DNA from: a virus
Virus record (IMG/VR): IMGVR_UViG_3300047560_001024
Location: 1-57,610 of that record
Length of the DNA: 57,610 nt
Reading direction: 5' to 3' (one strand)
Shown here: positions 1-57,610 of the stretch, piece by piece
Layout of the letters: each line of letters opens with the position of its first letter
Numbering within the stretch: position 1 is the first letter of the stretch
The notes under the pieces: model-generated
The model's input: only the letters and a program-made list of their open reading frames with translations
Database searches by the model: none
What the model was told of the DNA's origin: nothing
Made by a program: the position numbers and the translations under genes

Positions 1-2
1 AT

Positions 3-209
3 CTGGTTCTTGTGGAACCCGGAAAGAGCTTTGTTCGAGTTATCCAATCTATTGGACGAGGTATTAGAAAGGCAGAAGATAAGGACTTTGTACAAATCTG
101 GGATATTACGAGTTCCTGTAAATTCGCTAAACGACATTTAACACAACGCAAGACTTTCTATAAGGAAGCTAACTACCCGTTTGACATTGAAAAACTTACA
201 TATAAGTGA
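3..209 (+). CDS. uvsW: UvsW-like superfamily 2 helicase, C-terminal end (partial)
   Basis: This reading frame is open to the window edge, so only the last 68 or so residues are present. They contain a clear SF2 helicase motif VI (QSIGRGIRKA) followed by DFVQIWDI, as expected at the end of a UvsW/RecG-type ATPase. T4 UvsW unwinds branched DNA and R-loops and helps switch from origin- to recombination-dependent replication. A GTG at 12 is in frame but is not the true start, because motif VI sits near the C-terminus of the family. A sigma70-type promoter for the next gene overlaps its last codons. The family call is firm. The exact orthologue is inferred from the T4-like neighbours. Confidence 0.75.
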   Translation: MVLVEPGKSFVRVIQSIGRGIRKAEDKDFVQIWDITSSCKFAKRHLTQRKTFYKEANYPFDIEKLTYK

Positions 210-215
210 TAAAAT
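187..215 (+). promoter_or_regulatory. sigma70-type early promoter, leaderless, for the gene at 222
   Basis: The -35 TTGAAA (187-192), a 17-nt spacer and the -10 TAAAAT (210-215) are followed by exactly 6 nt before ATG 222. The predicted +1 is therefore the A of the start codon. No Shine-Dalgarno sequence precedes the ATG. Confidence 0.7.
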
Positions 216-221
216 ATAACT

Positions 222-722
222 ATGAGAATACTTACCTTAGACAATACTTTCTATAACTTAGAAACACTACCCGAAGAGGTAGATGATTTGCGCTTTGCTA
301 TACTTGACAACAGTAACACACAAAATGTAGACTATCATTATATCCCTCTTATCTTTTTAGAATCATTCAACAGTCCTGCATTAGTACTACGCATTGGTGA
401 TAGAACAATTAAGATGCCAGTTGATTGGCAGATACTTATCGGCGAACCTGAAATGGGTGACTTAGAAACATTACCGTTGACAAGTATCAACGACAGAGGG
501 TTCAAAGCATTTGAGTTTAATCCCTTGAGCGCATTCAGACCTAGCTTTCAAGACATTGAGATTGTAGATATCTATCACGATGTAACTTGGTATGCACCTA
601 GATTGAAGAACGGGCAGTTCTTATGTGTGCCCATTGATGACGGAGAGAAACCTAGATGTGTTTACTTTGTCAAAGAGATTAGTAGAAATTGTGAAATTGT
701 AGACTATCAACAGGCATTCTAA
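222..722 (+). CDS. Conserved T4-like phage protein of unknown function
   Basis: This is a 166-residue soluble protein with no signal peptide, membrane segment or catalytic motif that I recognise. The segments LETLPEEVDDLRFAIL, YHYIPLIFLESF and LPLTSINDRGFKAFEFNPLSA recall a family I know from T4-like phages of marine cyanobacteria, where the gene also sits near replication genes (from memory, not searched). It starts directly at a predicted sigma70 transcription start with no ribosome-binding site. Its stop overlaps the next ATG by one base (TAATG), so it is probably coupled to the gp62-like gene. An accessory replication role is inference from position only. Confidence 0.7.
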   Translation: MRILTLDNTFYNLETLPEEVDDLRFAILDNSNTQNVDYHYIPLIFLESFNSPALVLRIGDRTIKMPVDWQILIGEPEMGDLETLPLTSINDRGFKAFEFNPLSAFRPSFQDIEIVDIYHDVTWYAPRLKNGQFLCVPIDDGEKPRCVYFVKEISRNCEIVDYQQAF

Positions 723-1318
723 TGGCAACAAAGAAACCAGCAGTACCGACAGACGAAAAACTAGAGAAACAAGACTTTGAGTTATTCAAAGCACTTGATG
801 CTTTGGATCGTAAAGATTACAAGTACTTGGACAACTTAACAGAAGAACAACAAAAGAAGTTTGTCCCGTACATGATGACGCATTGGATGAGTACTATCAA
901 GGGCAACGGTGAGTTGGCAGCATATTATGTAATGAACACTGAGTATGCGGCAAATAAAAATCTTTTCAATGAACACGTACAAAAGCATCCCAAGCTACAG
1001 TGGATGATGCTGTGTGCAAGTAGCCCTGGTGTAGGTAAACAATTCCATCAATGGATACCTCACTTGTCTGCTAAGGTAGCAACGTTAAAAGAAACACCTA
1101 AATCAAAGGATGTTAAAGAGTACTACACAAAAATTTACCCTAAGACAGATGCAGATACTATTGATGCTCTAAGCGAAGCGTTCATTGAGGAACACAAAAA
1201 GAAAGTCTATTTGGCTAAGAAGTTCCCTGAACTAAAATTAACTGATATTGAAACCCTATCATTGCTAGTTACTGATGAAGAAATCAAACAATACGAGCGA
1301 GAACTCGGTAACAATTAA
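722..1318 (+). CDS. 62: Probable sliding-clamp loader small subunit (gp62-like)
   Basis: This 198-residue all-helical protein matches the T4/RB69 gp62 pattern in size and in the order of its segments. It has a helix ending FVPYMMTHWMST, then AAYYVMNTEY, a PKLQWMMLCASSPGVGKQFHQWIP stretch comparable with the MAAVPRGKRYGKW region of RB69 gp62, then LAKKFP and a terminal LVTDEEIKQYERELG comparable with GLVTDDFLKEV. In T4, gp62 and four gp44 subunits load the gp45 clamp. Here gp44 lies about 48 kb away at 49338, whereas the two genes are adjacent in T4. The GVGK is not a P-loop because no nucleotide-binding context surrounds it. The comparison is from memory, so the assignment is moderately secure. 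Confidence 0.55.
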   Translation: MATKKPAVPTDEKLEKQDFELFKALDALDRKDYKYLDNLTEEQQKKFVPYMMTHWMSTIKGNGELAAYYVMNTEYAANKNLFNEHVQKHPKLQWMMLCASSPGVGKQFHQWIPHLSAKVATLKETPKSKDVKEYYTKIYPKTDADTIDALSEAFIEEHKKKVYLAKKFPELKLTDIETLSLLVTDEEIKQYERELGNN

Positions 1319-2000
1319 TCCAGCAAAGTATAGCTGTGAGTTTTGTAATCGAGGGTTCTCCAGAGAAAAAACTATTGTCTCACATATTTGCGAGACAAAA
1401 TCACGCTGGCTAAACAGGGACAACAAAGGCAATAGACTAGGGTTTCAATCTTGGTTGCAGTTTTATCAAAAGAACTCAATGAGTAAGACTAAGAACAAGA
1501 CTGTTGAAGAATTCATTCGCAGTCCTTACTATACTGCTTTTGCAAAGTTTGGTTCTTATTGTGCAGATGCTAATGTTATAAACGTAAGCAGATATGTCGA
1601 TTGGCTACTAAAGAATCAGATTAAACTTGATGTTTGGAATACTGATTCTACCTATACCCGTTTCTTAATTGAGTACCTTAGGGTTGAGGATGCCTTTGAT
1701 GCGATACACCGTAGTGTAGAATATTGTATCTCCCAAAGTGAGAACGAAAGTATTCAACCCAAAGATGTGTTACGGTACGGCAACAGCAACCGAATCTGTC
1801 ATGCCATCACAACGGGCAAAATAAGTCCATGGATGTTGTATTGCAGTGACAGTGGTATCCATTTTCTAGAGACATTAAATGAAACCCAAGTTAAAATAGT
1901 ATCTGATTACATTAATCCAGAACAATGGGCATTGAAGTTTCACCGTGAACCAGAACTTAAAAAACAAATCAACGACACCCTCACATTGGCGGGGTACTAG
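1275..2000 (+). CDS. Zinc-finger protein of unknown function
   Basis: This is a 241-residue protein. Near residues 20-40 it has a C2H2/C2HC-like finger (CEFCNRGFSREKTIVSHIC), giving Cys-x2-Cys, a hydrophobic core and His-x-Cys ligands. The rest is helical, with aromatic stretches (FIRSPYYTAFAKFGSY and VSRYVDWLLKNQIKLDVW). The start is uncertain: ATG 1275 overlaps the upstream gene by 44 nt, but no other ATG occurs before the finger. I recall similar finger proteins next to gp62-like genes in T4-like marine phages. DNA or RNA binding is plausible, and a role as a transcription co-factor is speculation. Confidence 0.6.
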   Translation: MKKSNNTSENSVTINPAKYSCEFCNRGFSREKTIVSHICETKSRWLNRDNKGNRLGFQSWLQFYQKNSMSKTKNKTVEEFIRSPYYTAFAKFGSYCADANVINVSRYVDWLLKNQIKLDVWNTDSTYTRFLIEYLRVEDAFDAIHRSVEYCISQSENESIQPKDVLRYGNSNRICHAITTGKISPWMLYCSDSGIHFLETLNETQVKIVSDYINPEQWALKFHREPELKKQINDTLTLAGY

Positions 2001-2184
2001 AGTTCGCCTTGATTGGCGTGATGGGCGTGACGATACAGAAGCATGGAATGAAATCTGTGCTTGGGCCATTGAACAATATGGAATGCCTGGTACAAAGTTT
2101 TCTTGGCATCCAATGATTGATTATATGGATTTTTATTTCTATGACGAAAAAGATGCTATTCATTTTAGCTTGAGGTGGTTATGA
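1945..2184 (+). CDS. W-F-x-L-R-W family small protein (first of the array)
   Basis: This is the first member of the array, with the C-terminal signature FYFYDEKDAIHFSLRWL. A helix with EICAWAIEQYG precedes it, as in other members (WCxxxxG). The start is uncertain: GTG 1945 lies inside the upstream zinc-finger gene and is the only conventional start codon I can place in frame, so the real protein may begin nearer 2000. The final codons TTG-AGG-TGG form the GAGGTG ribosome-binding site of the next gene, whose ATG (2181) overlaps the TGA stop. The function is unknown. Confidence 0.65.
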   Translation: MNQNLKNKSTTPSHWRGTRVRLDWRDGRDDTEAWNEICAWAIEQYGMPGTKFSWHPMIDYMDFYFYDEKDAIHFSLRWL

Positions 2185-2408
2185 ATTCATTACAACGCAG
2201 ACAACATAAACGAAAAACTGAACATACTATTGTCCTAAGAAACGAAACTGAAAAATACTATCAGTTCGACATGAAGATAGAAAAGGCTAAGAAGTTTTGT
2301 AAAAGAAAATGCAAGGGCTTTTGGATGCATGAAACTGACTGGAACAAAGTTACCTTTAGATTTCAAAAAGAAAGCGATGCAGTATATTTTGGATTGATGT
2401 GGCTATGA
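2181..2408 (+). CDS. W-F-x-L-R-W family small protein, variant LMWL end
   Basis: This 75-residue basic protein begins at the ATG that overlaps the upstream stop (ATGA). The tail VTFRFQKESDAVYFGLMWL follows the family pattern (F-x-F strand, D-A-x-x-F helix), with Met in place of Arg. Its last codons read TTG-ATG-TGG, so the following junction has a weakened GATGTG in place of GAGGTG. The N-terminal half is rich in Lys/Arg, including a KKFCKRKCKGFW segment. The function is unknown. An in-frame GTG two codons upstream (2175) is a less likely start because it lies inside the ribosome-binding site. Confidence 0.7.
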   Translation: MNSLQRRQHKRKTEHTIVLRNETEKYYQFDMKIEKAKKFCKRKCKGFWMHETDWNKVTFRFQKESDAVYFGLMWL

Positions 2409-2842
2409 ACTTAAATCACTTAACAGATAATGAACTTATTGACCACGTCATAAAGTATGACACTGATCCTATACGAGTACGACTTGCTACTCACATGCAA
2501 CGAGTGCATGGTGCAATCATCGATGATTTGGTATTTGCCGGCATGGATGATGTGTGGTGTACTTTTAATAGTGTTGTCAATGGTGGAGAATATCATTCAG
2601 GCGATTACATCAGACACCTTGAAAATGAGATTGAGTACCTGCAGAACGAAGTAAGTCAGAATCTCAGAGAGATTGAAAACTTAAAAGCACGAACTATCAT
2701 GGATTTGATTGGTGAACTCAAACAAGAGATTAAGACAGCAGAGTGGTGCAGGGACGAAGCAATCAGAGAACGAAACCATGCTAAAGAGCATGAAAGTATT
2801 ATGAAAAATAAACTTGACATGTGGGCAATATTGAACCGATGA
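2405..2842 (+). CDS. Coiled-coil protein inserted in the array, unknown function
   Basis: This 145-residue protein lacks the L-R-W tail. Residues 1-60 contain LTDNELIDHVIKYDTDPIRVRLA, a type of helix seen in many small phage early proteins. From about residue 70 to the end it is a long charged coiled coil (HLENEIEYLQNEVSQNLREIENLKA and further). It is linked to both neighbours by ATGA overlaps and so belongs to the same translation unit. No catalytic motif is visible. It may be an oligomeric adaptor, but this is only inferred from the coiled coil. Confidence 0.7.
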   Translation: MNLNHLTDNELIDHVIKYDTDPIRVRLATHMQRVHGAIIDDLVFAGMDDVWCTFNSVVNGGEYHSGDYIRHLENEIEYLQNEVSQNLREIENLKARTIMDLIGELKQEIKTAEWCRDEAIRERNHAKEHESIMKNKLDMWAILNR

Positions 2843-3060
2843 GTTACGCTGATAGTTTAATTCAAAAGTGGTATGAAGAAAAAGAGATAAATGAAACATA
2901 CTGGCCCTATCAACATCAAATTAAAGACTGGAAACATATCTATACTGTTGAAAGATTTTGCTATGATAATTTTAAGAGTAAGAACTGGCGCAACCGCGGT
3001 CGTACATTTGCATTCAAGCGCAAACAAGATTATGAATGGTTCTTGTTGAGGTGGCAATGA
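2839..3060 (+). CDS. W-F-x-L-R-W family small protein
   Basis: This 73-residue protein starts at the ATG overlapping the previous stop. It shows the complete family architecture: an N-terminal aromatic/acidic part (SLIQKWYEEKEI), a WKHIYTVERFCYDNF helix, a short Trp-containing loop, a TFAFKRKQDY strand-turn, and the terminal helix EWFLLRWQ. The last codons TTG-AGG-TGG-CAA-TGA supply GAGGTG for the next gene at 3057. The function is unknown. Confidence 0.75.
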   Translation: MSYADSLIQKWYEEKEINETYWPYQHQIKDWKHIYTVERFCYDNFKSKNWRNRGRTFAFKRKQDYEWFLLRWQ

Positions 3061-3305
3061 TAGACTTAGACCTTGTAAAAACGATAGTAGCTAGGCAGGG
3101 ACAGAATGAGTTTCTGAAAAACCCTATCGTATTACCACCCGAAGCAAAAGTTGTAACTGGTAAAATCAAAGAAGATGCTTACTTGCATTTTCTAGAAACT
3201 AAATGCGGTGTAGAGGTACTGTTGTCAGATTATCATAACGAAATAATTGGGTACAATGTTATTGATGAAAAGAAGTTTTCTTGGTTCGTATTGAGGTGGA
3301 GTTGA
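3057..3305 (+). CDS. W-F-x-L-R-W family small protein (subtype with CGVEVL motif)
   Basis: This 82-residue protein belongs to a subtype it shares with the gene at 3891. Both have an acidic helix (EDAYLHFLETKCGVEVLL here; DSFDKWIEKECGIKILF there), then a D-x-x-x-N turn, and then a VIDEKKFSWFVLRWS or IIDEGKYMMYVLKYL tail. The two are therefore recent paralogues separated by two other genes. The 3' end TTG-AGG-TGG-AGT-TGATG gives a one-base stop-start overlap with the next gene. The function is unknown. Confidence 0.75.
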   Translation: MIDLDLVKTIVARQGQNEFLKNPIVLPPEAKVVTGKIKEDAYLHFLETKCGVEVLLSDYHNEIIGYNVIDEKKFSWFVLRWS

Positions 3306-3583
3306 TGGAATATTTTTACGGTGGCGGCGGAAACAATCGCCCAGTTTTTATATACAGATTCAAAGTGAAAAGTTGTACTCCTACAATGTACAGCTGGGCT
3401 GAAGCCTACCCAGAGAAGGGACCCTTCAGTCGTTTTCATATTGAGTGGCAAAGTGTTTACAGTAAGATGGATAGCCCTAGAGAATATGATGTAATACAGT
3501 TTGAGCATAGTGATGCCGCTAAAGTATTCAGAATCGCATTTGCAGGTGAGTATGAAGATATATCTATGGACGGATATAGATGA
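3305..3583 (+). CDS. Diverged array protein, unknown function
   Basis: This 92-residue protein opens with a Gly-rich stretch (YFYGGGGNN). The segment DVIQFEHSDAAKVFRIAF corresponds to the family F-x-F...D-A-x-x-F pattern, but about ten residues (AGEYEDISMDGYR) replace the usual L-R-W stop. The start ATG overlaps the upstream TGA by one base. The downstream junction is still ATGA (3580) but lacks the GAGGTG site. I regard it as a family member that lost the canonical end; it could also be an unrelated gene. Confidence 0.6.
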   Translation: MEYFYGGGGNNRPVFIYRFKVKSCTPTMYSWAEAYPEKGPFSRFHIEWQSVYSKMDSPREYDVIQFEHSDAAKVFRIAFAGEYEDISMDGYR

Positions 3584-3894
3584 AAATAGTATGGGGCAGA
3601 AGCATAAACTTCAACATAGAGCTACACAAGGCACGTATGAGTTACAACGGCGCAAACAAATTTAATCCTAGTCCAGGAAAGCAGTACATGGAATACACAA
3701 TCATAACCGATGGTGCAGACTGCTACCCTTGGCACGAATACTTTGCTATCTTGCCACGCAAGACAATTAGTGGTACTCGCATCTTCTGGGAGAAAGCATA
3801 CAAGCGTAAAGTATGGGTAGTGTGGGGCACAGGCTTTCATATGGAACCTGAAACTCAATACGCAACAGCATTTGACTTATTGACGCACGAATGA
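3580..3894 (+). CDS. Array protein of unknown function
   Basis: This 104-residue, Trp/Tyr-rich protein has strands such as KVWVVWGTGFHM. Its end, PETQYATAFDLLTHE, vaguely follows the D/Q-Y/A-x-x-F-x-L pattern of the family but has no L-R-W. It is coupled on both sides by ATGA overlaps (3580 and 3891). No known domain is recognised. Confidence 0.6.
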   Translation: MKIVWGRSINFNIELHKARMSYNGANKFNPSPGKQYMEYTIITDGADCYPWHEYFAILPRKTISGTRIFWEKAYKRKVWVVWGTGFHMEPETQYATAFDLLTHE

Positions 3895-4166
3895 AAACTA
3901 GAAACGAATTCACCCGAGTAGAGCACTTCTCTAAATCTAAAACATGGGTTCATTGGAAAAACATGAAAAAGATGAAAGAGATTTATGAGAAACAGTATAC
4001 TGGTTACTATGAGCCAACCACTACCGGCAAGGGCGATAGCTTTGATAAGTGGATTGAAAAGGAATGTGGTATAAAAATATTGTTTGATCCTTACGGCAAC
4101 GTACTAATGGACTTTGATATTATCGATGAAGGTAAGTACATGATGTATGTACTTAAGTACCTATGA
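3891..4166 (+). CDS. W-F-x-L-R-W family small protein, variant LKYL (paralogue of 3057 gene)
   Basis: This 91-residue protein has a basic N-terminal half (KKMKEIYEKQY) that precedes a C-terminal half matching the gene at 3057: an acidic helix ending ECGIKILF, the turn DPYGNVLMDFDIIDEG, and the tail KYMMYVLKYL. The L-R-W has drifted to L-K-Y, and the junction has lost GAGGTG (AAG-TAC-CTA-TGA). Translation of the next gene, the ATP-grasp enzyme, may rest on the ATGA overlap alone. The function is unknown. Confidence 0.7.
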   Translation: MKTRNEFTRVEHFSKSKTWVHWKNMKKMKEIYEKQYTGYYEPTTTGKGDSFDKWIEKECGIKILFDPYGNVLMDFDIIDEGKYMMYVLKYL

Positions 4167-5344
4167 AGATACTTGTGTTAGGTAGAATACCCTCAGCACA
4201 TTTTATGTCTATGCTATTAGCTAAGTCTAATACTGTATATCATTATGGGGCAAACATATCGTATCAGGTTACAGACAACTACATCCCTATTCCTACTAAA
4301 GAAACATATGGCTACTTGATTGGATGTATTGATAAGATAGATTTCGATTTGATTGTCCCTATGCAAATTGAATATCAAATGTCGCATGAATTACGTGAAG
4401 CAATTGATAAGAAGAACATACCCTGCTTCATGCCGTCATACGAGAATACTATGCTTGAGTGGGATAGAGTTAAAACTAAAACAATGTTAGATGAACTTAA
4501 CATACCCACACCTAAGTATTCTGTTATGAATAAGGATGAGTTGTTAAGTAAGTTTACAACTTTGCCTCGCCCCTTTGTATTAAAATGTAACATGTTCTGG
4601 AATGAGGGTGCTCAAACAGTGATTGTCACTGACGATAACTACCAAGCTGAATTAGTTAAGTGCAAAGATAATAATGATGTTGATACCTACGTGATAGATG
4701 AATATATCACTGGGAACGAAATATCATACCATGCTGTATGTAATGGTTCTGAATTCGTCTATATCGGTTCTGCACGAGACTACAAGAAGTTCGAAAACGG
4801 AGATAAAGGATTCAACACAGAAGGAATAGGGTCGTATAGTAACAGTGACCGTTTCTATATCGTTGACCAGTATGCACAAAAAATTGTAGATTACTTGTCA
4901 CAGAAGGGCACGCCTTATGTTGGTATACTTTATCTAGGTATAATTATTGATAAAGACAACGTTCCGTTTGTTCTTGAAATTAATACAAGATTTGGGTGCC
5001 CAGAATCATTGGCTATTCTTTCTACCATAATTACTGATATGTCAACTGTGATGTACAATGCCGCAATTGGTAAAAAGATTCCAGAAATCACGTTCACCGA
5101 TAGTAAAGCAGTTACAGTAATGGTTGTGCCCAAAGATTATCAATATGACCCTGATGCTAATAAACCAATCTTTAATGACATACCGGTAGATATAGTGTAT
5201 AATAGACCCGGATACAGTAGTTGTCACGCATTTACCGTAACTGGTAGCACAGTAGATGAGGCTAGTAAGAAGCTATATTCTTACTTAGATTCGCAGTCTA
5301 TGGGTGACTATGTATATCGCACTGATATAGGTTTTATGAAATGA
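4163..5344 (+). CDS. PurD-like ATP-grasp ligase (GAR synthetase family)
   Basis: This 393-residue protein has the size and domain order of phosphoribosylamine-glycine ligase (PurD). It has an N-terminal Rossmann-like part (MKILVLGRIPSA, then FDLIVPMQIEY like the PurD FDLVVVGPE strand). A central ATP-grasp domain follows (KTKTMLDELNIPTPKY, PFVLKCNMFWNEG, IDEYITGNEISYHAVCNG, the KKFENGDKGFNTEGIGSYS loop matching PurD DGDxGPNTGGMG, and FVLEINTRFGCPES matching LEFNxRFGDPE). PurD joins glycine to phosphoribosylamine in purine synthesis. The bacterial GGxGREH loop is replaced by GRIPSAH, so the substrate may differ and amino-acid ligation to another amine is possible. The gene sits inside the small-gene train, with 4-nt overlaps on both sides. 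Confidence 0.75.
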   Translation: MKILVLGRIPSAHFMSMLLAKSNTVYHYGANISYQVTDNYIPIPTKETYGYLIGCIDKIDFDLIVPMQIEYQMSHELREAIDKKNIPCFMPSYENTMLEWDRVKTKTMLDELNIPTPKYSVMNKDELLSKFTTLPRPFVLKCNMFWNEGAQTVIVTDDNYQAELVKCKDNNDVDTYVIDEYITGNEISYHAVCNGSEFVYIGSARDYKKFENGDKGFNTEGIGSYSNSDRFYIVDQYAQKIVDYLSQKGTPYVGILYLGIIIDKDNVPFVLEINTRFGCPESLAILSTIITDMSTVMYNAAIGKKIPEITFTDSKAVTVMVVPKDYQYDPDANKPIFNDIPVDIVYNRPGYSSCHAFTVTGSTVDEASKKLYSYLDSQSMGDYVYRTDIGFMK

Positions 5345-5784
5345 AATTACGTCTTAAAGCACGTTGGCGACAATATCTTGCTCACCGCAAGTTAGCAAAG
5401 AGTGGCTATCTTTCTTGGCGTGCGTATCGTCATAACCGTGACCCTGATATTGTGCGTTACGCTGACAAAGTAAGTGACTTCTACAAAAACTACAAATATG
5501 TGTACATGTGTGAGCATGGCACAGCACATTATGCTTACAGCGTAGTACATGATTGTGGTCCAGGTGGATTAGTATTCGGTTATGAAGAAATGCGTGATTG
5601 GTGTGAAAGTAAATGTAGATTCAAGTATCGTGTAGACATTCATAGAGGGTTGAAACAAACTGGTCTAGGTATTAACGGTGAAGAATATCCTGAATGGTAC
5701 TTTAACGATATCGGTGGAAGAGACATTGTATTCTTTGCTTTCATGGATGAGCAAGATTACTTGATGTTTAGGTTGAGGTGGTGA
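5341..5784 (+). CDS. W-F-x-L-R-W family protein with basic N-terminal extension
   Basis: This 147-residue protein has a strongly basic N-terminus (MKLRLKARWRQYLAHRKLAKSG), which suggests nucleic-acid or membrane-surface contact, joined to a family domain. The family part includes a YEEMRDWCESKCRFKYRVDI helix-strand and the tail FAFMDEQDYLMFRLRW. It stops immediately after Trp. TTG-AGG-TGG-TGATG makes a one-base overlap, with the GAGGTG motif only about 4 nt from the ATG of the capsid-chimera gene. The function is unknown. Confidence 0.75.
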   Translation: MKLRLKARWRQYLAHRKLAKSGYLSWRAYRHNRDPDIVRYADKVSDFYKNYKYVYMCEHGTAHYAYSVVHDCGPGGLVFGYEEMRDWCESKCRFKYRVDIHRGLKQTGLGINGEEYPEWYFNDIGGRDIVFFAFMDEQDYLMFRLRW

Positions 5785-6170
5785 TGACACAATATTACGA
5801 TCCTAAAATAGCCGTTAATGTAACAGCAACGGCTCAGAAAATACTCATGCCTATGATTAGGAATTTGTATCCACAAATGTTAGCCCAATCTATTCTAGGT
5901 GTACAACCTATGACAGGATCAGTGGGCGAGATTTTTACCATGCGAGCCAGCTACAAACCACAATCAAAATACAAATTCAGTCGTGCTAAATGGTACTACG
6001 CAGACCATCGCTATGAAGATTATGATGCTATCATAGCATGGTGTACTGAACAGTTTGGACCGCGCCCTAAACACCCTGATGCATGGACACGATGGGTTGA
6101 TGAACACATTGACCGTATTAAATTCCGTGACGAAAAAGATTATGCTTGGTTTATGTTGAGGTGGGGATGA
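5784..6170 (+). CDS. Chimera: gp23 major-capsid (Gol-region) fragment fused to a W-F-x-L-R-W domain
   Basis: This is a 128-residue protein. Residues about 18-57 align without gaps to T4 gp23 residues about 93-131. From memory, 16 of about 39 positions are identical, including M-x-M-x-R, P30, A34, the block GVQPM at 39-43, G48, F51, R54-A55 and Y57. That piece contains the Gol peptide that activates the host Lit protease in T4. Residues 65-128 are a complete array domain (YDAIIAWCTEQFG helix, IKFRDEKDY strand, AWFMLRWG end). It starts by a TGATG overlap and is too short to form a capsid protein. Decoy, antagonist or recombination relic are all possible. Confidence 0.75.
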   Translation: MTQYYDPKIAVNVTATAQKILMPMIRNLYPQMLAQSILGVQPMTGSVGEIFTMRASYKPQSKYKFSRAKWYYADHRYEDYDAIIAWCTEQFGPRPKHPDAWTRWVDEHIDRIKFRDEKDYAWFMLRWG

Positions 6171-6430
6171 TGCAAGAACCTTATTTTGTTAGAGAAAGAT
6201 TCATCGTTCCTGTAGGCAGACTGTGGGCAGAACCTTGGCCTAAGTATTTTGACAACTTTTGGAACACTTGTTCTGTTACTGCTAGATTGAATGGTTGGGC
6301 TCCTATTACTGTTGCTAACTATGAACTTAAACCATTAGGTGGTAAACTGATTCAAACTAAAACACAAGGCTGGTACTTACGTTGGGATGATGAAAAGCAT
6401 CACGCATTTTTTGTATTGAAATGGTCATGA
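6167..6430 (+). CDS. W-F-x-L-R-W family small protein, variant LKWS
   Basis: This 87-residue protein starts at an ATGATG pair (6167 or 6170), both preceded by GAGGTG from the capsid-chimera gene. It is rich in Trp and Pro (GRLWAEPWPKYFDNFW). It has the family tail GWYLRWDDEKHHAFFVLKWS. Lys replaces Arg in L-R-W, and the codons TTG-AAA-TGG destroy the GAGGTG motif, so expression of the next gene may be lower. The function is unknown. Confidence 0.72.
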   Translation: MMQEPYFVRERFIVPVGRLWAEPWPKYFDNFWNTCSVTARLNGWAPITVANYELKPLGGKLIQTKTQGWYLRWDDEKHHAFFVLKWS

Positions 6431-6663
6431 AAATTGAAATTAAATACGTGCCAGGCAAAAGACCATATCATATTGACGTTCAATGGCGCACAACTAATGA
6501 TTGGAGCTCGTCTCAGGCGTATACATGGTGCATGAAAACATTCGGTCATAGAAACGAGAAGTATGACAACCCTCGTTGGTATGCTAACACTAGATACTTT
6601 ACAGGTGACTTTAAGTTTCGTGACAAAAAAGATGCTGAATGGTTCTTGTTGAGGTGGGGATGA
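6427..6663 (+). CDS. W-F-x-L-R-W family small protein (typical member)
   Basis: This 78-residue protein is one of the clearest examples of the fold pattern. It has a strand (YHIDVQW), a helix (SQAYTWCMKTFG), a Trp-bearing loop (NPRWYANTRY), a strand (GDFKFRDK) and a terminal helix (KDAEWFLLRWG). This suggests a compact beta-alpha-beta-alpha unit. It starts at ATG 6427, overlapping the upstream TGA by 4 nt. Its own end supplies GAGGTGG for the gene at 6660. The function is unknown. Confidence 0.75.
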   Translation: MKIEIKYVPGKRPYHIDVQWRTTNDWSSSQAYTWCMKTFGHRNEKYDNPRWYANTRYFTGDFKFRDKKDAEWFLLRWG

Positions 6664-6845
6664 ATAGAAAACAAGCGAAATTCAGAGTTCCGTTTAAACG
6701 CACTAACAACTGGTGGGGCGGTGACTGGGCCGACATATCTAATTGGTGTCGCACCAATAATATAGGTCGTTGGGATTACATGAATGAAGAATTTTGGTTT
6801 ACGGAAGAACAAGATTATGTATGGTTTAAGTTGAGGTGGTTATGA
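6660..6845 (+). CDS. W-F-x-L-R-W family small protein (61 aa, near-minimal)
   Basis: At 61 residues this member comes close to the minimum domain: a strand KFRVPFKR, NWWGGDWADISNWCRTNNIG (helix with WC), a short loop, and EEFWFTEEQDYVWFKLRWL. It has an ATGA overlap on both sides and a GAGGTGG at its 3' end. Because almost nothing lies outside the domain, it is a good reference for the fold. The function is unknown. Confidence 0.75.
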   Translation: MNRKQAKFRVPFKRTNNWWGGDWADISNWCRTNNIGRWDYMNEEFWFTEEQDYVWFKLRWL

Positions 6846-7039
6846 AGCAATATGGAATAGCTATTGAGAGTTGGCCTGCTACACGTAAAGTAGATGTTAA
6901 ATGGTGGCTGCTTGAAAACTTTGGACCTGAAGACTCTCCTACACAAAAGGGGCGTTGGGGCTGTGCGTATGACTATGGTTTAGACAATATCTATATGAAT
7001 GAAGATGTTTTTATAATGTATCAATTGAGGTGGAGTTAA
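6842..7039 (+). CDS. W-F-x-L-R-W family small protein
   Basis: This 65-residue protein has a KVDVKWWLLENFG strand-helix, the loop KGRWGCAYDYG and the tail IYMNEDVFIMYQLRWS. W-F is replaced by M-Y, but L-R-W is kept. The 3' junction TTG-AGG-TGG-AGT-TAATG uses a TAA stop with one-base overlap. The function is unknown. Confidence 0.72.
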   Translation: MKQYGIAIESWPATRKVDVKWWLLENFGPEDSPTQKGRWGCAYDYGLDNIYMNEDVFIMYQLRWS

Positions 7040-7242
7040 TGGAACATCAACGATACGGACAATATACTAGTAACTGGACTAATGTTATTGTAGACCCAGC
7101 ATGGCGCGAACCAATCAAAGGTGAACATATTGCTTGGCTAAAAGCACACGAAGGTGGGTACTATCATCTTCATCGTAATGCCACTGCTGTTAAGTTTGAG
7201 CGCAAAGAAGATGCTGAATGGTTTATACTGAGGTGGCTATGA
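7039..7242 (+). CDS. W-F-x-L-R-W family small protein
   Basis: This 67-residue protein has a strand TNVIVDPAW, a helix KGEHIAWLKAHEGG, a short His/Tyr loop, then the strand AVKFERKEDA and the end EWFILRWL. Its end codons CTG-AGG-TGG-CTA-TGA keep GAGGTG although Leu uses a different codon, so the SD-forming bases stay fixed while the rest varies. The function is unknown. Confidence 0.74.
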   Translation: MEHQRYGQYTSNWTNVIVDPAWREPIKGEHIAWLKAHEGGYYHLHRNATAVKFERKEDAEWFILRWL

Positions 7243-7556
7243 TTACAAGTATTTGGTATCACATAGAAGATAATAGACCCACTAAAACAGGTTATTACCT
7301 TGCTTATAAGAAGCCGTCTCTGGGAGACGATAGTGAAGGGTACGGTGTATATTACTGGGATAATGAGTATACCGATTGGAGGGAGTCGGCGGCCCCTCAT
7401 TCTTATGGTATGAGAGTTACTCTTTGGTCAGAACTACCGGCACATGATCCATATGATTCTACTACACATGCACCCACTATCGCAGAAGTTGATGCTTGGA
7501 ATAATGTCGTAGATGCTATTGACAAATTTAATATGATAAAAGAATTGGGTAGATAA
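7239..7556 (+). CDS. DUF551-like phage protein
   Basis: This 105-residue protein is not an L-R-W member. It has the opening SIWYHIEDNRPTKTGYYLAY and then VTLWSELPAHDP. These follow the DUF551 layout (W-x-x-x-x-x-x-P-x-x-G near the start, then a T-x-W-x-x-L-P motif) found in many small phage proteins of unknown role. It is coupled by ATGA upstream and TAATG downstream. The match is by pattern and from memory. Confidence 0.55.
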   Translation: MITSIWYHIEDNRPTKTGYYLAYKKPSLGDDSEGYGVYYWDNEYTDWRESAAPHSYGMRVTLWSELPAHDPYDSTTHAPTIAEVDAWNNVVDAIDKFNMIKELGR

Positions 7557-7903
7557 TGCTAGAAACGATAAACAGACTGTTAAAGCTATTCGGTGGCAAG
7601 GTTCAAGAACAAGCAACCGAAAAGTTTACTAAACCCGGTGACCCATTTAGCCCATTCAAAATAGAAAACGGGATGGTTGGGTTCAAGCCTTACCTAATCG
7701 TTGAGAATCAAAATGAAACCGTGTTATACTCTAATCATAATTGCATAGCGATTGATGTTAGCCCGAATGTTGAACAATGGATACTTACTCAACCTCCCCA
7801 CATGTGGAAGTATGCAGAAGAAACAGATGGTTGTCATTATGCTATGACACGAATTTTAGTGAATGAAGAATTATTAACCTGGATGACATTAAGATGGCTG
7901 TAA
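7556..7903 (+). CDS. W-F-x-L-R-W family protein with N-terminal extension
   Basis: This 115-residue protein has an N-terminal helix (LETINRLLKLFGG) and a strand-rich middle (VGFKPYLIVENQN, NCIAIDVSPNVEQWIL) before the family end TRILVNEELLTWMTLRWL. Here Arg-Trp is written AGA-TGG. This removes GAGGTG but creates an ATG (7894) in the frame of the next gene, giving a 10-nt overlap. This is the clearest case of the alternative junction type. The function is unknown. Confidence 0.72.
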   Translation: MLETINRLLKLFGGKVQEQATEKFTKPGDPFSPFKIENGMVGFKPYLIVENQNETVLYSNHNCIAIDVSPNVEQWILTQPPHMWKYAEETDGCHYAMTRILVNEELLTWMTLRWL

Positions 7904-8169
7904 AAACTGTTGAAGATAATTTGATGGAAGATATGATGGATGAAGTTGGCAGACAAATTGCCAAAGAGATAGACGAAGGAATCATGTCAACTATGCTAGT
8001 TCAAACTGGCTGGACACCTGTTCAATTTTATTTTAAGAATGGAGAACAAGCAGTTGATATTCAATTCTGGCTGAACGACACTTGTAAGGGTAAGTATCGT
8101 AGATTAGGTAGTGAATACTTGTTTGAACACAAACAAGAAGCAGAGTGGTTTATACTACGATGGGCATGA
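7894..8169 (+). CDS. W-F-x-L-R-W family small protein, start codon inside the upstream R-W codons
   Basis: This 91-residue protein has an acidic N-terminal helix (VEDNLMEDMMDEVGRQIAKEIDEG), a strand VQFYFKNG and the family end YLFEHKQEAEWFILRWA. The start ATG 7894 is formed by the AGA-TGG codons of the previous gene, and no other in-frame start lies close by. Its own end, CTA-CGA-TGG-GCA-TGA, again forms an ATG in the following frame. The function is unknown. Confidence 0.72.
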   Translation: MAVKTVEDNLMEDMMDEVGRQIAKEIDEGIMSTMLVQTGWTPVQFYFKNGEQAVDIQFWLNDTCKGKYRRLGSEYLFEHKQEAEWFILRWA

Positions 8170-8423
8170 ATATAAGTGAAGGTCGTGTATACGGGTCACG
8201 CTACTATACCGTCGAACCTGAAATCTCTTGGGATCCTACTAATGATTGGGGTAGTATAGACAAGTGGGCAAGAATGGAAAAATGGTGTATCGATACATAC
8301 GGTTCGACTGGAGAGATATGGGGTGACGACCCTGCCATCTTACATCGTTGGTATATGAATGGTGCTAAATTTTGGTTTAGAGAGAAAAAAGATTTAGAAT
8401 GGTTTATGTTAAGATGGCAATGA
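8166..8423 (+). CDS. W-F-x-L-R-W family small protein
   Basis: This 85-residue protein carries the canonical pattern: NDWGSIDKWARMEKWCIDTYG helix, RWYMNGAKFWFREKKDL strand, and EWFMLRWQ end. The start is either ATG 8166 (ATGA overlap) or ATG 8160, which is two codons upstream and formed by CGA-TGG of the previous gene. The 3' end TTA-AGA-TGG-CAA-TGA repeats this tandem-ATG arrangement. The function is unknown. Confidence 0.73.
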   Translation: MNISEGRVYGSRYYTVEPEISWDPTNDWGSIDKWARMEKWCIDTYGSTGEIWGDDPAILHRWYMNGAKFWFREKKDLEWFMLRWQ

Positions 8424-8683
8424 AAGAAATTAAAGAACTAGGTAGTTTCAGCTATTGGACTGAGCATTATTACGGTAGCCAGCGAAATATCACTACTATT
8501 AGTTGGAAAGGCAAGGGCGAAGTTGATAGTAGAGAAATTTATAAATGGTGTAAGAAAACATTTGGTAAGAGTGGCTACAGAGAAGATATCGAAGATAGTT
8601 ATTGGGTTGACAATACTGAGTTTGGAGAAATCATGCTATGCAAAGATGAATTCGTTACGGCGTTTCTATTGAGATGGACATGA
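8420..8683 (+). CDS. W-F-x-L-R-W family small protein
   Basis: This 87-residue protein has the strand NITTISWKG, the helix SREIYKWCKKTFG, an acidic loop, then EIMLCKDEFVTAFLLRWT. The D-A-x-W-F part has drifted to E-F-V-T-A-F, but the L-R-W end is intact. The start is ATG 8420 or the in-frame ATG 8414 inside the upstream AGA-TGG. The 3' end TTG-AGA-TGG-ACA-TGA retains a partial TTGAGA site. The function is unknown. Confidence 0.72.
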   Translation: MKEIKELGSFSYWTEHYYGSQRNITTISWKGKGEVDSREIYKWCKKTFGKSGYREDIEDSYWVDNTEFGEIMLCKDEFVTAFLLRWT

Positions 8684-8898
8684 GTGTCACGATTAAACTT
8701 AACGGTAGATTAGGCCCACATGAAGAACAGTGGTTAGCAAAGAACGTTGGCCCTCGTTTGCACTACCTACACAACAGCGTAGGTGGACAAGGTTGGATCG
8801 CTAGACATGACTGGACTAAAGATAATACTATGCAATGGACTCTTACGTTAGAGAATGAAAGCTATGCTAGTTTCTTTATATTACAGTTTCCGCAATGA
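8680..8898 (+). CDS. Degenerate W-F-x-L-R-W family small protein (LQFPQ end)
   Basis: This 72-residue protein has the domain pattern with the end ESYASFFILQFPQ in place of D-A-x-W-F-x-L-R-W-x. The preceding parts (PHEEQWLAKNVG helix, MQWTLTLENES strand) still fit. There is an in-frame ATG at 8674. The downstream ATGA overlap (8895) persists although the GAGGTG sequence has gone. The function is unknown. Confidence 0.65.
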   Translation: MSVTIKLNGRLGPHEEQWLAKNVGPRLHYLHNSVGGQGWIARHDWTKDNTMQWTLTLENESYASFFILQFPQ

Positions 8899-9113
8899 TA
8901 GAAGTTAAGGCACTTGATTGGATCCCCAGTCAGGGAATAGAAGTAGTCAATGCTCTCAGAGAAAAAGGCTACGTTATGGGCAGAGACTTCGAATGGGAAT
9001 ATCATAAACCCAAATATGATGACATTACTTACGAAGCAGTGTATAATAGATATATCCTATTCCGATTCTATGAAGATGAATTAGCAACATGGTTTAGTTT
9101 AAGGTATCTATAA
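8895..9113 (+). CDS. W-F-x-L-R-W family small protein, variant LRYL
   Basis: This 72-residue protein has the helix QGIEVVNALREKGYVMG, the strand RDFEWEYH, then RYILFRFYEDELATWFSLRYL at the C-terminus. The L-R-Y codons TTA-AGG-TAT retain only AAGG as a potential ribosome-binding site. The TAATG junction links it to the next gene. The N-terminal part recalls a ferredoxin-like strand-helix. The function is unknown. Confidence 0.7.
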   Translation: MIEVKALDWIPSQGIEVVNALREKGYVMGRDFEWEYHKPKYDDITYEAVYNRYILFRFYEDELATWFSLRYL

Positions 9114-9388
9114 TGGCATTATCAACAAGTACGGGAACATTTGCACCATATACAGGTTACTCTGCGCCTGAGGATCGTAGCGGCGTTGAACAAACATCGA
9201 GAGGCCGTGTCCTTTACAAAATCGATTTGAATTATCGAAAGATTAATGAAGTAGAACATGTCAAGTGGTGCCGCAGAAACTTAGGTGATAGGGGTGACGG
9301 CTGGGACTTTTGGTTAGCAGGTGGATTGTTGTATATAGAGTGCTGGGACGATAAGGCTAAGTTCACTTATGAAATGTGGCAAAACTAA
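9113..9388 (+). CDS. Degenerate W-F-x-L-R-W family protein (last of the array)
   Basis: This 91-residue protein has a disordered Ser/Thr/Gly start (MALSTSTGTFAPYTG), followed by the family pattern: strand YKIDLNYRK, helix EVEHVKWCRRNLG, GWDFW loop, strand LLYIECWDD and end KAKFTYEMWQN. The L-R-W is now E-M-W. It ends the run of recognisable members. The next ATG (9390) follows the TAA without overlap. Confidence 0.65.
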   Translation: MALSTSTGTFAPYTGYSAPEDRSGVEQTSRGRVLYKIDLNYRKINEVEHVKWCRRNLGDRGDGWDFWLAGGLLYIECWDDKAKFTYEMWQN

Positions 9389-9389
9389 T

Positions 9390-9683
9390 ATGACAGAGTT
9401 AGTAACAATAAACGGCATCATCCTATCAATACAACAGTATATGAAGATAGGTGATAAAATCATTTTCTACGAAGCACCTGAACTTGGATCAGGTATTTCT
9501 ATCATATCTGAGGCACAACGACTAGATTACAAAGGTGATGGGTTTACATGTACGTTTCCTTGGCCTCAAAATGACAAAGCACTGTTCAAGCAATTTATGG
9601 ATAGTGTGTACGAAAATCGCAACAATCCTACAGTGAAGGATCAGTTGGAAAAGTTAAAAATAGTAATGGAGTTAATAAGATAA
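9390..9683 (+). CDS. Small hypothetical protein
   Basis: This 97-residue protein starts at ATG 9390. A further in-frame ATG lies upstream at 9369, inside the preceding gene. It is strand-rich (KIIFYEAPELGSGISIISEA) and ends in a helix (DQLEKLKIVMELIR). It shares no tail with the array family. The TAATG overlap couples it to the exonuclease gene at 9683. The function is not recognised. Confidence 0.6.
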   Translation: MTELVTINGIILSIQQYMKIGDKIIFYEAPELGSGISIISEAQRLDYKGDGFTCTFPWPQNDKALFKQFMDSVYENRNNPTVKDQLEKLKIVMELIR

Positions 9684-10234
9684 TGGCAGATATAATGATT
9701 GACATTGAGAGTTTAGATACAACTCCAAACTGTGTGATATTGACAATTGGTGCAGTATTGTTCGACCCTAAAGGTAACGGCATTATTGATAAACTAGAAT
9801 TGAGACCCACTATCGAAGAACAAACTGATATCTTCAACCGTTCTATTAATCCTGATACTTTGCGTTGGTGGAGTGAACAATCTGAAGCCGCCCAAGAAGA
9901 AGCATTAGGCGATAGAGACAGAGTATCATACAAAGAGTGTATGGATACACTATACAAGTGGTGCTGGAAGTATAACAATGGTAAAGTATGGAGTAACGGT
10001 GCAAGTTTCGACATTGTAGTTATGGAATCAGCATGGCGAGACCATAATCAATTAGCACCGTGGAACTTCTGGAACGTTAGAGACACACGAACTATCTATG
10101 ATATTTGTAATGTCAAACTTAAAGACGGTGGACATACAACAAGTCACAAGGCTGTAGAAGACGCAGAACGACAAGCTATTGTTGTTCAACAAGCATTTAA
10201 GAAATTGATTAAAGCAGAATTAGTTACACCATGA
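9683..10234 (+). CDS. DEDDh-type 3'-5' exonuclease (Rv2179c-like phage family)
   Basis: This 183-residue protein has the DEDDh exonuclease residues in order: D7 and E9 in IMIDIESLDT, D110 in NGASFDIVVM, then H155 and D160 in SHKAVEDAERQA. The compact form, with no extra domains, resembles the phage exonuclease/exoribonuclease family related to Rv2179c (DUF5051). It probably removes nucleotides from RNA or DNA 3' ends with two metal ions. It overlaps the polymerase-fragment gene by 4 nt, so the pair is made together, which might suggest a proofreading-like link. That link is inference. Confidence 0.75.
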   Translation: MADIMIDIESLDTTPNCVILTIGAVLFDPKGNGIIDKLELRPTIEEQTDIFNRSINPDTLRWWSEQSEAAQEEALGDRDRVSYKECMDTLYKWCWKYNNGKVWSNGASFDIVVMESAWRDHNQLAPWNFWNVRDTRTIYDICNVKLKDGGHTTSHKAVEDAERQAIVVQQAFKKLIKAELVTP

Positions 10235-10815
10235 AGTTTCAGTCAGACATAGATATTGACTTTGGTAACCGTGATGATATTCTAAAACATATCAAGCATA
10301 TACCTGCGGCTATGCGTAGAGTTCATCCTGTTCGTAAACATGCGACTGGTATCTATGTTACTGAGATTCCATATGACAGTGATAACGACATTGCTAACTT
10401 AGATTATACAGTAGCAGAAGAACGAGGATATGTTAAGATTGATATGCTGAATGTTCACGTGTACGAGCAAGTGCGTGACGAAGAACATTTGATTGAATTG
10501 ATGGATGAACCCGATTGGTCTATGCTTAAAGATAAAAAGATTGTGGAACAGTTGATTCACTTATCTAATCATTACGACAGCCTTCAGAAGATGCCTGAGC
10601 CAGTTGATACTATGCCCAGACTAGCTATGTTTTTAGCTGTGATTCGACCTGCAAAGAAACATCTTATCGGACAATCATGGAAGACAGTTGCTAATTCTGT
10701 GTGGGAAAAAGAATCAGACGGCTATCACTTTAAGAAAAGTCATAGTGTTGCTTATGCTCAGTTAGTGGGAGTTCATATGAATTTGTTAAGGCAGACGCTT
10801 AACAAGAGTAATTGA
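10231..10815 (+). CDS. Mini DNA polymerase III alpha-like protein, second part of palm (DxDxDF, KxD, KSH motifs)
   Basis: This 194-residue protein matches in order the catalytic half of the C-family palm of DnaE. SDIDIDFGNRDDILKHI carries D8 and D10, like PDFDIDF in DnaE. RKHATGIYV resembles the DnaE HASxHAAGVVI. GYVKIDMLNVHVYEQV resembles GLLKMDFLGLRTL, giving the third acid D71. FLAVIRPAKKHLIG resembles LVSLYRPGPM, and FKKSHSVAYAQLVGV (S170-H171) resembles FNKSHAAAYALL. The missing first part of the palm (GRGS) is encoded at 47778. DnaE itself exceeds 1,000 residues. Activity is unproven. The gene follows an exonuclease with a 4-nt overlap and converges on a minus-strand gene. Confidence 0.75.
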   Translation: MKFQSDIDIDFGNRDDILKHIKHIPAAMRRVHPVRKHATGIYVTEIPYDSDNDIANLDYTVAEERGYVKIDMLNVHVYEQVRDEEHLIELMDEPDWSMLKDKKIVEQLIHLSNHYDSLQKMPEPVDTMPRLAMFLAVIRPAKKHLIGQSWKTVANSVWEKESDGYHFKKSHSVAYAQLVGVHMNLLRQTLNKSN

Positions 10816-11166
10816 TTTGCGCTTACTCTTGCGCTTATTGAGTTCAAGCATACTACAGATTGGCCCATGAATGATGTTTAAACTCTTGTTATTGAACGTT
10901 CGTAGATAGGGTCTAAAGACAGTCCATTCTTCTTTTAAGAACATATTGATTGGGACTAATCTGTTTGATTCCCACCACCAGATATCTCCTAGTTCTAAAA
11001 ACTTCTCTCTAAGTTCGGGGCCGATGATTGCACCGTAGTCATAGATAGTGGTAACTATATCGTCCCTGTTTTGGACAATGCCAACGTAATCCTGTCCTGC
11101 ATAGGAGCAAACAGTGATAAACGGGTGGTTTTCGCTAAGGCGCTTGAAAAATTCGTTGTGTATCAT
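10786..11166 (-). CDS. Conserved T4-like phage protein of unknown function
   Basis: This 126-residue minus-strand gene overlaps the polymerase-fragment gene tail-to-tail by 30 nt. Its segments GQDYVGIVQNRDD, LGDIWWWESNR and VPINMFLK recall a family I know from T4-like marine phages (from memory). A late-type octamer (GATAAATA, minus strand, 11188-11195) lies about 21 nt upstream of its ATG, so it is probably a late gene. The C-terminus is very basic (NKRKSKRKSITLVKR). No catalytic motif is visible. Confidence 0.75.
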   Translation of the reverse strand: MIHNEFFKRLSENHPFITVCSYAGQDYVGIVQNRDDIVTTIYDYGAIIGPELREKFLELGDIWWWESNRLVPINMFLKEEWTVFRPYLRTFNNKSLNIIHGPICSMLELNKRKSKRKSITLVKRLP

Positions 11167-11187
11167 TAAAAATAGACGTACTAGGAA

Positions 11188-11195
11188 TATTTATC
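11188..11195 (-). promoter_or_regulatory. Late promoter octamer GATAAATA (minus) for 11166 gene
   Basis: The plus strand reads TATTTATC. It stands back-to-back with the plus late octamer at 11224, forming a divergent late promoter pair. Confidence 0.6.
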
Positions 11196-11223
11196 ACCTG
11201 GGCAAACCCAATATATTATTTGT

Positions 11224-11231
11224 CATAAATA
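11224..11231 (+). promoter_or_regulatory. Late promoter octamer CATAAATA for 11250 gene
   Basis: This is a T4-type late -10 element 18 nt upstream of the GTG start, with an AGGAG ribosome-binding site (11238-11242) between them. Confidence 0.65.
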
Positions 11232-11249
11232 CAGCATAGGAGCCAATTC

Positions 11250-12002
11250 GTGTACTCAACATCAGTTTACTTTCAAATACCAAGACAAACCGTAGTGTTG
11301 TACTTTGGCGATTCAACAAGGAGATACCAAACCGTGTACGCTAAAAATCTAACATTACATAAGGGCGTTGATAACAGACTTCAATTCCAATTCATTAACC
11401 AGGAACAGAAGCCTGTGGATATCACAGACAAAGAGATTACTTGCAGAATCATCAGCCATGACGGGACAGTTGAATTAATCCGCAAAACATTGACACCATT
11501 GTTACCGCTCAAGGGTCTAGCAGAACTACAACTTCACGCAGATGATTTGCACGATATTGAGTCTCAACCTGGATACTACTCACTTGAAATCCCTGAAGGT
11601 GAGTTTGACTTACCGGTGTTTGTTGACTCTAATTCTGGTGCTAGAGGTACTATCAAAGTTGTTGATAGTGTTAAGCCAAAACATCAATCAAGTGATTTAC
11701 TAACTATCGAATCTCACCGTGAAGCAGTTCATTATGCTCCTGTAACATACTATAGCGGAGAATACTTAACTGATGGTAACCCATTGTTAACTACTCAAGT
11801 GTACTTTGAAGATTATACTGGTAACGTGCAGTTCGAAGGTACTACACTAACAGATAGTGATTGGTATGAGATTGGCGAGCCATATGTCTACGATACACAG
11901 AATGGCACTGTTTATTATACCATCGAAGGTTTTCACGCTAGAGTTCGTGTTAAGTTTGCAGACAGTGCAAACGGTAACGCAACTAAAATTTTAGTAAGAT
12001 AA
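11250..12002 (+). CDS. Virion structural protein, beta-sandwich domains
   Basis: This 250-residue protein starts at GTG, chosen because AGGAG lies 7 nt upstream. Residues 30-85 (NLTLHKGVDNRLQFQF, VDITDKEITCRII) look like the N-terminal domain of BppU-type baseplate or tail proteins. The C-terminal 75 residues (TGNVQFEGTTLTDSDWYEIGE and HARVRVKFADS) resemble the partial protein at 57309 (YVSFQATLSEVPTDGDWFEV, FVWIRVVIS). The two therefore share a beta-sandwich virion domain. The late promoter supports a structural role. The exact location in the particle is unknown. Confidence 0.6.
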   Translation: MYSTSVYFQIPRQTVVLYFGDSTRRYQTVYAKNLTLHKGVDNRLQFQFINQEQKPVDITDKEITCRIISHDGTVELIRKTLTPLLPLKGLAELQLHADDLHDIESQPGYYSLEIPEGEFDLPVFVDSNSGARGTIKVVDSVKPKHQSSDLLTIESHREAVHYAPVTYYSGEYLTDGNPLLTTQVYFEDYTGNVQFEGTTLTDSDWYEIGEPYVYDTQNGTVYYTIEGFHARVRVKFADSANGNATKILVR

Positions 12003-12015
12003 TATACCGATATCA

Positions 12016-12044
12016 TTGCAAGACGATACATACTATGCTAAAAT
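12016..12044 (+). promoter_or_regulatory. sigma70-type early promoter, leaderless, for primase-helicase
   Basis: TTGCAA (12016-12021), a 17-nt spacer and TAAAAT (12039-12044) are followed by 6 nt before ATG 12051. There is no Shine-Dalgarno sequence. The predicted +1 is the A of ATG. Confidence 0.7.
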
Positions 12045-12050
12045 AGTAGT

Positions 12051-13031
12051 ATGTTCGATATCATATCATTAATCCCGGGTAAGAAGAAACTAACGGGTAG
12101 CGGTTGGACTAGTTTCAACGCTATCTGTTGTGGTCACCGCGGACATAAACCTGACCGTAGAAGTCGAGGTGGGATTAAATTCGATGGACCCACAAATTGG
12201 GTCATGCACTGCTTCAATTGCGGCTTTAGTTGTAACTTCATACTGGGTAAAACTATCAGTCCTAAGGCTAGAGACTTCCTTAAGTGGTGTGGCGCAGATG
12301 AGGATCAAGTTCAACGATGGAACTTAGAAAGTCTACAAAACAAAGACTTGCTAGATTTTACACAACCTAGAAAGAAACGTGACCGCATCAAGTTCAAATC
12401 TAAAGATTTGCCCAGTGCAGAAATGTTAAGTGTTACTGATCCGAAACACAAACCATTTGTTGAGTATCTACAAAAACGAAATATCGATCCTACTAGTTAT
12501 CCCTTCATGGTAACTCCTAATGATAAAGATAGGTATGCGAATCGAATTGTTATTCCGTACACATATGGTAACAAGATTGTAGGACATACTAGTAGGTTCA
12601 CTGATAACAGAATACCAAAGTATATCAATGACCAGCAACCGGGTTATGTGTTCAACATTGATATTCAGAAACCAGATTGGCAAGTTTGTATTGTAACTGA
12701 AGGTATCTTTGATGCACTATCAATCGATGGTGTAGCAATCATGCACGATGATATTAGCCCAGAACAAGCACAGTTGTTAGCAACATTAAATAAACGCATT
12801 ATTGTTGTCCCAGACTTTGACAAGACTGGGATGAAGATTATAGATAGGGCACTAGAACTGGGTTACTCAGTTAGTCTACCGCAATGGGAACCCGGAGTCA
12901 AGGATGTAAACGATGCAGTAGTCAAATACGGCAAACTACCTACTTTACTTAGCATACTACAAAATGCTACAATGAGCAAGATAAAACTAGAATTACAGAG
13001 GAAGAAGATTGGCAAACAAAACGGATTCTAA
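12051..13031 (+). CDS. 61: DNA primase, gp61/DnaG-like
   Basis: This 326-residue protein has an N-terminal zinc-binding domain (C26/C27, H29 or H32 in CCGHRGHK, then C54 and C57 in HCFNCGFSC). A TOPRIM catalytic domain follows: VTEGIFDAL near residue 216 provides the Glu, and VPDFDKTGMK near 255 provides the D-x-D. It should make RNA primers with the gp41-like helicase, whose gene overlaps its 3' end by 23 nt. T4 gp61 is about 342 residues, so the length fits. The start is an ATG placed exactly at a predicted sigma70 +1 with no ribosome-binding site. Confidence 0.9.
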   Translation: MFDIISLIPGKKKLTGSGWTSFNAICCGHRGHKPDRRSRGGIKFDGPTNWVMHCFNCGFSCNFILGKTISPKARDFLKWCGADEDQVQRWNLESLQNKDLLDFTQPRKKRDRIKFKSKDLPSAEMLSVTDPKHKPFVEYLQKRNIDPTSYPFMVTPNDKDRYANRIVIPYTYGNKIVGHTSRFTDNRIPKYINDQQPGYVFNIDIQKPDWQVCIVTEGIFDALSIDGVAIMHDDISPEQAQLLATLNKRIIVVPDFDKTGMKIIDRALELGYSVSLPQWEPGVKDVNDAVVKYGKLPTLLSILQNATMSKIKLELQRKKIGKQNGF

Positions 13032-14466
13032 ACAAATAGAATACACACCAGACGTACAGAAGTTATTTTTGCGAATGATGCTTACTAACGCCGAGTTGTA
13101 TACTCGGGTTATGAACATTATGAACAGTGAGAACTTTGACAAGAGCCTTCGCCCCGTAGCGGAGATGTTTAAAGAACACACTGACAAATATAAAGTGTTA
13201 CCTGATGTAACACAGATTCAAGCAATGACTGGGATAGAGATTGAAACTATTCCTGAATTGAATGAAGGTCATAATGATTGGTTCTTAGATGCATTCGAAG
13301 CATTTACTAAGCGCCAAGAACTTGAACGAGCAATTCTTAAAGCAGCCGACATGCTTGAGAAGGGCGACTTCGCTCCTGTTGAAAAGTTAATCAAAGACGC
13401 AGTGCAAATCAGTTTACAAAAAGACATGGGTACTGATTACTTTGCTGACCCTAAGGCACGTATCAACAAGTATTTTAACGCAGGTGGACAAGTATCTACT
13501 GGCTGGCCACAGATGGACAAGATTCTATATGGTGGTATGTCACGTGGTGAATTGAATATCTTCGCAGGTGGTTCAGGTTCGGGTAAGTCTCTTGTTATGA
13601 TGAACTTAGCATTGAACTGGTTGCAAGTAGGTATGAGTGGTGTTTACATTACACTTGAATTGTCAGAAGAACTAACCAGTTTGCGTACTGATGCGATGTT
13701 GACTGAAACCGGTACTAAGATGATTCGTAAAGATATCGATACTACTGACTTGAAAGTTAGAATGGTCGGAAAGAACTCGGGTAAGTATCGTGTTAAAGCA
13801 TTACCAGCACAATCAAACGTTAATGACATTCGTTCATACTTAAAAGAAGTACAGATTCAGACAGGTATCAAAGTTGACTTTGTGATGGTTGACTACTTAG
13901 ACTTGGTTATGCCAGTATCTGTTAAAGTTAACCCTAACGACCAGTTTATTAAAGACAAGTATGTAGCAGAAGAATTGCGTAACTTAGCTAAAGAGATGGG
14001 TATTTTGTTAGTTACAGCGTCACAGTTGAATCGCTCTGCTGTTGATGAAATCGAATTCGACCACAGTCACATTGCAGGTGGTATCTCAAAGATTAACACA
14101 GCAGATAACGTGTTTGGTATCTTCACAAGTCGCAGTATGCGTGAGCGTGGTAAGTATCAGATTCAGTGTATGAAGTCACGTAGTTCGACAGGTGTTGGTA
14201 TGAAGATTGACTTGGATTACGACATGGAAACTATGCGTATCTCAGACAGCGATCCTGACGGGTATGCTGACCAGCAAGCAAAATATCGCCCCTCACCTAG
14301 TCCCAACGATATTATGAGCCAGTTGAAACCACAATCAACACTGAATTCGTCTGAGCCGATAATTGACCAGACAACAGGGGAAGTTTTACAGCCCCTAGAG
14401 AAAAAAGTCGTAGTAGACGTTCAGGGTAGCAAGCTAAAAGCAATGCTAAACAATCTGAAAAAGTGA
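13009..14466 (+). CDS. 41: Replicative DNA helicase, gp41/DnaB-like
   Basis: This 485-residue RecA-fold hexameric helicase has Walker A GGSGSGKSLVMMNLALNW near residues 186-203. It also has VDFVMVDYLDLV as the Walker B region, TASQLNRSA and the late VFGIFTSRSMRERGKYQIQCMKSR segment typical of DnaB/gp41. It unwinds DNA at the fork and partners the primase encoded directly upstream. The start is probably TTG 13009, 23 nt inside the primase gene, with GAGGAAGA just before it. The C-terminal 60 residues are polar and probably disordered. Confidence 0.9.
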   Translation: MANKTDSKQIEYTPDVQKLFLRMMLTNAELYTRVMNIMNSENFDKSLRPVAEMFKEHTDKYKVLPDVTQIQAMTGIEIETIPELNEGHNDWFLDAFEAFTKRQELERAILKAADMLEKGDFAPVEKLIKDAVQISLQKDMGTDYFADPKARINKYFNAGGQVSTGWPQMDKILYGGMSRGELNIFAGGSGSGKSLVMMNLALNWLQVGMSGVYITLELSEELTSLRTDAMLTETGTKMIRKDIDTTDLKVRMVGKNSGKYRVKALPAQSNVNDIRSYLKEVQIQTGIKVDFVMVDYLDLVMPVSVKVNPNDQFIKDKYVAEELRNLAKEMGILLVTASQLNRSAVDEIEFDHSHIAGGISKINTADNVFGIFTSRSMRERGKYQIQCMKSRSSTGVGMKIDLDYDMETMRISDSDPDGYADQQAKYRPSPSPNDIMSQLKPQSTLNSSEPIIDQTTGEVLQPLEKKVVVDVQGSKLKAMLNNLKK

Positions 14467-14472
14467 TAAATA
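14465..14472 (+). promoter_or_regulatory. Late promoter octamer GATAAATA for 14491 gene
   Basis: It overlaps the helicase stop codon region (TGATAAATA) and lies 18 nt before ATG 14491. Confidence 0.6.
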
Positions 14473-14490
14473 TATAATAGGGACTTAATT

Positions 14491-14739
14491 ATGCAACGCA
14501 AAACCCGTAGTCTGCTCGAAGAATTAGAAGACCTTGGTAAAAACCGAGATACGAAGCACATTATTGAGAGCCGTGCCCACAACATCATCACTAGTGCAAT
14601 CAATTTGATTGAAATGATTAACAAGCACTATGATCCTGAAAAAGCACAGATTTTAGAGCGCAAGCTATTGAGTGCCATCAAGGCTAGGGACCAGTCTAGG
14701 TTCGCAAAGAGCCTAAAGAAAAATGATGAAGAGGCATAA
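14491..14739 (+). CDS. Small helical protein, unknown function
   Basis: This 82-residue, all-helical charged protein contains KTRSLLEELEDLGKNR, SAINLIEMINKHY and ERKLLSAIKARDQSRFAKSLKK. The late promoter octamer upstream suggests a virion or assembly role. I recall similar small proteins in T4-like marine phages but cannot name a function. The ribosome-binding site is weak (AGGGA about 7 nt from the ATG). Confidence 0.65.
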   Translation: MQRKTRSLLEELEDLGKNRDTKHIIESRAHNIITSAINLIEMINKHYDPEKAQILERKLLSAIKARDQSRFAKSLKKNDEEA

Positions 14740-14742
14740 ATA
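14735..14742 (+). promoter_or_regulatory. Late promoter octamer CATAAATA for 14787 gene
   Basis: It overlaps the stop codon of the 14491 gene. A small hairpin (arms TGAATC 14749-14754 and GATTCA 14760-14765) and an AAAGGA ribosome-binding site follow before ATG 14787. The hairpin could stabilise the 5' end. Confidence 0.65.
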
Positions 14743-14786
14743 AGTATATGAATCTATAGGATTCAACTTTTTAAAGGAAAAATATC

Positions 14787-15065
14787 ATGGCTTATACAAA
14801 TCGTGTACACGGCGGTTCAGCACCATTCTCAGCAGTTGGTCGTCAAGAATATTCATTGAAGTCTTTCTCTAAGACAAACATTACTCAAGCAGAATTAGAT
14901 GCTTTGGTAACTTCAGTTGCTCAATTGAACACAATTATGATGATTGGCGCATTCGAAGCTGGCGTTTCAGACGTAGTTCGTATGTTAGTTGAAGGTCAAG
15001 GCGTTGAGAACGGTAGCTTGTCTGCTGGTGGCGCATCTTTCACTGTTGCTGACGTAACATTCTAA
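14787..15065 (+). CDS. Small virion protein (probable)
   Basis: This 92-residue neutral, Ala/Gly/Ser-rich protein reads MAYTNRVHGGSAPFSAVGRQ, then ITQAELDALVTSVAQLNTIMMIGAFEAG. Its own late promoter, strong AAAGGA ribosome-binding site and a downstream Rho-independent terminator point to a highly expressed single-gene late transcript, as for a decoration or other abundant virion protein. That role is inference from the expression signals. No family is recognised. Confidence 0.6.
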   Translation: MAYTNRVHGGSAPFSAVGRQEYSLKSFSKTNITQAELDALVTSVAQLNTIMMIGAFEAGVSDVVRMLVEGQGVENGSLSAGGASFTVADVTF

Positions 15066-15084
15066 TATTAACGCAAGTTAATTA

Positions 15085-15113
15085 AAAAGCCCCTAAAATC
15101 TAGGGGCTTTTTT
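15085..15113 (+). terminator. Rho-independent terminator
   Basis: The stem AAAAGCCCCTA / TAGGGGCTTTT with a 5-nt loop is followed by a T run. It lies after the 14787 gene. Confidence 0.9.
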
Positions 15114-15118
15114 ACCGC

Positions 15119-15126
15119 TATAAATA
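15119..15126 (+). promoter_or_regulatory. Late promoter TATAAATA, leaderless, for 15132 gene
   Basis: This perfect T4 consensus octamer ends 5 nt before ATG 15132. In T4 late promoters the octamer spans -13 to -6, so +1 would be the A of ATG. There is no ribosome-binding site. Confidence 0.7.
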
Positions 15127-15131
15127 TCTAC

Positions 15132-15581
15132 ATGACAACCAAGATTAGATGTACCACACTGTTTAACATCACTAAAACTGGGGTACCTAACCGCAGAACT
15201 CCTGCAGGAATACCCCAAGAGAAAGTAACTGAGTGGGAGAAGAATAGAAACAGTCAAAGTAACTTTGACACAATCATTCAGGTTCTCTCGTTGAGAACAC
15301 AACCTGAAGATATTTCTACTCCTGTGCAAGATATTATTGTGTTTAACGAAGCAGATAGGTTTGGGTTTCTGTTTGAGAATGAAGAAGCACAACCAATATG
15401 GACTTTTGACTTCACGGTCAACTACGATAATGTATATAGCGACGGAATCAATGATTTGGGCGCATTATACTCTGACTGTGACGGAGTACCCATGATTAAG
15501 AATCTAGGAGAGTGGAGCAAACTACCTAACTTTTTAGATTCTAGCGCAGAATTAAGGAATATTCACTTTGAAATTATCTAA
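15132..15581 (+). CDS. Conserved T4-like phage protein, unknown function
   Basis: This 149-residue protein opens TTKIRCTTLFNITKTGVPNRR, followed by QSNFDTIIQVLSLRTQPEDI, then FGFLFENEEAQPIWTFDFTVNY. I recall this family from T4-like marine phages, where it is also without a function. It starts directly at a predicted late transcription start with no leader and overlaps the next gene by 14 nt, so the two are probably made together. Confidence 0.7.
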   Translation: MTTKIRCTTLFNITKTGVPNRRTPAGIPQEKVTEWEKNRNSQSNFDTIIQVLSLRTQPEDISTPVQDIIVFNEADRFGFLFENEEAQPIWTFDFTVNYDNVYSDGINDLGALYSDCDGVPMIKNLGEWSKLPNFLDSSAELRNIHFEII

Positions 15582-16056
15582 GTCCAAAGAAAAACGATTC
15601 TATAATGTTCTACATGACATTATTGCGGATACTGCATTCGACCAACTTGAGAGTAAGATTATCTACAAAGAGGGTAGTCAGTATAAGTTGTTTGGGCAGT
15701 ATACAATTGACAAAGTTGACACAGCATATCATGTAAGCAAGATTAACGTAGCTGGGGAAAAAGTATTCTCAGACCTACGTTATGCAGTTGCATGGTCTAC
15801 TTTAGACAAACTGAACCGTGTATGGGATGCAAATAGAATCTGTCAATTAGACAAACAGTTAGCAGATACTACGGTTCAATATAAACAGCATTCTAAGCTA
15901 CTTCAAAAAGCAAAGGATATCGATACATACGTCTTGTTCAAGACTAAAATCGGTGAAGATTTAGTAAAGCAGGAACTAGCTTCCCGCGAGATAAACGAAT
16001 ACGTGAGATTCGCTAAAAATTGGCAAAATAACGTCTTTCGTCAGGCTACTAAATAA
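15568..16056 (+). CDS. Hypothetical late protein
   Basis: This 162-residue protein has a basic N-terminus (KLSKSKEKRFYNVL), a strand-rich middle (QYKLFGQYTIDKVDTAYHVSKIN) and a helical C-terminus (CQLDKQLADTTVQYKQHSKLLQKAKDIDTY). It starts at ATT-TTG-AAA; the exact start is probably TTG 15568 inside the upstream gene. It is likely a virion or assembly protein from its position among late genes. No domain is recognised. Confidence 0.6.
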   Translation: MKLSKSKEKRFYNVLHDIIADTAFDQLESKIIYKEGSQYKLFGQYTIDKVDTAYHVSKINVAGEKVFSDLRYAVAWSTLDKLNRVWDANRICQLDKQLADTTVQYKQHSKLLQKAKDIDTYVLFKTKIGEDLVKQELASREINEYVRFAKNWQNNVFRQATK

Positions 16057-16065
16057 ATTGAAATT

Positions 16066-16073
16066 GATAAATA
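16066..16073 (+). promoter_or_regulatory. Late promoter octamer GATAAATA for 16100 gene
   Basis: It lies 26 nt before ATG 16100, with AGGGA as ribosome-binding site. Confidence 0.65.
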
Positions 16074-16099
16074 CTATATCAGTTCTTTAGGGAAAAACT

Positions 16100-16837
16100 A
16101 TGAAACTATCAGAATTTAACAGCAATCCAACTACAGTCGCTAAGAGAGCGTTGGAAGAACACTTCAACACGAAGTTTAACGTTGACCAATTAGGCCTTTT
16201 CGAAACAAAGAAAATGCTTAACAAAGTCAAAGGTCTAATCCGCGAAAGCAAGACTGTAGAATCACAAAACAATCCAGCATACTTGAAACTAGTATTCATG
16301 GAACAAGCATTGACACATCACTATGGTGATTTGAAAGCAATGCCAATGTACAATCAACGTATCGTTGTAGAAAACGAGCAAGTTGAGAAGTCACAAGTTA
16401 TCTTGGCTGCACAAGAGATGGTTGACTCAATCCAGAAGATGGTTGAGCAAGTATCTGACATGCTAGTTAAAGAATTACCAGCAGTTGTTGACGGTGTTAA
16501 CAGCGAAGTTGGTACAAACGAAGGTCAACAATTCAATGACCAAGTTACTCAAGCATTGACTTCATTGCAAGCAGCCTTGACTGGTTCAAAGACTGGTCTA
16601 TCAGGTGCTCTAGGTGTTATCACTGGTCAAGCAGGTGGCTTTGATGCTACTGGCGCAGCAGCAGGTGCAGAGCCTGACATGGGTGCTGAACTAGGTGGTG
16701 ATGATATGGGTGCTGAACTAGGTGGTGACGACTTAGGCGGTGATGATATGGGTGCTGAACTAGGTGGTGACGAAGCTCCAGCTGATTTAGAAGAACCAGA
16801 AGAAATCGCAGGGACAGTAGGTAGAGCTACTCGTTAA
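16100..16837 (+). CDS. Virion/prohead protein with acidic Gly-rich repeat tail
   Basis: This 245-residue protein has a helical N-terminal two-thirds (MLNKVKGLIRESKTVESQ, AYLKLVFMEQALTHHYGDL, VEQVSDMLVKELPAVVDGV). This is followed by a low-complexity acidic tail of four D-D/P-x-M/L-G-A-E-L-G-G-type repeats (DNA 16676-16780). Acidic tails of this kind occur in T4-like prohead core proteins such as gp67/gp68. I recall the N-terminal family from marine T4-like phages. The core/scaffold assignment is inferred. The repeats are near-identical at DNA level, suggesting recent slippage. Confidence 0.6.
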   Translation: MKLSEFNSNPTTVAKRALEEHFNTKFNVDQLGLFETKKMLNKVKGLIRESKTVESQNNPAYLKLVFMEQALTHHYGDLKAMPMYNQRIVVENEQVEKSQVILAAQEMVDSIQKMVEQVSDMLVKELPAVVDGVNSEVGTNEGQQFNDQVTQALTSLQAALTGSKTGLSGALGVITGQAGGFDATGAAAGAEPDMGAELGGDDMGAELGGDDLGGDDMGAELGGDEAPADLEEPEEIAGTVGRATR

Positions 16838-16838
16838 T

Positions 16839-17162
16839 ATGAGACTCTTTGAGTTTGCGGACGCAGATCCATTACGTGTAAAGTTGACTGGCGTCGCTAG
16901 TCAACTTAACCAACTTGTCCAAGGCTCAACTGAAAAGCTTCCGACAGAAGAATTCTTAAAACTATTACGTCAAAATGGCGTTAACTTAGGTAAAGAAGAC
17001 TTGTTCGACATTGTGCATAAAGATCCATTGAAAAACATCATTGCCAATGTTAATGCACACGAAGTAACATTCAAAACACAAGAACCAGACGAAGCACCCG
17101 AAGGCGATGCTGACGAAAATGCAAAGATTCGACAGCAAATGGCAAGCAAACAAGTCGGTTAA
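16839..17162 (+). CDS. Small late protein, unknown function
   Basis: This 107-residue helical protein has VKLTGVASQLNQLVQGSTEKLP, EEFLKLLRQNGVNLGKEDLFDIV and an acidic C-terminus (EPDEAPEGDADENAK). It starts 1 nt after the stop of the acidic-repeat protein and is surely co-transcribed with it. This suggests a role in the same prohead or virion assembly step. Confidence 0.6.
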   Translation: MRLFEFADADPLRVKLTGVASQLNQLVQGSTEKLPTEEFLKLLRQNGVNLGKEDLFDIVHKDPLKNIIANVNAHEVTFKTQEPDEAPEGDADENAKIRQQMASKQVG

Positions 17163-17171
17163 CCAAATAGA

Positions 17172-17200
17172 TTGTACTACGAAGTAATTTGTAGTACAAT
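17172..17200 (+). promoter_or_regulatory. sigma70-type early promoter with inverted repeat, leaderless, for nuclease gene
   Basis: TTGTAC (17172-17177), a 17-nt spacer and TACAAT (17195-17200) are followed by 6 nt before ATG 17207. A perfect 9-bp inverted repeat (TTGTACTAC 17172-17180 and GTAGTACAA 17191-17199) covers both hexamers, as an operator would. Confidence 0.7.
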
Positions 17201-17206
17201 TTCCAT

Positions 17207-17893
17207 ATGTACATTCCCGATAAATTTATATACCAAGCAATCAAACGAGTAGATACCCCCGAAGGTCGCAGATATGCTACTCCTGATGGACAAAAGCTAC
17301 CATCAGTAACTACAGTTCTTTCAGCAACTACCCCCGAAGATAAAAAGCAAGCACTGCAAAACTGGCGCAATGCAGTAGGACCCAAGAAAGCGCAAGAAAT
17401 ATCAACGGAAGCCGCAAGTCGCGGGACACGTATGCACAAGTGGCTCGAAGACTATGTTAAAACAGGAGCAATAGGTGTACCAGGTTCTAATCCATATTCC
17501 ATTCAAAGTCACCAGATGGCTAATTCTATTATCCAACAGGGCCTTGCAAATTGCAGTGAGTTCTGGGGCACAGAAGTTCCGTTATACTTCCCTAGTGTGT
17601 ATGCTGGAACTACTGATTTGGTCGGCGTCCATGATGGTAGTGAATCTATCATGGATCATAAGCAGACTAATAAACCCAAGAAACGAGAGTGGATTGATGA
17701 CTACTTTATCCAACTTGCGGCTTACGCAACGGCTCATAATGAGTTACACGGAACGAAAATCCGCAAAGGGGTTATTTTTATGTGTGATCCGAACGCTGTG
17801 TACCAAGAGTTCATCATAGAAGGTACTGAATTCGACCACTATCAGAATGAATGGTATAAACGATTGGAATTGTTCTATACCCAGTTCGTATAA
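17207..17893 (+). CDS. PD-(D/E)XK nuclease, RecB/Cas4-like
   Basis: This 228-residue protein carries the RecB-type nuclease motifs in order: R72-G-T-R-M-H77 helix, E123 in FWGTEVPLY, D137 in AGTTDLVG, the D150-x-K152 of SIMDHKQTN, and Q169-x-x-x-Y173 in FIQLAAYA. Such enzymes cut DNA with metal ions and act in recombination or host DNA breakdown. It sits alone among late genes but has its own sigma70-type promoter, so it is expected early. The ATG is placed at the predicted +1, without leader. Confidence 0.8.
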   Translation: MYIPDKFIYQAIKRVDTPEGRRYATPDGQKLPSVTTVLSATTPEDKKQALQNWRNAVGPKKAQEISTEAASRGTRMHKWLEDYVKTGAIGVPGSNPYSIQSHQMANSIIQQGLANCSEFWGTEVPLYFPSVYAGTTDLVGVHDGSESIMDHKQTNKPKKREWIDDYFIQLAAYATAHNELHGTKIRKGVIFMCDPNAVYQEFIIEGTEFDHYQNEWYKRLELFYTQFV

Positions 17894-17898
17894 ACGAT

Positions 17899-17906
17899 GA
17901 TAAATA
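17899..17906 (+). promoter_or_regulatory. Late promoter GATAAATA with hairpin for 17931 gene
   Basis: A perfect 9-bp inverted repeat (17906-17914 and 17922-17930, 7-nt loop) begins at the last base of the octamer and ends at the ATG. Late transcripts should start inside the 5' arm and escape the hairpin. Confidence 0.7.
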
Positions 17907-17930
17907 GTATAATCACATAAAGATTATACT

Positions 17931-20198
17931 ATGGCTATCGTACAAATCTCAAAAATCATTCACAGAACCGGTGCAAACGTAGACTTGCCTCAATTAGATG
18001 CAGGCGAATTTGGTTATGCAACGGATCAACAACGACTATACATCGGTGACGACTATATCGCTCACCCTCCTGTATCTGAAAGTTCTACTACACAAACTGA
18101 GGTGTTAACTGAGCATAGTACGCTAAGTTTCAACAAGATAGGTGGAGTAGCGAACACATCATTAACTTTAAATGATGTTCAAACTGGACAAATTTTAGTA
18201 GCATCCGGCAACGTAAGTGTCGGTAATGCTTGGACTAACTGGGACGGAGAACTAATCGGCCCAGATGATATCAAACTACAACTAGGTGCAGCAGAGACAC
18301 TTTCAATTAACGGTGGTTTGAACGGTTACTTCCTACAAACAGATGGTCAAGGTAATTTAACTTGGACAGATTCAGTAGGTGAAGTTACTATTCAAGGTAC
18401 ACCCGGTGGTTCAAACACACAATTGCAATTTAATGACGCCGGTGACTTTGGTGGCAGCGCATATTTAACATATAACAAAGTAACACACGCACTAACAGTT
18501 GACGGTGAGTTCAATGCTACTGGTAATATCAACGGTAACATTTCAGGAACTCATTTTGGTCCTGTAGGTAACGCAACAGTACGTTCAAGTGGTGAGTTCA
18601 CTACAGTTACAACAGTTTCTACAGCTATCATCGGTGGTAATATTACTGCTGCAAATGTAAATTCTACTGGTGAAGTAGTATCTTCAGGTAATGTTACCGC
18701 ACAGAACTTAGTGACAGCCGGAGAAGCAAACGTTGCAACATTAAATGTTACTGGCAATGTTGTTACATCATTGTTACCTGACACTGATGGTACAAAAGAC
18801 TTAGGTTCTTTCTGGCAAAGCTGGGGTAACCTATATATCAAGGGTGGAAATATTACATTAGGTAGTCGTGTACTTTCAACTGACGACTTTAACTTAATTG
18901 TTGATGGTGGGTTAACCGCGTCAAACGCTACGTTTGATACTAGTGTGTCGGCAGCTACATTAACTGGTACATTGACCACACACGCACAACCAAATATTAC
19001 TAGTGTGGGTACGTTAACATCATTAGCTGTTACTGGTGTATCTAATTTGGGTAGCAATGTCGCTAACATCAAATTGGGCGGCGGTGGCAATGGCTTCTTG
19101 TTGGGTACAGATGGTTTGGCAAATCTACGTTGGGTACCTAATACTGAACTATTGCGTAAGCCTTCAGGCTCTAACACACAGATTCAATATAATGATGGCG
19201 GCGACTTCGGTGCAGACTCAGGTCTTGTATATGACAAGTCTACTAGTACACTAACAACAAGTTCAATACAACTTGCTGGTACATTAAGAACAATCGGTAA
19301 CATTACTACTGCTCAAGTTAACAGTAACGGAACAATCACCGGCACAGTTATCACAGCAAATACACGCTTTGTAGGTAACGGTGCAAACTTGTCACAACTT
19401 AACGGTGCTAACGTCACTGGTACGGTAGCTAACGCAACCACAGCCGTGTTTGCTGGTACTGTTACTACAGGTAATCAACCTAACATTACTGGAATTGGTA
19501 CTCTAAGTAGTTTAAGTGTCACTGGTACAGTGGCTGCTGGTAACGCAAGCGTTGTCAACACGTTGACTACTAACAAGATTCAAACATCTTCTATTGTTGG
19601 TAACTTAATTCCAGACGCAAGCGGTACTCAAAGTTTAGGTACAGCCGCAAAGCGTTGGAAAGAATTGTATCTTGCTGGAACAACTATTTACTTAGGAACA
19701 AGTGTTCTACAGGATACTGGTGGTGCTCTAACTACAAACATAATTGGGTCTAACTCTGCATACGTAGGCGATGCAACATTAAGCACACAGATTGATGTAA
19801 TGTCTATCGTAAGCAGCACAAACAACTTATTTGTTTCTACAGACGCTGCCGGCGTAAGTTTATTATCAAAAGCTAACCAATCTGGTTCTGGTGTTTACAT
19901 CATGGATAGCACAAATACTGTGTCTGTACTAATTGATGACGGTACGGGAGCTGCAATTGAAACAGTTAAAGTAAATAACACTGGGTTGCTACCGGCAACA
20001 GGTGATGTGTACGATTTGGGTGCCGATGACAGACCTTGGAACAAAGCAGTTATCACCACAACAAAGACTAAAACACTTGACTTGAATTTAGAAGACGATT
20101 CAGGTACATTCAGTATGTTTGCAAATGTTAATGGTATCTTTGTTCGTAACAACATGACCGATGCGGTGTTCTCTGTCAACCTAACTCCGGTGGTCTAA
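17931..20198 (+). CDS. Tail fibre-like virion protein
   Basis: This 755-residue protein has an N-terminal IVQISKIIHRTGANVDLPQL plus GEFGYATDQQRLYIGD, as in phage receptor-binding/fibre N-termini. Long Asn/Thr/Gly-rich repeats follow (HAQPNITSVGTLTSLAVTG, STGEVVSSGNVTAQNL). The module GSNTQLQFNDAGDFGGS...LTYNK occurs twice (about residues 165 and 420). The same repeat vocabulary appears in the larger fibre at 38863. Such sequences form trimeric beta-structured fibres. Two segments, TDGTKDLGSFWQSWGNLYI and ASGTQSLGTAAKRWKELYL, are repeated fibre modules (xLGxxxxxWxxLY). Confidence 0.75.
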   Translation: MAIVQISKIIHRTGANVDLPQLDAGEFGYATDQQRLYIGDDYIAHPPVSESSTTQTEVLTEHSTLSFNKIGGVANTSLTLNDVQTGQILVASGNVSVGNAWTNWDGELIGPDDIKLQLGAAETLSINGGLNGYFLQTDGQGNLTWTDSVGEVTIQGTPGGSNTQLQFNDAGDFGGSAYLTYNKVTHALTVDGEFNATGNINGNISGTHFGPVGNATVRSSGEFTTVTTVSTAIIGGNITAANVNSTGEVVSSGNVTAQNLVTAGEANVATLNVTGNVVTSLLPDTDGTKDLGSFWQSWGNLYIKGGNITLGSRVLSTDDFNLIVDGGLTASNATFDTSVSAATLTGTLTTHAQPNITSVGTLTSLAVTGVSNLGSNVANIKLGGGGNGFLLGTDGLANLRWVPNTELLRKPSGSNTQIQYNDGGDFGADSGLVYDKSTSTLTTSSIQLAGTLRTIGNITTAQVNSNGTITGTVITANTRFVGNGANLSQLNGANVTGTVANATTAVFAGTVTTGNQPNITGIGTLSSLSVTGTVAAGNASVVNTLTTNKIQTSSIVGNLIPDASGTQSLGTAAKRWKELYLAGTTIYLGTSVLQDTGGALTTNIIGSNSAYVGDATLSTQIDVMSIVSSTNNLFVSTDAAGVSLLSKANQSGSGVYIMDSTNTVSVLIDDGTGAAIETVKVNNTGLLPATGDVYDLGADDRPWNKAVITTTKTKTLDLNLEDDSGTFSMFANVNGIFVRNNMTDAVFSVNLTPVV

Positions 20199-20200
20199 AC

Positions 20201-20208
20201 GATAAATA
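20201..20208 (+). promoter_or_regulatory. Late promoter octamer GATAAATA for 20295 gene
   Basis: It starts an unusually long (about 80 nt) leader before ATG 20295. Other late leaders here are 0-40 nt. Confidence 0.65.
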
Positions 20209-20212
20209 CATT

Positions 20213-20278
20213 GTATGACTTACATGGGGTAAGTTTTATGCGGAAGTCCAACCGCGTAGTGGGTTAGAACCCGCATTT
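20213..20278 (+). promoter_or_regulatory. Structured 5' leader (three hairpins)
   Basis: Within the leader I see ACTTAC/GTAAGT (6 bp), ATGCGG/CCGCGT with an AAGTCCAA loop, and GTGGG/CCCGC with a TTAGAA loop, followed by an unpaired AAGGAGA ribosome-binding site. It probably protects or enhances an abundant mRNA. It does not fold as a tRNA. Confidence 0.45.
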
Positions 20279-20294
20279 TCAAGGAGAAAATAAA

Positions 20295-21530
20295 ATGGCA
20301 CGTCCTCTAAATAAAAAATATTTCGGTAACCGCAACGTCGGTACCGACGGCACAGCAGATAACGGCATCGGTGGTGAAGGCGTAGGTAGCGTCACAATCG
20401 GTACAGAAGGTACATACACTTCTGGTTTACCAACAGCAACATTCTCAACACCTGATATTCCAGGTGGTGTTCGTGCTACTGGCGTAGTTCATGGTCATGC
20501 ATTATCAGCAGCTACTACAAGTAACGGTACAGGATATAATGTAGGTGATGTATTAACAGTTGCTGGCGGAACAAGAACTTCAGCAGCTACTTTCCCAGTT
20601 GCAAGTATCACTACATTAGGCACACCTGGTATCACTAACGGTGGTTCATTGTACGATGTAACTGACGGTTCAGAAGGTGACAGAATTACATTCACTCACG
20701 CTAATTTGACAACAGCTTTGCGTGTTCGTGTTACTGGAGTTAGCGGTAGCACAGTAACTAGCATCGTAGTTGAACAAGCAGGTATCTGGAATGGTACTGG
20801 CGCGTTCCCAACAAGCATGGCTGATGGTGTAGGTGGCTTCACTGCAACTACAACAGCAAGAAGCGGCGGCGACAACAACGGTAACGGTTTAGTATTGAGT
20901 TTCTCTGGTTCTAACTGGGGTGTTTACTCATTCGGTACAGTAGCAGTTCAAGGTGATTACACAGTAGCTGCAAGTAACCCTGCTAGTTTCACTGGTGGTA
21001 CTGGTACTGGTGCAGCAGCGGACATCACTTACGGTGTTAGTGGTATTGTTGTTACACAAAAAGGTTCTGGCTACACAGCACCGAGCGATGCAGCAATCAC
21101 ATTCAGTGGCGGCACAGCTGCCGGAACATCAGTATTGACTACTGATTCAGGTTCTTACGGTACACCAACATCAGGTGATTTGATGAACTCTAATAACCAA
21201 GAAAATGCTATCCGCATGACAGCATACTTGACAGGTGGTTCTGCTTCTGAAGTTGATATTATCAAGCAAGTTGGCGCAAAGCGTTTCAAAGTTACTGACG
21301 GTACTCGTTCTGGTGTTGTAACATTGCAAGATTCATTGGCAAACGCTGCAGGCGAGGGTTCTATCGGTGCAGTTGACAGCGATGGTGGTACATACTTCAT
21401 CACAAAAATTGCTGCTCGTAGAGCAACAGTAACTCGTGGTACAGGTACACAATTTGCTACAGGTCAATCAGTTCCATGGAACATGACAGCCGCAGTTGCA
21501 AACGTTTCTGTTAAAATCTCTAACGCTTAA
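20295..21530 (+). CDS. Abundant virion structural protein (probable)
   Basis: This 411-residue Gly/Thr/Ser/Ala-rich beta protein begins MARPLNKKYFGNRNVGT. It has repeated G-Y-x-x-G-D-V-x-T-V-x-G-G-like units (NGTGYNVGDVLTVAGGTR, KGSGYTAPSDAAITFSGG) and ends NMTAAVANVSVKISNA. I recall similarly starting proteins as major virion components in T4-like marine phages. It has its own late promoter, a structured leader, an optimal ribosome-binding site and a strong terminator downstream, all consistent with high expression. Its place in the particle is unknown. Confidence 0.6.
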   Translation: MARPLNKKYFGNRNVGTDGTADNGIGGEGVGSVTIGTEGTYTSGLPTATFSTPDIPGGVRATGVVHGHALSAATTSNGTGYNVGDVLTVAGGTRTSAATFPVASITTLGTPGITNGGSLYDVTDGSEGDRITFTHANLTTALRVRVTGVSGSTVTSIVVEQAGIWNGTGAFPTSMADGVGGFTATTTARSGGDNNGNGLVLSFSGSNWGVYSFGTVAVQGDYTVAASNPASFTGGTGTGAAADITYGVSGIVVTQKGSGYTAPSDAAITFSGGTAAGTSVLTTDSGSYGTPTSGDLMNSNNQENAIRMTAYLTGGSASEVDIIKQVGAKRFKVTDGTRSGVVTLQDSLANAAGEGSIGAVDSDGGTYFITKIAARRATVTRGTGTQFATGQSVPWNMTAAVANVSVKISNA

Positions 21531-21546
21531 TTTTATTAAGCCCAAT

Positions 21547-21574
21547 AAAAAAGCCGCTTCATGCGGCTTTTTTT
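21547..21574. terminator. Bidirectional Rho-independent terminator
   Basis: The stem AAAAAGCCGC / GCGGCTTTTT with the loop TTCAT lies between convergent genes (20295 plus, 21978 minus). A-run and T-run flanks serve both directions. The Nudix stop codon is inside the stem. Confidence 0.9.
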
Positions 21575-21978
21575 ATTAGTTTCTTTAGTTTGTCTTGCAC
21601 TACGTCAAAGTTTATAGTGTTAAACAATCCAGGATGCAACGGCTTGGGATAGTGCTCGGGGTCAACCCAACAGTAACCACAATGTTCTTCATTTAGTATT
21701 GGTATAAATTCTTCTTCAACAACACAAAAGAAAGTGTGATACGTAAACAGATTGTTGATGAACTTTTGAATAGGAACAAGTTTAGCATCTAATGGAAAGA
21801 AATCAATTTCTTCCATACACTCACGTTCTATCCCCTCAAAGAGAGTTTCATCTTTCTCAATCTTGCCACCAGGTATTCCCCAGTTGCCTGCATTCTTATC
21901 ATCCGCTCTTAACAGAAATAAAAATCTATTTGTTTTCTTTGCGTAGAAAAAGACACCAGCAGATGTATTTTCAGTCAT
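21559..21978 (-). CDS. Nudix hydrolase
   Basis: This 139-residue protein has a Nudix box at 38-60: G-x5-E-x7-R-E-x-x-E-E (GGKIEKDETLFEGIERECMEE), with the usual final Gly replaced by Asp. It should hydrolyse a nucleoside diphosphate linked to another group. T4 NudE acts on ADP-ribose and ApnA, and the substrate here is unknown. A late-like GATAAATT sits 5 nt before the ATG, between the arms of an ACTAAT/ATTAGT repeat. A leaderless late transcript is therefore likely. It is the last gene of the minus-strand gp14-gp15 group. Confidence 0.8.
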   Translation of the reverse strand: MTENTSAGVFFYAKKTNRFLFLLRADDKNAGNWGIPGGKIEKDETLFEGIERECMEEIDFFPLDAKLVPIQKFINNLFTYHTFFCVVEEEFIPILNEEHCGYCWVDPEHYPKPLHPGLFNTINFDVVQDKLKKLIKKAA

Positions 21979-21983
21979 ACACT

Positions 21984-21991
21984 AATTTATC
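21984..21991 (-). promoter_or_regulatory. Late-like octamer GATAAATT (minus), leaderless, for Nudix gene
   Basis: Five nt separate it from ATG 21978. It is flanked by a 6-bp inverted repeat (21981-21986 and 21992-21997). There is one mismatch to the octamer. Confidence 0.45.
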
Positions 21992-21996
21992 ATTAG

Positions 21997-23367
21997 TTAG
22001 ATGACGATACTAAAATCTCCCTGGTCATAGAACCCTTCATAACTCTTGACCCACATTCTATTAACATAACGATATTGAACACCAGTTGTTAAGTTAGAAA
22101 CAAACTCAACAGCAGTGTGTTCGATACTGTTAAACACTACGTACCACTTGCCTTCTGTTGCGTTATATTGAATAATGTCATTGGCATTAGCTACGATAGT
22201 TCCCCACGCATTTGACTGTGATCCTTCACTACCTAAATCTTCGACAATTAGGTATCGTTGTCCATTGCTTACTTCAGGTAAACCTGTTCCGGGTACTTTG
22301 CGATATGGGTTGATGACGCTATCTACTGGCTCAAGCGTATCTTGTGGTAATGTATCCGGGTCAACATTGAATGACAACAAACGGTCATCGTTGGGGTTAA
22401 ATGCAATAGTACCTACAATCTCTGTATCCATGTATGGGTTTTGCAACCAAATCTGTGACACTCCCGCCTTCACTGAACCATATGGTCCCAAGAATGCACT
22501 CCAGTAAATGTTTGTGTTCGGACTATCAGGCAAGTCAGTAGATGCTGAGTTCGATGGCATGGGCTGGTTTTGTGGCAATACTTGTAATGTGTTACCGATG
22601 AACAGAATCTTATAACCATACGGAGTAATCTTCTGTCTAGTACCTAACAACAAATCATCATCTTGCATATCTGTAAGAGCATTGCCTTGGAATATACTTG
22701 CAATAATTTTGTGAATCACTCCTAGCTTTCTAACTTTAGCAGGCCCGCTAATCCAGATAGGCATATAGAACTTCCATGACATAACATCAATTGGGTTGCC
22801 TGTACCTACAGGGATACTTCTGCTACTGAAAGTTAGACCGTCTTGATAAACCACACTTAAACTTGTCCAGTCGATAAAGTTATCTGTGCTTTGAATTTCT
22901 AAAGCAGGATTGAATAATGTTCCTAACTGTTCAATCAACTCAAGTTTTTGGTTGTAGTTTGTAGTCCAAAAGTCTACAGTGATTCTTAGTGTGTATGGTA
23001 CAGGCATCATACGTTCTACTGTAAATGCTTGACCTTGTGTGCTTTCAAAACTTTGTGTGTCTTGATTGTATGTCTTTTGACGCACAGATAGTTTATCAAT
23101 GAATGTAGGATCTTGTGTACGTTTCTGGTCGTATTCTAGTCCACTGATGTAATATGTAATCATCGGTGCTGATGGCAAACTGCTTGCGCTGTTGTTAGCA
23201 ACAATAGTAGAGGCTTGTCTACTTGAATCACCGTACTGAATAGGCACACGAACAAGAATGTCGTTGCCTGCAGGATCCTTACCTTTAGTTACTTGCCAGT
23301 CGCTAAAGATTCTAGCAAATTGGACTAAGAATCTGCGTATCTGTGTATCATAAAAAAATTGTGCCAT
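21997..23367 (-). CDS. 15: Tail sheath stabilising/completion protein, gp15-like
   Basis: This 456-residue protein has the conserved start MAQFFYDTQIRRFLVQFARIFSD. This is followed by VPIQYGDSSRQAS, APMITYYISGLEYD, VERMMPVPYTLRITVDFWTTNYNQKLELIEQ, DWTSLSVVYQDG and PIWISGPAKVRKLGVI. These match my memory of gp15-like proteins of marine T4-like phages, which cap the tail and join it to the neck. T4 gp15 is 272 residues, so the C-terminal 180 residues are an extension, including a NGQRYLIVEDLGS...YNATEGKWYVVFNS module. The gene follows gp14 by 8 nt on the same strand. Confidence 0.7.
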   Translation of the reverse strand: MAQFFYDTQIRRFLVQFARIFSDWQVTKGKDPAGNDILVRVPIQYGDSSRQASTIVANNSASSLPSAPMITYYISGLEYDQKRTQDPTFIDKLSVRQKTYNQDTQSFESTQGQAFTVERMMPVPYTLRITVDFWTTNYNQKLELIEQLGTLFNPALEIQSTDNFIDWTSLSVVYQDGLTFSSRSIPVGTGNPIDVMSWKFYMPIWISGPAKVRKLGVIHKIIASIFQGNALTDMQDDDLLLGTRQKITPYGYKILFIGNTLQVLPQNQPMPSNSASTDLPDSPNTNIYWSAFLGPYGSVKAGVSQIWLQNPYMDTEIVGTIAFNPNDDRLLSFNVDPDTLPQDTLEPVDSVINPYRKVPGTGLPEVSNGQRYLIVEDLGSEGSQSNAWGTIVANANDIIQYNATEGKWYVVFNSIEHTAVEFVSNLTTGVQYRYVNRMWVKSYEGFYDQGDFSIVI

Positions 23368-23375
23368 TGTTTACC

Positions 23376-24995
23376 TTAATCTGGTTGAATCTTCAAAATA
23401 GATGATAGTGACTGACGTTCTGGCATTGTAGTACCGTCACTTAATATTGTTACATTGCTGTTGTTGATGAACGAAGCACGTTGGTTACCTGCTCCGTCTT
23501 CTATACCAACACCAGTGCGTACATTCTCACTAATCTTGACCCATAACTTACCGTCCCAGCGGAACATTTGCTGTGGTAAGTAATCGATGCGTAAGAAGTA
23601 ATCACCTTGAATAGGATTACTTGGGAATGATATACCGCTATTGAATGGTTCACCGTTAGGTGCAGTACCATCTCCTGCAAGATATCCATCTGCATATCCA
23701 AATCCCTTTGGACTTACACGTGTGACATAACGGAATCTAGGGTCAGTGTCAGCACGATAGTCCATAATGTCAGGTGTTATGATACCATCGAAGTTAGGCT
23801 GAGTAGGGTCCTGGTCTGTTCTAGCAAGTACTGTATCAGCAGTACCATATGGAATAGTCTCACTAATCTTTCTTGCGGCTAGTACTAACGTACCCATAAC
23901 TTGTCCGGAGCCACTGTCAGTTTTATCTGGGGCAACTTCTGCTAGTTCTAAATTGATTTTAATAAGTTTCTCTAATGCATCTTTTGCACCACTTAACAGT
24001 GAAGCAACATTCTTACTAACTCTAACCACTGGGCTAGGTTGCGAATAACCCGGAGTTCTTACTAACTGTAATGTACCTCTTGTCGGTACAGGTCTGATAG
24101 GTGAAGTAACAATGTCAACTGGATTAGCCGGTTGTCCATTGTCTTGAATTGGTGTAACGTATAATGATGAACGGTCGTAACCACTCTTTGGAAGATTCTT
24201 TTTAGCTTCCTCAAGATTAGCGTCATTGATTACAATGTTTTGATTGTAACGACTTAATACATCACGAATATTATCTGCCAAGTCTAACTCCCAATAGTCT
24301 GGATCAGGAGGCATAATTCCTGCAGGTACATCTTGAGTTGGCACATAATTTTTACCACCATATGTAACAACGTATCCCGGTACATATGTAGATGTTCTAT
24401 TCCATTCCCCTAAGTAGTTATCTTTATCCATAGGGGTGTCAAGAATTTGACTATACTCTTGGCTATCTACTAACGGCTCACATTTGATACGCCACAGGTG
24501 AGGGTACCAAGTTGAAGTGAATCCTTCACTTGCAAAGTTTGCATCAGTAATTTGATAGTATCTACGAAGCCCTACTGGAATCTTGTCATTCAGTGGATGA
24601 TAGTCAGTTAAGTGTGGCAATTCAAATACGTCACCAACCATCAACTTACGCCCAATCAATTCAATCATATCATTGTAATGGACAGTGATGAAAATAATGT
24701 CATTGTTTAAGAACAACCCAAATTGTGATAAGTCGAAATCTAGGTTTTGTACGTTGTAGTGACCTCTGATGCGATAGATATCTGAATCATACTTGCGGTC
24801 ACGATTTTCCATGAATAGCAAATCTTGAATAGCCATTGGATCTGGAGTACCAGATTCTGAACTAGGCGGTACTGTACCCAAATACTTGTGTATATATAAA
24901 TCTGTAGCACCAACAGTAAACATTTCCTTGATGCTTCTATCTAGGAATTTGTAGTCATTGGTCTTTTCTGAGCGATAAAGTGAAAGTCTTGGCAT
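23376..24995 (-). CDS. 14: Neck protein, gp14-like, with inserted carbohydrate-binding-like domain
   Basis: This 539-residue protein is twice the length of T4 gp14. The first 185 residues match gp14-like proteins (SLYRSEKTNDYKFLDRSIKE, GRKLMVGDVFELPHLTDY, YYQITDANFASEGFTSTWYPHLWRIKC). Residues about 195-235 (GEWNRTSTYVPGYVVTYGGK, then YVPTQDV and DPDYWEL) look like a CBM5/12-type Trp/Tyr module. Residues about 480-505 (GDYFLRIDYLPQQMFRWDGK, WVKI) form a decoration module also used in the sheath. A late octamer (25017-25024, minus) precedes it. Neck identity is from memory; the domain calls rest on pattern. Confidence 0.7.
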   Translation of the reverse strand: MPRLSLYRSEKTNDYKFLDRSIKEMFTVGATDLYIHKYLGTVPPSSESGTPDPMAIQDLLFMENRDRKYDSDIYRIRGHYNVQNLDFDLSQFGLFLNNDIIFITVHYNDMIELIGRKLMVGDVFELPHLTDYHPLNDKIPVGLRRYYQITDANFASEGFTSTWYPHLWRIKCEPLVDSQEYSQILDTPMDKDNYLGEWNRTSTYVPGYVVTYGGKNYVPTQDVPAGIMPPDPDYWELDLADNIRDVLSRYNQNIVINDANLEEAKKNLPKSGYDRSSLYVTPIQDNGQPANPVDIVTSPIRPVPTRGTLQLVRTPGYSQPSPVVRVSKNVASLLSGAKDALEKLIKINLELAEVAPDKTDSGSGQVMGTLVLAARKISETIPYGTADTVLARTDQDPTQPNFDGIITPDIMDYRADTDPRFRYVTRVSPKGFGYADGYLAGDGTAPNGEPFNSGISFPSNPIQGDYFLRIDYLPQQMFRWDGKLWVKISENVRTGVGIEDGAGNQRASFINNSNVTILSDGTTMPERQSLSSILKIQPD

Positions 24996-25016
24996 TGTGT
25001 TTGTCCAATTATTATG

Positions 25017-25024
25017 TATTTAGT
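25017..25024 (-). promoter_or_regulatory. Late promoter octamer ACTAAATA (minus) for gp14 gene
   Basis: The plus strand reads TATTTAGT. It lies about 21 nt upstream of ATG 24995, with GGA before the start, and diverges from the early promoter at 25049. Confidence 0.65.
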
Positions 25025-25048
25025 ATAAAAGTTTTACCTTTATAGGAC

Positions 25049-25077
25049 TTGACTTTTAATAGAAAGTCATATATAAT
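25049..25077 (+). promoter_or_regulatory. sigma70-type early promoter for 25103 gene
   Basis: TTGACT (25049-25054), a 17-nt spacer and a perfect TATAAT (25072-25077). Unlike the leaderless set, it is followed by an about 19-nt leader carrying AGGAG. Confidence 0.85.
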
Positions 25078-25102
25078 ATCAGTATTGTTAACAGGAGCAT
25101 CT

Positions 25103-26263
25103 ATGGCGACACGCAAACCCAAGCAAACAAGTGACCATTTTATTAAAGCATTGAACCCCCGTGAGGCAGATACTAAGTATTTGGGTGACGAACCTTTCTT
25201 CCCGCTCCAACCAGATAGCGACCAACGAACTGTAGCCCTAACTCGTGGGTTTACGTGGTACAATCGTTTCTACGGTAAAAAAGACGCAAAAGACTTATTG
25301 TGTCAATATCTAGACCACAATAATCGTACAGACGAAGCTAAAAAACTACGCAAAGTAGATGAAAAAGAATTTTTAATGACATTGTGCTGGTTGGCACGTA
25401 TGACACTACGCGGTCTTGAATTGAACGAGCATGAGGGAATGACACTTGAGAATGAAATCAGTCGTTTAATTCTATGCACAGCTAAACCCGAAGTCGTTGA
25501 AAAGACTGAGGAAATTGTATCTAATCGTCCTAACATTCAGGAGATTATGAAAGAGAAAGCCCGCGATGCCGCAGGCGAACTAGAAGGTCTCTTTGATGAA
25601 TTCTACATTGATGGTAAAGTGTCAGAAAAGACAGTTGATATTGTTGCTAAGTTCAATGTCATGCCTCAACATATCCCATTGATTGTTGACATGTGGAAGC
25701 GTAAGCAAAAAGAGTTTGAGGAATTATCTGATACTGATGACAAAGAGTTGAAAGAAGCCTACGGTAACTTAGGCAAGATTCAATTGCGTAACATTCTCAA
25801 ATTCATTGAGGGTGTTCTAGGTGACTTGAATAGCTATATCTCAATTAAGAAAGCAAGCAAAGCTCCTCGTAAGCGTAAGGCTGTGCCAGTCGAGAAGATT
25901 GTGGCTAAGTTGAAGTACTTGAAGGAATTCAAAGATGCTACAAATAAACTCGAACTTATCTCAGTCCACCCGACGAAACTTCATGGAGCAAGCGAAGCGT
26001 GGGTCTATGACACAGCAAAACGAAAACTCCACCATTACATTGCAGATGAATATTCAAAGAGTTTTACCGTTAAAGGTAATGCTTTACTCGGTTTCGATAC
26101 AAATGCTTCCGAAATCAAAACTCTCAGAAAGCCTGGAGAACAGATTAAAGAAGTTATGGGGAGCAAGCCTGCGGCGCGTAAGTACTTTAAAGACATTAAA
26201 GCTGTCAGTGCTACGCCTAATGGACGATTCAATGAGAACATGATTATCTTAAAGGCATTCTAA
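25103..26263 (+). CDS. Conserved T4-like phage early protein, unknown function
   Basis: This is a 386-residue protein. The start is ATG 25103, chosen because AGGAG (25092-25096) precedes it and the upstream in-frame TTG lies inside the promoter. It is helical in the first 260 residues (TWYNRFYGKKDAKDLLCQYL, FLMTLCWLARMTLRGLEL) and basic around KKASKAPRKRKAVPVEKI. The C-terminal part reads VHPTKLHGASEAWVYDTAKR, then TLRKPGEQIKEVMGSKP. I recall homologues in T4-like marine phages without assigned function. The basic centre and early promoter suggest nucleic-acid dealings, but this is inference. Confidence 0.75.
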   Translation: MATRKPKQTSDHFIKALNPREADTKYLGDEPFFPLQPDSDQRTVALTRGFTWYNRFYGKKDAKDLLCQYLDHNNRTDEAKKLRKVDEKEFLMTLCWLARMTLRGLELNEHEGMTLENEISRLILCTAKPEVVEKTEEIVSNRPNIQEIMKEKARDAAGELEGLFDEFYIDGKVSEKTVDIVAKFNVMPQHIPLIVDMWKRKQKEFEELSDTDDKELKEAYGNLGKIQLRNILKFIEGVLGDLNSYISIKKASKAPRKRKAVPVEKIVAKLKYLKEFKDATNKLELISVHPTKLHGASEAWVYDTAKRKLHHYIADEYSKSFTVKGNALLGFDTNASEIKTLRKPGEQIKEVMGSKPAARKYFKDIKAVSATPNGRFNENMIILKAF

Positions 26264-26496
26264 TGAATGAACGTTTAACAGAGTTATATAGAGCCAGCAG
26301 ACCTAAAGAAGCACTAGCATCACAGGATGAGTTTAAATCTGCGAATGCCCTGCTCGGGTCAGACGTAGAAAAGTTCGCCGAGTTGATTGTGAAAGAATGT
26401 GCTGGCATTTATTCTAAAATTGATAATGGCAATTCGCACATGGGTACAGACGATTACCTCACTGCCTTAGTCAAACATTTCGGAGTTGAAAAATGA
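26263..26496 (+). CDS. Small conserved phage protein, unknown function
   Basis: This 77-residue acidic helical protein contains LTELYRASRPKEAL, VEKFAELIVKECAGIYSKI and DDYLTALVKHFGVEK. The FAELIVxEC segment is widespread in small phage proteins of unknown role (from memory). The TAATG overlap with the upstream early gene and ATGA overlap with the next gene place it in the same early operon. Confidence 0.65.
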   Translation: MNERLTELYRASRPKEALASQDEFKSANALLGSDVEKFAELIVKECAGIYSKIDNGNSHMGTDDYLTALVKHFGVEK

Positions 26497-26735
26497 AAAT
26501 CTTAGGAGTACGCTGGTTTGCAGGTAGAAACTGCATCGGCATTGTTCAGTACATTGAGGATGAGGAAGTGTCACTATATCGTCAGACAGGTGACGCCGAC
26601 TACAAATACTACATTGGTGTAGGTAATGGTCGTGACGAAAAAGAGGATATGCAAACCATCGCCGATTGGGGCAGTACTTTTGACAAGGCTGCCGGTGATG
26701 TGTTATTCAAAGTTTATAAAGGAGAACCCATTTGA
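26493..26735 (+). CDS. Small conserved phage protein, unknown function
   Basis: This 80-residue strand-rich protein reads GVRWFAGRNCIGIVQYIEDE, YKYYIGVGNGRDEKEDMQ and IADWGSTFDKAAGDVLF. It is coupled by ATGA to the upstream gene, and its stop forms TTGA with the TTG start of the MazG-like gene. I recall similar small proteins in several phages, with no known function. Confidence 0.6.
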   Translation: MKILGVRWFAGRNCIGIVQYIEDEEVSLYRQTGDADYKYYIGVGNGRDEKEDMQTIADWGSTFDKAAGDVLFKVYKGEPI

Positions 26736-27145
26736 GCAATATTGATTTAAACAAATACAAAGATTTTGTAGAGGCTGTAACAAGCCGCCCTAGTAACGAC
26801 TTGACTGATTTTATTAATCGGGTAGATAACTTAGACGCAAATGAGTTGAATATCAACGTTCCATTGTTGATGACAGCTTGTATGGGACTTGCCGCAGAGG
26901 CAGGAGAGTTTATCGAAGTGCCCAAGAAAATCATTTTTCAGGGTAAGCCACTGGACGCAGACAATGTGTTTCATATGAAGCGTGAACTAGGTGACGTTAT
27001 GTGGTACTGGATTAATGCTTGTCGTGCATTGAATCTTGACCCTAACGAAGTCATTGACGAGAACGTGCGTAAATTAGAATCACGTTATCCAGGTGGTTCT
27101 TTTGACGCACACTATAGCGAAAATCGTAAAGCAGGAGACCTTTAA
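26732..27145 (+). CDS. mazG: MazG-like nucleotide pyrophosphohydrolase
   Basis: This 137-residue protein has the all-alpha NTP-PPase pattern: LMTACMGLAAEAGEFIEVPKK (E-x-x-E metal ligands), the KRELGDVMWYWINACRALN helix (E-x-x-D), and then the NVRKLESRYPGGSFDAHYSEN end usual for the phage MazG-like group. It should cleave NTPs or (p)ppGpp-type nucleotides to monophosphates and could tune the host stringent response or nucleotide pools. The start is TTG 26732, supported by AAAGGAG 7 nt upstream. Confidence 0.85.
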   Translation: MSNIDLNKYKDFVEAVTSRPSNDLTDFINRVDNLDANELNINVPLLMTACMGLAAEAGEFIEVPKKIIFQGKPLDADNVFHMKRELGDVMWYWINACRALNLDPNEVIDENVRKLESRYPGGSFDAHYSENRKAGDL

Positions 27146-27153
27146 GGTGCTAA

Positions 27154-27182
27154 TACTCCAGATAAATAATATATCTGGAGTA
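27154..27182 (+). promoter_or_regulatory. Late promoter GATAAATA inside an 11-bp hairpin, before gp13
   Basis: The arms TACTCCAGATA (27154-27164) and TATCTGGAGTA (27172-27182) enclose the octamer at 27161-27168. The GGAG ribosome-binding site (27177-27180) lies in the 3' arm. Read-through mRNA would hide it, while late mRNA starts past the 5' arm. Confidence 0.75.
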
Positions 27183-27186
27183 TATA

Positions 27187-27948
27187 ATGGCAGGCCAATC
27201 ATTAGAAGAAATTAAAGAAGAACTATTTCAAGGTTTACGCTATCGTTTAGGTGACGGTATCATTGATTTAGAAGTAGACCCTGAGCATTTTGAGGCTGCA
27301 TACAAGTATGCACTTAAAATTTATCGCCAAAGAGCGCAAAATGCTACCGAAGAATCATACACATTGATGACGTTAGATGCTCATCAAAACACCTACGTTT
27401 TACCAAACCAATTTGTGAATGTACGACAAGTGTTCCGTAGAACAGTTGGTATGGAGACTGGACCTGCAGCGTCTAGTTTCGATCCCTTTTCTAGTGCTAT
27501 TCTAAACACATATTTGTTGAATTATAACTATGCAGGTGGTTTAGCAACATATGATATGTATGCTGGATATGTTGAATTGGCTGCACGTATGTTCGGTGGA
27601 TACATCATTTACACATTCAACCCGGTATCAAAAGAATTGAAACTAGTTAGAGATATCAAAGGCTCAGGTGAGCAGATTCTTATTTGGGGTGATTTGCAAA
27701 AGTCAGAAGTAGACCTATTATTGAATCCGGGCTCAGGTGTTTGGATTGGTGATTGGATCTTAGCATCATTAAAAATGACGATAGGTGAAGCACGTGAAAA
27801 GTTCGGCACTATTGCAGGCCCAGGTGGCGGTACTAGTTTGAACGGTGCCCAAATGAAATCAGAGGGACAAGCAATGCAGACACAATTATTAGAAGACCTA
27901 AAGAATTATGTTGATTACAGTCAACCATTGACATGGATTCAAGGCTAA
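27187..27948 (+). CDS. 13: Neck protein, gp13-like
   Basis: This 253-residue protein matches gp13-like neck proteins in the motifs LRYRLGDGIIDLEVDPEHFEAA, YKYALKIYRQRAQNATEESY, VLPNQFVNVRQVFRR, WIGDWILASLKMTIGEAREKFG and LEDLKNYVDYSQPLTWIQG (from memory of marine T4-like phages). With gp14 it forms the collar that joins head and tail. Here gp13 is on the plus strand and gp14 on the minus strand 2 kb away, so the usual 13-14-15 order is broken. Its late promoter sits inside a hairpin that masks the ribosome-binding site. Confidence 0.75.
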   Translation: MAGQSLEEIKEELFQGLRYRLGDGIIDLEVDPEHFEAAYKYALKIYRQRAQNATEESYTLMTLDAHQNTYVLPNQFVNVRQVFRRTVGMETGPAASSFDPFSSAILNTYLLNYNYAGGLATYDMYAGYVELAARMFGGYIIYTFNPVSKELKLVRDIKGSGEQILIWGDLQKSEVDLLLNPGSGVWIGDWILASLKMTIGEAREKFGTIAGPGGGTSLNGAQMKSEGQAMQTQLLEDLKNYVDYSQPLTWIQG

Positions 27949-27968
27949 CCTAACAGCTTTATTTATGG

Positions 27969-28006
27969 AAGCTCTTACAGTATAATAAGTACTGTAGGAG
28001 CTTTTT
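27969..28006 (+). terminator. Terminator-like hairpin overlapping the dNMP kinase ribosome-binding site
   Basis: The arms GCTCTTACAGTA (27971-27982) and TACTGTAGGAGC (27990-28001) form a 12-bp stem with one G-T pair and a 7-nt loop, followed by TTTTT. The 3' arm holds GGAG for ATG 28009. A TATAAT (27981-27986) lies across the loop and has a weak -35 (TTTATT, 27958). Confidence 0.65.
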
Positions 28007-28008
28007 AC

Positions 28009-28644
28009 ATGATACTTGGTGTTACAGGATTAATTGGAAGCGGTAAAGATACTATCGCTGATTACTTGGTTACGACTCATGGATTCAAACGTATTTCGTT
28101 TGCCTCGAGTTTGAAAGATGCAGTCTCATCAGTCTTCGGATGGGACAGAGAAATGCTAGAAGGAACAACTAAAGCTAGCCGAGCATGGCGAGAAGAAGTT
28201 GATGAATGGTGGGCAGAACGATTAGCAATGCCTAACTTAACGCCCCGCTGGGTTCTCCAATATTGGGGCACAGATGTGTTAAGAAATCACTTTCACACTG
28301 ATATCTGGGTCGCCGCAGTAGAGAACAAATTGCGTCAGACTACAGACAATGTTGTTATCACTGACTGTAGGTTTAGTAATGAAGTAAGTGCTATTAAAGC
28401 AGCTGGCGGCATAACTTGTCGTGTGTTCAGGGGCGAAAACCCCGTATGGTATCAGTCAGCAGTAGACTACAATCGTGGCCCAAATGGTAACTCAGGCTGG
28501 GCAGTGGGCAAGAGGGTACTAGACAAGTACAATATTCATCCTAGCGAATATAGCTCAGTCGGATTAAAGTACGACCACTATCTACAGAATGACGGGTCTA
28601 TATTAGACCTCCATACAGAGATTGAAAAGTTAATCAACCTCTAA
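28009..28644 (+). CDS. 1: Deoxynucleoside monophosphate kinase, gp1-like
   Basis: This 211-residue P-loop kinase reads GVTGLIGSGKDTIADYL (Walker A, residues 4-20), followed by RISFASSLKDAVSSVFGWDREML, LQYWGTDVLRN and NVVITDCRFSNE. These fit T4 gene 1 dNMP kinase, which phosphorylates dGMP, dTMP and hydroxymethyl-dCMP. A function in nucleotide supply is thus likely. The actual base substrates here are unknown. Its translation may be controlled by a hairpin that covers the ribosome-binding site. The 3' end overlaps a convergent HNH gene by 15 nt. Confidence 0.85.
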   Translation: MILGVTGLIGSGKDTIADYLVTTHGFKRISFASSLKDAVSSVFGWDREMLEGTTKASRAWREEVDEWWAERLAMPNLTPRWVLQYWGTDVLRNHFHTDIWVAAVENKLRQTTDNVVITDCRFSNEVSAIKAAGGITCRVFRGENPVWYQSAVDYNRGPNGNSGWAVGKRVLDKYNIHPSEYSSVGLKYDHYLQNDGSILDLHTEIEKLINL

Positions 28645-28971
28645 ATCACCCCGACGCCAGTTAACTTCTTTCTTCTTCACAACCTCAACACAATTGAGAC
28701 AGATAGAGCGTAGATTAGTTAGCTGGGTGTTCTCTAAGTCCCCGTCAATGTGAAACACAGTCATTTGACTAGAGAACAAACTCTTAAAGCCACATAAGTC
28801 ACATGTGGCTTTTTTCTTGTAGCCTGATTTATGCCATGATGGTTTTCTGGGCTTCTCTTTGTGCTTCTTCCTCCCACACTCATCACACATACTGCGATAG
28901 TGTGTCACCCCGTTCTTGACATAGTTCACTGCACACGGATTCTTGTTGCAGTGCTTACATATTGGTCTCAT
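28630..28971 (-). CDS. HNH endonuclease-like zinc protein
   Basis: This is a 113-residue protein starting at ATG 28971. A TTG five codons upstream is in frame but overlaps the late promoter. It has paired Cys motifs (CKHCNKNPC, CDECGRKK, CDLCGFK, CLNC) and an HNH-like core with FHIDGDLENTQLTNLRSICLNC. It is likely a zinc-stabilised HNH nuclease or a derived DNA-binding protein. I recall homologues in marine T4-like phages. A minus-strand ATTAAATA lies 4 nt before the ATG, so the mRNA may be leaderless. Confidence 0.7.
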   Translation of the reverse strand: MRPICKHCNKNPCAVNYVKNGVTHYRSMCDECGRKKHKEKPRKPSWHKSGYKKKATCDLCGFKSLFSSQMTVFHIDGDLENTQLTNLRSICLNCVEVVKKKEVNWRRGDLEVD

Positions 28972-28975
28972 ACTG

Positions 28976-28983
28976 TATTTAAT
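28976..28983 (-). promoter_or_regulatory. Late-like octamer ATTAAATA (minus) for HNH gene
   Basis: It ends 4 nt before ATG 28971, implying a leaderless late mRNA. It has one mismatch to the consensus. Confidence 0.45.
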
Positions 28984-29032
28984 CAAAAACAGCCTTCGAA
29001 GGTACGGTTATTGGGTGTTTTTATAAATTTTC

Positions 29033-29040
29033 GCTAAATA
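29033..29040 (+). promoter_or_regulatory. Late promoter octamer GCTAAATA for tail sheath
   Basis: It lies 54 nt before ATG 29095, with AAAGGAAA as ribosome-binding site. Confidence 0.65.
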
Positions 29041-29094
29041 TAATTACGAACTAGGGCGTTAACCCTCACAATCATAACATAAAGGAAATTTAAC

Positions 29095-32000
29095 ATGGCA
29101 TTAGTATCACCAGGTATTGAAGTTAATATCATTGACCAAAGTCAATATTTACCTTCAGCCTCAAATTCAGTTCCACTAGTTGTATTAGCGACAGCACAAA
29201 ACAAAGCTAATCCTTCGGGAACAGGTGTAGCAACAGCTACTACCGCAGTAAATGCAAACAAACTATATCAAGTAACTAGCCAACGTGATTTGGTAACATT
29301 ATTTGGTAACCCATTCTTCTACAAGACAACTAACGGTACTCCAATTCATGGTTACGAGTTGAACGAATACGGTCTAATGGCTGCGTATTCTTTGTTGGGT
29401 ACGACAAACAGTTGCTACGTTCTACGTGCAGACGTTGACTTGGCAAGTTTAGTAGGTAAAGTAAGTCGTCCAGTTGGTGAGCCAGCAGACGGTACTTACT
29501 GGTTAGACACATCTAACAGTTCATGGGGCATCTATGAATTCAACGCTACTACAGGTAAATTCACAGGAAAGACTCCTATCGTTATCACTAAGGATACTGA
29601 CATCGACGGTTTAATGCCAGCAGATAGTATCGGTAACAAAGGTGACTATGCTGTTATCCCAACTGCAATCACAGAAACTCCATTAGAAAAATCAACATTC
29701 TTCTTTAAGAACAAGTTCAACCGTTGGGTTGCATTAGGTTCTACTGAGTGGAAAGATATCGTTCCTACAGTGGTTGCAACACAATCACCAACAACATTGA
29801 CAGCTGGCGACATGTTCACTATCAACGTTTCTGGTCAATTTACTCGTGAAATCACAGTCCCAGCAAGCCCAAACAACACTGTTGACGGCATCGTATCAAT
29901 CATCAATGATGATTTGAAGATTGGTGACTTACGTGCTGAGAACATCGGTGGCGTATTGACATTCTATTACAAGCAATATGGTGCTAACAAGTACCTAACA
30001 TTTGCATCTAGTGATGATGTTTTAAGTGCATTGGGTATTCCAGAAGCAACATACTATGCACCAGAAGTTACATTCGGTACTTCTGCTCAAATGCCATTAT
30101 GGACAGCAAGTCAAGCTAAGCCTCACCCAACAGGTTCTGTATGGGTTAAGACTAGCCTTGCAGGTTCAGGTTTTGACATTGCATTGGCAAAATTCTCAGC
30201 TACATCTGGTGCTTGGGTAAACAAGACAGTTAACGTTTATTTCAGTGACGTTGCTGCTTCTACATACCTAGATGCATCTGGTGGTAAAGCAATTCCAGCA
30301 GGAACAATCTATGCTACAGTAAACTCACGTGGTATCAACCCTGAGTCAGCTTTAGTTCTAAATGAAAGAATCGCTACTGGTCCTACAGTAGTTACTGGTT
30401 CTATCACTGATCCATCATATCAATCAGGTCTATCGTTGACTGTTGGTATCACTATCCCAGGATCAACTACTACTAACACATATACATTTGTTACTCAAGG
30501 CACAACTGCTGCTAGTTTCGTAACTGACTGGTCAGCTGCTGGTATTCCTTACACAACTGCTGTTGTTACAGACGCGGGTGCAGTTCAATTGACTCACACA
30601 TTAGGTGGTGAAATCTTCTTGAACGACCGTGATGAATCAAATACCCCTACTGGTCTAGTTCAAGCATTGGGCTTTATCGCCGGTACAACACTAGGTGTTA
30701 AGAAAGGTATCAACTCACTATTCACTGCTACTGGTTTAGTGCAAAGTGATGTAGAACATGCTGATGGTTCTCCATCAACAGCTTCTGGTGCAACATTCAG
30801 TGTATCAGTTTCTGGTAACGAGTACATTGTTAACTCTGGTTCAGGTGGTGCAAACTATGCAGTAGGTGATATCATCACTATCGCAGGTGAAAACTTCGGT
30901 GGCACAAGCCCAACAAACGATGTTAAACTATCTGTCCAAGCTATCAGTGGTTCTGGCACAGGTCCAATATCAAGAGTTAGTTTGTTTTCAGGTATCGTAA
31001 GCGAAACATCAGTATACACAGTTCAATTAAGTAACTGGGAAATTATTGATTATGTTCCTAGCTCAAGTGCTCCGGCTACTAACCCAGTAGCAGACACACG
31101 TTGGTTCTACAGTGTTATCGACCAAGTTGATATCATGGTAAACAAGGGTGGCGTATGGAAAGGTTATCGTACAGTAGCATTCGACTCAAATGGTCATCCA
31201 GCAAGCGCAGGTGTTCCATCAACAGACCCAACAGGTCCAATCATCAGTGCAAGCACACCAACAACTCAAGTTGACGGTTCTCCATTGTCTTATGGTGATT
31301 TATGGGTTGATACAAGCGACTTAGAGAACTATCCTAAGATTAGTCGTTGGGAACAAGTTGAAGCTGTGGATCAATGGGTATTGATTGACAATACAGACCA
31401 AACATCTTCAAGCGGTATCTTGTTTGCTGACGCTCGTTGGGGTACAGGTTCTAACATTGACCCTGTTTCAGATGAAATCCCATCAATCCCTAGCTTGTTA
31501 GTAAACAGCTATTTGGACTTAGATGCTCCATTAGCAACTGCTTACCCACAAGGTATGTTGTTGTTTAACACACGCCGTTCAGGTTACAACGTTAAACAAT
31601 TCAAGGCTAACTATTTCAATGGTTTAGACTTTGCAGGTCAATCTCTACCATCAGTTCCATATACATGGGTTTCTGAATCTGGTTTGAAGTCAAACGGCGC
31701 AGCTTATATGGGTCGTAAGGCACAACGTGCTCTAGTTGTAAAAGCATTGAAAGAAGCAGTAGCAACTAACATGAGTATCCGTGAAGAAGATACATTCTTC
31801 AACTTGATTGCAACTCCAGGATATCCTGAATTGCAACCAGATATGATTACGTTGAACAATGACCGCAACAACACAGCGTTCATCGTTGGTGATACACCAT
31901 TACGTTTACCAGACCAAGCAACAGACTTGACAAACTGGGCTAACAACGTTAACGGTGCAACAGCAACTGGTGAAGACGGTTGGGTTACACGTGACACTTA

Positions 32001-32649
32001 CTTGGGTGTATTCTATCCAAGCGGTATCACAACAGATTTGACAGGTACAGAGATTGTTGTTCCAGCATCACATATGATGTTGCGTACATTCTTGCGTAAC
32101 GACCAAATCGCTTATCCTTGGTTAGCGGCAGCTGGTACACGCCGTGGTAATATTGACAATGCTACAAACATTGGTTATATCAATAGCACAACAGGTGAGT
32201 TCCAGACAATTAAGAATCGTATGTCAATTCGTGACGTATTGTATTCACACCAAATCAACCCACTAGCATTCTTCACTGGAATCGGTTTGTTGAACTATGG
32301 TAACAAGACAAGTTATGATTCACAATCTTCATTGGATCGTGTAAACGTTGCTCGTCTAGTCTGCTACATCCGTGAGCGTCTACAAGTCGCGGCTCGTCCG
32401 TTCGTATTCGAACCAAACGACAACTTAACACGTGCTCAATTGACAGGTGTTGTACAATCATTGTTTATTGACTTGGTCTCTAAGCGTGGTTTGTATGACT
32501 ATCTAGTTGTATGTGACACAAGCAATAACACTCCTGCTCGTATCGATAGAAACGAACTTTGGATTGATATCGCTATCGAGCCTGTGAAGGCAGCTGAATT
32601 TATCTACATCCCAGTTCGCTTGATGAACACAGGGGCATTGTCAGCTTAA
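29095..32649 (+). CDS. 18: Tail sheath protein, gp18-like, with inserted decoration modules
   Basis: This is a 1184-residue protein, against 659 in T4. The N-terminus MALVSPGIEVNIIDQSQYLPS and the C-terminal 350 residues (RKAQRALVVKALKEAVATN, EIVVPASHMMLRTFLRNDQ, WLAAAGTRRGNIDNATNIGY, MSIRDVLYSHQINPLAFF, WIDIAIEPVKAAEFIYIPVR) are typical of contractile sheaths. The middle holds extra domains. At least four copies of a G-x-x-W-x-x-T-S...W module (ADGTYWLDTSNSSWGIY, PTGSVWVKTSLAGSGFD, ADTRWFYSVIDQVD, YGDLWVDTSDLENYPK) would face outward. It should polymerise around the tube and contract on infection. Confidence 0.9.
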   Translation: MALVSPGIEVNIIDQSQYLPSASNSVPLVVLATAQNKANPSGTGVATATTAVNANKLYQVTSQRDLVTLFGNPFFYKTTNGTPIHGYELNEYGLMAAYSLLGTTNSCYVLRADVDLASLVGKVSRPVGEPADGTYWLDTSNSSWGIYEFNATTGKFTGKTPIVITKDTDIDGLMPADSIGNKGDYAVIPTAITETPLEKSTFFFKNKFNRWVALGSTEWKDIVPTVVATQSPTTLTAGDMFTINVSGQFTREITVPASPNNTVDGIVSIINDDLKIGDLRAENIGGVLTFYYKQYGANKYLTFASSDDVLSALGIPEATYYAPEVTFGTSAQMPLWTASQAKPHPTGSVWVKTSLAGSGFDIALAKFSATSGAWVNKTVNVYFSDVAASTYLDASGGKAIPAGTIYATVNSRGINPESALVLNERIATGPTVVTGSITDPSYQSGLSLTVGITIPGSTTTNTYTFVTQGTTAASFVTDWSAAGIPYTTAVVTDAGAVQLTHTLGGEIFLNDRDESNTPTGLVQALGFIAGTTLGVKKGINSLFTATGLVQSDVEHADGSPSTASGATFSVSVSGNEYIVNSGSGGANYAVGDIITIAGENFGGTSPTNDVKLSVQAISGSGTGPISRVSLFSGIVSETSVYTVQLSNWEIIDYVPSSSAPATNPVADTRWFYSVIDQVDIMVNKGGVWKGYRTVAFDSNGHPASAGVPSTDPTGPIISASTPTTQVDGSPLSYGDLWVDTSDLENYPKISRWEQVEAVDQWVLIDNTDQTSSSGILFADARWGTGSNIDPVSDEIPSIPSLLVNSYLDLDAPLATAYPQGMLLFNTRRSGYNVKQFKANYFNGLDFAGQSLPSVPYTWVSESGLKSNGAAYMGRKAQRALVVKALKEAVATNMSIREEDTFFNLIATPGYPELQPDMITLNNDRNNTAFIVGDTPLRLPDQATDLTNWANNVNGATATGEDGWVTRDTYLGVFYPSGITTDLTGTEIVVPASHMMLRTFLRNDQIAYPWLAAAGTRRGNIDNATNIGYINSTTGEFQTIKNRMSIRDVLYSHQINPLAFFTGIGLLNYGNKTSYDSQSSLDRVNVARLVCYIRERLQVAARPFVFEPNDNLTRAQLTGVVQSLFIDLVSKRGLYDYLVVCDTSNNTPARIDRNELWIDIAIEPVKAAEFIYIPVRLMNTGALSA

Positions 32650-32656
32650 TGAATAG

Positions 32657-32680
32657 TCCCCCGGAGACGGGGGATTATTT
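32657..32680 (+). terminator. Probable terminator after tail sheath
   Basis: The stem TCCCCC (32657-32662) / GGGGGA (32669-32674) with a 6-nt loop is followed by TTATTT. The T run is imperfect, so partial read-through into the tube gene is expected. Confidence 0.6.
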
Positions 32681-32682
32681 AA

Positions 32683-32690
32683 GATAAATA
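32683..32690 (+). promoter_or_regulatory. Late promoter octamer GATAAATA for tail tube
   Basis: It follows the sheath terminator and lies 19 nt before ATG 32710, with AAGGAGA between. Confidence 0.7.
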
Positions 32691-32709
32691 TTATTAAGGA
32701 GATACAAAA

Positions 32710-33339
32710 ATGGCAATAGCCTCACAATCACTGTTTAATATGACTGTAGGATCAGACAATACACCTAGTTCGCAAGGTCTATTGATGCCTAAGTTACAAT
32801 TCCGTTTCAGAGCTTTGTTCTTGAACTTCGGCGTTGGCGGTGCTACACAAGAGTTGACAAAGCAAGTCGTTGACATTGCTCGTCCTAACGTTTCTTTCAC
32901 TGAAATTCCAATCGATATCTATAACAGCAAGATTTATCTAGCTGGTAAGCACGAGTGGCAAACAACAACTGTCAACTTACGTGACGATGCCGCTGGTAAC
33001 GTTTCTAAGTTAGTTGGTGAACAACTACAGAAACAAATGGACTTTGTTGAACAAGCATCTGCTGCTACCGGTCAAGACTACAAGTTCCAAATCAACTATG
33101 AAGTTCTTGATGGTGGTAACGGTACATTAACACCTAACGTATTAGAAACATGGGAATTGTATGGTTGCTTCATCCAAGCAGCTAACTACAACAACATGAA
33201 CTACGGAACAAACGAAGCGGCAACAATCAGCTTGACAATTCGTTTTGATAACGCTGTTCAATCACCATTGGCTTCTGGTCTAGGTACAAGTGTTGGTCGT
33301 GCATTCGGCGGCACAGCAGTTACTGGTATCGGTCGCTAA
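32710..33339 (+). CDS. 19: Tail tube protein, gp19-like
   Basis: This is a 209-residue protein (T4 gp19: 163). QFRFRALFLNFGVGG, VVDIARPNVSFTEIPIDIYNSK, KHEWQTTTVNLRDD and the tail TWELYGCFIQAANYNNMNYGTNEAATISLTIRFDNA fit the T4 tube fold. It directly follows the sheath gene as in T4, with its own late promoter and a strong ribosome-binding site for high copy number. The C-terminal 25 residues are Gly/Ser-rich and probably flexible. Confidence 0.85.
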   Translation: MAIASQSLFNMTVGSDNTPSSQGLLMPKLQFRFRALFLNFGVGGATQELTKQVVDIARPNVSFTEIPIDIYNSKIYLAGKHEWQTTTVNLRDDAAGNVSKLVGEQLQKQMDFVEQASAATGQDYKFQINYEVLDGGNGTLTPNVLETWELYGCFIQAANYNNMNYGTNEAATISLTIRFDNAVQSPLASGLGTSVGRAFGGTAVTGIGR

Positions 33340-33346
33340 TTAAAAG

Positions 33347-34426
33347 ATGGGATTTTTTCAAGACCAACTTAAAGCTGCTGGAGACTCGTTCTTCAGCAGT
33401 GAATACCTTCGTGATTATCAACACGCAAGTAAGACGTTTCAGACTAACGGGTATGCATATGCCCCTAAGTTTAAGTTCTTATTTCACGTATACTTTGATA
33501 TAAACAAAACTGGTATAGGTCAGTTTGGAAACTTCCCAGCTGATAGTAATTTTGGGTTAGCTGTAAAATCAATACAGCTACCTAAGTTCAATATTGACAC
33601 ACACGTTTTGAATCAATACAATCGTAAACGTATTGTTCAATCAAAGATTAAATATGATCCAGTTAATATTACGTTCCATGACGATAACAATAACTTGATT
33701 AGAAAATTATGGTACGCATACTACACGTACTATTACAAAGATTCCACTCACCCAGATCCTAACGCACCATTGAATGGTCCTCCCAAACCTGGAGCAGGTA
33801 ACACTCCGTCAGCGATGGATAGAAACATTTACACACCTAGTATAGCAGGTAACGATGACTGGGGTTACGTCGGTGAGACTGCTGGAACACAATCATTAAC
33901 TGGCGGTGATACTAAAGCTCCATTCTTTAATGCTATCAACATCTATGGTTTCAACCAACATAATTTTGCATTGTACAGATTGATGAACCCTATCATTGAA
34001 AGTTTTGGTCACGATACTTATAACTATTCTGACGCTAGTTCAACGATGGAAAATCAAATGACTTTACAGTTTGAAACAGTTAAGTACTTTGAAGGTGCAT
34101 TGAATGGTAAGAATCCTGGACAACTGGTTAAAGAATTCGGCGATGCATCACATTATGATACTATGTTAAGTCCTATCGCTCGTCCTGGAAGTCAAGCAAC
34201 TATCATGGGTCCTGGCGGTTTAGTAGATGCAGGAGAAGGCATCTTAGATGACTTAGCTAGTGGCAATTGGCTTGGTGCTATTCAGAAAGCTGGAACTACT
34301 GTTAAGACGTTCAAGGGCAAAGACTTAGTTGCAATGGGTAAGCAAGAAGCCATTAATGCTGCTAGAAATACAGCACAGAACACACCCAATCGAAACGTAT
34401 ACAATTTCCCATCGGGTAAATTGTAA
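33347..34426 (+). CDS. Second tube-like virion protein (gp54/gp19-related)
   Basis: This is a 359-residue protein. Residues 40-135 (KFKFLFHVYFDINKTG, FGLAVKSIQLPKFNIDTH, RIVQSKIKYDPVNITFHDD, RKLWYAYYTYYYKD) and about 210-250 (NPIIESFGHDTYNYS, MENQMTLQFETVKYFEGAL) follow the tube-domain pattern. This pattern is shared by T4 gp19, gp48 and gp54. It is probably the tail-tube initiator on the baseplate (gp54-like). The C-terminal 100 residues are an extension. It begins 7 nt after the tube gene and is co-transcribed. The exact orthologue is uncertain. Confidence 0.6.
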   Translation: MGFFQDQLKAAGDSFFSSEYLRDYQHASKTFQTNGYAYAPKFKFLFHVYFDINKTGIGQFGNFPADSNFGLAVKSIQLPKFNIDTHVLNQYNRKRIVQSKIKYDPVNITFHDDNNNLIRKLWYAYYTYYYKDSTHPDPNAPLNGPPKPGAGNTPSAMDRNIYTPSIAGNDDWGYVGETAGTQSLTGGDTKAPFFNAINIYGFNQHNFALYRLMNPIIESFGHDTYNYSDASSTMENQMTLQFETVKYFEGALNGKNPGQLVKEFGDASHYDTMLSPIARPGSQATIMGPGGLVDAGEGILDDLASGNWLGAIQKAGTTVKTFKGKDLVAMGKQEAINAARNTAQNTPNRNVYNFPSGKL

Positions 34427-34431
34427 TAAAC

Positions 34432-34439
34432 TATAAATA
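34432..34439 (+). promoter_or_regulatory. Late promoter TATAAATA, leaderless, for 34445 gene
   Basis: This perfect octamer has exactly 5 nt before ATG 34445. No ribosome-binding site is present. Confidence 0.7.
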
Positions 34440-34444
34440 GTATT

Positions 34445-34807
34445 ATGGCAAATACTATTGACGCACCCAGCTCCACATTAGACGCTTCTGTTAGAGTCTT
34501 TGATAAGTTTTATGACTTTGATATGGTTGTTAACGGCAGTGAGTATGATATCGTCTATTCATACTTTTACTCTGTTTCTAAAAGCACCGACGTTGCTAAG
34601 AATTTCACAGTTATGGTGTTTAGAATCGCATCAATAACTAGCACATACTCACTTGAAATTTTAGATTATGTCAAAGGTTCATCAAAGAATGAAGTAAACG
34701 CTTTGATGGCATACTACTTGAATGGTTTAAAGTCTAAAACTACACTCTACGGTGTAAGCGTCATTCCACAACCCAATCAAAACGTTCAACGCAACGTAGT
34801 AATATAA
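34445..34807 (+). CDS. Late protein of unknown function
   Basis: This 120-residue protein has LDASVRVFDKFYDFDMVVNGSE, VYSYFYSVSKSTDVAKNFTVMV, and NEVNALMAYYLNGLKSKTTLYG. The pattern suggests a compact alpha/beta domain. It lies between tube and head-completion genes and overlaps gp4 by one base (TAATG). It is presumably a baseplate or tail part, by position only. A leaderless late transcript is predicted. Confidence 0.6.
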   Translation: MANTIDAPSSTLDASVRVFDKFYDFDMVVNGSEYDIVYSYFYSVSKSTDVAKNFTVMVFRIASITSTYSLEILDYVKGSSKNEVNALMAYYLNGLKSKTTLYGVSVIPQPNQNVQRNVVI

Positions 34808-35244
34808 TGTCTAAATGGGCACAAGGTATATTCGTTCCCAAGAACGCTGAAAAATACATTGGCAATCACAAACCAAAATATCGTTCTGGTTGGGAACTAA
34901 CATTCATGCAATTTTGTGACACCAATAACAATGTGTTGAAATGGGCTAGTGAAGCTATAAAGATTCCATATAGGAGCCCGCTAGACGGGAAGATGCATAC
35001 ATACATCCCTGACTTCTTTGTAGTTTATCAAAACAAACACGGTAAGCAACTTGCTGAAATCGTTGAAATAAAACCAAAGAAACAAAGTTTAATTGAAAGC
35101 AAAGTCGCAAGTGCAAGAGATAGAGTAGTAGTTGCAGTCAACCATGCTAAGTGGCAGGCAGCTATGGCATATTGTAAACATGCTGGGTTTACGTTCAGAG
35201 TCATCACAGAGGATGACCTTTTTCATAACGGTAGACGCAAGTAA
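34807..35244 (+). CDS. 4: Head completion protein, gp4-like
   Basis: This 145-residue protein matches the T4 gp4 (gp50) family: SKWAQGIFVPKNAEKYIG, KPKYRSGWELTFMQFCD, then HTYIPDFFVVY and EIVEIKPKKQ. The last two form a PD-(D/E)-x-K nuclease-like core (D in IPDFF, E-x-K in EIKPK). In T4, gp4 and gp2 prepare the packaged head for tail joining. The length is close to T4 gp4 (150). Confidence 0.85.
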   Translation: MSKWAQGIFVPKNAEKYIGNHKPKYRSGWELTFMQFCDTNNNVLKWASEAIKIPYRSPLDGKMHTYIPDFFVVYQNKHGKQLAEIVEIKPKKQSLIESKVASARDRVVVAVNHAKWQAAMAYCKHAGFTFRVITEDDLFHNGRRK

Positions 35245-35270
35245 TAAATACTACTATTATAGGATAGTAG
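35243..35270 (+). promoter_or_regulatory. Late promoter AATAAATA with hairpin, before gp16
   Basis: The octamer (35243-35250) is followed at once by the inverted repeat CTACTAT (35251-35257) / ATAGTAG (35264-35270). The AGGA ribosome-binding site spans the loop and 3' arm. Confidence 0.65.
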
Positions 35271-35271
35271 A

Positions 35272-35751
35272 ATGACAAAAAAACTTAGTGAATTATTTGA
35301 ATTGCCTGAAGACGATTCTACCAATGCACAAGAATTCCAAGAACATGCACTAGAAGTAACAGAAGATGCAGCCGATGCATTGGATAAGATTGAAGCTGCA
35401 TTGCCTCAAGTACGAGGCCTAGAAGCAAGTGACGGTGAGATGGATGAACTAGCTGAGTTAGCAACATCTAGCTATAAAGACTTGATGGACTTGGGTATGC
35501 AAGTTGATAGCCGCTTTGCTAGTGAGATTTTCAATAGTGCAAGTTCGTTTTTGGGACATGCTATCACATCAAAGACGGCTAAAATCAATAAGAAGCTCAA
35601 AATGCTTGACTTACAGATGAAGAAAGCCGCTTTAGACCAGAAGAATCAAGCAAAAACAGAAGAAATCGACAACACTCCAATCGGCGAGGGCAGTCTAGTA
35701 GATAGAAACGAACTTCTCAAGCAGATCCTGGCAAACAAAAAAACAAATTAA
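35272..35751 (+). CDS. 16: Small terminase subunit, gp16-like
   Basis: This is a 159-residue helical, acidic protein. KKLSELFELPEDDS, EMDELAELATSSYKDLMDLGMQVDSR, EIFNSASSFLGHAITSKTAK and KKLKMLDLQMKKAALDQKNQ fit the T4 gp16 family. This family forms rings that regulate the gp17 packaging motor (not in this window). The family recognition is from memory. A late promoter overlaps a small hairpin upstream. Confidence 0.75.
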   Translation: MTKKLSELFELPEDDSTNAQEFQEHALEVTEDAADALDKIEAALPQVRGLEASDGEMDELAELATSSYKDLMDLGMQVDSRFASEIFNSASSFLGHAITSKTAKINKKLKMLDLQMKKAALDQKNQAKTEEIDNTPIGEGSLVDRNELLKQILANKKTN

Positions 35752-35752
35752 G

Positions 35753-35760
35753 AATAAATA
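35753..35760 (+). promoter_or_regulatory. Late promoter octamer AATAAATA for 35780 gene
   Basis: It lies just after the gp16 stop and 19 nt before ATG 35780. AGGAA is the ribosome-binding site. Confidence 0.65.
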
Positions 35761-35779
35761 ATATAATAGGAATAACAAA

Positions 35780-36382
35780 ATGAAAAGCCTTCGTCATTAT
35801 CTCATGGAAAGTGTACACACATACAAGTACACAATTAAAATCGCCGGTGATGTGGACAGCAAGTTCATCACCTTGTTTAAGACTAACTTAAGCAAGTTTG
35901 ACCCAGTCAAAATTGAAGAACCAAAGACTACACCTATTCAGAAGAACCCAGTGGGTTTCCCTGATGTAGAGAACGAGTCAGTCACAATCATCAAAGCAGA
36001 ATTCAAGTATCCAGCTACTGAACCAATGATTCAGCAAGTTGCTCAGATGCTAGGCAAACAAGTCAATATGGTTCGTGTAACAACAACTGATTTTGACGAT
36101 AGCATAAATGCTGATAACGGCAGGTATGCAAATGATAGAGATGAAGCATTGTTGCTACAACCTGAACTTCCAGATGATGGTAAAGAAGCAAGCAAAGATT
36201 ACGCAAATCAATACTTAGACAAAGTTGTTCCTAAGAAACCAAGTATTGATATCCCTTACGCAGGTAAAGAAACCCCAACAGCACCTAACAAGAGTAAAGA
36301 AGGCATTCAAACTAAGAGCCCTATGAGCACTGTTAAGCGTCCTGAGTTACCAACAACCGGCGGCAAAGGATTCAGCAAATGA
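35780..36382 (+). CDS. Conserved T4-like virion-associated protein
   Basis: This 200-residue protein has KSLRHYLMESVHTYKYTIKIAG, KFDPVKIEEPKTTPIQKNPVGF, and EFKYPATEPMIQQVAQMLG. This is followed by a Pro/Lys/Thr-rich disordered tail ending KRPELPTTGGKGFSK. I recall this family between gp16 and later structural genes of marine T4-like phages. No function is assigned. The ATGA overlap leads into the small membrane-protein gene. Confidence 0.65.
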   Translation: MKSLRHYLMESVHTYKYTIKIAGDVDSKFITLFKTNLSKFDPVKIEEPKTTPIQKNPVGFPDVENESVTIIKAEFKYPATEPMIQQVAQMLGKQVNMVRVTTTDFDDSINADNGRYANDRDEALLLQPELPDDGKEASKDYANQYLDKVVPKKPSIDIPYAGKETPTAPNKSKEGIQTKSPMSTVKRPELPTTGGKGFSK

Positions 36383-36597
36383 TTGACTTTACAGCTAAAC
36401 AACTTAGCTGGATAGTTATCAGTGCATGTGGCATTGGTGGAACTGGCTATTTGACAATGGATAGTAAGATTAAAGAAGTCGATAACAAATTAACTGTTAA
36501 CGCAGTTCGCCAAGAAGCGATGAACGACAAAATTGCTGAAGTTGCAAAACAACTCAGTAGAATAGAAGATAAATTAGATAAACGAGGATCACGATAA
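36379..36597 (+). CDS. Small single-span membrane protein with coiled coil
   Basis: This 72-residue protein has one hydrophobic segment (LSWIVISACGIGGTGYLTM, about residues 9-27), then a charged coiled coil (KIKEVDNKLTVNAVRQEAMNDK and AKQLSRIEDKLDKRGSR). Such single-span proteins often act in lysis (holin, antiholin or spanin-like) or in membrane anchoring. No lysis gene is adjacent, so the role is open. It overlaps both neighbours by 1-4 nt. Confidence 0.6.
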   Translation: MIDFTAKQLSWIVISACGIGGTGYLTMDSKIKEVDNKLTVNAVRQEAMNDKIAEVAKQLSRIEDKLDKRGSR

Positions 36598-38765
36598 TGG
36601 ATTTTAGAAGCCTATTACAATCAATGACTGAACTTTCTGAGTCAGAAGGTAGTCGAGTACACAAAGGTACTTACGGTACTAGTCACGGTAAAGAAGACGT
36701 TCGTGACCAATATGGACATAGAGTTGGCAAAGTAGACAAAGAAGCCGGCGCAAAAAAAGACGCACCTAAAAAGGGTCGCGGTCGTCCAAAGAAGGGCGCT
36801 GACGATTCAGGTGAAGTCAAACAATATGATACTAAAACATTGGGTTCAGTATTCGGCGGTGGACAAAAACCAAAAGGTGAAGTTGGTAAGAAGTCTGTTA
36901 AGCATTCTTTAAAAGAATACATTGAAGAAGTGCAAGACCAAACTCAACTAGATGAAGCGTTCGGTGCTCAACAACCTATTCAAGTTAAACCAGCAAGTCA
37001 AACAAATACTCAAGTTATCCAACGAGGTAACCAGACATTGGGTACAGTTAACAACCCACAATTGGCTGCTCAAATCAAGCAATCAATCGGTAAGGGTGAA
37101 ATGACGTTGAATCCTGATGAACAAATGGCTGAAGAAGACGAAGGCAAACCAGGAAAGAATTTCGCTAAGATTGCTAAATCAGCAGGTGCACATTATGGTT
37201 CTAAAGCTGCCGGTGAACGTGTAGCAGGTGCTGTTCGTAACAAATTGGCTGCTCAAGGTAAACTTGAAGAATCTGAAGGCCAAAAGTACTCTGTTGTTAA
37301 GAACGGTAAAGTTACAAAGAGTTTTGACTCAGTAGCAAAGGCTAAAGACTATGCTGCTAAGTTTGGTGGCACAATCAAAGACAACAATAAAAAGATTGAA
37401 GAAGCAGCTAAGCCAGACTTTTTAGACGTTGATAAAGACGACAACAAGAAAGAATCTTGGAAGAAAGCCGAAAAAGATAAAGCTAAGAAGAAAGTAGCTG
37501 AAGGTCGTGTACACGAAGATTCAGATTACACTTACGAAACAGTAGGTAGAATTCTAGCACGTGAGAAGCCAGGTATGGACTCTAGTTCAGATGACTTCTA
37601 TAGCGCAGTTTACCATGAACTAATTCAATTAGGCATGACTCCAAAGTCAGCTAACTCTTTGTTGAATTACAATGAAGATTTCATGGGTGATACTGCAACT
37701 GCATACGAGCACTATCAATCTAAACCAGGTTTAGATGAAGGTTCAATCGAAGACCACACACAACATGGTTTAGATGCAACTCCAAGTAAGTATGTTGCTG
37801 TTCCTGCAAAGCAAGAACCAACTCCATTCAGCGTTGATCCTATCCAAGCTACAACAGATAGAGCAATCAACTTTATCTCTGGCTTACGTAAGCCATCTAA
37901 TCCATTCTCAGAAAGTACAGATATGAAAGATATTCAATTAGAAAGCTGGGAGAACCAGTTAAACAGTTTATTAACAGAAGGTATCACTGTATCTTCTAGT
38001 ACAGGTCAACAAGGTTCACCTGATTCAGTTACAATCAGCGCAACTGATGCTGACGCAGGACAATTGTTAGGCGTATTGCGTAATGCAGGTATCGGTGTTT
38101 TCGGCGGTGACGAGAAGCCACAAATCGGTTACGGTGTAGCCCAAGGTGGCGAAGAAGAATTTGACGGTACAGGTACTGAGCCTCAAGCTGCTCCTGAAGT
38201 AGTAGGCGATGGTGATGATATGTTAGCTTTGATGAAGAAAATGGCTGGCATTGAAGACGGTGGTCAAGAACAAGGTGGTCAAGAACAAGGTGGTCAAGAG
38301 CAACCAGGTACTTTAGAGCCAACTCAAGGTGGTGACGAAGAAGGTCAAGACTATGAAGACGAAGAAACTTCAGGTGACACATCTTCTGACGAAGAAAGCG
38401 CCGACGAAGGCGATGACGAAGAAGAAGTAGATGAAGCAAATGACGGTAATTTAGCTAATAACGCTAAGCCATATGACAAAGTTACTCAAGGTGACGTAGT
38501 TGCTGGTCGTTTAGGCAAAGACGAAGAAGGTGGACATTCTGAGCATGACCACGAAGATACATGCGAATCATGTGGTCAAGCATCATGTGAGTGTGATGAG
38601 GGAAAAGTCGAAGAATCATTTGCTAATGAACCTCACGATGAAATCGCTCAACTAAAAGCCCTTTTGAGCATGGGTAATGACTTGAATAGACAAAAAAATA
38701 GTCAGGCAGTAGGCAATCCTGTACGTGCTGAAATCAGTGACTGGAAGAAGTTAAGCGGTATCTAA
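36597..38765 (+). CDS. Large acidic virion/prohead protein with AT-hook and Cys cluster
   Basis: This 722-residue low-complexity protein is strongly acidic in its last third. It has an AT-hook-like GRGRPKKG near residue 60 and Lys-rich segments. A Gln-rich triple repeat G-G-Q-E-Q occurs near residue 560 (DNA 38262-38306). A Cys cluster (DTCESCGQASCECDEGKVEE) lies near residue 655. A small folded part (GITVSSSTGQQGSPDSVTIS, DADAGQLLGVLRNAGIGVFGG) is near 465-510. I recall relatives in marine T4-like phages as structural proteins. A scaffold or internal head role with DNA contact is inferred. Confidence 0.65.
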   Translation: MDFRSLLQSMTELSESEGSRVHKGTYGTSHGKEDVRDQYGHRVGKVDKEAGAKKDAPKKGRGRPKKGADDSGEVKQYDTKTLGSVFGGGQKPKGEVGKKSVKHSLKEYIEEVQDQTQLDEAFGAQQPIQVKPASQTNTQVIQRGNQTLGTVNNPQLAAQIKQSIGKGEMTLNPDEQMAEEDEGKPGKNFAKIAKSAGAHYGSKAAGERVAGAVRNKLAAQGKLEESEGQKYSVVKNGKVTKSFDSVAKAKDYAAKFGGTIKDNNKKIEEAAKPDFLDVDKDDNKKESWKKAEKDKAKKKVAEGRVHEDSDYTYETVGRILAREKPGMDSSSDDFYSAVYHELIQLGMTPKSANSLLNYNEDFMGDTATAYEHYQSKPGLDEGSIEDHTQHGLDATPSKYVAVPAKQEPTPFSVDPIQATTDRAINFISGLRKPSNPFSESTDMKDIQLESWENQLNSLLTEGITVSSSTGQQGSPDSVTISATDADAGQLLGVLRNAGIGVFGGDEKPQIGYGVAQGGEEEFDGTGTEPQAAPEVVGDGDDMLALMKKMAGIEDGGQEQGGQEQGGQEQPGTLEPTQGGDEEGQDYEDEETSGDTSSDEESADEGDDEEEVDEANDGNLANNAKPYDKVTQGDVVAGRLGKDEEGGHSEHDHEDTCESCGQASCECDEGKVEESFANEPHDEIAQLKALLSMGNDLNRQKNSQAVGNPVRAEISDWKKLSGI

Positions 38766-38782
38766 TAACAAAACCGTACTTG

Positions 38783-38812
38783 AAATAGCTCACTTCGGTG
38801 AGCTATTTTTTT
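38783..38812 (+). terminator. Rho-independent terminator (UUCG tetraloop)
   Basis: The 11-bp stem AAATAGCTCAC / GTGAGCTATTT with a TTCG loop is followed by a T run. It separates the acidic protein from the fibre gene. Confidence 0.93.
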
Positions 38813-38834
38813 GGGTTCCCGTATTTTACTCAAC

Positions 38835-38842
38835 GATAAATA
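38835..38842 (+). promoter_or_regulatory. Late promoter octamer GATAAATA for the large fibre
   Basis: It lies 20 nt before ATG 38863, after the terminator. AAGGTG is the ribosome-binding site. Confidence 0.7.
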
Positions 38843-38862
38843 CATAATAAGGTGTACTAGAA

Positions 38863-41800
38863 ATGTCTCAACAAAATATTAACACAGGTGCTTTTCCGAA
38901 TGACTCAGATGCGGATTCAATTCGTTCAGCGTTTGGTAAGGTTCAAAATAACTTCACAGAATTATACGGTGTAACACTATCAACTGGTGTTGTTAGTGCT
39001 TCTGCGGGTGCAGGTATCTCTGTTAACCGTACTACTGGTAACGTAACTATTAGTTCGTTAATGCCATCTATTACGATTCAGACTACGAACAACATGCAAG
39101 TTGGTGTAGGTACTGCTTCTGGAAGCACGGCTACTGTTAACGATACTAGAGCAAACGTTACCCCATTCGTTATCGGTCTAAAAGATTCAATTACATTGAC
39201 TAGTGTTGCCGCAACAAACTTGTCAGGTAGATTAACTGCAAACTCAGGCCAGCAGCCCAACATTACTAGTGTCGGTACATTATCTAGCTTAACTAGTTCA
39301 GGTAACATCACAGCACCATATTTCATCGGTAACATCGTAACTCCATCTATTACTGCTGTAACATATTCAGCACCAGGTTCAAACACACAAATAGTGTTTA
39401 ACAACCAGGGTAACATGTCAGCAAGTCAGAACTTGACATTTACTGGTAACGCACTAAACTTAACTGGAGCATTTACTGGTACTGGTAATATTACAACAAC
39501 TGCTAACGTTAACTCCGGTAACGCTCGTTTAGGTAACCGCGTTGATGCAAACTACTATTATGGTAACTTCATGGGCCCAGCTTTAACTGCAGGTCAAGTT
39601 ACAAGTTCAGCACAACCTAACATTACACAACTAGGTACACTAACATCACTTGATGTTCAGGGTACTATTACTGTACAGCAAATGACAGTTTTACAAGAAT
39701 TCGTTGCTGGTAACATTACTGGTAACTTGGTCGGTGGTAATATTACACCGCCTGGTGAAGATACTCAGATTCTTTTCAACGACGGCGGCGTGGCACAAGC
39801 TGTTGCGGGCTTTACTTTTAGTAAGTCAAGTAACTTATTGTCTATCTCAGGTAACGTTCAAGGTGCTAACTTAGTTTCACAAGGTGTTCTATCAGTTACT
39901 GGTAACGGTAACGTTGGTAACTTAGGAACATTGAACGTTGTTGCTACTGGTAACGTCAACGCTGGTAACATCGTATCACCTGGTTTACTAAACGTTCAAG
40001 GTAATGCTAACGTTGGTAACATTGGTACTGATGGTATCTTGTATGTAGGTGGTAACGCTAACTTAGGTAACGTAGGTACAACTAACATTCTTGCATCAGG
40101 AGATGTTCAGGGTGCTAACCTTATTGCTACTGGTAACTTACAAGGTGCTAACTTAATCACTCAAGGTATTCTCTCAGTTTTAGGTAATGCTAACGCTGGT
40201 AACATTGGTACTAGACATATAGAAGCAAGTGGTAACGCAAACATCAGCGGTATACTAAGAGTAACTGGTAACGCTAACGTCGGTAACATCGGTATTCGTC
40301 ACGTAGAAGCAACCGGAAATGCTAACGTTGCGGGTAGATTAAGTGTAACCGGTAACGCTAACGTAGGTAACATTGGTACTGGTGTCGTTTCTGCGACAGG
40401 TAATATCTCTGGTGCAAACTTATCTACTGGTGGAGTGTTATCAGTTTCTGGTAATGCAAACACTGGTAACGTGGGCACTCAACACATTGAAGCAACCGGT
40501 AATGCTAACATTGCTGGTGTAATTGTAGTAACTGGTAACGCCAACACAGGTAACTTAGGCACTACCCATATTGATGCAACCGGCAATGCTAATATTGCAG
40601 GTAGAATCGCAGTAACCGGTAACGCTAACACAGGTAACTTAGGTACTCAGCATATTGTTGCAACCGGCAATGCTAACATCAACGGCGCAGCTACTATTAC
40701 AGGTAACGCTAACATCGGTAACGTTGGTGTAACACACTTTGTTGCAACAGGAACCGCTAACGCAACACATTTTAACGCTAGTGGTAACATTGTTGCAGGT
40801 AACGTAACATCTAACGGTGCAATGAATATTGGTGGCAATCATAACGTCACATCTAACACCGCAGTCGGTGGTGCAGTTTCAATTGGTTCTAACTTAGTAA
40901 CAATCACCGCAACTAGTACAGGTGGTAATTCAACTATTACTTTTGCGGATCAAGGATACACTCCATTCGCTGTGGGCGCAACAATTACTGTTACTGGTGT
41001 CACACCATCAGGGTTCAACGGTACTAAAACTGTTCTTGCTGCAAATGCAACCTCAGTAACATTCGCAGGTTCAACATCAGGTCCTCAGGCAGTTGCAGGC
41101 AGAGTAGCCGGCGGCGGCAGCTTGACATTAGCCGGTGACCATTCTGTCGGTGGAAATGCAACTATCACTGGCGCAGCAACTATTTCTGGTAATGCTAATA
41201 CAGGTAACTTGGGTACTACGCATTTTGTAGCTAGTGGTAATGCTAACATTAGCGGTGTAATGTCAGTTACTGGTAATGCTAATACAGGTAACTTGGGTAC
41301 TACGCATTTTGTAGCTAGTGGTAACGCAAACATTTCTGGTGCAGCTACTATCACAGGCAATGCCAATACAGGTAACTTAGGTACAACTCATTTTGTCGCA
41401 ACTGGTAACGCAAACATTTCTGGTGCAGCTACTATTACAGGCAATGCCAATACAGGTAACTTAGGTACAACTCATTTTGTCGCAACTGGTAACGCAAACA
41501 TTTCTGGTGCAGCTACTATTACAGGCAACGCTAACGTCGGTAACGTAGGTACTACACATTTTGAAGCGTCAGGTAATGCTAACATTAGCGGTGTGATGAA
41601 AGTTACTGGTAATGCTAATACAGGTAACTTGGGTACTACGCACTTTGTCGCATCGGGTTCAGCACTTGTTTCAGGTAATCACACTGTTGGTTCAAATCAT
41701 TTTGTGACATCAAACACTGCGGTAGGTGGAGACCACTCAGTTGGTGCTAACCTATCTATTGTGACTGCTACCTCTAGTGCTACATCCGCAACATTAACAT

Positions 41801-43218
41801 ATACGGATCCTGGATTCGTTCCATTCACTGTAGGACAACGTATTACTATCAGCGGTGCAACCCCGTCTGCATGGAACGGTATTAACAAAGTAGTTACTGC
41901 GGCTAGTAACACATCAGTCACATATACTATCACCGGTGGCCCAATAGCATCAATGACTGTGTATGGCAAGATTATCGGTGGAGGTAACCTAACTATTGCA
42001 GGCGACCATGCTGTAGGTGGAAATCATACAGTAGGCGGAACACTATCAGTATCATCAAATGCAAATACAGGTAACTTAGGTACGCTTCATGTTGTGGCTA
42101 CTGGTAATATTTCAAGTGGAAATATTTCTACTGGTGGTGTGTTGAACGTTACAGGTAATGCTAACATTGGTAACGTAGGCATTCAACATATCGTTGCAAC
42201 TGGTTCTGCAAACATTTCAGGTAACGCAGCTATCGCCGGTAATCATAACGTAACTACAAATACTAACATTGGTGGATTGTTGAATATTGGTTCGAACATA
42301 GCAGTGACTACAGTTTCTTCTAATGCAACCGCAGCAATAATTAACTATCTTGACCAAGGTTACACACCGTTCACTGTTGGACAATCTGTTACTACCGCAG
42401 GATTTACTACATCAGCTTGGAACATGTCGGGTAAAACTGTTGCTAGTGCTAACTCAACACAAGTTGTTCTAACTATCACAGGTGGTCCACTAGCAACTGC
42501 ATCTGGTACTATTGGTAGAGTTACTGGCGGTGGTAACGTAAACGTGTTAGGTGACCACTCTGTTGGTGGCAATCATGTTGTTACTGCTAACGCAAACATC
42601 GGTGGTATCTTAAGTGTCGTTGGTAATATCAGTGGTGCAAACGTAACAGGTAATCATTATGGCAGCGGTGCAGCATTGACATCAATGAATGCAAGTAATA
42701 TTACATCAGGTACTATTTCTGCTAGTGTTATCCCTACACTAAACCAAAGCACAACTGGATATGCGGCTACTATTACTGCATCAGCACAACCTAACTTAAC
42801 GTCAGCAACTAACTTGACAAGTGTTGGTACATTAACTGCATTGAACGTTAATGGTAATATCTCGCACACTGGTTCTGAACTTAGTGTCGGTGGATATTTG
42901 TTGAGAAGTATCGGTGGTGGAATTGCTGCCGCAGGTACAACACTTGCGGCTGCTACTCAGTTAACTAAGGATATTAACATCGTTACTTCTGCAACGGCAA
43001 GTTCAGCAGACGGTGTTAAGTTGCCGGCAAGTGTAGGTATGACAGTTATCATCGTTAACACAACAGCGGCTACTATCAGAGTTTGGCCAAGTTCAGGCAC
43101 AGTCGCTATTGAAAACGTTACTGCTGGATCATCATATCCATTAGCCCCTGGTGCAAGACTAATGTTTATTTCAGCATCAACAACACAGTGGTATGCAATG
43201 ACAGGCGTGTACGCATAA
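38863..43218 (+). CDS. Giant repeat-rich tail fibre protein
   Basis: This is a 1451-residue protein. The N-terminus (INTGAFPNDSDADSIRSAFGKVQNNFTELY) resembles that of the 46040 protein and probably docks to the baseplate. Residues about 330-640 and 760-910 consist of a 14/28-residue repeat, G-N-A-N-x-G-N-x-G-T-x-H-x-x-A-T/S-G-N-A-N-I-S-G. Three globular inserts of about 85 residues follow one pattern (A-T-S...Y-T-P/D-F-x-V-G-x-x-I-T..G...G-G-G-x-L-T-x-x-G-D-H-x-V-G-G-N) near 690, 970 and 1150. A typical fibre C-terminal domain (IIVNTTAATIRVWPSSG) ends it. It should bind the host surface. Confidence 0.85.
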   Translation: MSQQNINTGAFPNDSDADSIRSAFGKVQNNFTELYGVTLSTGVVSASAGAGISVNRTTGNVTISSLMPSITIQTTNNMQVGVGTASGSTATVNDTRANVTPFVIGLKDSITLTSVAATNLSGRLTANSGQQPNITSVGTLSSLTSSGNITAPYFIGNIVTPSITAVTYSAPGSNTQIVFNNQGNMSASQNLTFTGNALNLTGAFTGTGNITTTANVNSGNARLGNRVDANYYYGNFMGPALTAGQVTSSAQPNITQLGTLTSLDVQGTITVQQMTVLQEFVAGNITGNLVGGNITPPGEDTQILFNDGGVAQAVAGFTFSKSSNLLSISGNVQGANLVSQGVLSVTGNGNVGNLGTLNVVATGNVNAGNIVSPGLLNVQGNANVGNIGTDGILYVGGNANLGNVGTTNILASGDVQGANLIATGNLQGANLITQGILSVLGNANAGNIGTRHIEASGNANISGILRVTGNANVGNIGIRHVEATGNANVAGRLSVTGNANVGNIGTGVVSATGNISGANLSTGGVLSVSGNANTGNVGTQHIEATGNANIAGVIVVTGNANTGNLGTTHIDATGNANIAGRIAVTGNANTGNLGTQHIVATGNANINGAATITGNANIGNVGVTHFVATGTANATHFNASGNIVAGNVTSNGAMNIGGNHNVTSNTAVGGAVSIGSNLVTITATSTGGNSTITFADQGYTPFAVGATITVTGVTPSGFNGTKTVLAANATSVTFAGSTSGPQAVAGRVAGGGSLTLAGDHSVGGNATITGAATISGNANTGNLGTTHFVASGNANISGVMSVTGNANTGNLGTTHFVASGNANISGAATITGNANTGNLGTTHFVATGNANISGAATITGNANTGNLGTTHFVATGNANISGAATITGNANVGNVGTTHFEASGNANISGVMKVTGNANTGNLGTTHFVASGSALVSGNHTVGSNHFVTSNTAVGGDHSVGANLSIVTATSSATSATLTYTDPGFVPFTVGQRITISGATPSAWNGINKVVTAASNTSVTYTITGGPIASMTVYGKIIGGGNLTIAGDHAVGGNHTVGGTLSVSSNANTGNLGTLHVVATGNISSGNISTGGVLNVTGNANIGNVGIQHIVATGSANISGNAAIAGNHNVTTNTNIGGLLNIGSNIAVTTVSSNATAAIINYLDQGYTPFTVGQSVTTAGFTTSAWNMSGKTVASANSTQVVLTITGGPLATASGTIGRVTGGGNVNVLGDHSVGGNHVVTANANIGGILSVVGNISGANVTGNHYGSGAALTSMNASNITSGTISASVIPTLNQSTTGYAATITASAQPNLTSATNLTSVGTLTALNVNGNISHTGSELSVGGYLLRSIGGGIAAAGTTLAAATQLTKDINIVTSATASSADGVKLPASVGMTVIIVNTTAATIRVWPSSGTVAIENVTAGSSYPLAPGARLMFISASTTQWYAMTGVYA
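41195..41660 (+). repeat. 84-nt tandem repeats within the fibre gene
   Basis: About five in-frame 84-nt units (28 codons, G-N-L-G-T-T-H-F-V-A-T/S...) occur. At least two adjacent units (around 41372-41540) are almost identical, pointing to recent unequal recombination or slippage. Confidence 0.85.
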
Positions 43219-43233
43219 TATTAAGGAGAAGTT

Positions 43234-43863
43234 ATGAGAGTAACAGTAGAATTATTACAGGCTTTATGCCCAAAGACAAAGCGTTCAGTATTAGAGTTAT
43301 ATGCTGAACCGCTACACGAAGTAGCAGAATACTACGACATGTATGATAATCCACATCGTATCGCTGGGTTCTTAGCGCAAGTTGCACACGAATCAGGTGG
43401 CTTTAACTTTGTTAAAGAAAACTTAAACTATGGTGCTAAAGGCTTGATGGGAACTTTTAAAAAGTATTTCCCAGATGAAGCAACTGCAAAAGCATACGAA
43501 CGTCAACCTGAGAAGATTGCTAATCGTGTTTATGCTAATCGTATGAATAACGGTGATGAAGCATCGGGTGATGGTTATCGTTTCTGCGGACGTGGTTTAA
43601 TTCAATTGACTGGACGTGCTAACTATACTAAGTTTGCAGAAGACTTGGGTATTTCTATTGAAGAAACTGTAGCATATTTAGAAACCCCTGCAGGGGCTGT
43701 TAGCTCTGCTGGTTGGTTCTGGGACAACAACAACTTGAATCAATATTGTGACAAGGATGATTTTGTAACATTGACAAAACGCATCAACGGCGGAACAATT
43801 GGTTTAGAAGATAGAAAACATCACTATCACTTAGTTTTAGATTTGCTACAACATCAAGGATAA
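43234..43863 (+). CDS. Endolysin, glycoside hydrolase family 19
   Basis: This is a 209-residue protein. The GH19 catalytic core is clear: AQVAHESGGFNFVKENLNYG with the acid Glu53, then YRFCGRGLIQLTGRANYTKF, ETPAGAVSSAGWFWDNNNLN and TKRINGGTIGLEDR. It should cut peptidoglycan glycan strands at lysis. No signal peptide is present, so a holin (probably 52655) is needed for export. The gene follows the fibre with an AAGGAGAA ribosome-binding site. A virion-bound role is not excluded by its position. Confidence 0.9.
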   Translation: MRVTVELLQALCPKTKRSVLELYAEPLHEVAEYYDMYDNPHRIAGFLAQVAHESGGFNFVKENLNYGAKGLMGTFKKYFPDEATAKAYERQPEKIANRVYANRMNNGDEASGDGYRFCGRGLIQLTGRANYTKFAEDLGISIEETVAYLETPAGAVSSAGWFWDNNNLNQYCDKDDFVTLTKRINGGTIGLEDRKHHYHLVLDLLQHQG

Positions 43864-43865
43864 AC

Positions 43866-46019
43866 ATGGCTCAACCAGTTTGGTTAACTGATGCAGGTGA
43901 CTTAGGTTCTTACCCATCAAATAGTAGTATTAGCATTCAGTTACAGTCTGAGGCAGTAGCACCTGCAACTAATATAACATATACGTTAATTAGCGGTAGT
44001 TTACCTACTGGTCAGCTAAATGCATTATCATTGTCAACTAGTGGTCTTATATCAGGTTTACCTGCAATCTTGAACGTTGATACTAAGTTCGACTTCACGG
44101 TTAGAATCACAGATGAATTCAGTAACTTTAGAGATAGAACATTCTCAATCACTGTTGCGGGCATTCAAAAGCCTACGTTCACTACACCTAAGGGTCAGAT
44201 TCTAAACATTTTAGATAGTAAGTGGACTGAGTTCCAATTACAATATTCTAATCCATTGCATGAACAAGTCGAAGTCGTATTGACTTCAGGTATTTTGCCA
44301 CCGGGACTAGACATAACTTCATCGGGTGTGATTAGAGGATATGCTGAACCGCCTCTCAACGGTCGCATTCCTGTAATCAAGACATATGATTTTACAGTCG
44401 CAGTTAAGAGTTCTTTAGGCATCCATACATCTACCTATTCTATTACTGTTAGAAACCATAGATTTACACATCCGTTAAACACTAGACCACCTGTAATCTT
44501 AAATAGTAGACCATTAAAATTGCCTTTAGATGCGGCCGATCCTTACTTTGATTATTACTTGATTAATGAAGACACTATCTATGTAGATAGCGGAGCGTTC
44601 ATCACATTTAAGATTATTGGTAAGGACTTTGACGGTGGCGATTTTGTTTATGAATTCAACGAACTACCACTGGGGCTTGTGGGAGATACTAAAACAGGAT
44701 GGATTAGTGGAAGACCTATTCTATCATCAAAGGGTATCAGTAAGTACAAGTTCAATGTAAGAGTTACAAAAGCAGATAACCCTACTATATTCAGCGAATT
44801 CTCAGAATACTTCTTTGCAGTTCGTAAAGAAGTTGTTCAAGACATTGAATGGATTTCACCTAGTGATTTAGGTATTATTTATAACGGTACAATAAGCGAC
44901 TTATCCGTTACAGCTACGTCATCGTTGCCATTGCAATATCGTATAGTCGGTGGTGCATTGCCACCAAACTTATCATTATCAGACACTGGCCACATTATAG
45001 GAAGAACTCCATTTCAACCCAATGAAGCACTAACGAAGAACGGTGATAAGACTGAGTTTACTTTTGCAATTCAAGCATACAACACTGACTATAACATGTT
45101 GAATGGGACTAAGACATTTACTCTTACAATTCAACAGTATTACGACAAGCCATTAGAGAATGTTTACATCAAGGCAGCTCCTGGAGTCCCCCAACGTAAA
45201 TTATTAAAAGCATTCTTAAATGATGAAACTATCTTCCCTACTGAAATGTTATTCAGACCTGAAGATCCTTACTTTGGTAAGTCATCGGTAGTTTCGTTTG
45301 TTCATGTATACGGTTCTGTGGCAGCTAGTCTAGAAACATACTTGTCTGCTATGGGCAAGAATCATTCTGATTTAAACTTGTTGATCGGTGATGTTAAGAC
45401 TGCTATTGCTAAAGACAAAGACGGCAACATCTTGTATGAAGTTGTTTATTGTGATATCATAGATGATGCTGACACCTCTGACAAGAGTATCTTCTGGGAA
45501 GTACCTATCAGTAGAAACTTAGGTCCATATGATACAGGCGCAGGTGAAATTTTTACTAGTGATGTATTTGGTAACAAGTTTCACACTAGTTTATCACCTG
45601 GTACAGTTAGAACGTTATACCCACCAGGGTTAAAGAATATGAGAGCACAAGTTGCATCGGTGCTAGGTCAAAACTTAGACAGCAATGTTCTACCTAAATG
45701 GATGACTAGTCAACAAGTTGATGGATCAATTATCGGATACATCCCTGCTTGGGTTATTTGTTATACAATAGCAGGCGCATCTGAAACTATTAGAGATAAC
45801 ATTATAAACAACATTGCATTCCCATTGAATACGGTTGAATTCACTGTTGATAGATATATCATTGACAAGAGTGGTACATTCAATTGGAATCCATACATGA
45901 CTGCAATGCCAGGATGGACTGAATTGCCTAGTGCAAGTCCAACTCCTAGCCCACTAGACACTGATGATTTGGTAGTCGTGTTTCCTGAGAAAACGATTCT
46001 ACCCAAGAACACATACTAA
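43866..46019 (+). CDS. Virion adhesin-like protein with Ig-like (He_PIG) domains
   Basis: This is a 717-residue protein. The first 430 residues hold four or so putative-Ig repeats with the signature L-P-x-G-L-x-L-x-x-x-G-x-I-x-G-x-P (ISGSLPTGQLNALSLSTSGL, LTSGILPPGLDITSSGVIRG, GGALPPNLSLSDTGHIIGR). The remaining part (QRKLLKAFLNDETIFPTEM, DPYFGKSSVVSFVHVYGS, WMTSQQVDGSIIGYIPAWV) recalls a conserved domain of large structural proteins in marine T4-like phages. It starts 2 nt after the endolysin stop. It is likely a baseplate or fibre component that meets surface sugars. Confidence 0.7.
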   Translation: MAQPVWLTDAGDLGSYPSNSSISIQLQSEAVAPATNITYTLISGSLPTGQLNALSLSTSGLISGLPAILNVDTKFDFTVRITDEFSNFRDRTFSITVAGIQKPTFTTPKGQILNILDSKWTEFQLQYSNPLHEQVEVVLTSGILPPGLDITSSGVIRGYAEPPLNGRIPVIKTYDFTVAVKSSLGIHTSTYSITVRNHRFTHPLNTRPPVILNSRPLKLPLDAADPYFDYYLINEDTIYVDSGAFITFKIIGKDFDGGDFVYEFNELPLGLVGDTKTGWISGRPILSSKGISKYKFNVRVTKADNPTIFSEFSEYFFAVRKEVVQDIEWISPSDLGIIYNGTISDLSVTATSSLPLQYRIVGGALPPNLSLSDTGHIIGRTPFQPNEALTKNGDKTEFTFAIQAYNTDYNMLNGTKTFTLTIQQYYDKPLENVYIKAAPGVPQRKLLKAFLNDETIFPTEMLFRPEDPYFGKSSVVSFVHVYGSVAASLETYLSAMGKNHSDLNLLIGDVKTAIAKDKDGNILYEVVYCDIIDDADTSDKSIFWEVPISRNLGPYDTGAGEIFTSDVFGNKFHTSLSPGTVRTLYPPGLKNMRAQVASVLGQNLDSNVLPKWMTSQQVDGSIIGYIPAWVICYTIAGASETIRDNIINNIAFPLNTVEFTVDRYIIDKSGTFNWNPYMTAMPGWTELPSASPTPSPLDTDDLVVVFPEKTILPKNTY

Positions 46020-46022
46020 ATA
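46015..46022 (+). promoter_or_regulatory. Late promoter octamer ACTAAATA for 46040 gene
   Basis: It overlaps the stop codon of the Ig-like protein and ends 17 nt before ATG 46040. Confidence 0.6.
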
Positions 46023-46039
46023 CTTCACGGAAAAATACT

Positions 46040-46852
46040 ATGAGTGACATTAATACAAACGGCATGAACATCAATTACCCTGTTCCAGGAATTAACAATT
46101 CTTCACAGGGTTTCAGAGATAACTTTGGTTCAATAAAAAACAACCTAGACATTACTAAAGATGAACTTTCAGACTTACAATCCAAAGTCTTAGTTAAGAG
46201 CGCATTAAACGGTACTACACTTAACAACGATATGGCAGGTGGTCAAATCTCTAATGTTGAGACTAAAACGTATAGAAAAAGTTCATATCATTTGGGTAGC
46301 GCATTAGAAGGCGTTATTGTTATTGATGTGACTAAAGGTGATGTACAGTATGGAACAGTTTCTGGCCCAGTAACTATTTACTTTGACAATTGGCCAGCGA
46401 CAACTGGTAACAAAGTAGTTCAAACTGAAATTCAAATCAGACTAATTGTTGAAGAAGGCTCAGTTATTACATTCCCTCCATCAACACATGATACTGATAC
46501 TGGAGAGTTGTTAAGTGGCCCAACAGCAAGCACACAGCAACTAGAAAACTTCGGCTCACAATACCTTGCCCCGGGTGTATTTAGTAACCAAGTAGGTGTC
46601 CCCAACGGTGTATCATTGCTAGTTTATAATATCAGTTCTATTGATTGCGGAACTACACTTGATATCTACCCAGTTAACAGAAACCAAAAAGCAGGTGGAT
46701 TGCAATTACGCACAATTACTGATGCTGTGGGATTACCCGGTGATGGTCCAGGTACCATCTGCTCAGACGGACAATACTTGTATCTATGTGTAGGTAATTA
46801 TGACGGGGAATCTCCTATCTGGGGTAGAATGCCGTTATACGTCATTTCTTAA
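46040..46852 (+). CDS. Tail/baseplate-associated structural protein
   Basis: This 270-residue protein has an N-terminus (MSDINTNGMNINYPVPGINN, then SSQGFRDNFGSIKNNLDITK) sharing the G-x-x-N-x-x-x-G-F/I-R-x-x-F-x-x-I/V-x-N-N pattern with the large fibre at 38863. The remainder is strand-rich (GPVTIYFDNWPATTGNKVVQ, IQIRLIVEEGSVITFPP, YLYLCVGNYDGESPIWGR). It is likely a short fibre or an adaptor using the same docking element. The function is inferred from this similarity. Confidence 0.6.
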   Translation: MSDINTNGMNINYPVPGINNSSQGFRDNFGSIKNNLDITKDELSDLQSKVLVKSALNGTTLNNDMAGGQISNVETKTYRKSSYHLGSALEGVIVIDVTKGDVQYGTVSGPVTIYFDNWPATTGNKVVQTEIQIRLIVEEGSVITFPPSTHDTDTGELLSGPTASTQQLENFGSQYLAPGVFSNQVGVPNGVSLLVYNISSIDCGTTLDIYPVNRNQKAGGLQLRTITDAVGLPGDGPGTICSDGQYLYLCVGNYDGESPIWGRMPLYVIS

Positions 46853-46875
46853 AAAGTTTCCACTCGTTGCTGACT

Positions 46876-46883
46876 ACTAAATA
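46876..46883 (+). promoter_or_regulatory. Late promoter ACTAAATA, leaderless, for 46889 gene
   Basis: It ends 5 nt before ATG 46889, and there is no ribosome-binding site. Confidence 0.65.
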
Positions 46884-46888
46884 TTTTC

Positions 46889-47128
46889 ATGCAACATCCC
46901 TTCATTGACAACACAGAACTAGCAAAGTTGAGTATAGACGAAATCGGTAAGAAGATTACCGATTTAACCGACAAATTAAACTTTGCATCCCGTAGCCGTA
47001 ACGCACCTATGGTCTATCAATTGCAGATGGTTTTAGAAAACTATCGTGCAGTATACTCTAGCAAAATGGATGAACTGTTTAAAAAGCAGAATTCTCAAAA
47101 TCAAATCAACATCGAAGGTTCAAAATGA
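46889..47128 (+). CDS. Small conserved late protein
   Basis: This 79-residue helical protein (NTELAKLSIDEIGKKITDLT, MVYQLQMVLENYRAVYSSKM) is probably oligomeric. It is coupled by ATGA to the next gene. I recall relatives in marine T4-like phages without known function. A leaderless late mRNA is predicted. Confidence 0.65.
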   Translation: MQHPFIDNTELAKLSIDEIGKKITDLTDKLNFASRSRNAPMVYQLQMVLENYRAVYSSKMDELFKKQNSQNQINIEGSK

Positions 47129-47739
47129 CCGCTAGAGTAAGTACAAACTTAAACTTTTTAGCTGGCGCATACTTCGGCGGCTCTTTCTTTATGAATTCAT
47201 ATGATATTGATTTGACAATGAATATCGGTACTGAATCAGTCGAAGAACAAAATATTGCGTTAGAGCGAATCAAACACTTAGTTCACGAGGTATTAACAGA
47301 TGCAATCTTTGTTAATCAAGCCGAAACACAAGTAATTGAGAAGTATGTTAATGCAGATTTGAAGGTATGCACTTTACCAGAAGATCCATATGACCAAGTG
47401 ATTGGTATCATGCTTATGTTAAAAATAAACGCAATTGCCGAAGGTAGATTGCTACTGACTGACATCTCAATCTGTTCTGACCTAAGCGACAATGTAAGTT
47501 GTATGATTGAAGTCGAAGACAACATTGGCCCTTTTATGTCAGCCGGGTGGTGGAACGAATGCTCATGCAAAATCAATGATGTTAAGATTAAGAACGCATC
47601 AAAGAAAGTTGTCAAACTGGTTAAACATAAAACAGATTGGTCAGACATTTATTTGGCATGGGATAACAGTAAAGCCAAAGTACAAACGCCCAATTCTGAA
47701 GTACTGTTTGCTAGTTTCGACAACAAAACGGAAACATAA
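47125..47739 (+). CDS. Conserved T4-like late protein, unknown function
   Basis: This 204-residue protein has MNSYDIDLTMNIGTESVEEQN, IALERIKHLVHEVLTDAIFVNQ, and DPYDQVIGIMLMLKINAIAEGR. I recall the family from marine T4-like phages, where it is conserved but unassigned. The first 25 residues (STNLNFLAGAYFGGSFF) are hydrophobic but followed by acidic strands, so it is not clearly membrane-bound. It is followed by an early promoter for the polymerase-like gene. Confidence 0.65.
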   Translation: MTARVSTNLNFLAGAYFGGSFFMNSYDIDLTMNIGTESVEEQNIALERIKHLVHEVLTDAIFVNQAETQVIEKYVNADLKVCTLPEDPYDQVIGIMLMLKINAIAEGRLLLTDISICSDLSDNVSCMIEVEDNIGPFMSAGWWNECSCKINDVKIKNASKKVVKLVKHKTDWSDIYLAWDNSKAKVQTPNSEVLFASFDNKTET

Positions 47740-47742
47740 CTC

Positions 47743-47771
47743 TTGTGTTCCTAGTATAAATCTGTTATACT
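47743..47771 (+). promoter_or_regulatory. sigma70-type early promoter, leaderless, for polymerase-fragment gene
   Basis: TTGTGT (47743-47748), a 17-nt spacer and TATACT (47766-47771) are followed by 6 nt before ATG 47778. A perfect 7-bp inverted repeat AGTATAA (47753-47759) / TTATACT (47765-47771) ends on the -10. Confidence 0.65.
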
Positions 47772-47777
47772 AACTAA

Positions 47778-48284
47778 ATGCGTAATGATAACTATGGTCA
47801 ACAAGTGTTGACCGAAAACGACCTATGTGACTTCTATCTTAAGAACCCAGATAGAACGGTTAAACGTGCATTGGTTGAAACAGCATTAAACATACCTGCT
47901 ATATTAGATTTGGACAACAAGCCCCAATTCACTATCTACCAAAAACCCTCAGGGTCAGTTGAGAACTTTGATAAGAAAAATCAAAGTCTTTGGTTCATCC
48001 CAGCAGAATACGCAGATTTTGATATTGCCAAATATGTATTAGACTTATGTGAGTCTGAAGCAGAGTTACAGCGAGTGGGAGATGAATTACTCAAGTTCCA
48101 AGAGCGTGACTTGTTCATGCTACTACGCTATTTGAAGTATTTGGTAGACACAATGAGACAAAACAAAGTAGTCTGGGGTGTAGGTAGAGGGTCTAGCGTT
48201 TCTAGCTATGTATTGTATCTACTAGGGGTACACCGTATAAATAGTCTACACTATGACTTGTCTATAGACGAGTTTCTTAAATAA
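47778..48284 (+). CDS. Mini DNA polymerase III alpha-like protein, first part of palm (GRGS motif)
   Basis: This is a 168-residue protein. Residues 98-168 follow the first palm part of DnaE: RVGDELLKFQ and LLRYLKYLVDTMRQNKVV correspond to the helix and FLIVADFIxWAKxxGIPV. GVGRGSSVSSYVLYLLGV (GRGS at 136-139) corresponds to GPGRGSAAGSLVAYALGI. INSLHYDLSIDEFLK corresponds to LDPLRFDLLFERFLNP. It stops just where DnaE continues with PDFDIDF, which is where the protein at 10231 begins. The two may assemble into one palm. Residues 1-95 are not recognised. It starts at a predicted leaderless +1. Activity is unproven. Confidence 0.75.
   Translation: MRNDNYGQQVLTENDLCDFYLKNPDRTVKRALVETALNIPAILDLDNKPQFTIYQKPSGSVENFDKKNQSLWFIPAEYADFDIAKYVLDLCESEAELQRVGDELLKFQERDLFMLLRYLKYLVDTMRQNKVVWGVGRGSSVSSYVLYLLGVHRINSLHYDLSIDEFLK
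48236..48243 (+). promoter_or_regulatory. Late promoter TATAAATA inside the polymerase-fragment gene
   Basis: This perfect octamer lies 51 nt before ATG 48295, within the coding sequence. It probably drives the 48295 gene late. Confidence 0.5.
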
Positions 48285-48294
48285 GGAGAAAATA

Positions 48295-48564
48295 ATGAGT
48301 GTATCACGTTCAGCAATGGGTAAATCAGTCGATATGTCGGCATTAGTTGCCCGTAATGAAAAAGTCCGAGCAGTCGGCAACATGAATGTCAACGCACGTG
48401 GAGATATCTTAGATAGCAATAACAAGATTATCCAAGACAACAACCAACGTGTTAAGAAAGCGTACAACCAAGCAGTACGCAATCAAGCACAGCCAGTACA
48501 AGCTGATGAATTGTCACCAGAAGAAAAGAAATTTTTCGATGATGACGAAGATGTACGTAAGTAA
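48295..48564 (+). CDS. Small conserved phage protein
   Basis: This 89-residue polar protein reads MSVSRSAMGKSVDMSALVAR, then NEKVRAVGNMNVNARGDILDS, with a disordered acidic end (SPEEKKFFDDDEDVRK). I recall the KVRAVGNMNVNARGD block as strongly conserved in marine T4-like phages, with no known role. It has a good AAGGAGAA ribosome-binding site and a late octamer in the preceding gene. Confidence 0.7.
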   Translation: MSVSRSAMGKSVDMSALVARNEKVRAVGNMNVNARGDILDSNNKIIQDNNQRVKKAYNQAVRNQAQPVQADELSPEEKKFFDDDEDVRK

Positions 48565-48573
48565 CCATTTCTA

Positions 48574-48602
48574 TTGAAAACAGCATTAAAATACTTTATA
48601 AT
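48574..48602 (+). promoter_or_regulatory. sigma70-type early promoter, leaderless, for co-chaperonin operon
   Basis: TTGAAA (48574-48579), a 17-nt spacer and a perfect TATAAT (48597-48602) are followed by 6 nt before ATG 48609. There is no ribosome-binding site. Confidence 0.8.
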
Positions 48603-48608
48603 CATAGC

Positions 48609-48977
48609 ATGAAAGCATCATTCGAACCACACAAATTTAACAAAGAACAGTTCAAAGCTATTGGTGAACATATTATCGTATGCGACATGGCATTCGATGT
48701 GCGTATTACAAATGGTGGTATCATCTTACCAAATGATGATATGAAGTCAGCAGGTATTCGCCCAAGATGGGCTAAAATCTATGCACTGGGCCCTGACCAA
48801 AACGATCCACAACTAGAAGTAGGTAAATGGATTTGTATCAGTCACGGTCGTTGGACTCGAGGTGTGGACATTGAAGATGAAGAGGGTAAGAAAACTATTC
48901 GTAGAGTTGATCCAAATGATATTCTATTGATTAGTGACGAACCCGTTAACGACTTAACTATGAGTGATAAGGTATAA
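48609..48977 (+). CDS. GroES-like co-chaperonin (gp31-type)
   Basis: This is a 122-residue protein. FKAIGEHIIVCDMAFDVRITNGG, then IILPNDDMKSAGIRPRWAKIYALG, VGKWICISHGRWTRGVDI and RRVDPNDILLISDE follow the GroES/gp31 beta-barrel: first strand, mobile loop between RITNGG and ILP, and closing strands. T4 gp31 replaces GroES so that GroEL can fold gp23. A similar role is expected. It leads an early operon with the clamp loader, starting at a predicted leaderless +1. Confidence 0.8.
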   Translation: MKASFEPHKFNKEQFKAIGEHIIVCDMAFDVRITNGGIILPNDDMKSAGIRPRWAKIYALGPDQNDPQLEVGKWICISHGRWTRGVDIEDEEGKKTIRRVDPNDILLISDEPVNDLTMSDKV

Positions 48978-48978
48978 T

Positions 48979-49341
48979 ATGAAATGGTTTTTTAGATGGT
49001 TATATAATGGTATCAAAGAGGTTGAGGCACAGGATCGTGATGACCGAGAAGAAGCAAGTTTCGCTACCCAAGCAGGCTTGGTTGCCCGTAGACCTAGAGG
49101 TTCGAATAGTATGAGAATCGGCTTAGCAAAAACTGCTACAGAAGACGGTCATTCTGTTAATTTAAATCAGTCCCCGTTAGTTTTTAGATTGTATCCAGCA
49201 ACAGGTGGACACATTGTAGAATATGCGTATTACGATGAGAAGACAGACCGAAATCAGCAAGCACTACACTTAATTGCAAGTGACCAAGACTTAGGTGACG
49301 CACTTAGTAAAATTATGACTTTGGAAGCATTGAAACGATGA
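48979..49341 (+). CDS. Conserved phage protein, unknown function
   Basis: This is a 120-residue protein. ATG 48979 is chosen because it follows AAGG and the upstream stop directly. An in-frame GTG at 48964 would overlap the co-chaperonin gene. The N-terminus is WFFRWLYNGIKEVEAQDRDD. The second half (SPLVFRLYPATGGHIVEYAY, then ALHLIASDQDLGDALSKIMT) is a small alpha/beta unit. It overlaps the gp44 gene by 4 nt. I recall relatives upstream of clamp-loader genes in marine T4-like phages. Confidence 0.65.
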   Translation: MKWFFRWLYNGIKEVEAQDRDDREEASFATQAGLVARRPRGSNSMRIGLAKTATEDGHSVNLNQSPLVFRLYPATGGHIVEYAYYDEKTDRNQQALHLIASDQDLGDALSKIMTLEALKR

Positions 49342-50264
49342 AGAATAATCTCTGGGTAGAAAAGTATCGTCCAACGAGTATTAAAGACTATGTGTTTGTG
49401 GATGAGCGTCAGAAGCAACAAGTAGAAGGTTGGGTTAAAGAGGGTACTATCCCTCACTTGTTATTGAGCGGTGACCCTGGTACTGGTAAGACAACACTTG
49501 CTAAAGTTCTTATCAAAGAACTAGGTGTAGATGACTTTGACGTATTGGAAATCAATGCAAGTCGTGAAAACTCCGTTGAAAACGTTCGTACAAAGATTAA
49601 TGGTTTCGTTGAAACAATGCCCTTTGGTAAGTTCAAAGTCGTATTGCTAGACGAGGCTGACTATCTATCACGTGATGCACAGGCTGCATTGCGTAACGAT
49701 ATGGAAGCATACTCAGCAACTACACGATATATCTTAACTTGTAACTATGAACACAGAGTTATTCCAGCGTTAAGAGAAAGTCGTTGCCATAAGTTTCACA
49801 TTGCCAAACCAGATAAGAATGAGTTTACAGCACGTGCCGCAACAGTTTTAGTAACTGAGGGTGTTGAATTCGATTTGGATGTACTTGACAGTTATGTAGG
49901 CGTTAGCTACCCTGACTTGCGTAAGTGCTTGAATCAACTACAAGTAAATAGCAGTACAGGTAAGTTGTTGCCACCGACAACACAAACTTCAGGTGAGGAT
50001 GAATTGCTAGTAGAAGCTACTCAGCTTTTCAAGAAAGGTAAGATTACTGACGGTCGTCAGCAATTGTTACAATATCTAGCATTGTATCCAAGCCGCATCG
50101 AAGATGTATATCGTTGGATGTACAATAACATTGACTTGTGGGGCAATACACAAGAGAAGAAGGATGCAAGTATCATTATCATTCGTAATGGTCTAGCTAA
50201 CTTAAGCCTAGTTGGTATTCCTGAAATCAACTTGGCAGCTACATTAATTGAGTTAACAACATGA
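49338..50264 (+). CDS. 44: Sliding-clamp loader large subunit, gp44
   Basis: This is a 308-residue AAA+ ATPase: LWVEKYRPTSIKDYVF start, Walker A SGDPGTGKTT (44-53), Walker B VVLLDEADYLS, ALRNDMEAYSATTRYILTCNY (sensor 1) and the RFC/gp44 SRC box in ALRESRCHKF. The length fits T4 gp44 (319). It loads the gp45 clamp onto primed DNA together with gp62, whose probable gene is at 722. It overlaps both neighbours by 4 nt in the co-chaperonin operon. Confidence 0.93.
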   Translation: MKNNLWVEKYRPTSIKDYVFVDERQKQQVEGWVKEGTIPHLLLSGDPGTGKTTLAKVLIKELGVDDFDVLEINASRENSVENVRTKINGFVETMPFGKFKVVLLDEADYLSRDAQAALRNDMEAYSATTRYILTCNYEHRVIPALRESRCHKFHIAKPDKNEFTARAATVLVTEGVEFDLDVLDSYVGVSYPDLRKCLNQLQVNSSTGKLLPPTTQTSGEDELLVEATQLFKKGKITDGRQQLLQYLALYPSRIEDVYRWMYNNIDLWGNTQEKKDASIIIIRNGLANLSLVGIPEINLAATLIELTT

Positions 50265-50515
50265 GATATCTAATTATTACATACGTTCGTAAACCTGACG
50301 GAAAGATTGACGAACAAGTTCAAGTCGCAAAGAAAGTTAAGGACAGTGACATTCAAATGGCGAATGTTATTATGGACTTTAAGGAAAAGAAGTTGATGAA
50401 ATGCTTGGTCGAAAGCCAAGTTATTCAATCTGACTTTGACAAAATGCTTGCATACTATATTCAGGTCTATCCTGCTATTATAGAACGATTGACTAACGAA
50501 GCGAACGAAGAATAA
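50261..50515 (+). CDS. Small conserved protein downstream of gp44
   Basis: This 84-residue alpha/beta protein reads MRYLIITYVRKPDGKIDEQV, QMANVIMDFKEKKLMKCLVE, then a helix ending IIERLTNEANEE. It is in the position of gene 62 in T4 but is far too short and strand-first, so it is not gp62. It is co-translated with gp44 by ATGA and ends at a bidirectional terminator. The function is unknown. Confidence 0.65.
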   Translation: MRYLIITYVRKPDGKIDEQVQVAKKVKDSDIQMANVIMDFKEKKLMKCLVESQVIQSDFDKMLAYYIQVYPAIIERLTNEANEE

Positions 50516-50541
50516 GAAAGGGGCTAAGGCCCCTTTCTCTT
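50515..50541. terminator. Bidirectional Rho-independent terminator
   Basis: The stem AGAAAGGGGC / GCCCCTTTCT with a TAAG loop lies between the convergent gp44 operon and phoH. Flanking A and T runs serve both strands. Confidence 0.9.
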
Positions 50542-51323
50542 TAACCGTACAATCTAAGTACGTGCTCAATAATTTTGTGTCGTTGAACATCTTTCAGTTC
50601 AAAGTTACACATCTGCAACCCTGGAATCACCCCCTTCCCCAATCGATTTTGTAAGTCTAGCAGCCCATTGTCGGCTGTTTTTCTATCGGCTTGTTCAATG
50701 TCACCAGTAATTACAATCTTACTGCCGACTCCGATTCTAGTCATAATCATTTTGAGTTGACCAGGGGTTGCGTTTTGAGCTTCATCAAGTATAACGTAGC
50801 TGTGCTTAAAGTTCCGACCTCGACAAAATGCTAGGGGTGCAATTTCCACTATCTGTTCTTCTAGCATGTGGGCGATTTCACGGGCTGTGTAATACTCACG
50901 TAAAACGTCTAGCAAGGGTCTAGTCCAAGGTTCCATCTTTTGATTGATATCACCAGGCAAGAATCCATGCTTCTCATCTTCAACACCAACTGCAGGGCGT
51001 GTCAGAATAATACGGTCTACTTCACCTGCTTTCAATGATTTGATAGCGGCTTGCATAGCTAAGTAAGTTTTACCTGTACCCGCTGGACCACCAACAACAA
51101 CAATATCTACGTGTTCGTTAAGTAGTGCGAGAATGTATTTTTCCTGATTGACGGACTTGGGCACGAGTTGAATCGGCTTAGTATTCAGCTTGATTCGTGC
51201 TTGGTCGAAGTTGATTGTTTTAGATTCTTTCGTATAAAATGTCTGTGTATCTTGTTTCTTACTGTGTGCGTAGCGTGTGTCTTGTTCCTGATTGCGTAAT
51301 GCGCCTGTTTTGCGTTTGCTCAA
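50541..51323 (-). CDS. phoH: PhoH-like ATPase
   Basis: This is a 260-residue protein. The C-terminal 200 residues are PhoH: VVVGGPAGTGKTYLAMQAA (Walker A), RIILTRPAVGVEDEKHGFLPGD, SYVILDEAQNATPGQLKMIMTR (Walker B) and SKIVITGDIEQADR. PhoH proteins are frequent in phages of water habitats. Their role in RNA or phosphate metabolism is still unclear. I place the start at TTG 51323 because AAAGGAG is directly upstream. A longer in-frame TTG (51380) lacks such a site. Possible sigma70 hexamers TTGACC and TATGAG (18 nt apart) lie upstream, with low confidence. Confidence 0.88.
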   Translation of the reverse strand: MSKRKTGALRNQEQDTRYAHSKKQDTQTFYTKESKTINFDQARIKLNTKPIQLVPKSVNQEKYILALLNEHVDIVVVGGPAGTGKTYLAMQAAIKSLKAGEVDRIILTRPAVGVEDEKHGFLPGDINQKMEPWTRPLLDVLREYYTAREIAHMLEEQIVEIAPLAFCRGRNFKHSYVILDEAQNATPGQLKMIMTRIGVGSKIVITGDIEQADRKTADNGLLDLQNRLGKGVIPGLQMCNFELKDVQRHKIIEHVLRLYG

Positions 51324-51422
51324 AATTATCTCCTTTGTCGAGCGTGAGTTCTCATAACACTCAAGTTTATTTAAGGTCAAACGAAATCTCTAATGTAGCG
51401 TACTTTTTTCACAAAGTTTTAG

Positions 51423-51430
51423 CATAAATA
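51423..51430 (+). promoter_or_regulatory. Late promoter-like octamer CATAAATA upstream of 51494
   Basis: It lies 64 nt before ATG 51494. A second octamer closer to the gene makes its use uncertain. Confidence 0.4.
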
Positions 51431-51478
51431 TTAGGCTACCCCCGAACTTTTCTTTCTGCTCAAAGTCATTGCAATAAT

Positions 51479-51486
51479 GATAAATA
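51479..51486 (+). promoter_or_regulatory. Late promoter octamer GATAAATA, near-leaderless, for 51494 gene
   Basis: It has 7 nt before ATG 51494 and no ribosome-binding site. A start two bases before the ATG is predicted. Confidence 0.6.
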
Positions 51487-51493
51487 CTAAACT

Positions 51494-52114
51494 ATGAGCA
51501 ATCCTTCAGACGACTTTTTCAACGATATCGACTATACAAGCATCATTAATACTATTAAGGGTGTCTACTTTAGTGACGGTATGATTAACAGCTTACTAGA
51601 CTTTGAACGAGTCCTAGACGAAGCTGACCTCTATGCATACAAACACTGGGACTTGGGTGAGTTAGTCCGTGGTCCTAACGTAGAGAAATATTCAGTTTCT
51701 TGTGTATTCATGTACCCAGAGAAACTTATGCCCGATCCAAGAGGTGGCAAGCGATTACTAAGACTGGGATGTACAATCAAGTTTAAGAAAACTACAATTG
51801 AAGTCCCTGTTAAAATTGACGCTCCGGACGACTTTAAACCCGGAACTAGATATCCTAAGATGGTTGAGCGTGAAGTGTGGCTAGTCTACATCGACATGCC
51901 TAAAGAACTAATGAACGATATCCGTGAAGGTTCAATTGACTTAGCAGACCAAACAATTGATTTGGGTGAACTAGACAATGCGTATGAAGATGATTTGGAT
52001 AAAGCAGGAACCGAAGAGGGAGAAGAAAATCAACCTCAACAAGACCAGGGTGTAGGAATGGCTCCTGCTATGGGAATGGGTGGTCCTCAAGCAGCTCCTG
52101 GGGGAATGATGTAA
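51494..52114 (+). CDS. Conserved T4-like virion-associated protein
   Basis: This is a 206-residue protein. VLDEADLYAYKHWDLGELVRGP, YSVSCVFMYPEKLMPDPRGGKR, and EREVWLVYIDMPKELMNDIREG recall a conserved family of marine T4-like phages. The last 45 residues are Gln/Met/Gly-rich and disordered. The function is unknown. It is the first gene of a late operon with 52114 and the holin-like gene, each joined by 0-2 nt. Confidence 0.68.
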   Translation: MSNPSDDFFNDIDYTSIINTIKGVYFSDGMINSLLDFERVLDEADLYAYKHWDLGELVRGPNVEKYSVSCVFMYPEKLMPDPRGGKRLLRLGCTIKFKKTTIEVPVKIDAPDDFKPGTRYPKMVEREVWLVYIDMPKELMNDIREGSIDLADQTIDLGELDNAYEDDLDKAGTEEGEENQPQQDQGVGMAPAMGMGGPQAAPGGMM

Positions 52115-52653
52115 TGAACAAGATTCTGTTAGAGGGTATGGATCATTTAGACTTGCAGGGACAAATCGTCCCTAGAGTTTCAATCGATGAATATGAAGCA
52201 AAAATGGGAACTGATGATGAAATCGTCACGGTATCATTTGTTGTTAGGGGCAACCAAGCTAGTGAAGATTTAGTTGACTGGTTTGAGCGTGGCTACGACT
52301 GGGTTTTAGATGCTAAAACTAGTGACGGTGAACTAGTGTCTGGGCGTTATGTTGTATTCGTTGAACTTGACCGTAGAACAACAGTTCCTGATAGAATCAT
52401 TGAGTTAGTGGAAGATTTAGAAACATTGACTGGTCTTACAGTTGAAGACTGGGAGATGAAAATTGATGGGACTAACTATCCATTAGATGCTGGACGTATC
52501 AAAGATATGATTACACTAAGCCCGCATCAATATAGACAAGAAAAAGAGACAGACTTGAATGAGATGCGTAATCGTGCTGGGTTAGAACCACATAAGATTT
52601 TCAAGGAACAAGATAGTTTACTCAAAGACTTTTTATCAAAGGCAGGATTATAA
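52114..52653 (+). CDS. Conserved T4-like protein, unknown function
   Basis: This is a 179-residue protein. SIDEYEAKMGTDDEIVTVSF, VVRGNQASEDLVDWFERGYDWVLDA, YVVFVELDRRTTVPDRIIEL and LSPHQYRQEKETDLNEMRNRAG form an alpha/beta domain I recall from marine T4-like phages next to the preceding gene. No enzymatic motif is seen. The TAATG overlap couples it to 51494. Confidence 0.68.
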   Translation: MNKILLEGMDHLDLQGQIVPRVSIDEYEAKMGTDDEIVTVSFVVRGNQASEDLVDWFERGYDWVLDAKTSDGELVSGRYVVFVELDRRTTVPDRIIELVEDLETLTGLTVEDWEMKIDGTNYPLDAGRIKDMITLSPHQYRQEKETDLNEMRNRAGLEPHKIFKEQDSLLKDFLSKAGL

Positions 52654-52654
52654 T

Positions 52655-53272
52655 ATGGCAACATTATTAGCAAAAAAAGCAGGGGGTGAAACTCCTATCG
52701 CAACAGATGACGACCACCACGAAGCATTAGCAAGTGATCCGGCAGTCTCTGCTTTCCCAGCAGGAAGCTCATTCGGAGGAGGATTCGGAAATGCAACAGC
52801 AAGCACAGCAGCACCTAGCGCACCTCAAGCAGGAGGATTCGGCGCAGCCGGCGGCTTTAGTTCTACAACTACAACATCGTCAACAACTAGCAGTTTCGGA
52901 GCAAGTCCGTCAGTTTCAGGAGCAGGATCAATGGCCCAACAACACAACCCAGCAGATACGCTAAAATCAGGTGGCGGCGCCATGTCAGAAGGTGGTGAAT
53001 CTACAGTAGCATTAGACAAAGACGCAACAGATTGGATTAACAAGAAGATGCGCCCAATGATGGGTTGGATTTATATGTTGACATGTACCGCTGACTTTGT
53101 TATCTTCCCGGTATTATGGTCATTGTTACAAGCATTAAGTCACGGACAAGTTACAAGTCAGTGGCAACCATTAACATTGCAAGGCGCTGGTCTTTACCAC
53201 ATTGCAATGGGTGCGGTTCTAGGTATCGCAGCATACGGCAGAACAAAAGAAAAGGTTGCCGGAGTCGCTTAA
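52655..53272 (+). CDS. Holin-like membrane protein (3TM type) with low-complexity N-terminus
   Basis: This is a 205-residue protein. Residues 1-120 are Gly/Ser/Ala/Thr/Phe-rich and disordered. Residues 125-205 contain KKMRPMMGWIYMLTCTADFV, a first hydrophobic span running into IFPVLWSLLQALS, then LQGAGLYHIAMGAVLGIAAYG, ending in charged RTKEK. This fits the 3TM holin family (R-P-x-M start, Q-G-A-G-x-x-x-x-x-G-x-x-x-G span). A holin would release the GH19 endolysin (43234). The long N-terminal region is unusual and might face the cytoplasm. Confidence 0.7.
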   Translation: MATLLAKKAGGETPIATDDDHHEALASDPAVSAFPAGSSFGGGFGNATASTAAPSAPQAGGFGAAGGFSSTTTTSSTTSSFGASPSVSGAGSMAQQHNPADTLKSGGGAMSEGGESTVALDKDATDWINKKMRPMMGWIYMLTCTADFVIFPVLWSLLQALSHGQVTSQWQPLTLQGAGLYHIAMGAVLGIAAYGRTKEKVAGVA

Positions 53273-53278
53273 TAAATA
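53271..53278 (+). promoter_or_regulatory. Late promoter octamer AATAAATA upstream of DnaJ-like gene
   Basis: It overlaps the holin stop codon and lies 36 nt before ATG 53315. It overlaps the early promoter, giving early-plus-late control. Confidence 0.5.
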
Positions 53279-53307
53279 TTGACTTAACGCACAAACTGCG
53301 TTATAAT
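53279..53307 (+). promoter_or_regulatory. sigma70-type early promoter, leaderless, for dnaJ-clpA operon
   Basis: TTGACT (53279-53284), a 17-nt spacer and a perfect TATAAT (53302-53307) are followed by 7 nt before ATG 53315. There is no ribosome-binding site. Confidence 0.8.
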
Positions 53308-53314
53308 TAATATT

Positions 53315-54121
53315 ATGAGTGACCACTATCAAACTCTCGGGGTAGACAGAAATGCCTCCCCCGACGAAATCAAAAAAGCATACAGAAAAATGGCAGCGAT
53401 TCATCACCCAGACAAGGGTGGTGATACTGCCACATTCCAGAAGGTTCAAGAAGCCTACGACAATTTATCCAACCCAGAAAAGAAAGCACAATATGACAAT
53501 CCAAACCCATTCGGTCAACATGGCGGCAGTCCTTTCGGATTCCAATTCAGCCACGGAGGATCCGTTAACGACATTTTCGCCCAAATGTTCGGAGGTGGAA
53601 ACCACAACTTCTTCGGACATGGATTTCAGCGACAGAACGTATTCAGGACTATTGTATGGGTTACGCTGGAACAGGTTTGTTCTGGTGGAGAACAGTTACT
53701 CTCAATACAGTTACCATCTGGAAAAGTTGAAGCAATCAAAATCGATGTTCCAGTCGGTGTTGACAACGGCACACAACTCAAATACGAAAACATAATCCCA
53801 GACGCAGTATTAATTGCAGAGTTCAGAGTTCAACCTCACCCTAAGTATGAACGTAACGGACCTGACTTGATTAGTACTGTAGAAATTTCAGTCTTAGACT
53901 TGATTGTGGGAACTACCATTAAATTCACTACAATTAAGGGCAAAGACCTTGAAGTAAATGTACCCGAAAGAACACAACCGGGTACTATGTTGAAGGTTAA
54001 GGGAGAGGGCATACCGTATCATCAAGGTGCGGGTGACCAATATCTCTTGCTTAAACCATTCATTCCTGCTAACATTGATTCATCTGTGGTAAACAGCATT
54101 CGTCAATCTCAAACAAATTAA
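53315..54121 (+). CDS. DnaJ-like co-chaperone (type B, CbpA-like)
   Basis: This is a 268-residue protein. The J domain (residues 4-65) has the H31-P32-D33 motif in AAIHHPDKGGD. A Gly/Phe/His-rich linker follows, and then a two-part C-terminal substrate domain (IVWVTLEQVCSGGEQLLSIQ, IKIDVPVGVDNGTQLKY, DLIVGTTIKFTTIKGKDLEVNVPERTQ). The Cys-rich zinc domain of DnaJ is absent, as in CbpA. It would stimulate the host DnaK. It leads an operon with the ClpA-like gene 12 nt downstream. The start is at a predicted leaderless +1. Confidence 0.88.
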   Translation: MSDHYQTLGVDRNASPDEIKKAYRKMAAIHHPDKGGDTATFQKVQEAYDNLSNPEKKAQYDNPNPFGQHGGSPFGFQFSHGGSVNDIFAQMFGGGNHNFFGHGFQRQNVFRTIVWVTLEQVCSGGEQLLSIQLPSGKVEAIKIDVPVGVDNGTQLKYENIIPDAVLIAEFRVQPHPKYERNGPDLISTVEISVLDLIVGTTIKFTTIKGKDLEVNVPERTQPGTMLKVKGEGIPYHQGAGDQYLLLKPFIPANIDSSVVNSIRQSQTN

Positions 54122-54132
54122 AGGAACAGTTA

Positions 54133-56412
54133 GTGACTAATTCACCAGAAATCGAATCCATCATTGAATCATCAGTTGGATTCGCAAAAGAGCGCAACCA
54201 CGAATATTGCACCATTGAACACTTGTTACTCGCATTGGTAACATTCACCCCATTCAAGAAATGTCTAGACCAATTTGGTACTGACACAGACTTGATGATT
54301 AAAGAAATCACATCATACATTGACAACTTACACGCTATCAAAGTAGATGTAAGTCAGGGACAAGATGTACAGCCTCGTAAAACACATAGCCTAGAGCGTG
54401 TGATGAATCGTGCAGTGACACAAGTATTGTTCACAGGTCGTAAGAACGTAACTAGCATTGATTTGTTCCTAAGTATTTTGAACGAATCTAACAGTCACGC
54501 CCATTACTTCTTGTTGAAGTATGGTGTAGAAAAGAATCAATTTGTTCCTTTCTGGCAAAAGAACTATAAGAACAATGACAGTGCTTTCGCATTGACAGAA
54601 TCACAAGCAAATGAAATCCTAGAAGAATACACTATCAACTTAAGCGAACTAGCATTGACTGGTAAACTTGAGCCAATGATTGGTCGTACAACAGAAGTTA
54701 ACGAGATTGTTAACGTACTTGCTAAACGATTCAAAAGCAACGTGTTGATGGTGGGTGACCCGGGCGTAGGTAAAACTGCTATTGCTGAAGGTCTAGCACA
54801 ACAGATTGTAGATGGTAATGTTCCTGAGTTCTTAAAGGGTCATACCTTGTACAGTCTTGAAATCGGCTCATTACTTGCAGGATCTAAGTATCGCGGTGAC
54901 TTTGAAGAAAAGATTAAAGCAGTTATCGAAGCATTGAGTGCCAAAAAGAAAGCTATTTTGTTCATTGATGAAGCACACACTATGAAGGGTGCCGGTGGCA
55001 ATAGCTCAAATGGTTCTGTTGACTTTGCTAACATGATTAAGCCCGCTATCACTAAGGGTACATTGAAAGTTATCGCTAGTACAACTTGGGAAGAATACTA
55101 CGAAAGTTTCGAGAAAGACCGTGCATTGATGCGCCGTTTCTATCGTGTATCAGTTGACGAACCAAATCGTGAATCAACTATTCGCATTCTCGGTGGCTTG
55201 AGCAAGCGATTGAATGACTTCCACAACGTAGAAATTGAAGACGAAGCTATTGTTGCGGCAGTTGATAGTGCAACTCGTTACATGCATGACCGTAAGAACC
55301 CAGACAAATCAATTGACTTGATTGATGCGGCAGCGGCTAAGCAAAAGGTCTTGGGCAACGATGGGGCTAAGATTACAAAAGAATTGATTTATGAACAAGT
55401 TGAACGCATGGCAAAGGTTCCTGCTGACAAGTTGAGTAATGATTCAAATGCACGTGTATTGACATTGGCTGACAATGTTAAGCATAAGTTGTATGGACAA
55501 GAGAAAACGGTTGATGAAGTATTGGATCGTTTGTATGTCTCATTCGCTGGTATCAGTCCAGAAACAAAGCCAATGGCAAGTTTCTTGTTCTTGGGCCCAA
55601 CTGGTACAGGTAAGACAGAACTAGCACGACTACTATCTAAGAACCTTGACATGCCGTTACTCAAGTACGATATGTCAGAATACTCAGAAAAGTTCAACGT
55701 GTCAGCATTGCTTGGTGCCCCTCCCGGTTACGTAGGCTTCGGTGAAGGTAACTTGGGCGGCGGACGACTTATCAATGACTTGAGCAAGAATCCTCATGCT
55801 ATATTGTTGTTTGACGAAGTTGAAAAGGCTCATCCTGATATCTTTAACGTGTTCTTGCAATTGCTTGACGAGGGCAGAGTTACAGGTACGAACGGTAAAG
55901 AAGTCAATGCTAAGAACTGTATCATTATTATGACCAGTAACTTAGGCTCAGCAGACAGCGAGAAGTCAGTCATTGGCTTTGGTTCTACTGAACGTCAAGG
56001 TGAAGATGACAAAGCATTGAAAGAGTTCTTTAAACCAGAGTTCCGCAATCGTATTGACTTGATTTGTAAGTTTGATAAACTTGACACATTGGCTATTAAG
56101 AAGATTGTGGTTAAGTTTACTGAGGACTTGCGTAAGACGTTGAACGACACATATCAAATTCAATTGAACTTGAGTGAGCCAGTCATTGAATATCTAGCTG
56201 AGAAGGGCTATGACAAGAAGATGGGTGCTCGTCCATTAAGTCGCAAGATTGACGAATTGATTCGGGTGCCTCTATCTAAGAAAATCTTGTTTGAACGCAT
56301 CAAAAATAGTACAATCAATGCTGTGTTGAACGGTGAAGATATTGAGTTTGAAGTCACACAAAAACTAGTAGCGAAAGTAGGAGAAGATGGGGTTATTGAA
56401 GTCAGTCAATGA
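54133..56412 (+). CDS. clpA: ClpA-like AAA+ unfoldase
   Basis: This is a 759-residue protein, matching the length of bacterial ClpA. It has an N domain (residues 1-145, ERNHEYCTIEHLLLALV), a first AAA+ module (GDPGVGKTAIAEGLAQQI, ILFIDEAHTMKGAG) and a second (LGPTGTGKTELARLLSKNL, LLFDEVEKAHPDIFNVFLQL). Near residue 613, IGF in SVIGFGSTE is the loop that docks ClpA or ClpX to ClpP. No ClpP gene is visible here, so it may use host ClpP. The start is GTG 54133, preceded by AAAGGA. The C-terminus overlaps the next gene by 26 nt. Confidence 0.92.
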   Translation: MTNSPEIESIIESSVGFAKERNHEYCTIEHLLLALVTFTPFKKCLDQFGTDTDLMIKEITSYIDNLHAIKVDVSQGQDVQPRKTHSLERVMNRAVTQVLFTGRKNVTSIDLFLSILNESNSHAHYFLLKYGVEKNQFVPFWQKNYKNNDSAFALTESQANEILEEYTINLSELALTGKLEPMIGRTTEVNEIVNVLAKRFKSNVLMVGDPGVGKTAIAEGLAQQIVDGNVPEFLKGHTLYSLEIGSLLAGSKYRGDFEEKIKAVIEALSAKKKAILFIDEAHTMKGAGGNSSNGSVDFANMIKPAITKGTLKVIASTTWEEYYESFEKDRALMRRFYRVSVDEPNRESTIRILGGLSKRLNDFHNVEIEDEAIVAAVDSATRYMHDRKNPDKSIDLIDAAAAKQKVLGNDGAKITKELIYEQVERMAKVPADKLSNDSNARVLTLADNVKHKLYGQEKTVDEVLDRLYVSFAGISPETKPMASFLFLGPTGTGKTELARLLSKNLDMPLLKYDMSEYSEKFNVSALLGAPPGYVGFGEGNLGGGRLINDLSKNPHAILLFDEVEKAHPDIFNVFLQLLDEGRVTGTNGKEVNAKNCIIIMTSNLGSADSEKSVIGFGSTERQGEDDKALKEFFKPEFRNRIDLICKFDKLDTLAIKKIVVKFTEDLRKTLNDTYQIQLNLSEPVIEYLAEKGYDKKMGARPLSRKIDELIRVPLSKKILFERIKNSTINAVLNGEDIEFEVTQKLVAKVGEDGVIEVSQ

Positions 56413-57109
56413 TGTTCCCGGTATCGATTATCACGATTACCGAGACGATACTTATTACGGCAAATATCAGTATAGATTACGGGTCACTGTACCCGGAATC
56501 AGATATGCTTGGTATTCAGATATCGAGAAATTGAAAAAACGACTAACCGATAAGGGACAGAAGTTTTTTAGATTACGAGCTGATGAAAAGCAAGATATTA
56601 TCGACAATTTACCTAAGATTGAGGCAGTGATTAATTTCAAGGATAGTAACAAAAAGGTAAAAGACTTTACGTTACGCTGTGAGGGTGACACTGCCGCAGT
56701 ATTCGGTAATGACCCTCAGAAATTGAGAGACCTCGTAACTCAGTTCGGTGGCGATATTCAGCACGATTTAACCGAAGTAGTTACTAGCAGTATAACTGGG
56801 ACAAAGTATTTCGTCAACGAGCCTAAATATGGATACAGAGTTTACTTAAAGAGTAAACGTGCTCCGGAAGGGTTTAAAGAAGAACTTAAAAAGTTTCTGA
56901 AAACCAATAGTAAACTATTGACACCTAGCCCAGCAATGCGTAACTGGATCTCGGAGAAATACGTGAACAGTTACTGGTGGAATAACTACATGTCTAGTTA
57001 TTTCTTTATTGACTACAATGATGAGTCTACTTTAAGCTATCTAGCGTTGATGTACGGCGAAATGCTCGGCAAACGCTATAAATTAGAAAAGCGACCAGAT
57101 CCTGTCTGA
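56387..57109 (+). CDS. Conserved hypothetical protein
   Basis: This is a 240-residue protein. YYGKYQYRLRVTVPGIRYAWYSD, then TKYFVNEPKYGYRVYLKSKRAP and NSYWWNNYMSSYFFIDYNDESTLSYLALMYGE suggest two similar strand-rich halves, each with a Y-x-Y-R-(L/V)-x-(V/L) strand. I do not recognise the family. The start at ATG 56387 is supported by AGGAGA 4 nt upstream, even though it overlaps clpA. It is probably in the DnaJ-ClpA operon. Confidence 0.65.
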   Translation: MGLLKSVNDVPGIDYHDYRDDTYYGKYQYRLRVTVPGIRYAWYSDIEKLKKRLTDKGQKFFRLRADEKQDIIDNLPKIEAVINFKDSNKKVKDFTLRCEGDTAAVFGNDPQKLRDLVTQFGGDIQHDLTEVVTSSITGTKYFVNEPKYGYRVYLKSKRAPEGFKEELKKFLKTNSKLLTPSPAMRNWISEKYVNSYWWNNYMSSYFFIDYNDESTLSYLALMYGEMLGKRYKLEKRPDPV

Positions 57110-57112
57110 CAT

Positions 57113-57138
57113 GATAAATACTCTATTAATGGAGTATT
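57113..57138 (+). promoter_or_regulatory. Late promoter GATAAATA with hairpin, for 57142 gene
   Basis: The octamer (57113-57120) overlaps the 5' arm AATACTC (57117-57123). The 3' arm GAGTATT (57132-57138) contains the GGAG ribosome-binding site. Confidence 0.65.
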
Positions 57139-57141
57139 TTC

Positions 57142-57309
57142 ATGGCAAAGATTGTAGAAGATGTATTAGTCATCAAATTCAGTAAAATCGTCAAGGACAG
57201 TGAATCAGAAGTTTCTGGCATCGCTGGTTCCGACGTTCAACAAGCATTAGAGCAAGTAGCACAAGAACTAGTCGGTGACGCAGTTGTTGTCGAAGTAGTG
57301 AGAGCATAA
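57142..57309 (+). CDS. Small late protein (55 aa)
   Basis: This 55-residue protein begins MAKIVEDVLVIKFSKIVKDS and ends LVGDAVVVEVVRA. It has two short strands around an Ala/Gln-rich helix (SDVQQALEQVAQELVG). A late promoter and GGAG ribosome-binding site precede it, and its stop overlaps the next ATG (TAATG). I recall similar 50-60-residue proteins before fibre or structural genes in T4-like marine phages, with no known function. Confidence 0.65.
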   Translation: MAKIVEDVLVIKFSKIVKDSESEVSGIAGSDVQQALEQVAQELVGDAVVVEVVRA

Positions 57310-57610
57310 TGAGCCAAACGATTACTACACTAATGCTAGGACAAACCGCTTTTGCAGGCAACAACACCACGGTTATCAGCGACCATTTCCCTGCAGCAGG
57401 ATACTACCTAAGCAAAAAGAACCTACAGACCCTAGCATGGAAACTAACTTCAGTTTCTGGGTATGTTTCATTTCAAGCAACATTGTCAGAAGTGCCAACT
57501 GACGGTGATTGGTTTGAAGTTCATTCTATTGACGCTGACGGATTAACTCAAATCAGTTATCAAAACGTTACTGGTAATTTCGTCTGGATCCGTGTCGTCA
57601 TCAGCAATTT
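57309..57610 (+). CDS. Virion structural protein, N-terminal part (cut by window end)
   Basis: About 100 residues are visible: MSQTITTLMLGQTAFAGNNT, VISDHFPAAGYYLSKKNLQTLAW, VSFQATLSEVPTDGDWFEVHS and NFVWIRVVIS. The second half resembles the C-terminal domain of the protein at 11250 (same Q-x-x-x-x-x-x-D-W-x-E and V-R-V-x-x strand order). It starts by a one-base overlap with the 55-residue gene. It is likely a late beta-sandwich component. The full length is unknown. Confidence 0.6.
   Translation, partial: MSQTITTLMLGQTAFAGNNTTVISDHFPAAGYYLSKKNLQTLAWKLTSVSGYVSFQATLSEVPTDGDWFEVHSIDADGLTQISYQNVTGNFVWIRVVISN

Follow-up and report, generated by a model that had tools for sequence, protein, structure and literature searches.

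Phage T4 is a textbook system for late transcription, and its late boxes are placed at a good distance upstream of the start codon. In the T4 late promoter, an 8-bp box begins at -13, roughly one turn of the helix ahead of +1; there is no conservation at -35, and the promoter is read by RNA polymerase with gp55 (PMC2988020). The late promoters of the cyanophages S-PM2 and Syn9 contain the octamer NATAAATA (PMC2984593), and those of the jumbo phage AR9 have been defined by a consensus (PMC5312081). Leaderless mRNAs, known from bacteria and from the lambda cI gene, have a 5'-terminal AUG and no Shine-Dalgarno (SD) sequence, and it is mostly 70S ribosomes that bind them at this AUG (PMC9031893). 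A literature search, with most subscription journals outside its reach, found no precedent for leaderless transcripts made from T4-type late promoters.

The window, that is the whole stretch of DNA analysed (57,610 nucleotides), is a 57.6-kb virus record (G000) from a T4-type phage encoding tail sheath, tail tube, head-closure, replication and clamp-loader proteins. The closest named matches of its sheath belong to the jumbo phages Atu_ph07, Phosso and PA5oct, with about 41-48% identity, and a near-identity DNA search with a 24-kb stretch of the window gave no match among named phages. The near kin of the window are uncultured contigs of up to 367 kb, and from the sample types the group is read as one of freshwater phages. 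Single-protein scans with the products of genes 15132 and 46889 (genes are named here by the position of the start codon) returned no contigs; homologues were later found by whole-genome comparison. No bacterial genome matched the head-closure protein, and host assignment through the phage IF-1 was uninformative, the best bacterial matches having 46-64% identity across many phyla. It was also observed that separate short open reading frames at 9683-10815 and 47778-48284 match different parts of DNA polymerase/exonuclease families, which suggests that the DNA polymerase of the window phage is split.

The late promoters of this group resemble those of T4 (PMC2988020) in having an 8-bp box of the TATAAATA type, without a -35 element, before late virion genes, and relatives of the window encode gp55 homologues. 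A variant with C at -12 (NCTAAATA) resembles that of Aeromonas phage Aeh1 (PMC2988020). However, a large share of the octamers in the group lie 4-5 nt before start codons, whereas in T4 none occupies this position and the distances are mostly 12-29 nt. The cyanophages share the octamer, but the leaderless class is absent in S-PM2 and in 120 kb of Syn9. AR9 is also a giant phage, but it has multisubunit RNA polymerases of its own and measured leaders of 26-491 nt. A 5'-terminal AUG, here predicted, and the absence of an SD are common to this group and to the leaderless mRNAs of bacteria and lambda cI, whereas the T4 late-type promoter and the genome-wide use are particular to the group. When enrichment at 4-5 nt was tested in named phages, none was clear in T4, S-PM2, Syn9 (120 kb), Atu_ph07 (400 kb), PA5oct (280 kb) or Serratia BF, which had 0-2 matches, and it was weak in SCTP-2 (MF360958; 6 vs. 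1.6), indicating that a known promoter type is used here in a way specific to the lineage. The six octamers of SCTP-2 lie exactly 5 nt before ATG, one of them at a GIY-YIG endonuclease-like gene; judged from this phage, the leaderless design may occur at a low level outside the clade.

The features of the window are listed in Table 1. The first-pass annotation had placed an octamer exactly 5 nt before three start codons, and this was confirmed: NMTAAATA ends at that distance from the ATG of 15132, 34445 and 46889. Composition-matched permuted motifs occurred at 4-5 nt with a mean of 0.08, compared with the three sites observed. The variant octamers reported before the Nudix and HNH genes, at 5 nt and 4 nt respectively, were also found where they had been placed and are conserved in relatives; each has one mismatch to NMTAAATA and two to TATAAATA. 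All five sites recur in relatives. Of five genomes with the 34445 family, the gene is leaderless in two, G007 and the window, whereas the other three have it led, with the start of the protein unchanged. Of 51 Nudix sequences, 47 have GATAAATN 5 nt upstream of the ATG. In the HNH family, 18 of 19 related sequences have an octamer at 4-5 nt, and exact octamers occur in homologues. The homologues of 51494 have the octamer at 4-5 nt in four genomes. The remaining octamers before genes of the window lie mostly 17-26 nt upstream and are often followed by an SD site. In the window (21979-21998, minus strand) and in relatives, the Nudix promoter was observed to lie inside an imperfect inverted repeat, for example ACTATGAT AA ATCATAGT; the pairing of the outer arms is slightly above that of shuffled partners, 31 of 2000 shuffles reaching the same value.

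Table 1. Promoter elements and associated genes in the window.
Feature	Position	Strand	Remarks
Sigma70-type promoter TTGAAA, 17 bp, TAAAAT	187..215	+	6 nt before ATG 222; conserved in 6/6 genomes
Sigma70-type promoter TTGCAA, 17 bp, TAAAAT	12016..12044	+	6 nt before primase ATG 12051; conserved in 5 genomes
Terminator-like hairpin with A and T tracts	15084..15112	+	Directly upstream of the 15132 promoter
Late octamer TATAAATA	15119..15126	+	5 nt before ATG 15132
Predicted leaderless late gene, 149 aa, no assigned function	15132..15581	+	Leaderless in 4/4 genomes
Sigma70-type promoter TTGTAC, 17 bp, TACAAT	17172..17200	+	6 nt before exonuclease ATG 17207; conserved in 5 genomes
Nudix hydrolase gene, predicted leaderless	21559..21978	-	phrog_1198, E 4e-23
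Variant octamer GATAAATT	21984..21991	-	5 nt before Nudix ATG 21978
HNH endonuclease-like gene, predicted leaderless	28630..28971	-	phrog_10822, E 5e-4
Variant octamer ATTAAATA	28976..28983	-	4 nt before HNH ATG 28971
Led octamer GATAAATA (contrast)	32683..32690	+	19 nt before tail tube ATG 32710, with SD
Late octamer TATAAATA	34432..34439	+	5 nt before ATG 34445
Predicted leaderless late gene, 120 aa	34445..34807	+	Between tail-tube and head-closure genes
Late octamer ACTAAATA	46876..46883	+	5 nt before ATG 46889
Predicted leaderless late gene, 79 aa, no assigned function	46889..47128	+	Leaderless in 3/3 genomes
Sigma70-type promoter TTGAAA, 17 bp, TATAAT	48574..48602	+	6 nt before ATG 48609 (GroES-like)
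GATAAATA, near-leaderless	51479..51486	+	7 nt before virion protein gene ATG 51494

Counts for the group were made in five related genomes and the window (1.43 Mb in total), and a second set comprised 92 related loci and the window. In the first set, an octamer was found 4-5 nt before the ATG of 114 genes belonging to 69 families. Thirteen permuted motifs gave 0-6 such sites each in the same set of genomes, and a 14th, which shares register with the octamer, gave 15. Two relatives held out of the discovery set repeated the pattern, with 7 sites vs. 0.08 and 6 vs. 0.46 for permuted motifs. A second peak of 134-138 genes was present at 16-23 nt, with few genes at 6-15 nt. In the second set, sites at 4-5, 6-16 and 17-22 nt numbered 68, 19 and 191, respectively. 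The possibility was considered that these sites arise by chance in an AT-rich genome or from misassigned start codons. Taken as a word, the octamer shows no over-representation in the window, which would fit a chance motif; its signal is positional. The permuted motifs, the held-out genomes, the conservation within families and the aligned N-termini exclude this explanation, the probability of which is practically negligible.

Both designs occur within one family in eight families, and the changes of design inferred from trees were at least one in the 35272 family and three in the 34445 family. The led and leaderless designs are two discrete states, and homologous genes switch between them. 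The leaderless design proposed in the first-pass annotation was supported, but it is not a fixed property of a gene. Each of the three 350-kb genomes has 31 leaderless genes vs. 25-34 led ones. In the smaller records and the two held-out relatives the leaderless genes are fewer than the led, so that a share of about half is valid for the largest genomes only. From the sequences, a large share of the late genes in this giant T4-type group is predicted to have the late box set for an mRNA start on the start codon. As a separate observation, the leader of the led gene 35272 (window positions 35251-35271) contains an inverted repeat, CTACTAT..ATAGTAG, around AGGA, which is conserved in several led relatives; this repeat could mask the ribosome site.

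The two groups of genes differ in their translation signals. SD four-mers precede 5% of the leaderless genes vs. 64% of the led genes, where 8-10% is expected by chance, which bears out the earlier claim that the leaderless genes have no ribosome-binding site while other late genes do. The start codon of the leaderless genes is ATG in 114 of 115 cases and GTG in one. Led and leaderless homologues have identical N-termini, for example MTKKL and MARI, indicating that the start codons are correct. The folding energy of the first 40 nt differs modestly, with means of -1.7 kcal/mol for leaderless and -2.35 kcal/mol for led genes (p 0.007). The octamer precedes sheath, tube, tail fibre, baseplate, portal and terminase genes. 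The leaderless set includes the terminase large subunit, Nudix, HNH and GIY-YIG nucleases and enzymes, and the led set tail fibres, baseplate, portal, sheath and tube, a split that is descriptive, as the scans of the two classes drew on different libraries.

Several other interpretations of the two classes were rejected. If the assigned starts were wrong and an SD-bearing start lay downstream, SD sequences should be found at the downstream ATG or GTG codons; they were present at 7 of 45 (16% vs. 8% in coding sequence), which is too few. The idea that the leaderless design is a cassette for genes of recent acquisition was not supported: among leaderless genes 34%, and among led genes 28%, were without a homologue (p 0.43), as scored against the other two large genomes. 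The first base of the octamer does not serve as a class marker; GATAAATA is dominant in the led genes of the related loci, yet both classes have it genome-wide. Furthermore, GATAAGTA-like octamers, with position 6 changed from A to G, were seen exactly 5 nt before the ATG of 14 genes in G001, G002, G003, G007 and G008, including a ClpX-like gene in three genomes. These are perhaps a middle-gene variant of the leaderless design.

The T4 box had been described in the first-pass annotation as covering -13 to -6, a geometry that agrees with the published one (PMC2988020). When this geometry is applied to octamers that end 5 nt before the start codon (d=5), +1 falls on the A of the ATG. The predicted position of +1 thus stands at d=5, but not as one fixed distance, as d=5 was found in 68 genes and d=4 in 46 (five relatives and the window). 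Since both distances coexist, either the start varies by 1 nt or some of the mRNAs have a 1-nt leader. In the led promoters there is a peak of A at offset 5 past the octamer, which is the position of the start codon in d=4 genes, and this points to a common transcription start. It is very probable, on this sequence evidence, that T4-type gp55-dependent late promoters in the group start on the A of the ATG or within 1 nt of it and yield leaderless late mRNAs. On this reading, the octamer (-13 to -6, or -12 to -5) would be recognised by RNA polymerase carrying the late sigma factor of the phage, with no -35 element involved, and initiation would follow at the A of the ATG. The 5'-terminal AUG would be read by the leaderless route, that is by a 70S ribosome without SD pairing. 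A second, led architecture in the same phages combines an octamer 16-23 nt before the ATG with an SD. Many genes for tail, fibre and capsid proteins have it, and switches from one architecture to the other have occurred among homologous genes. Homologues of gp55 are encoded in six of nine relatives, and these six include all the largest; the profile of the gp45 sliding clamp gave a weak match, in two of the nine only.

Transcription might instead start 1-3 nt before the ATG, or at scattered positions, in which case the mRNAs would have a leader of a few nt and would not be strictly leaderless. The presence of both d=4 and d=5, and of a few sites at d=6-7 including that before 51494, is in keeping with such a pattern. 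However, the two peaks with an A at the expected position, together with T or C at -1 in 78% of the leaderless genes, favour a start on the A, and a short leader is considered possible but rather unlikely.

Another possibility was that the octamers, whether real promoters or relics, contribute little, and that the proteins are made mainly from longer read-through mRNAs by re-initiation at a stop codon close by. For 39% of the leaderless genes the distance to the upstream gene is below 25 nt, so that expression by read-through and re-initiation is also conceivable; furthermore, 73% follow a gene on the same strand. However, the hairpin ahead of 15132, missed by a simple terminator scan, has a folding energy of -17.2 kcal/mol (z -4.1), and its end is 19 nt upstream of the ATG, leaving little space for any leader, and the layout of hairpin followed by octamer is present in the family in four genomes (the window, G002, G003 and G008). 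Moreover, the main late genes and the Nudix and HNH genes are on opposite strands, and read-through gives no reason for the exact spacing of 4-5 nt to have been retained. Expression mainly by read-through is regarded as improbable.

The genomes also contain a leaderless class of the sigma70 type, in which TANAAT lies 6 nt before the ATG of 45 genes, a placement that sets the predicted +1 exactly on the ATG. TTG is present at -35 in 80% of this class, with a spacer of 16-18 bp that is nearly always 17, compared with 2-10% in the octamer class, where the background is 7%. The octamer class is without a -35 element and the TANAAT class has one, so that two promoter classes share a leaderless design, as had been proposed in the first-pass annotation. 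The resemblance of TATAAATA to a -10 hexamer, and the occurrence of a true sigma70 leaderless class in the same genomes, raised the question of whether the octamers are themselves sigma70 -10 elements of early or middle genes. The frequency of TTG at -35 argues against this. Moreover, where a family is mixed, led octamers precede the same genes in relatives. The assignment to sigma70 is very hard to sustain.

Translation of leaderless mRNAs has been reported to be enhanced by IF-1 and inhibited by IF-3 (PMC9031893), and huge phages are known to carry IF1, IF3 and S21 (PMC7162821). Genes for bS21 and IF-1 were found in the four largest relatives, G001-G004 (for example G002:251015-251167 and G002:274797-274985). 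IF-1 was absent from all eight named T4-type phages searched, three of which have bS21, and IF-3 was present in two of six tested. IF-1 was also absent from the smaller fragments including the window, of which incompleteness is a possible cause. The association of IF-1 with the leaderless design may reflect a single acquisition. It is conceivable, although quite doubtful, that the leaderless promoters, about half of the late promoters, form a second late channel that is free of SD sequences, and that the phage IF-1 and bS21 tune host ribosomes to 5'-terminal AUGs late in infection.

To our knowledge, leaderless translation in infected cells has been little studied. The switching of homologous genes between the led and leaderless designs, with few intermediates, offers a natural paired comparison under one polymerase. 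Moreover, the leaderless design costs less than 20 bp per gene and bears on the packing of promoters between phage genes.
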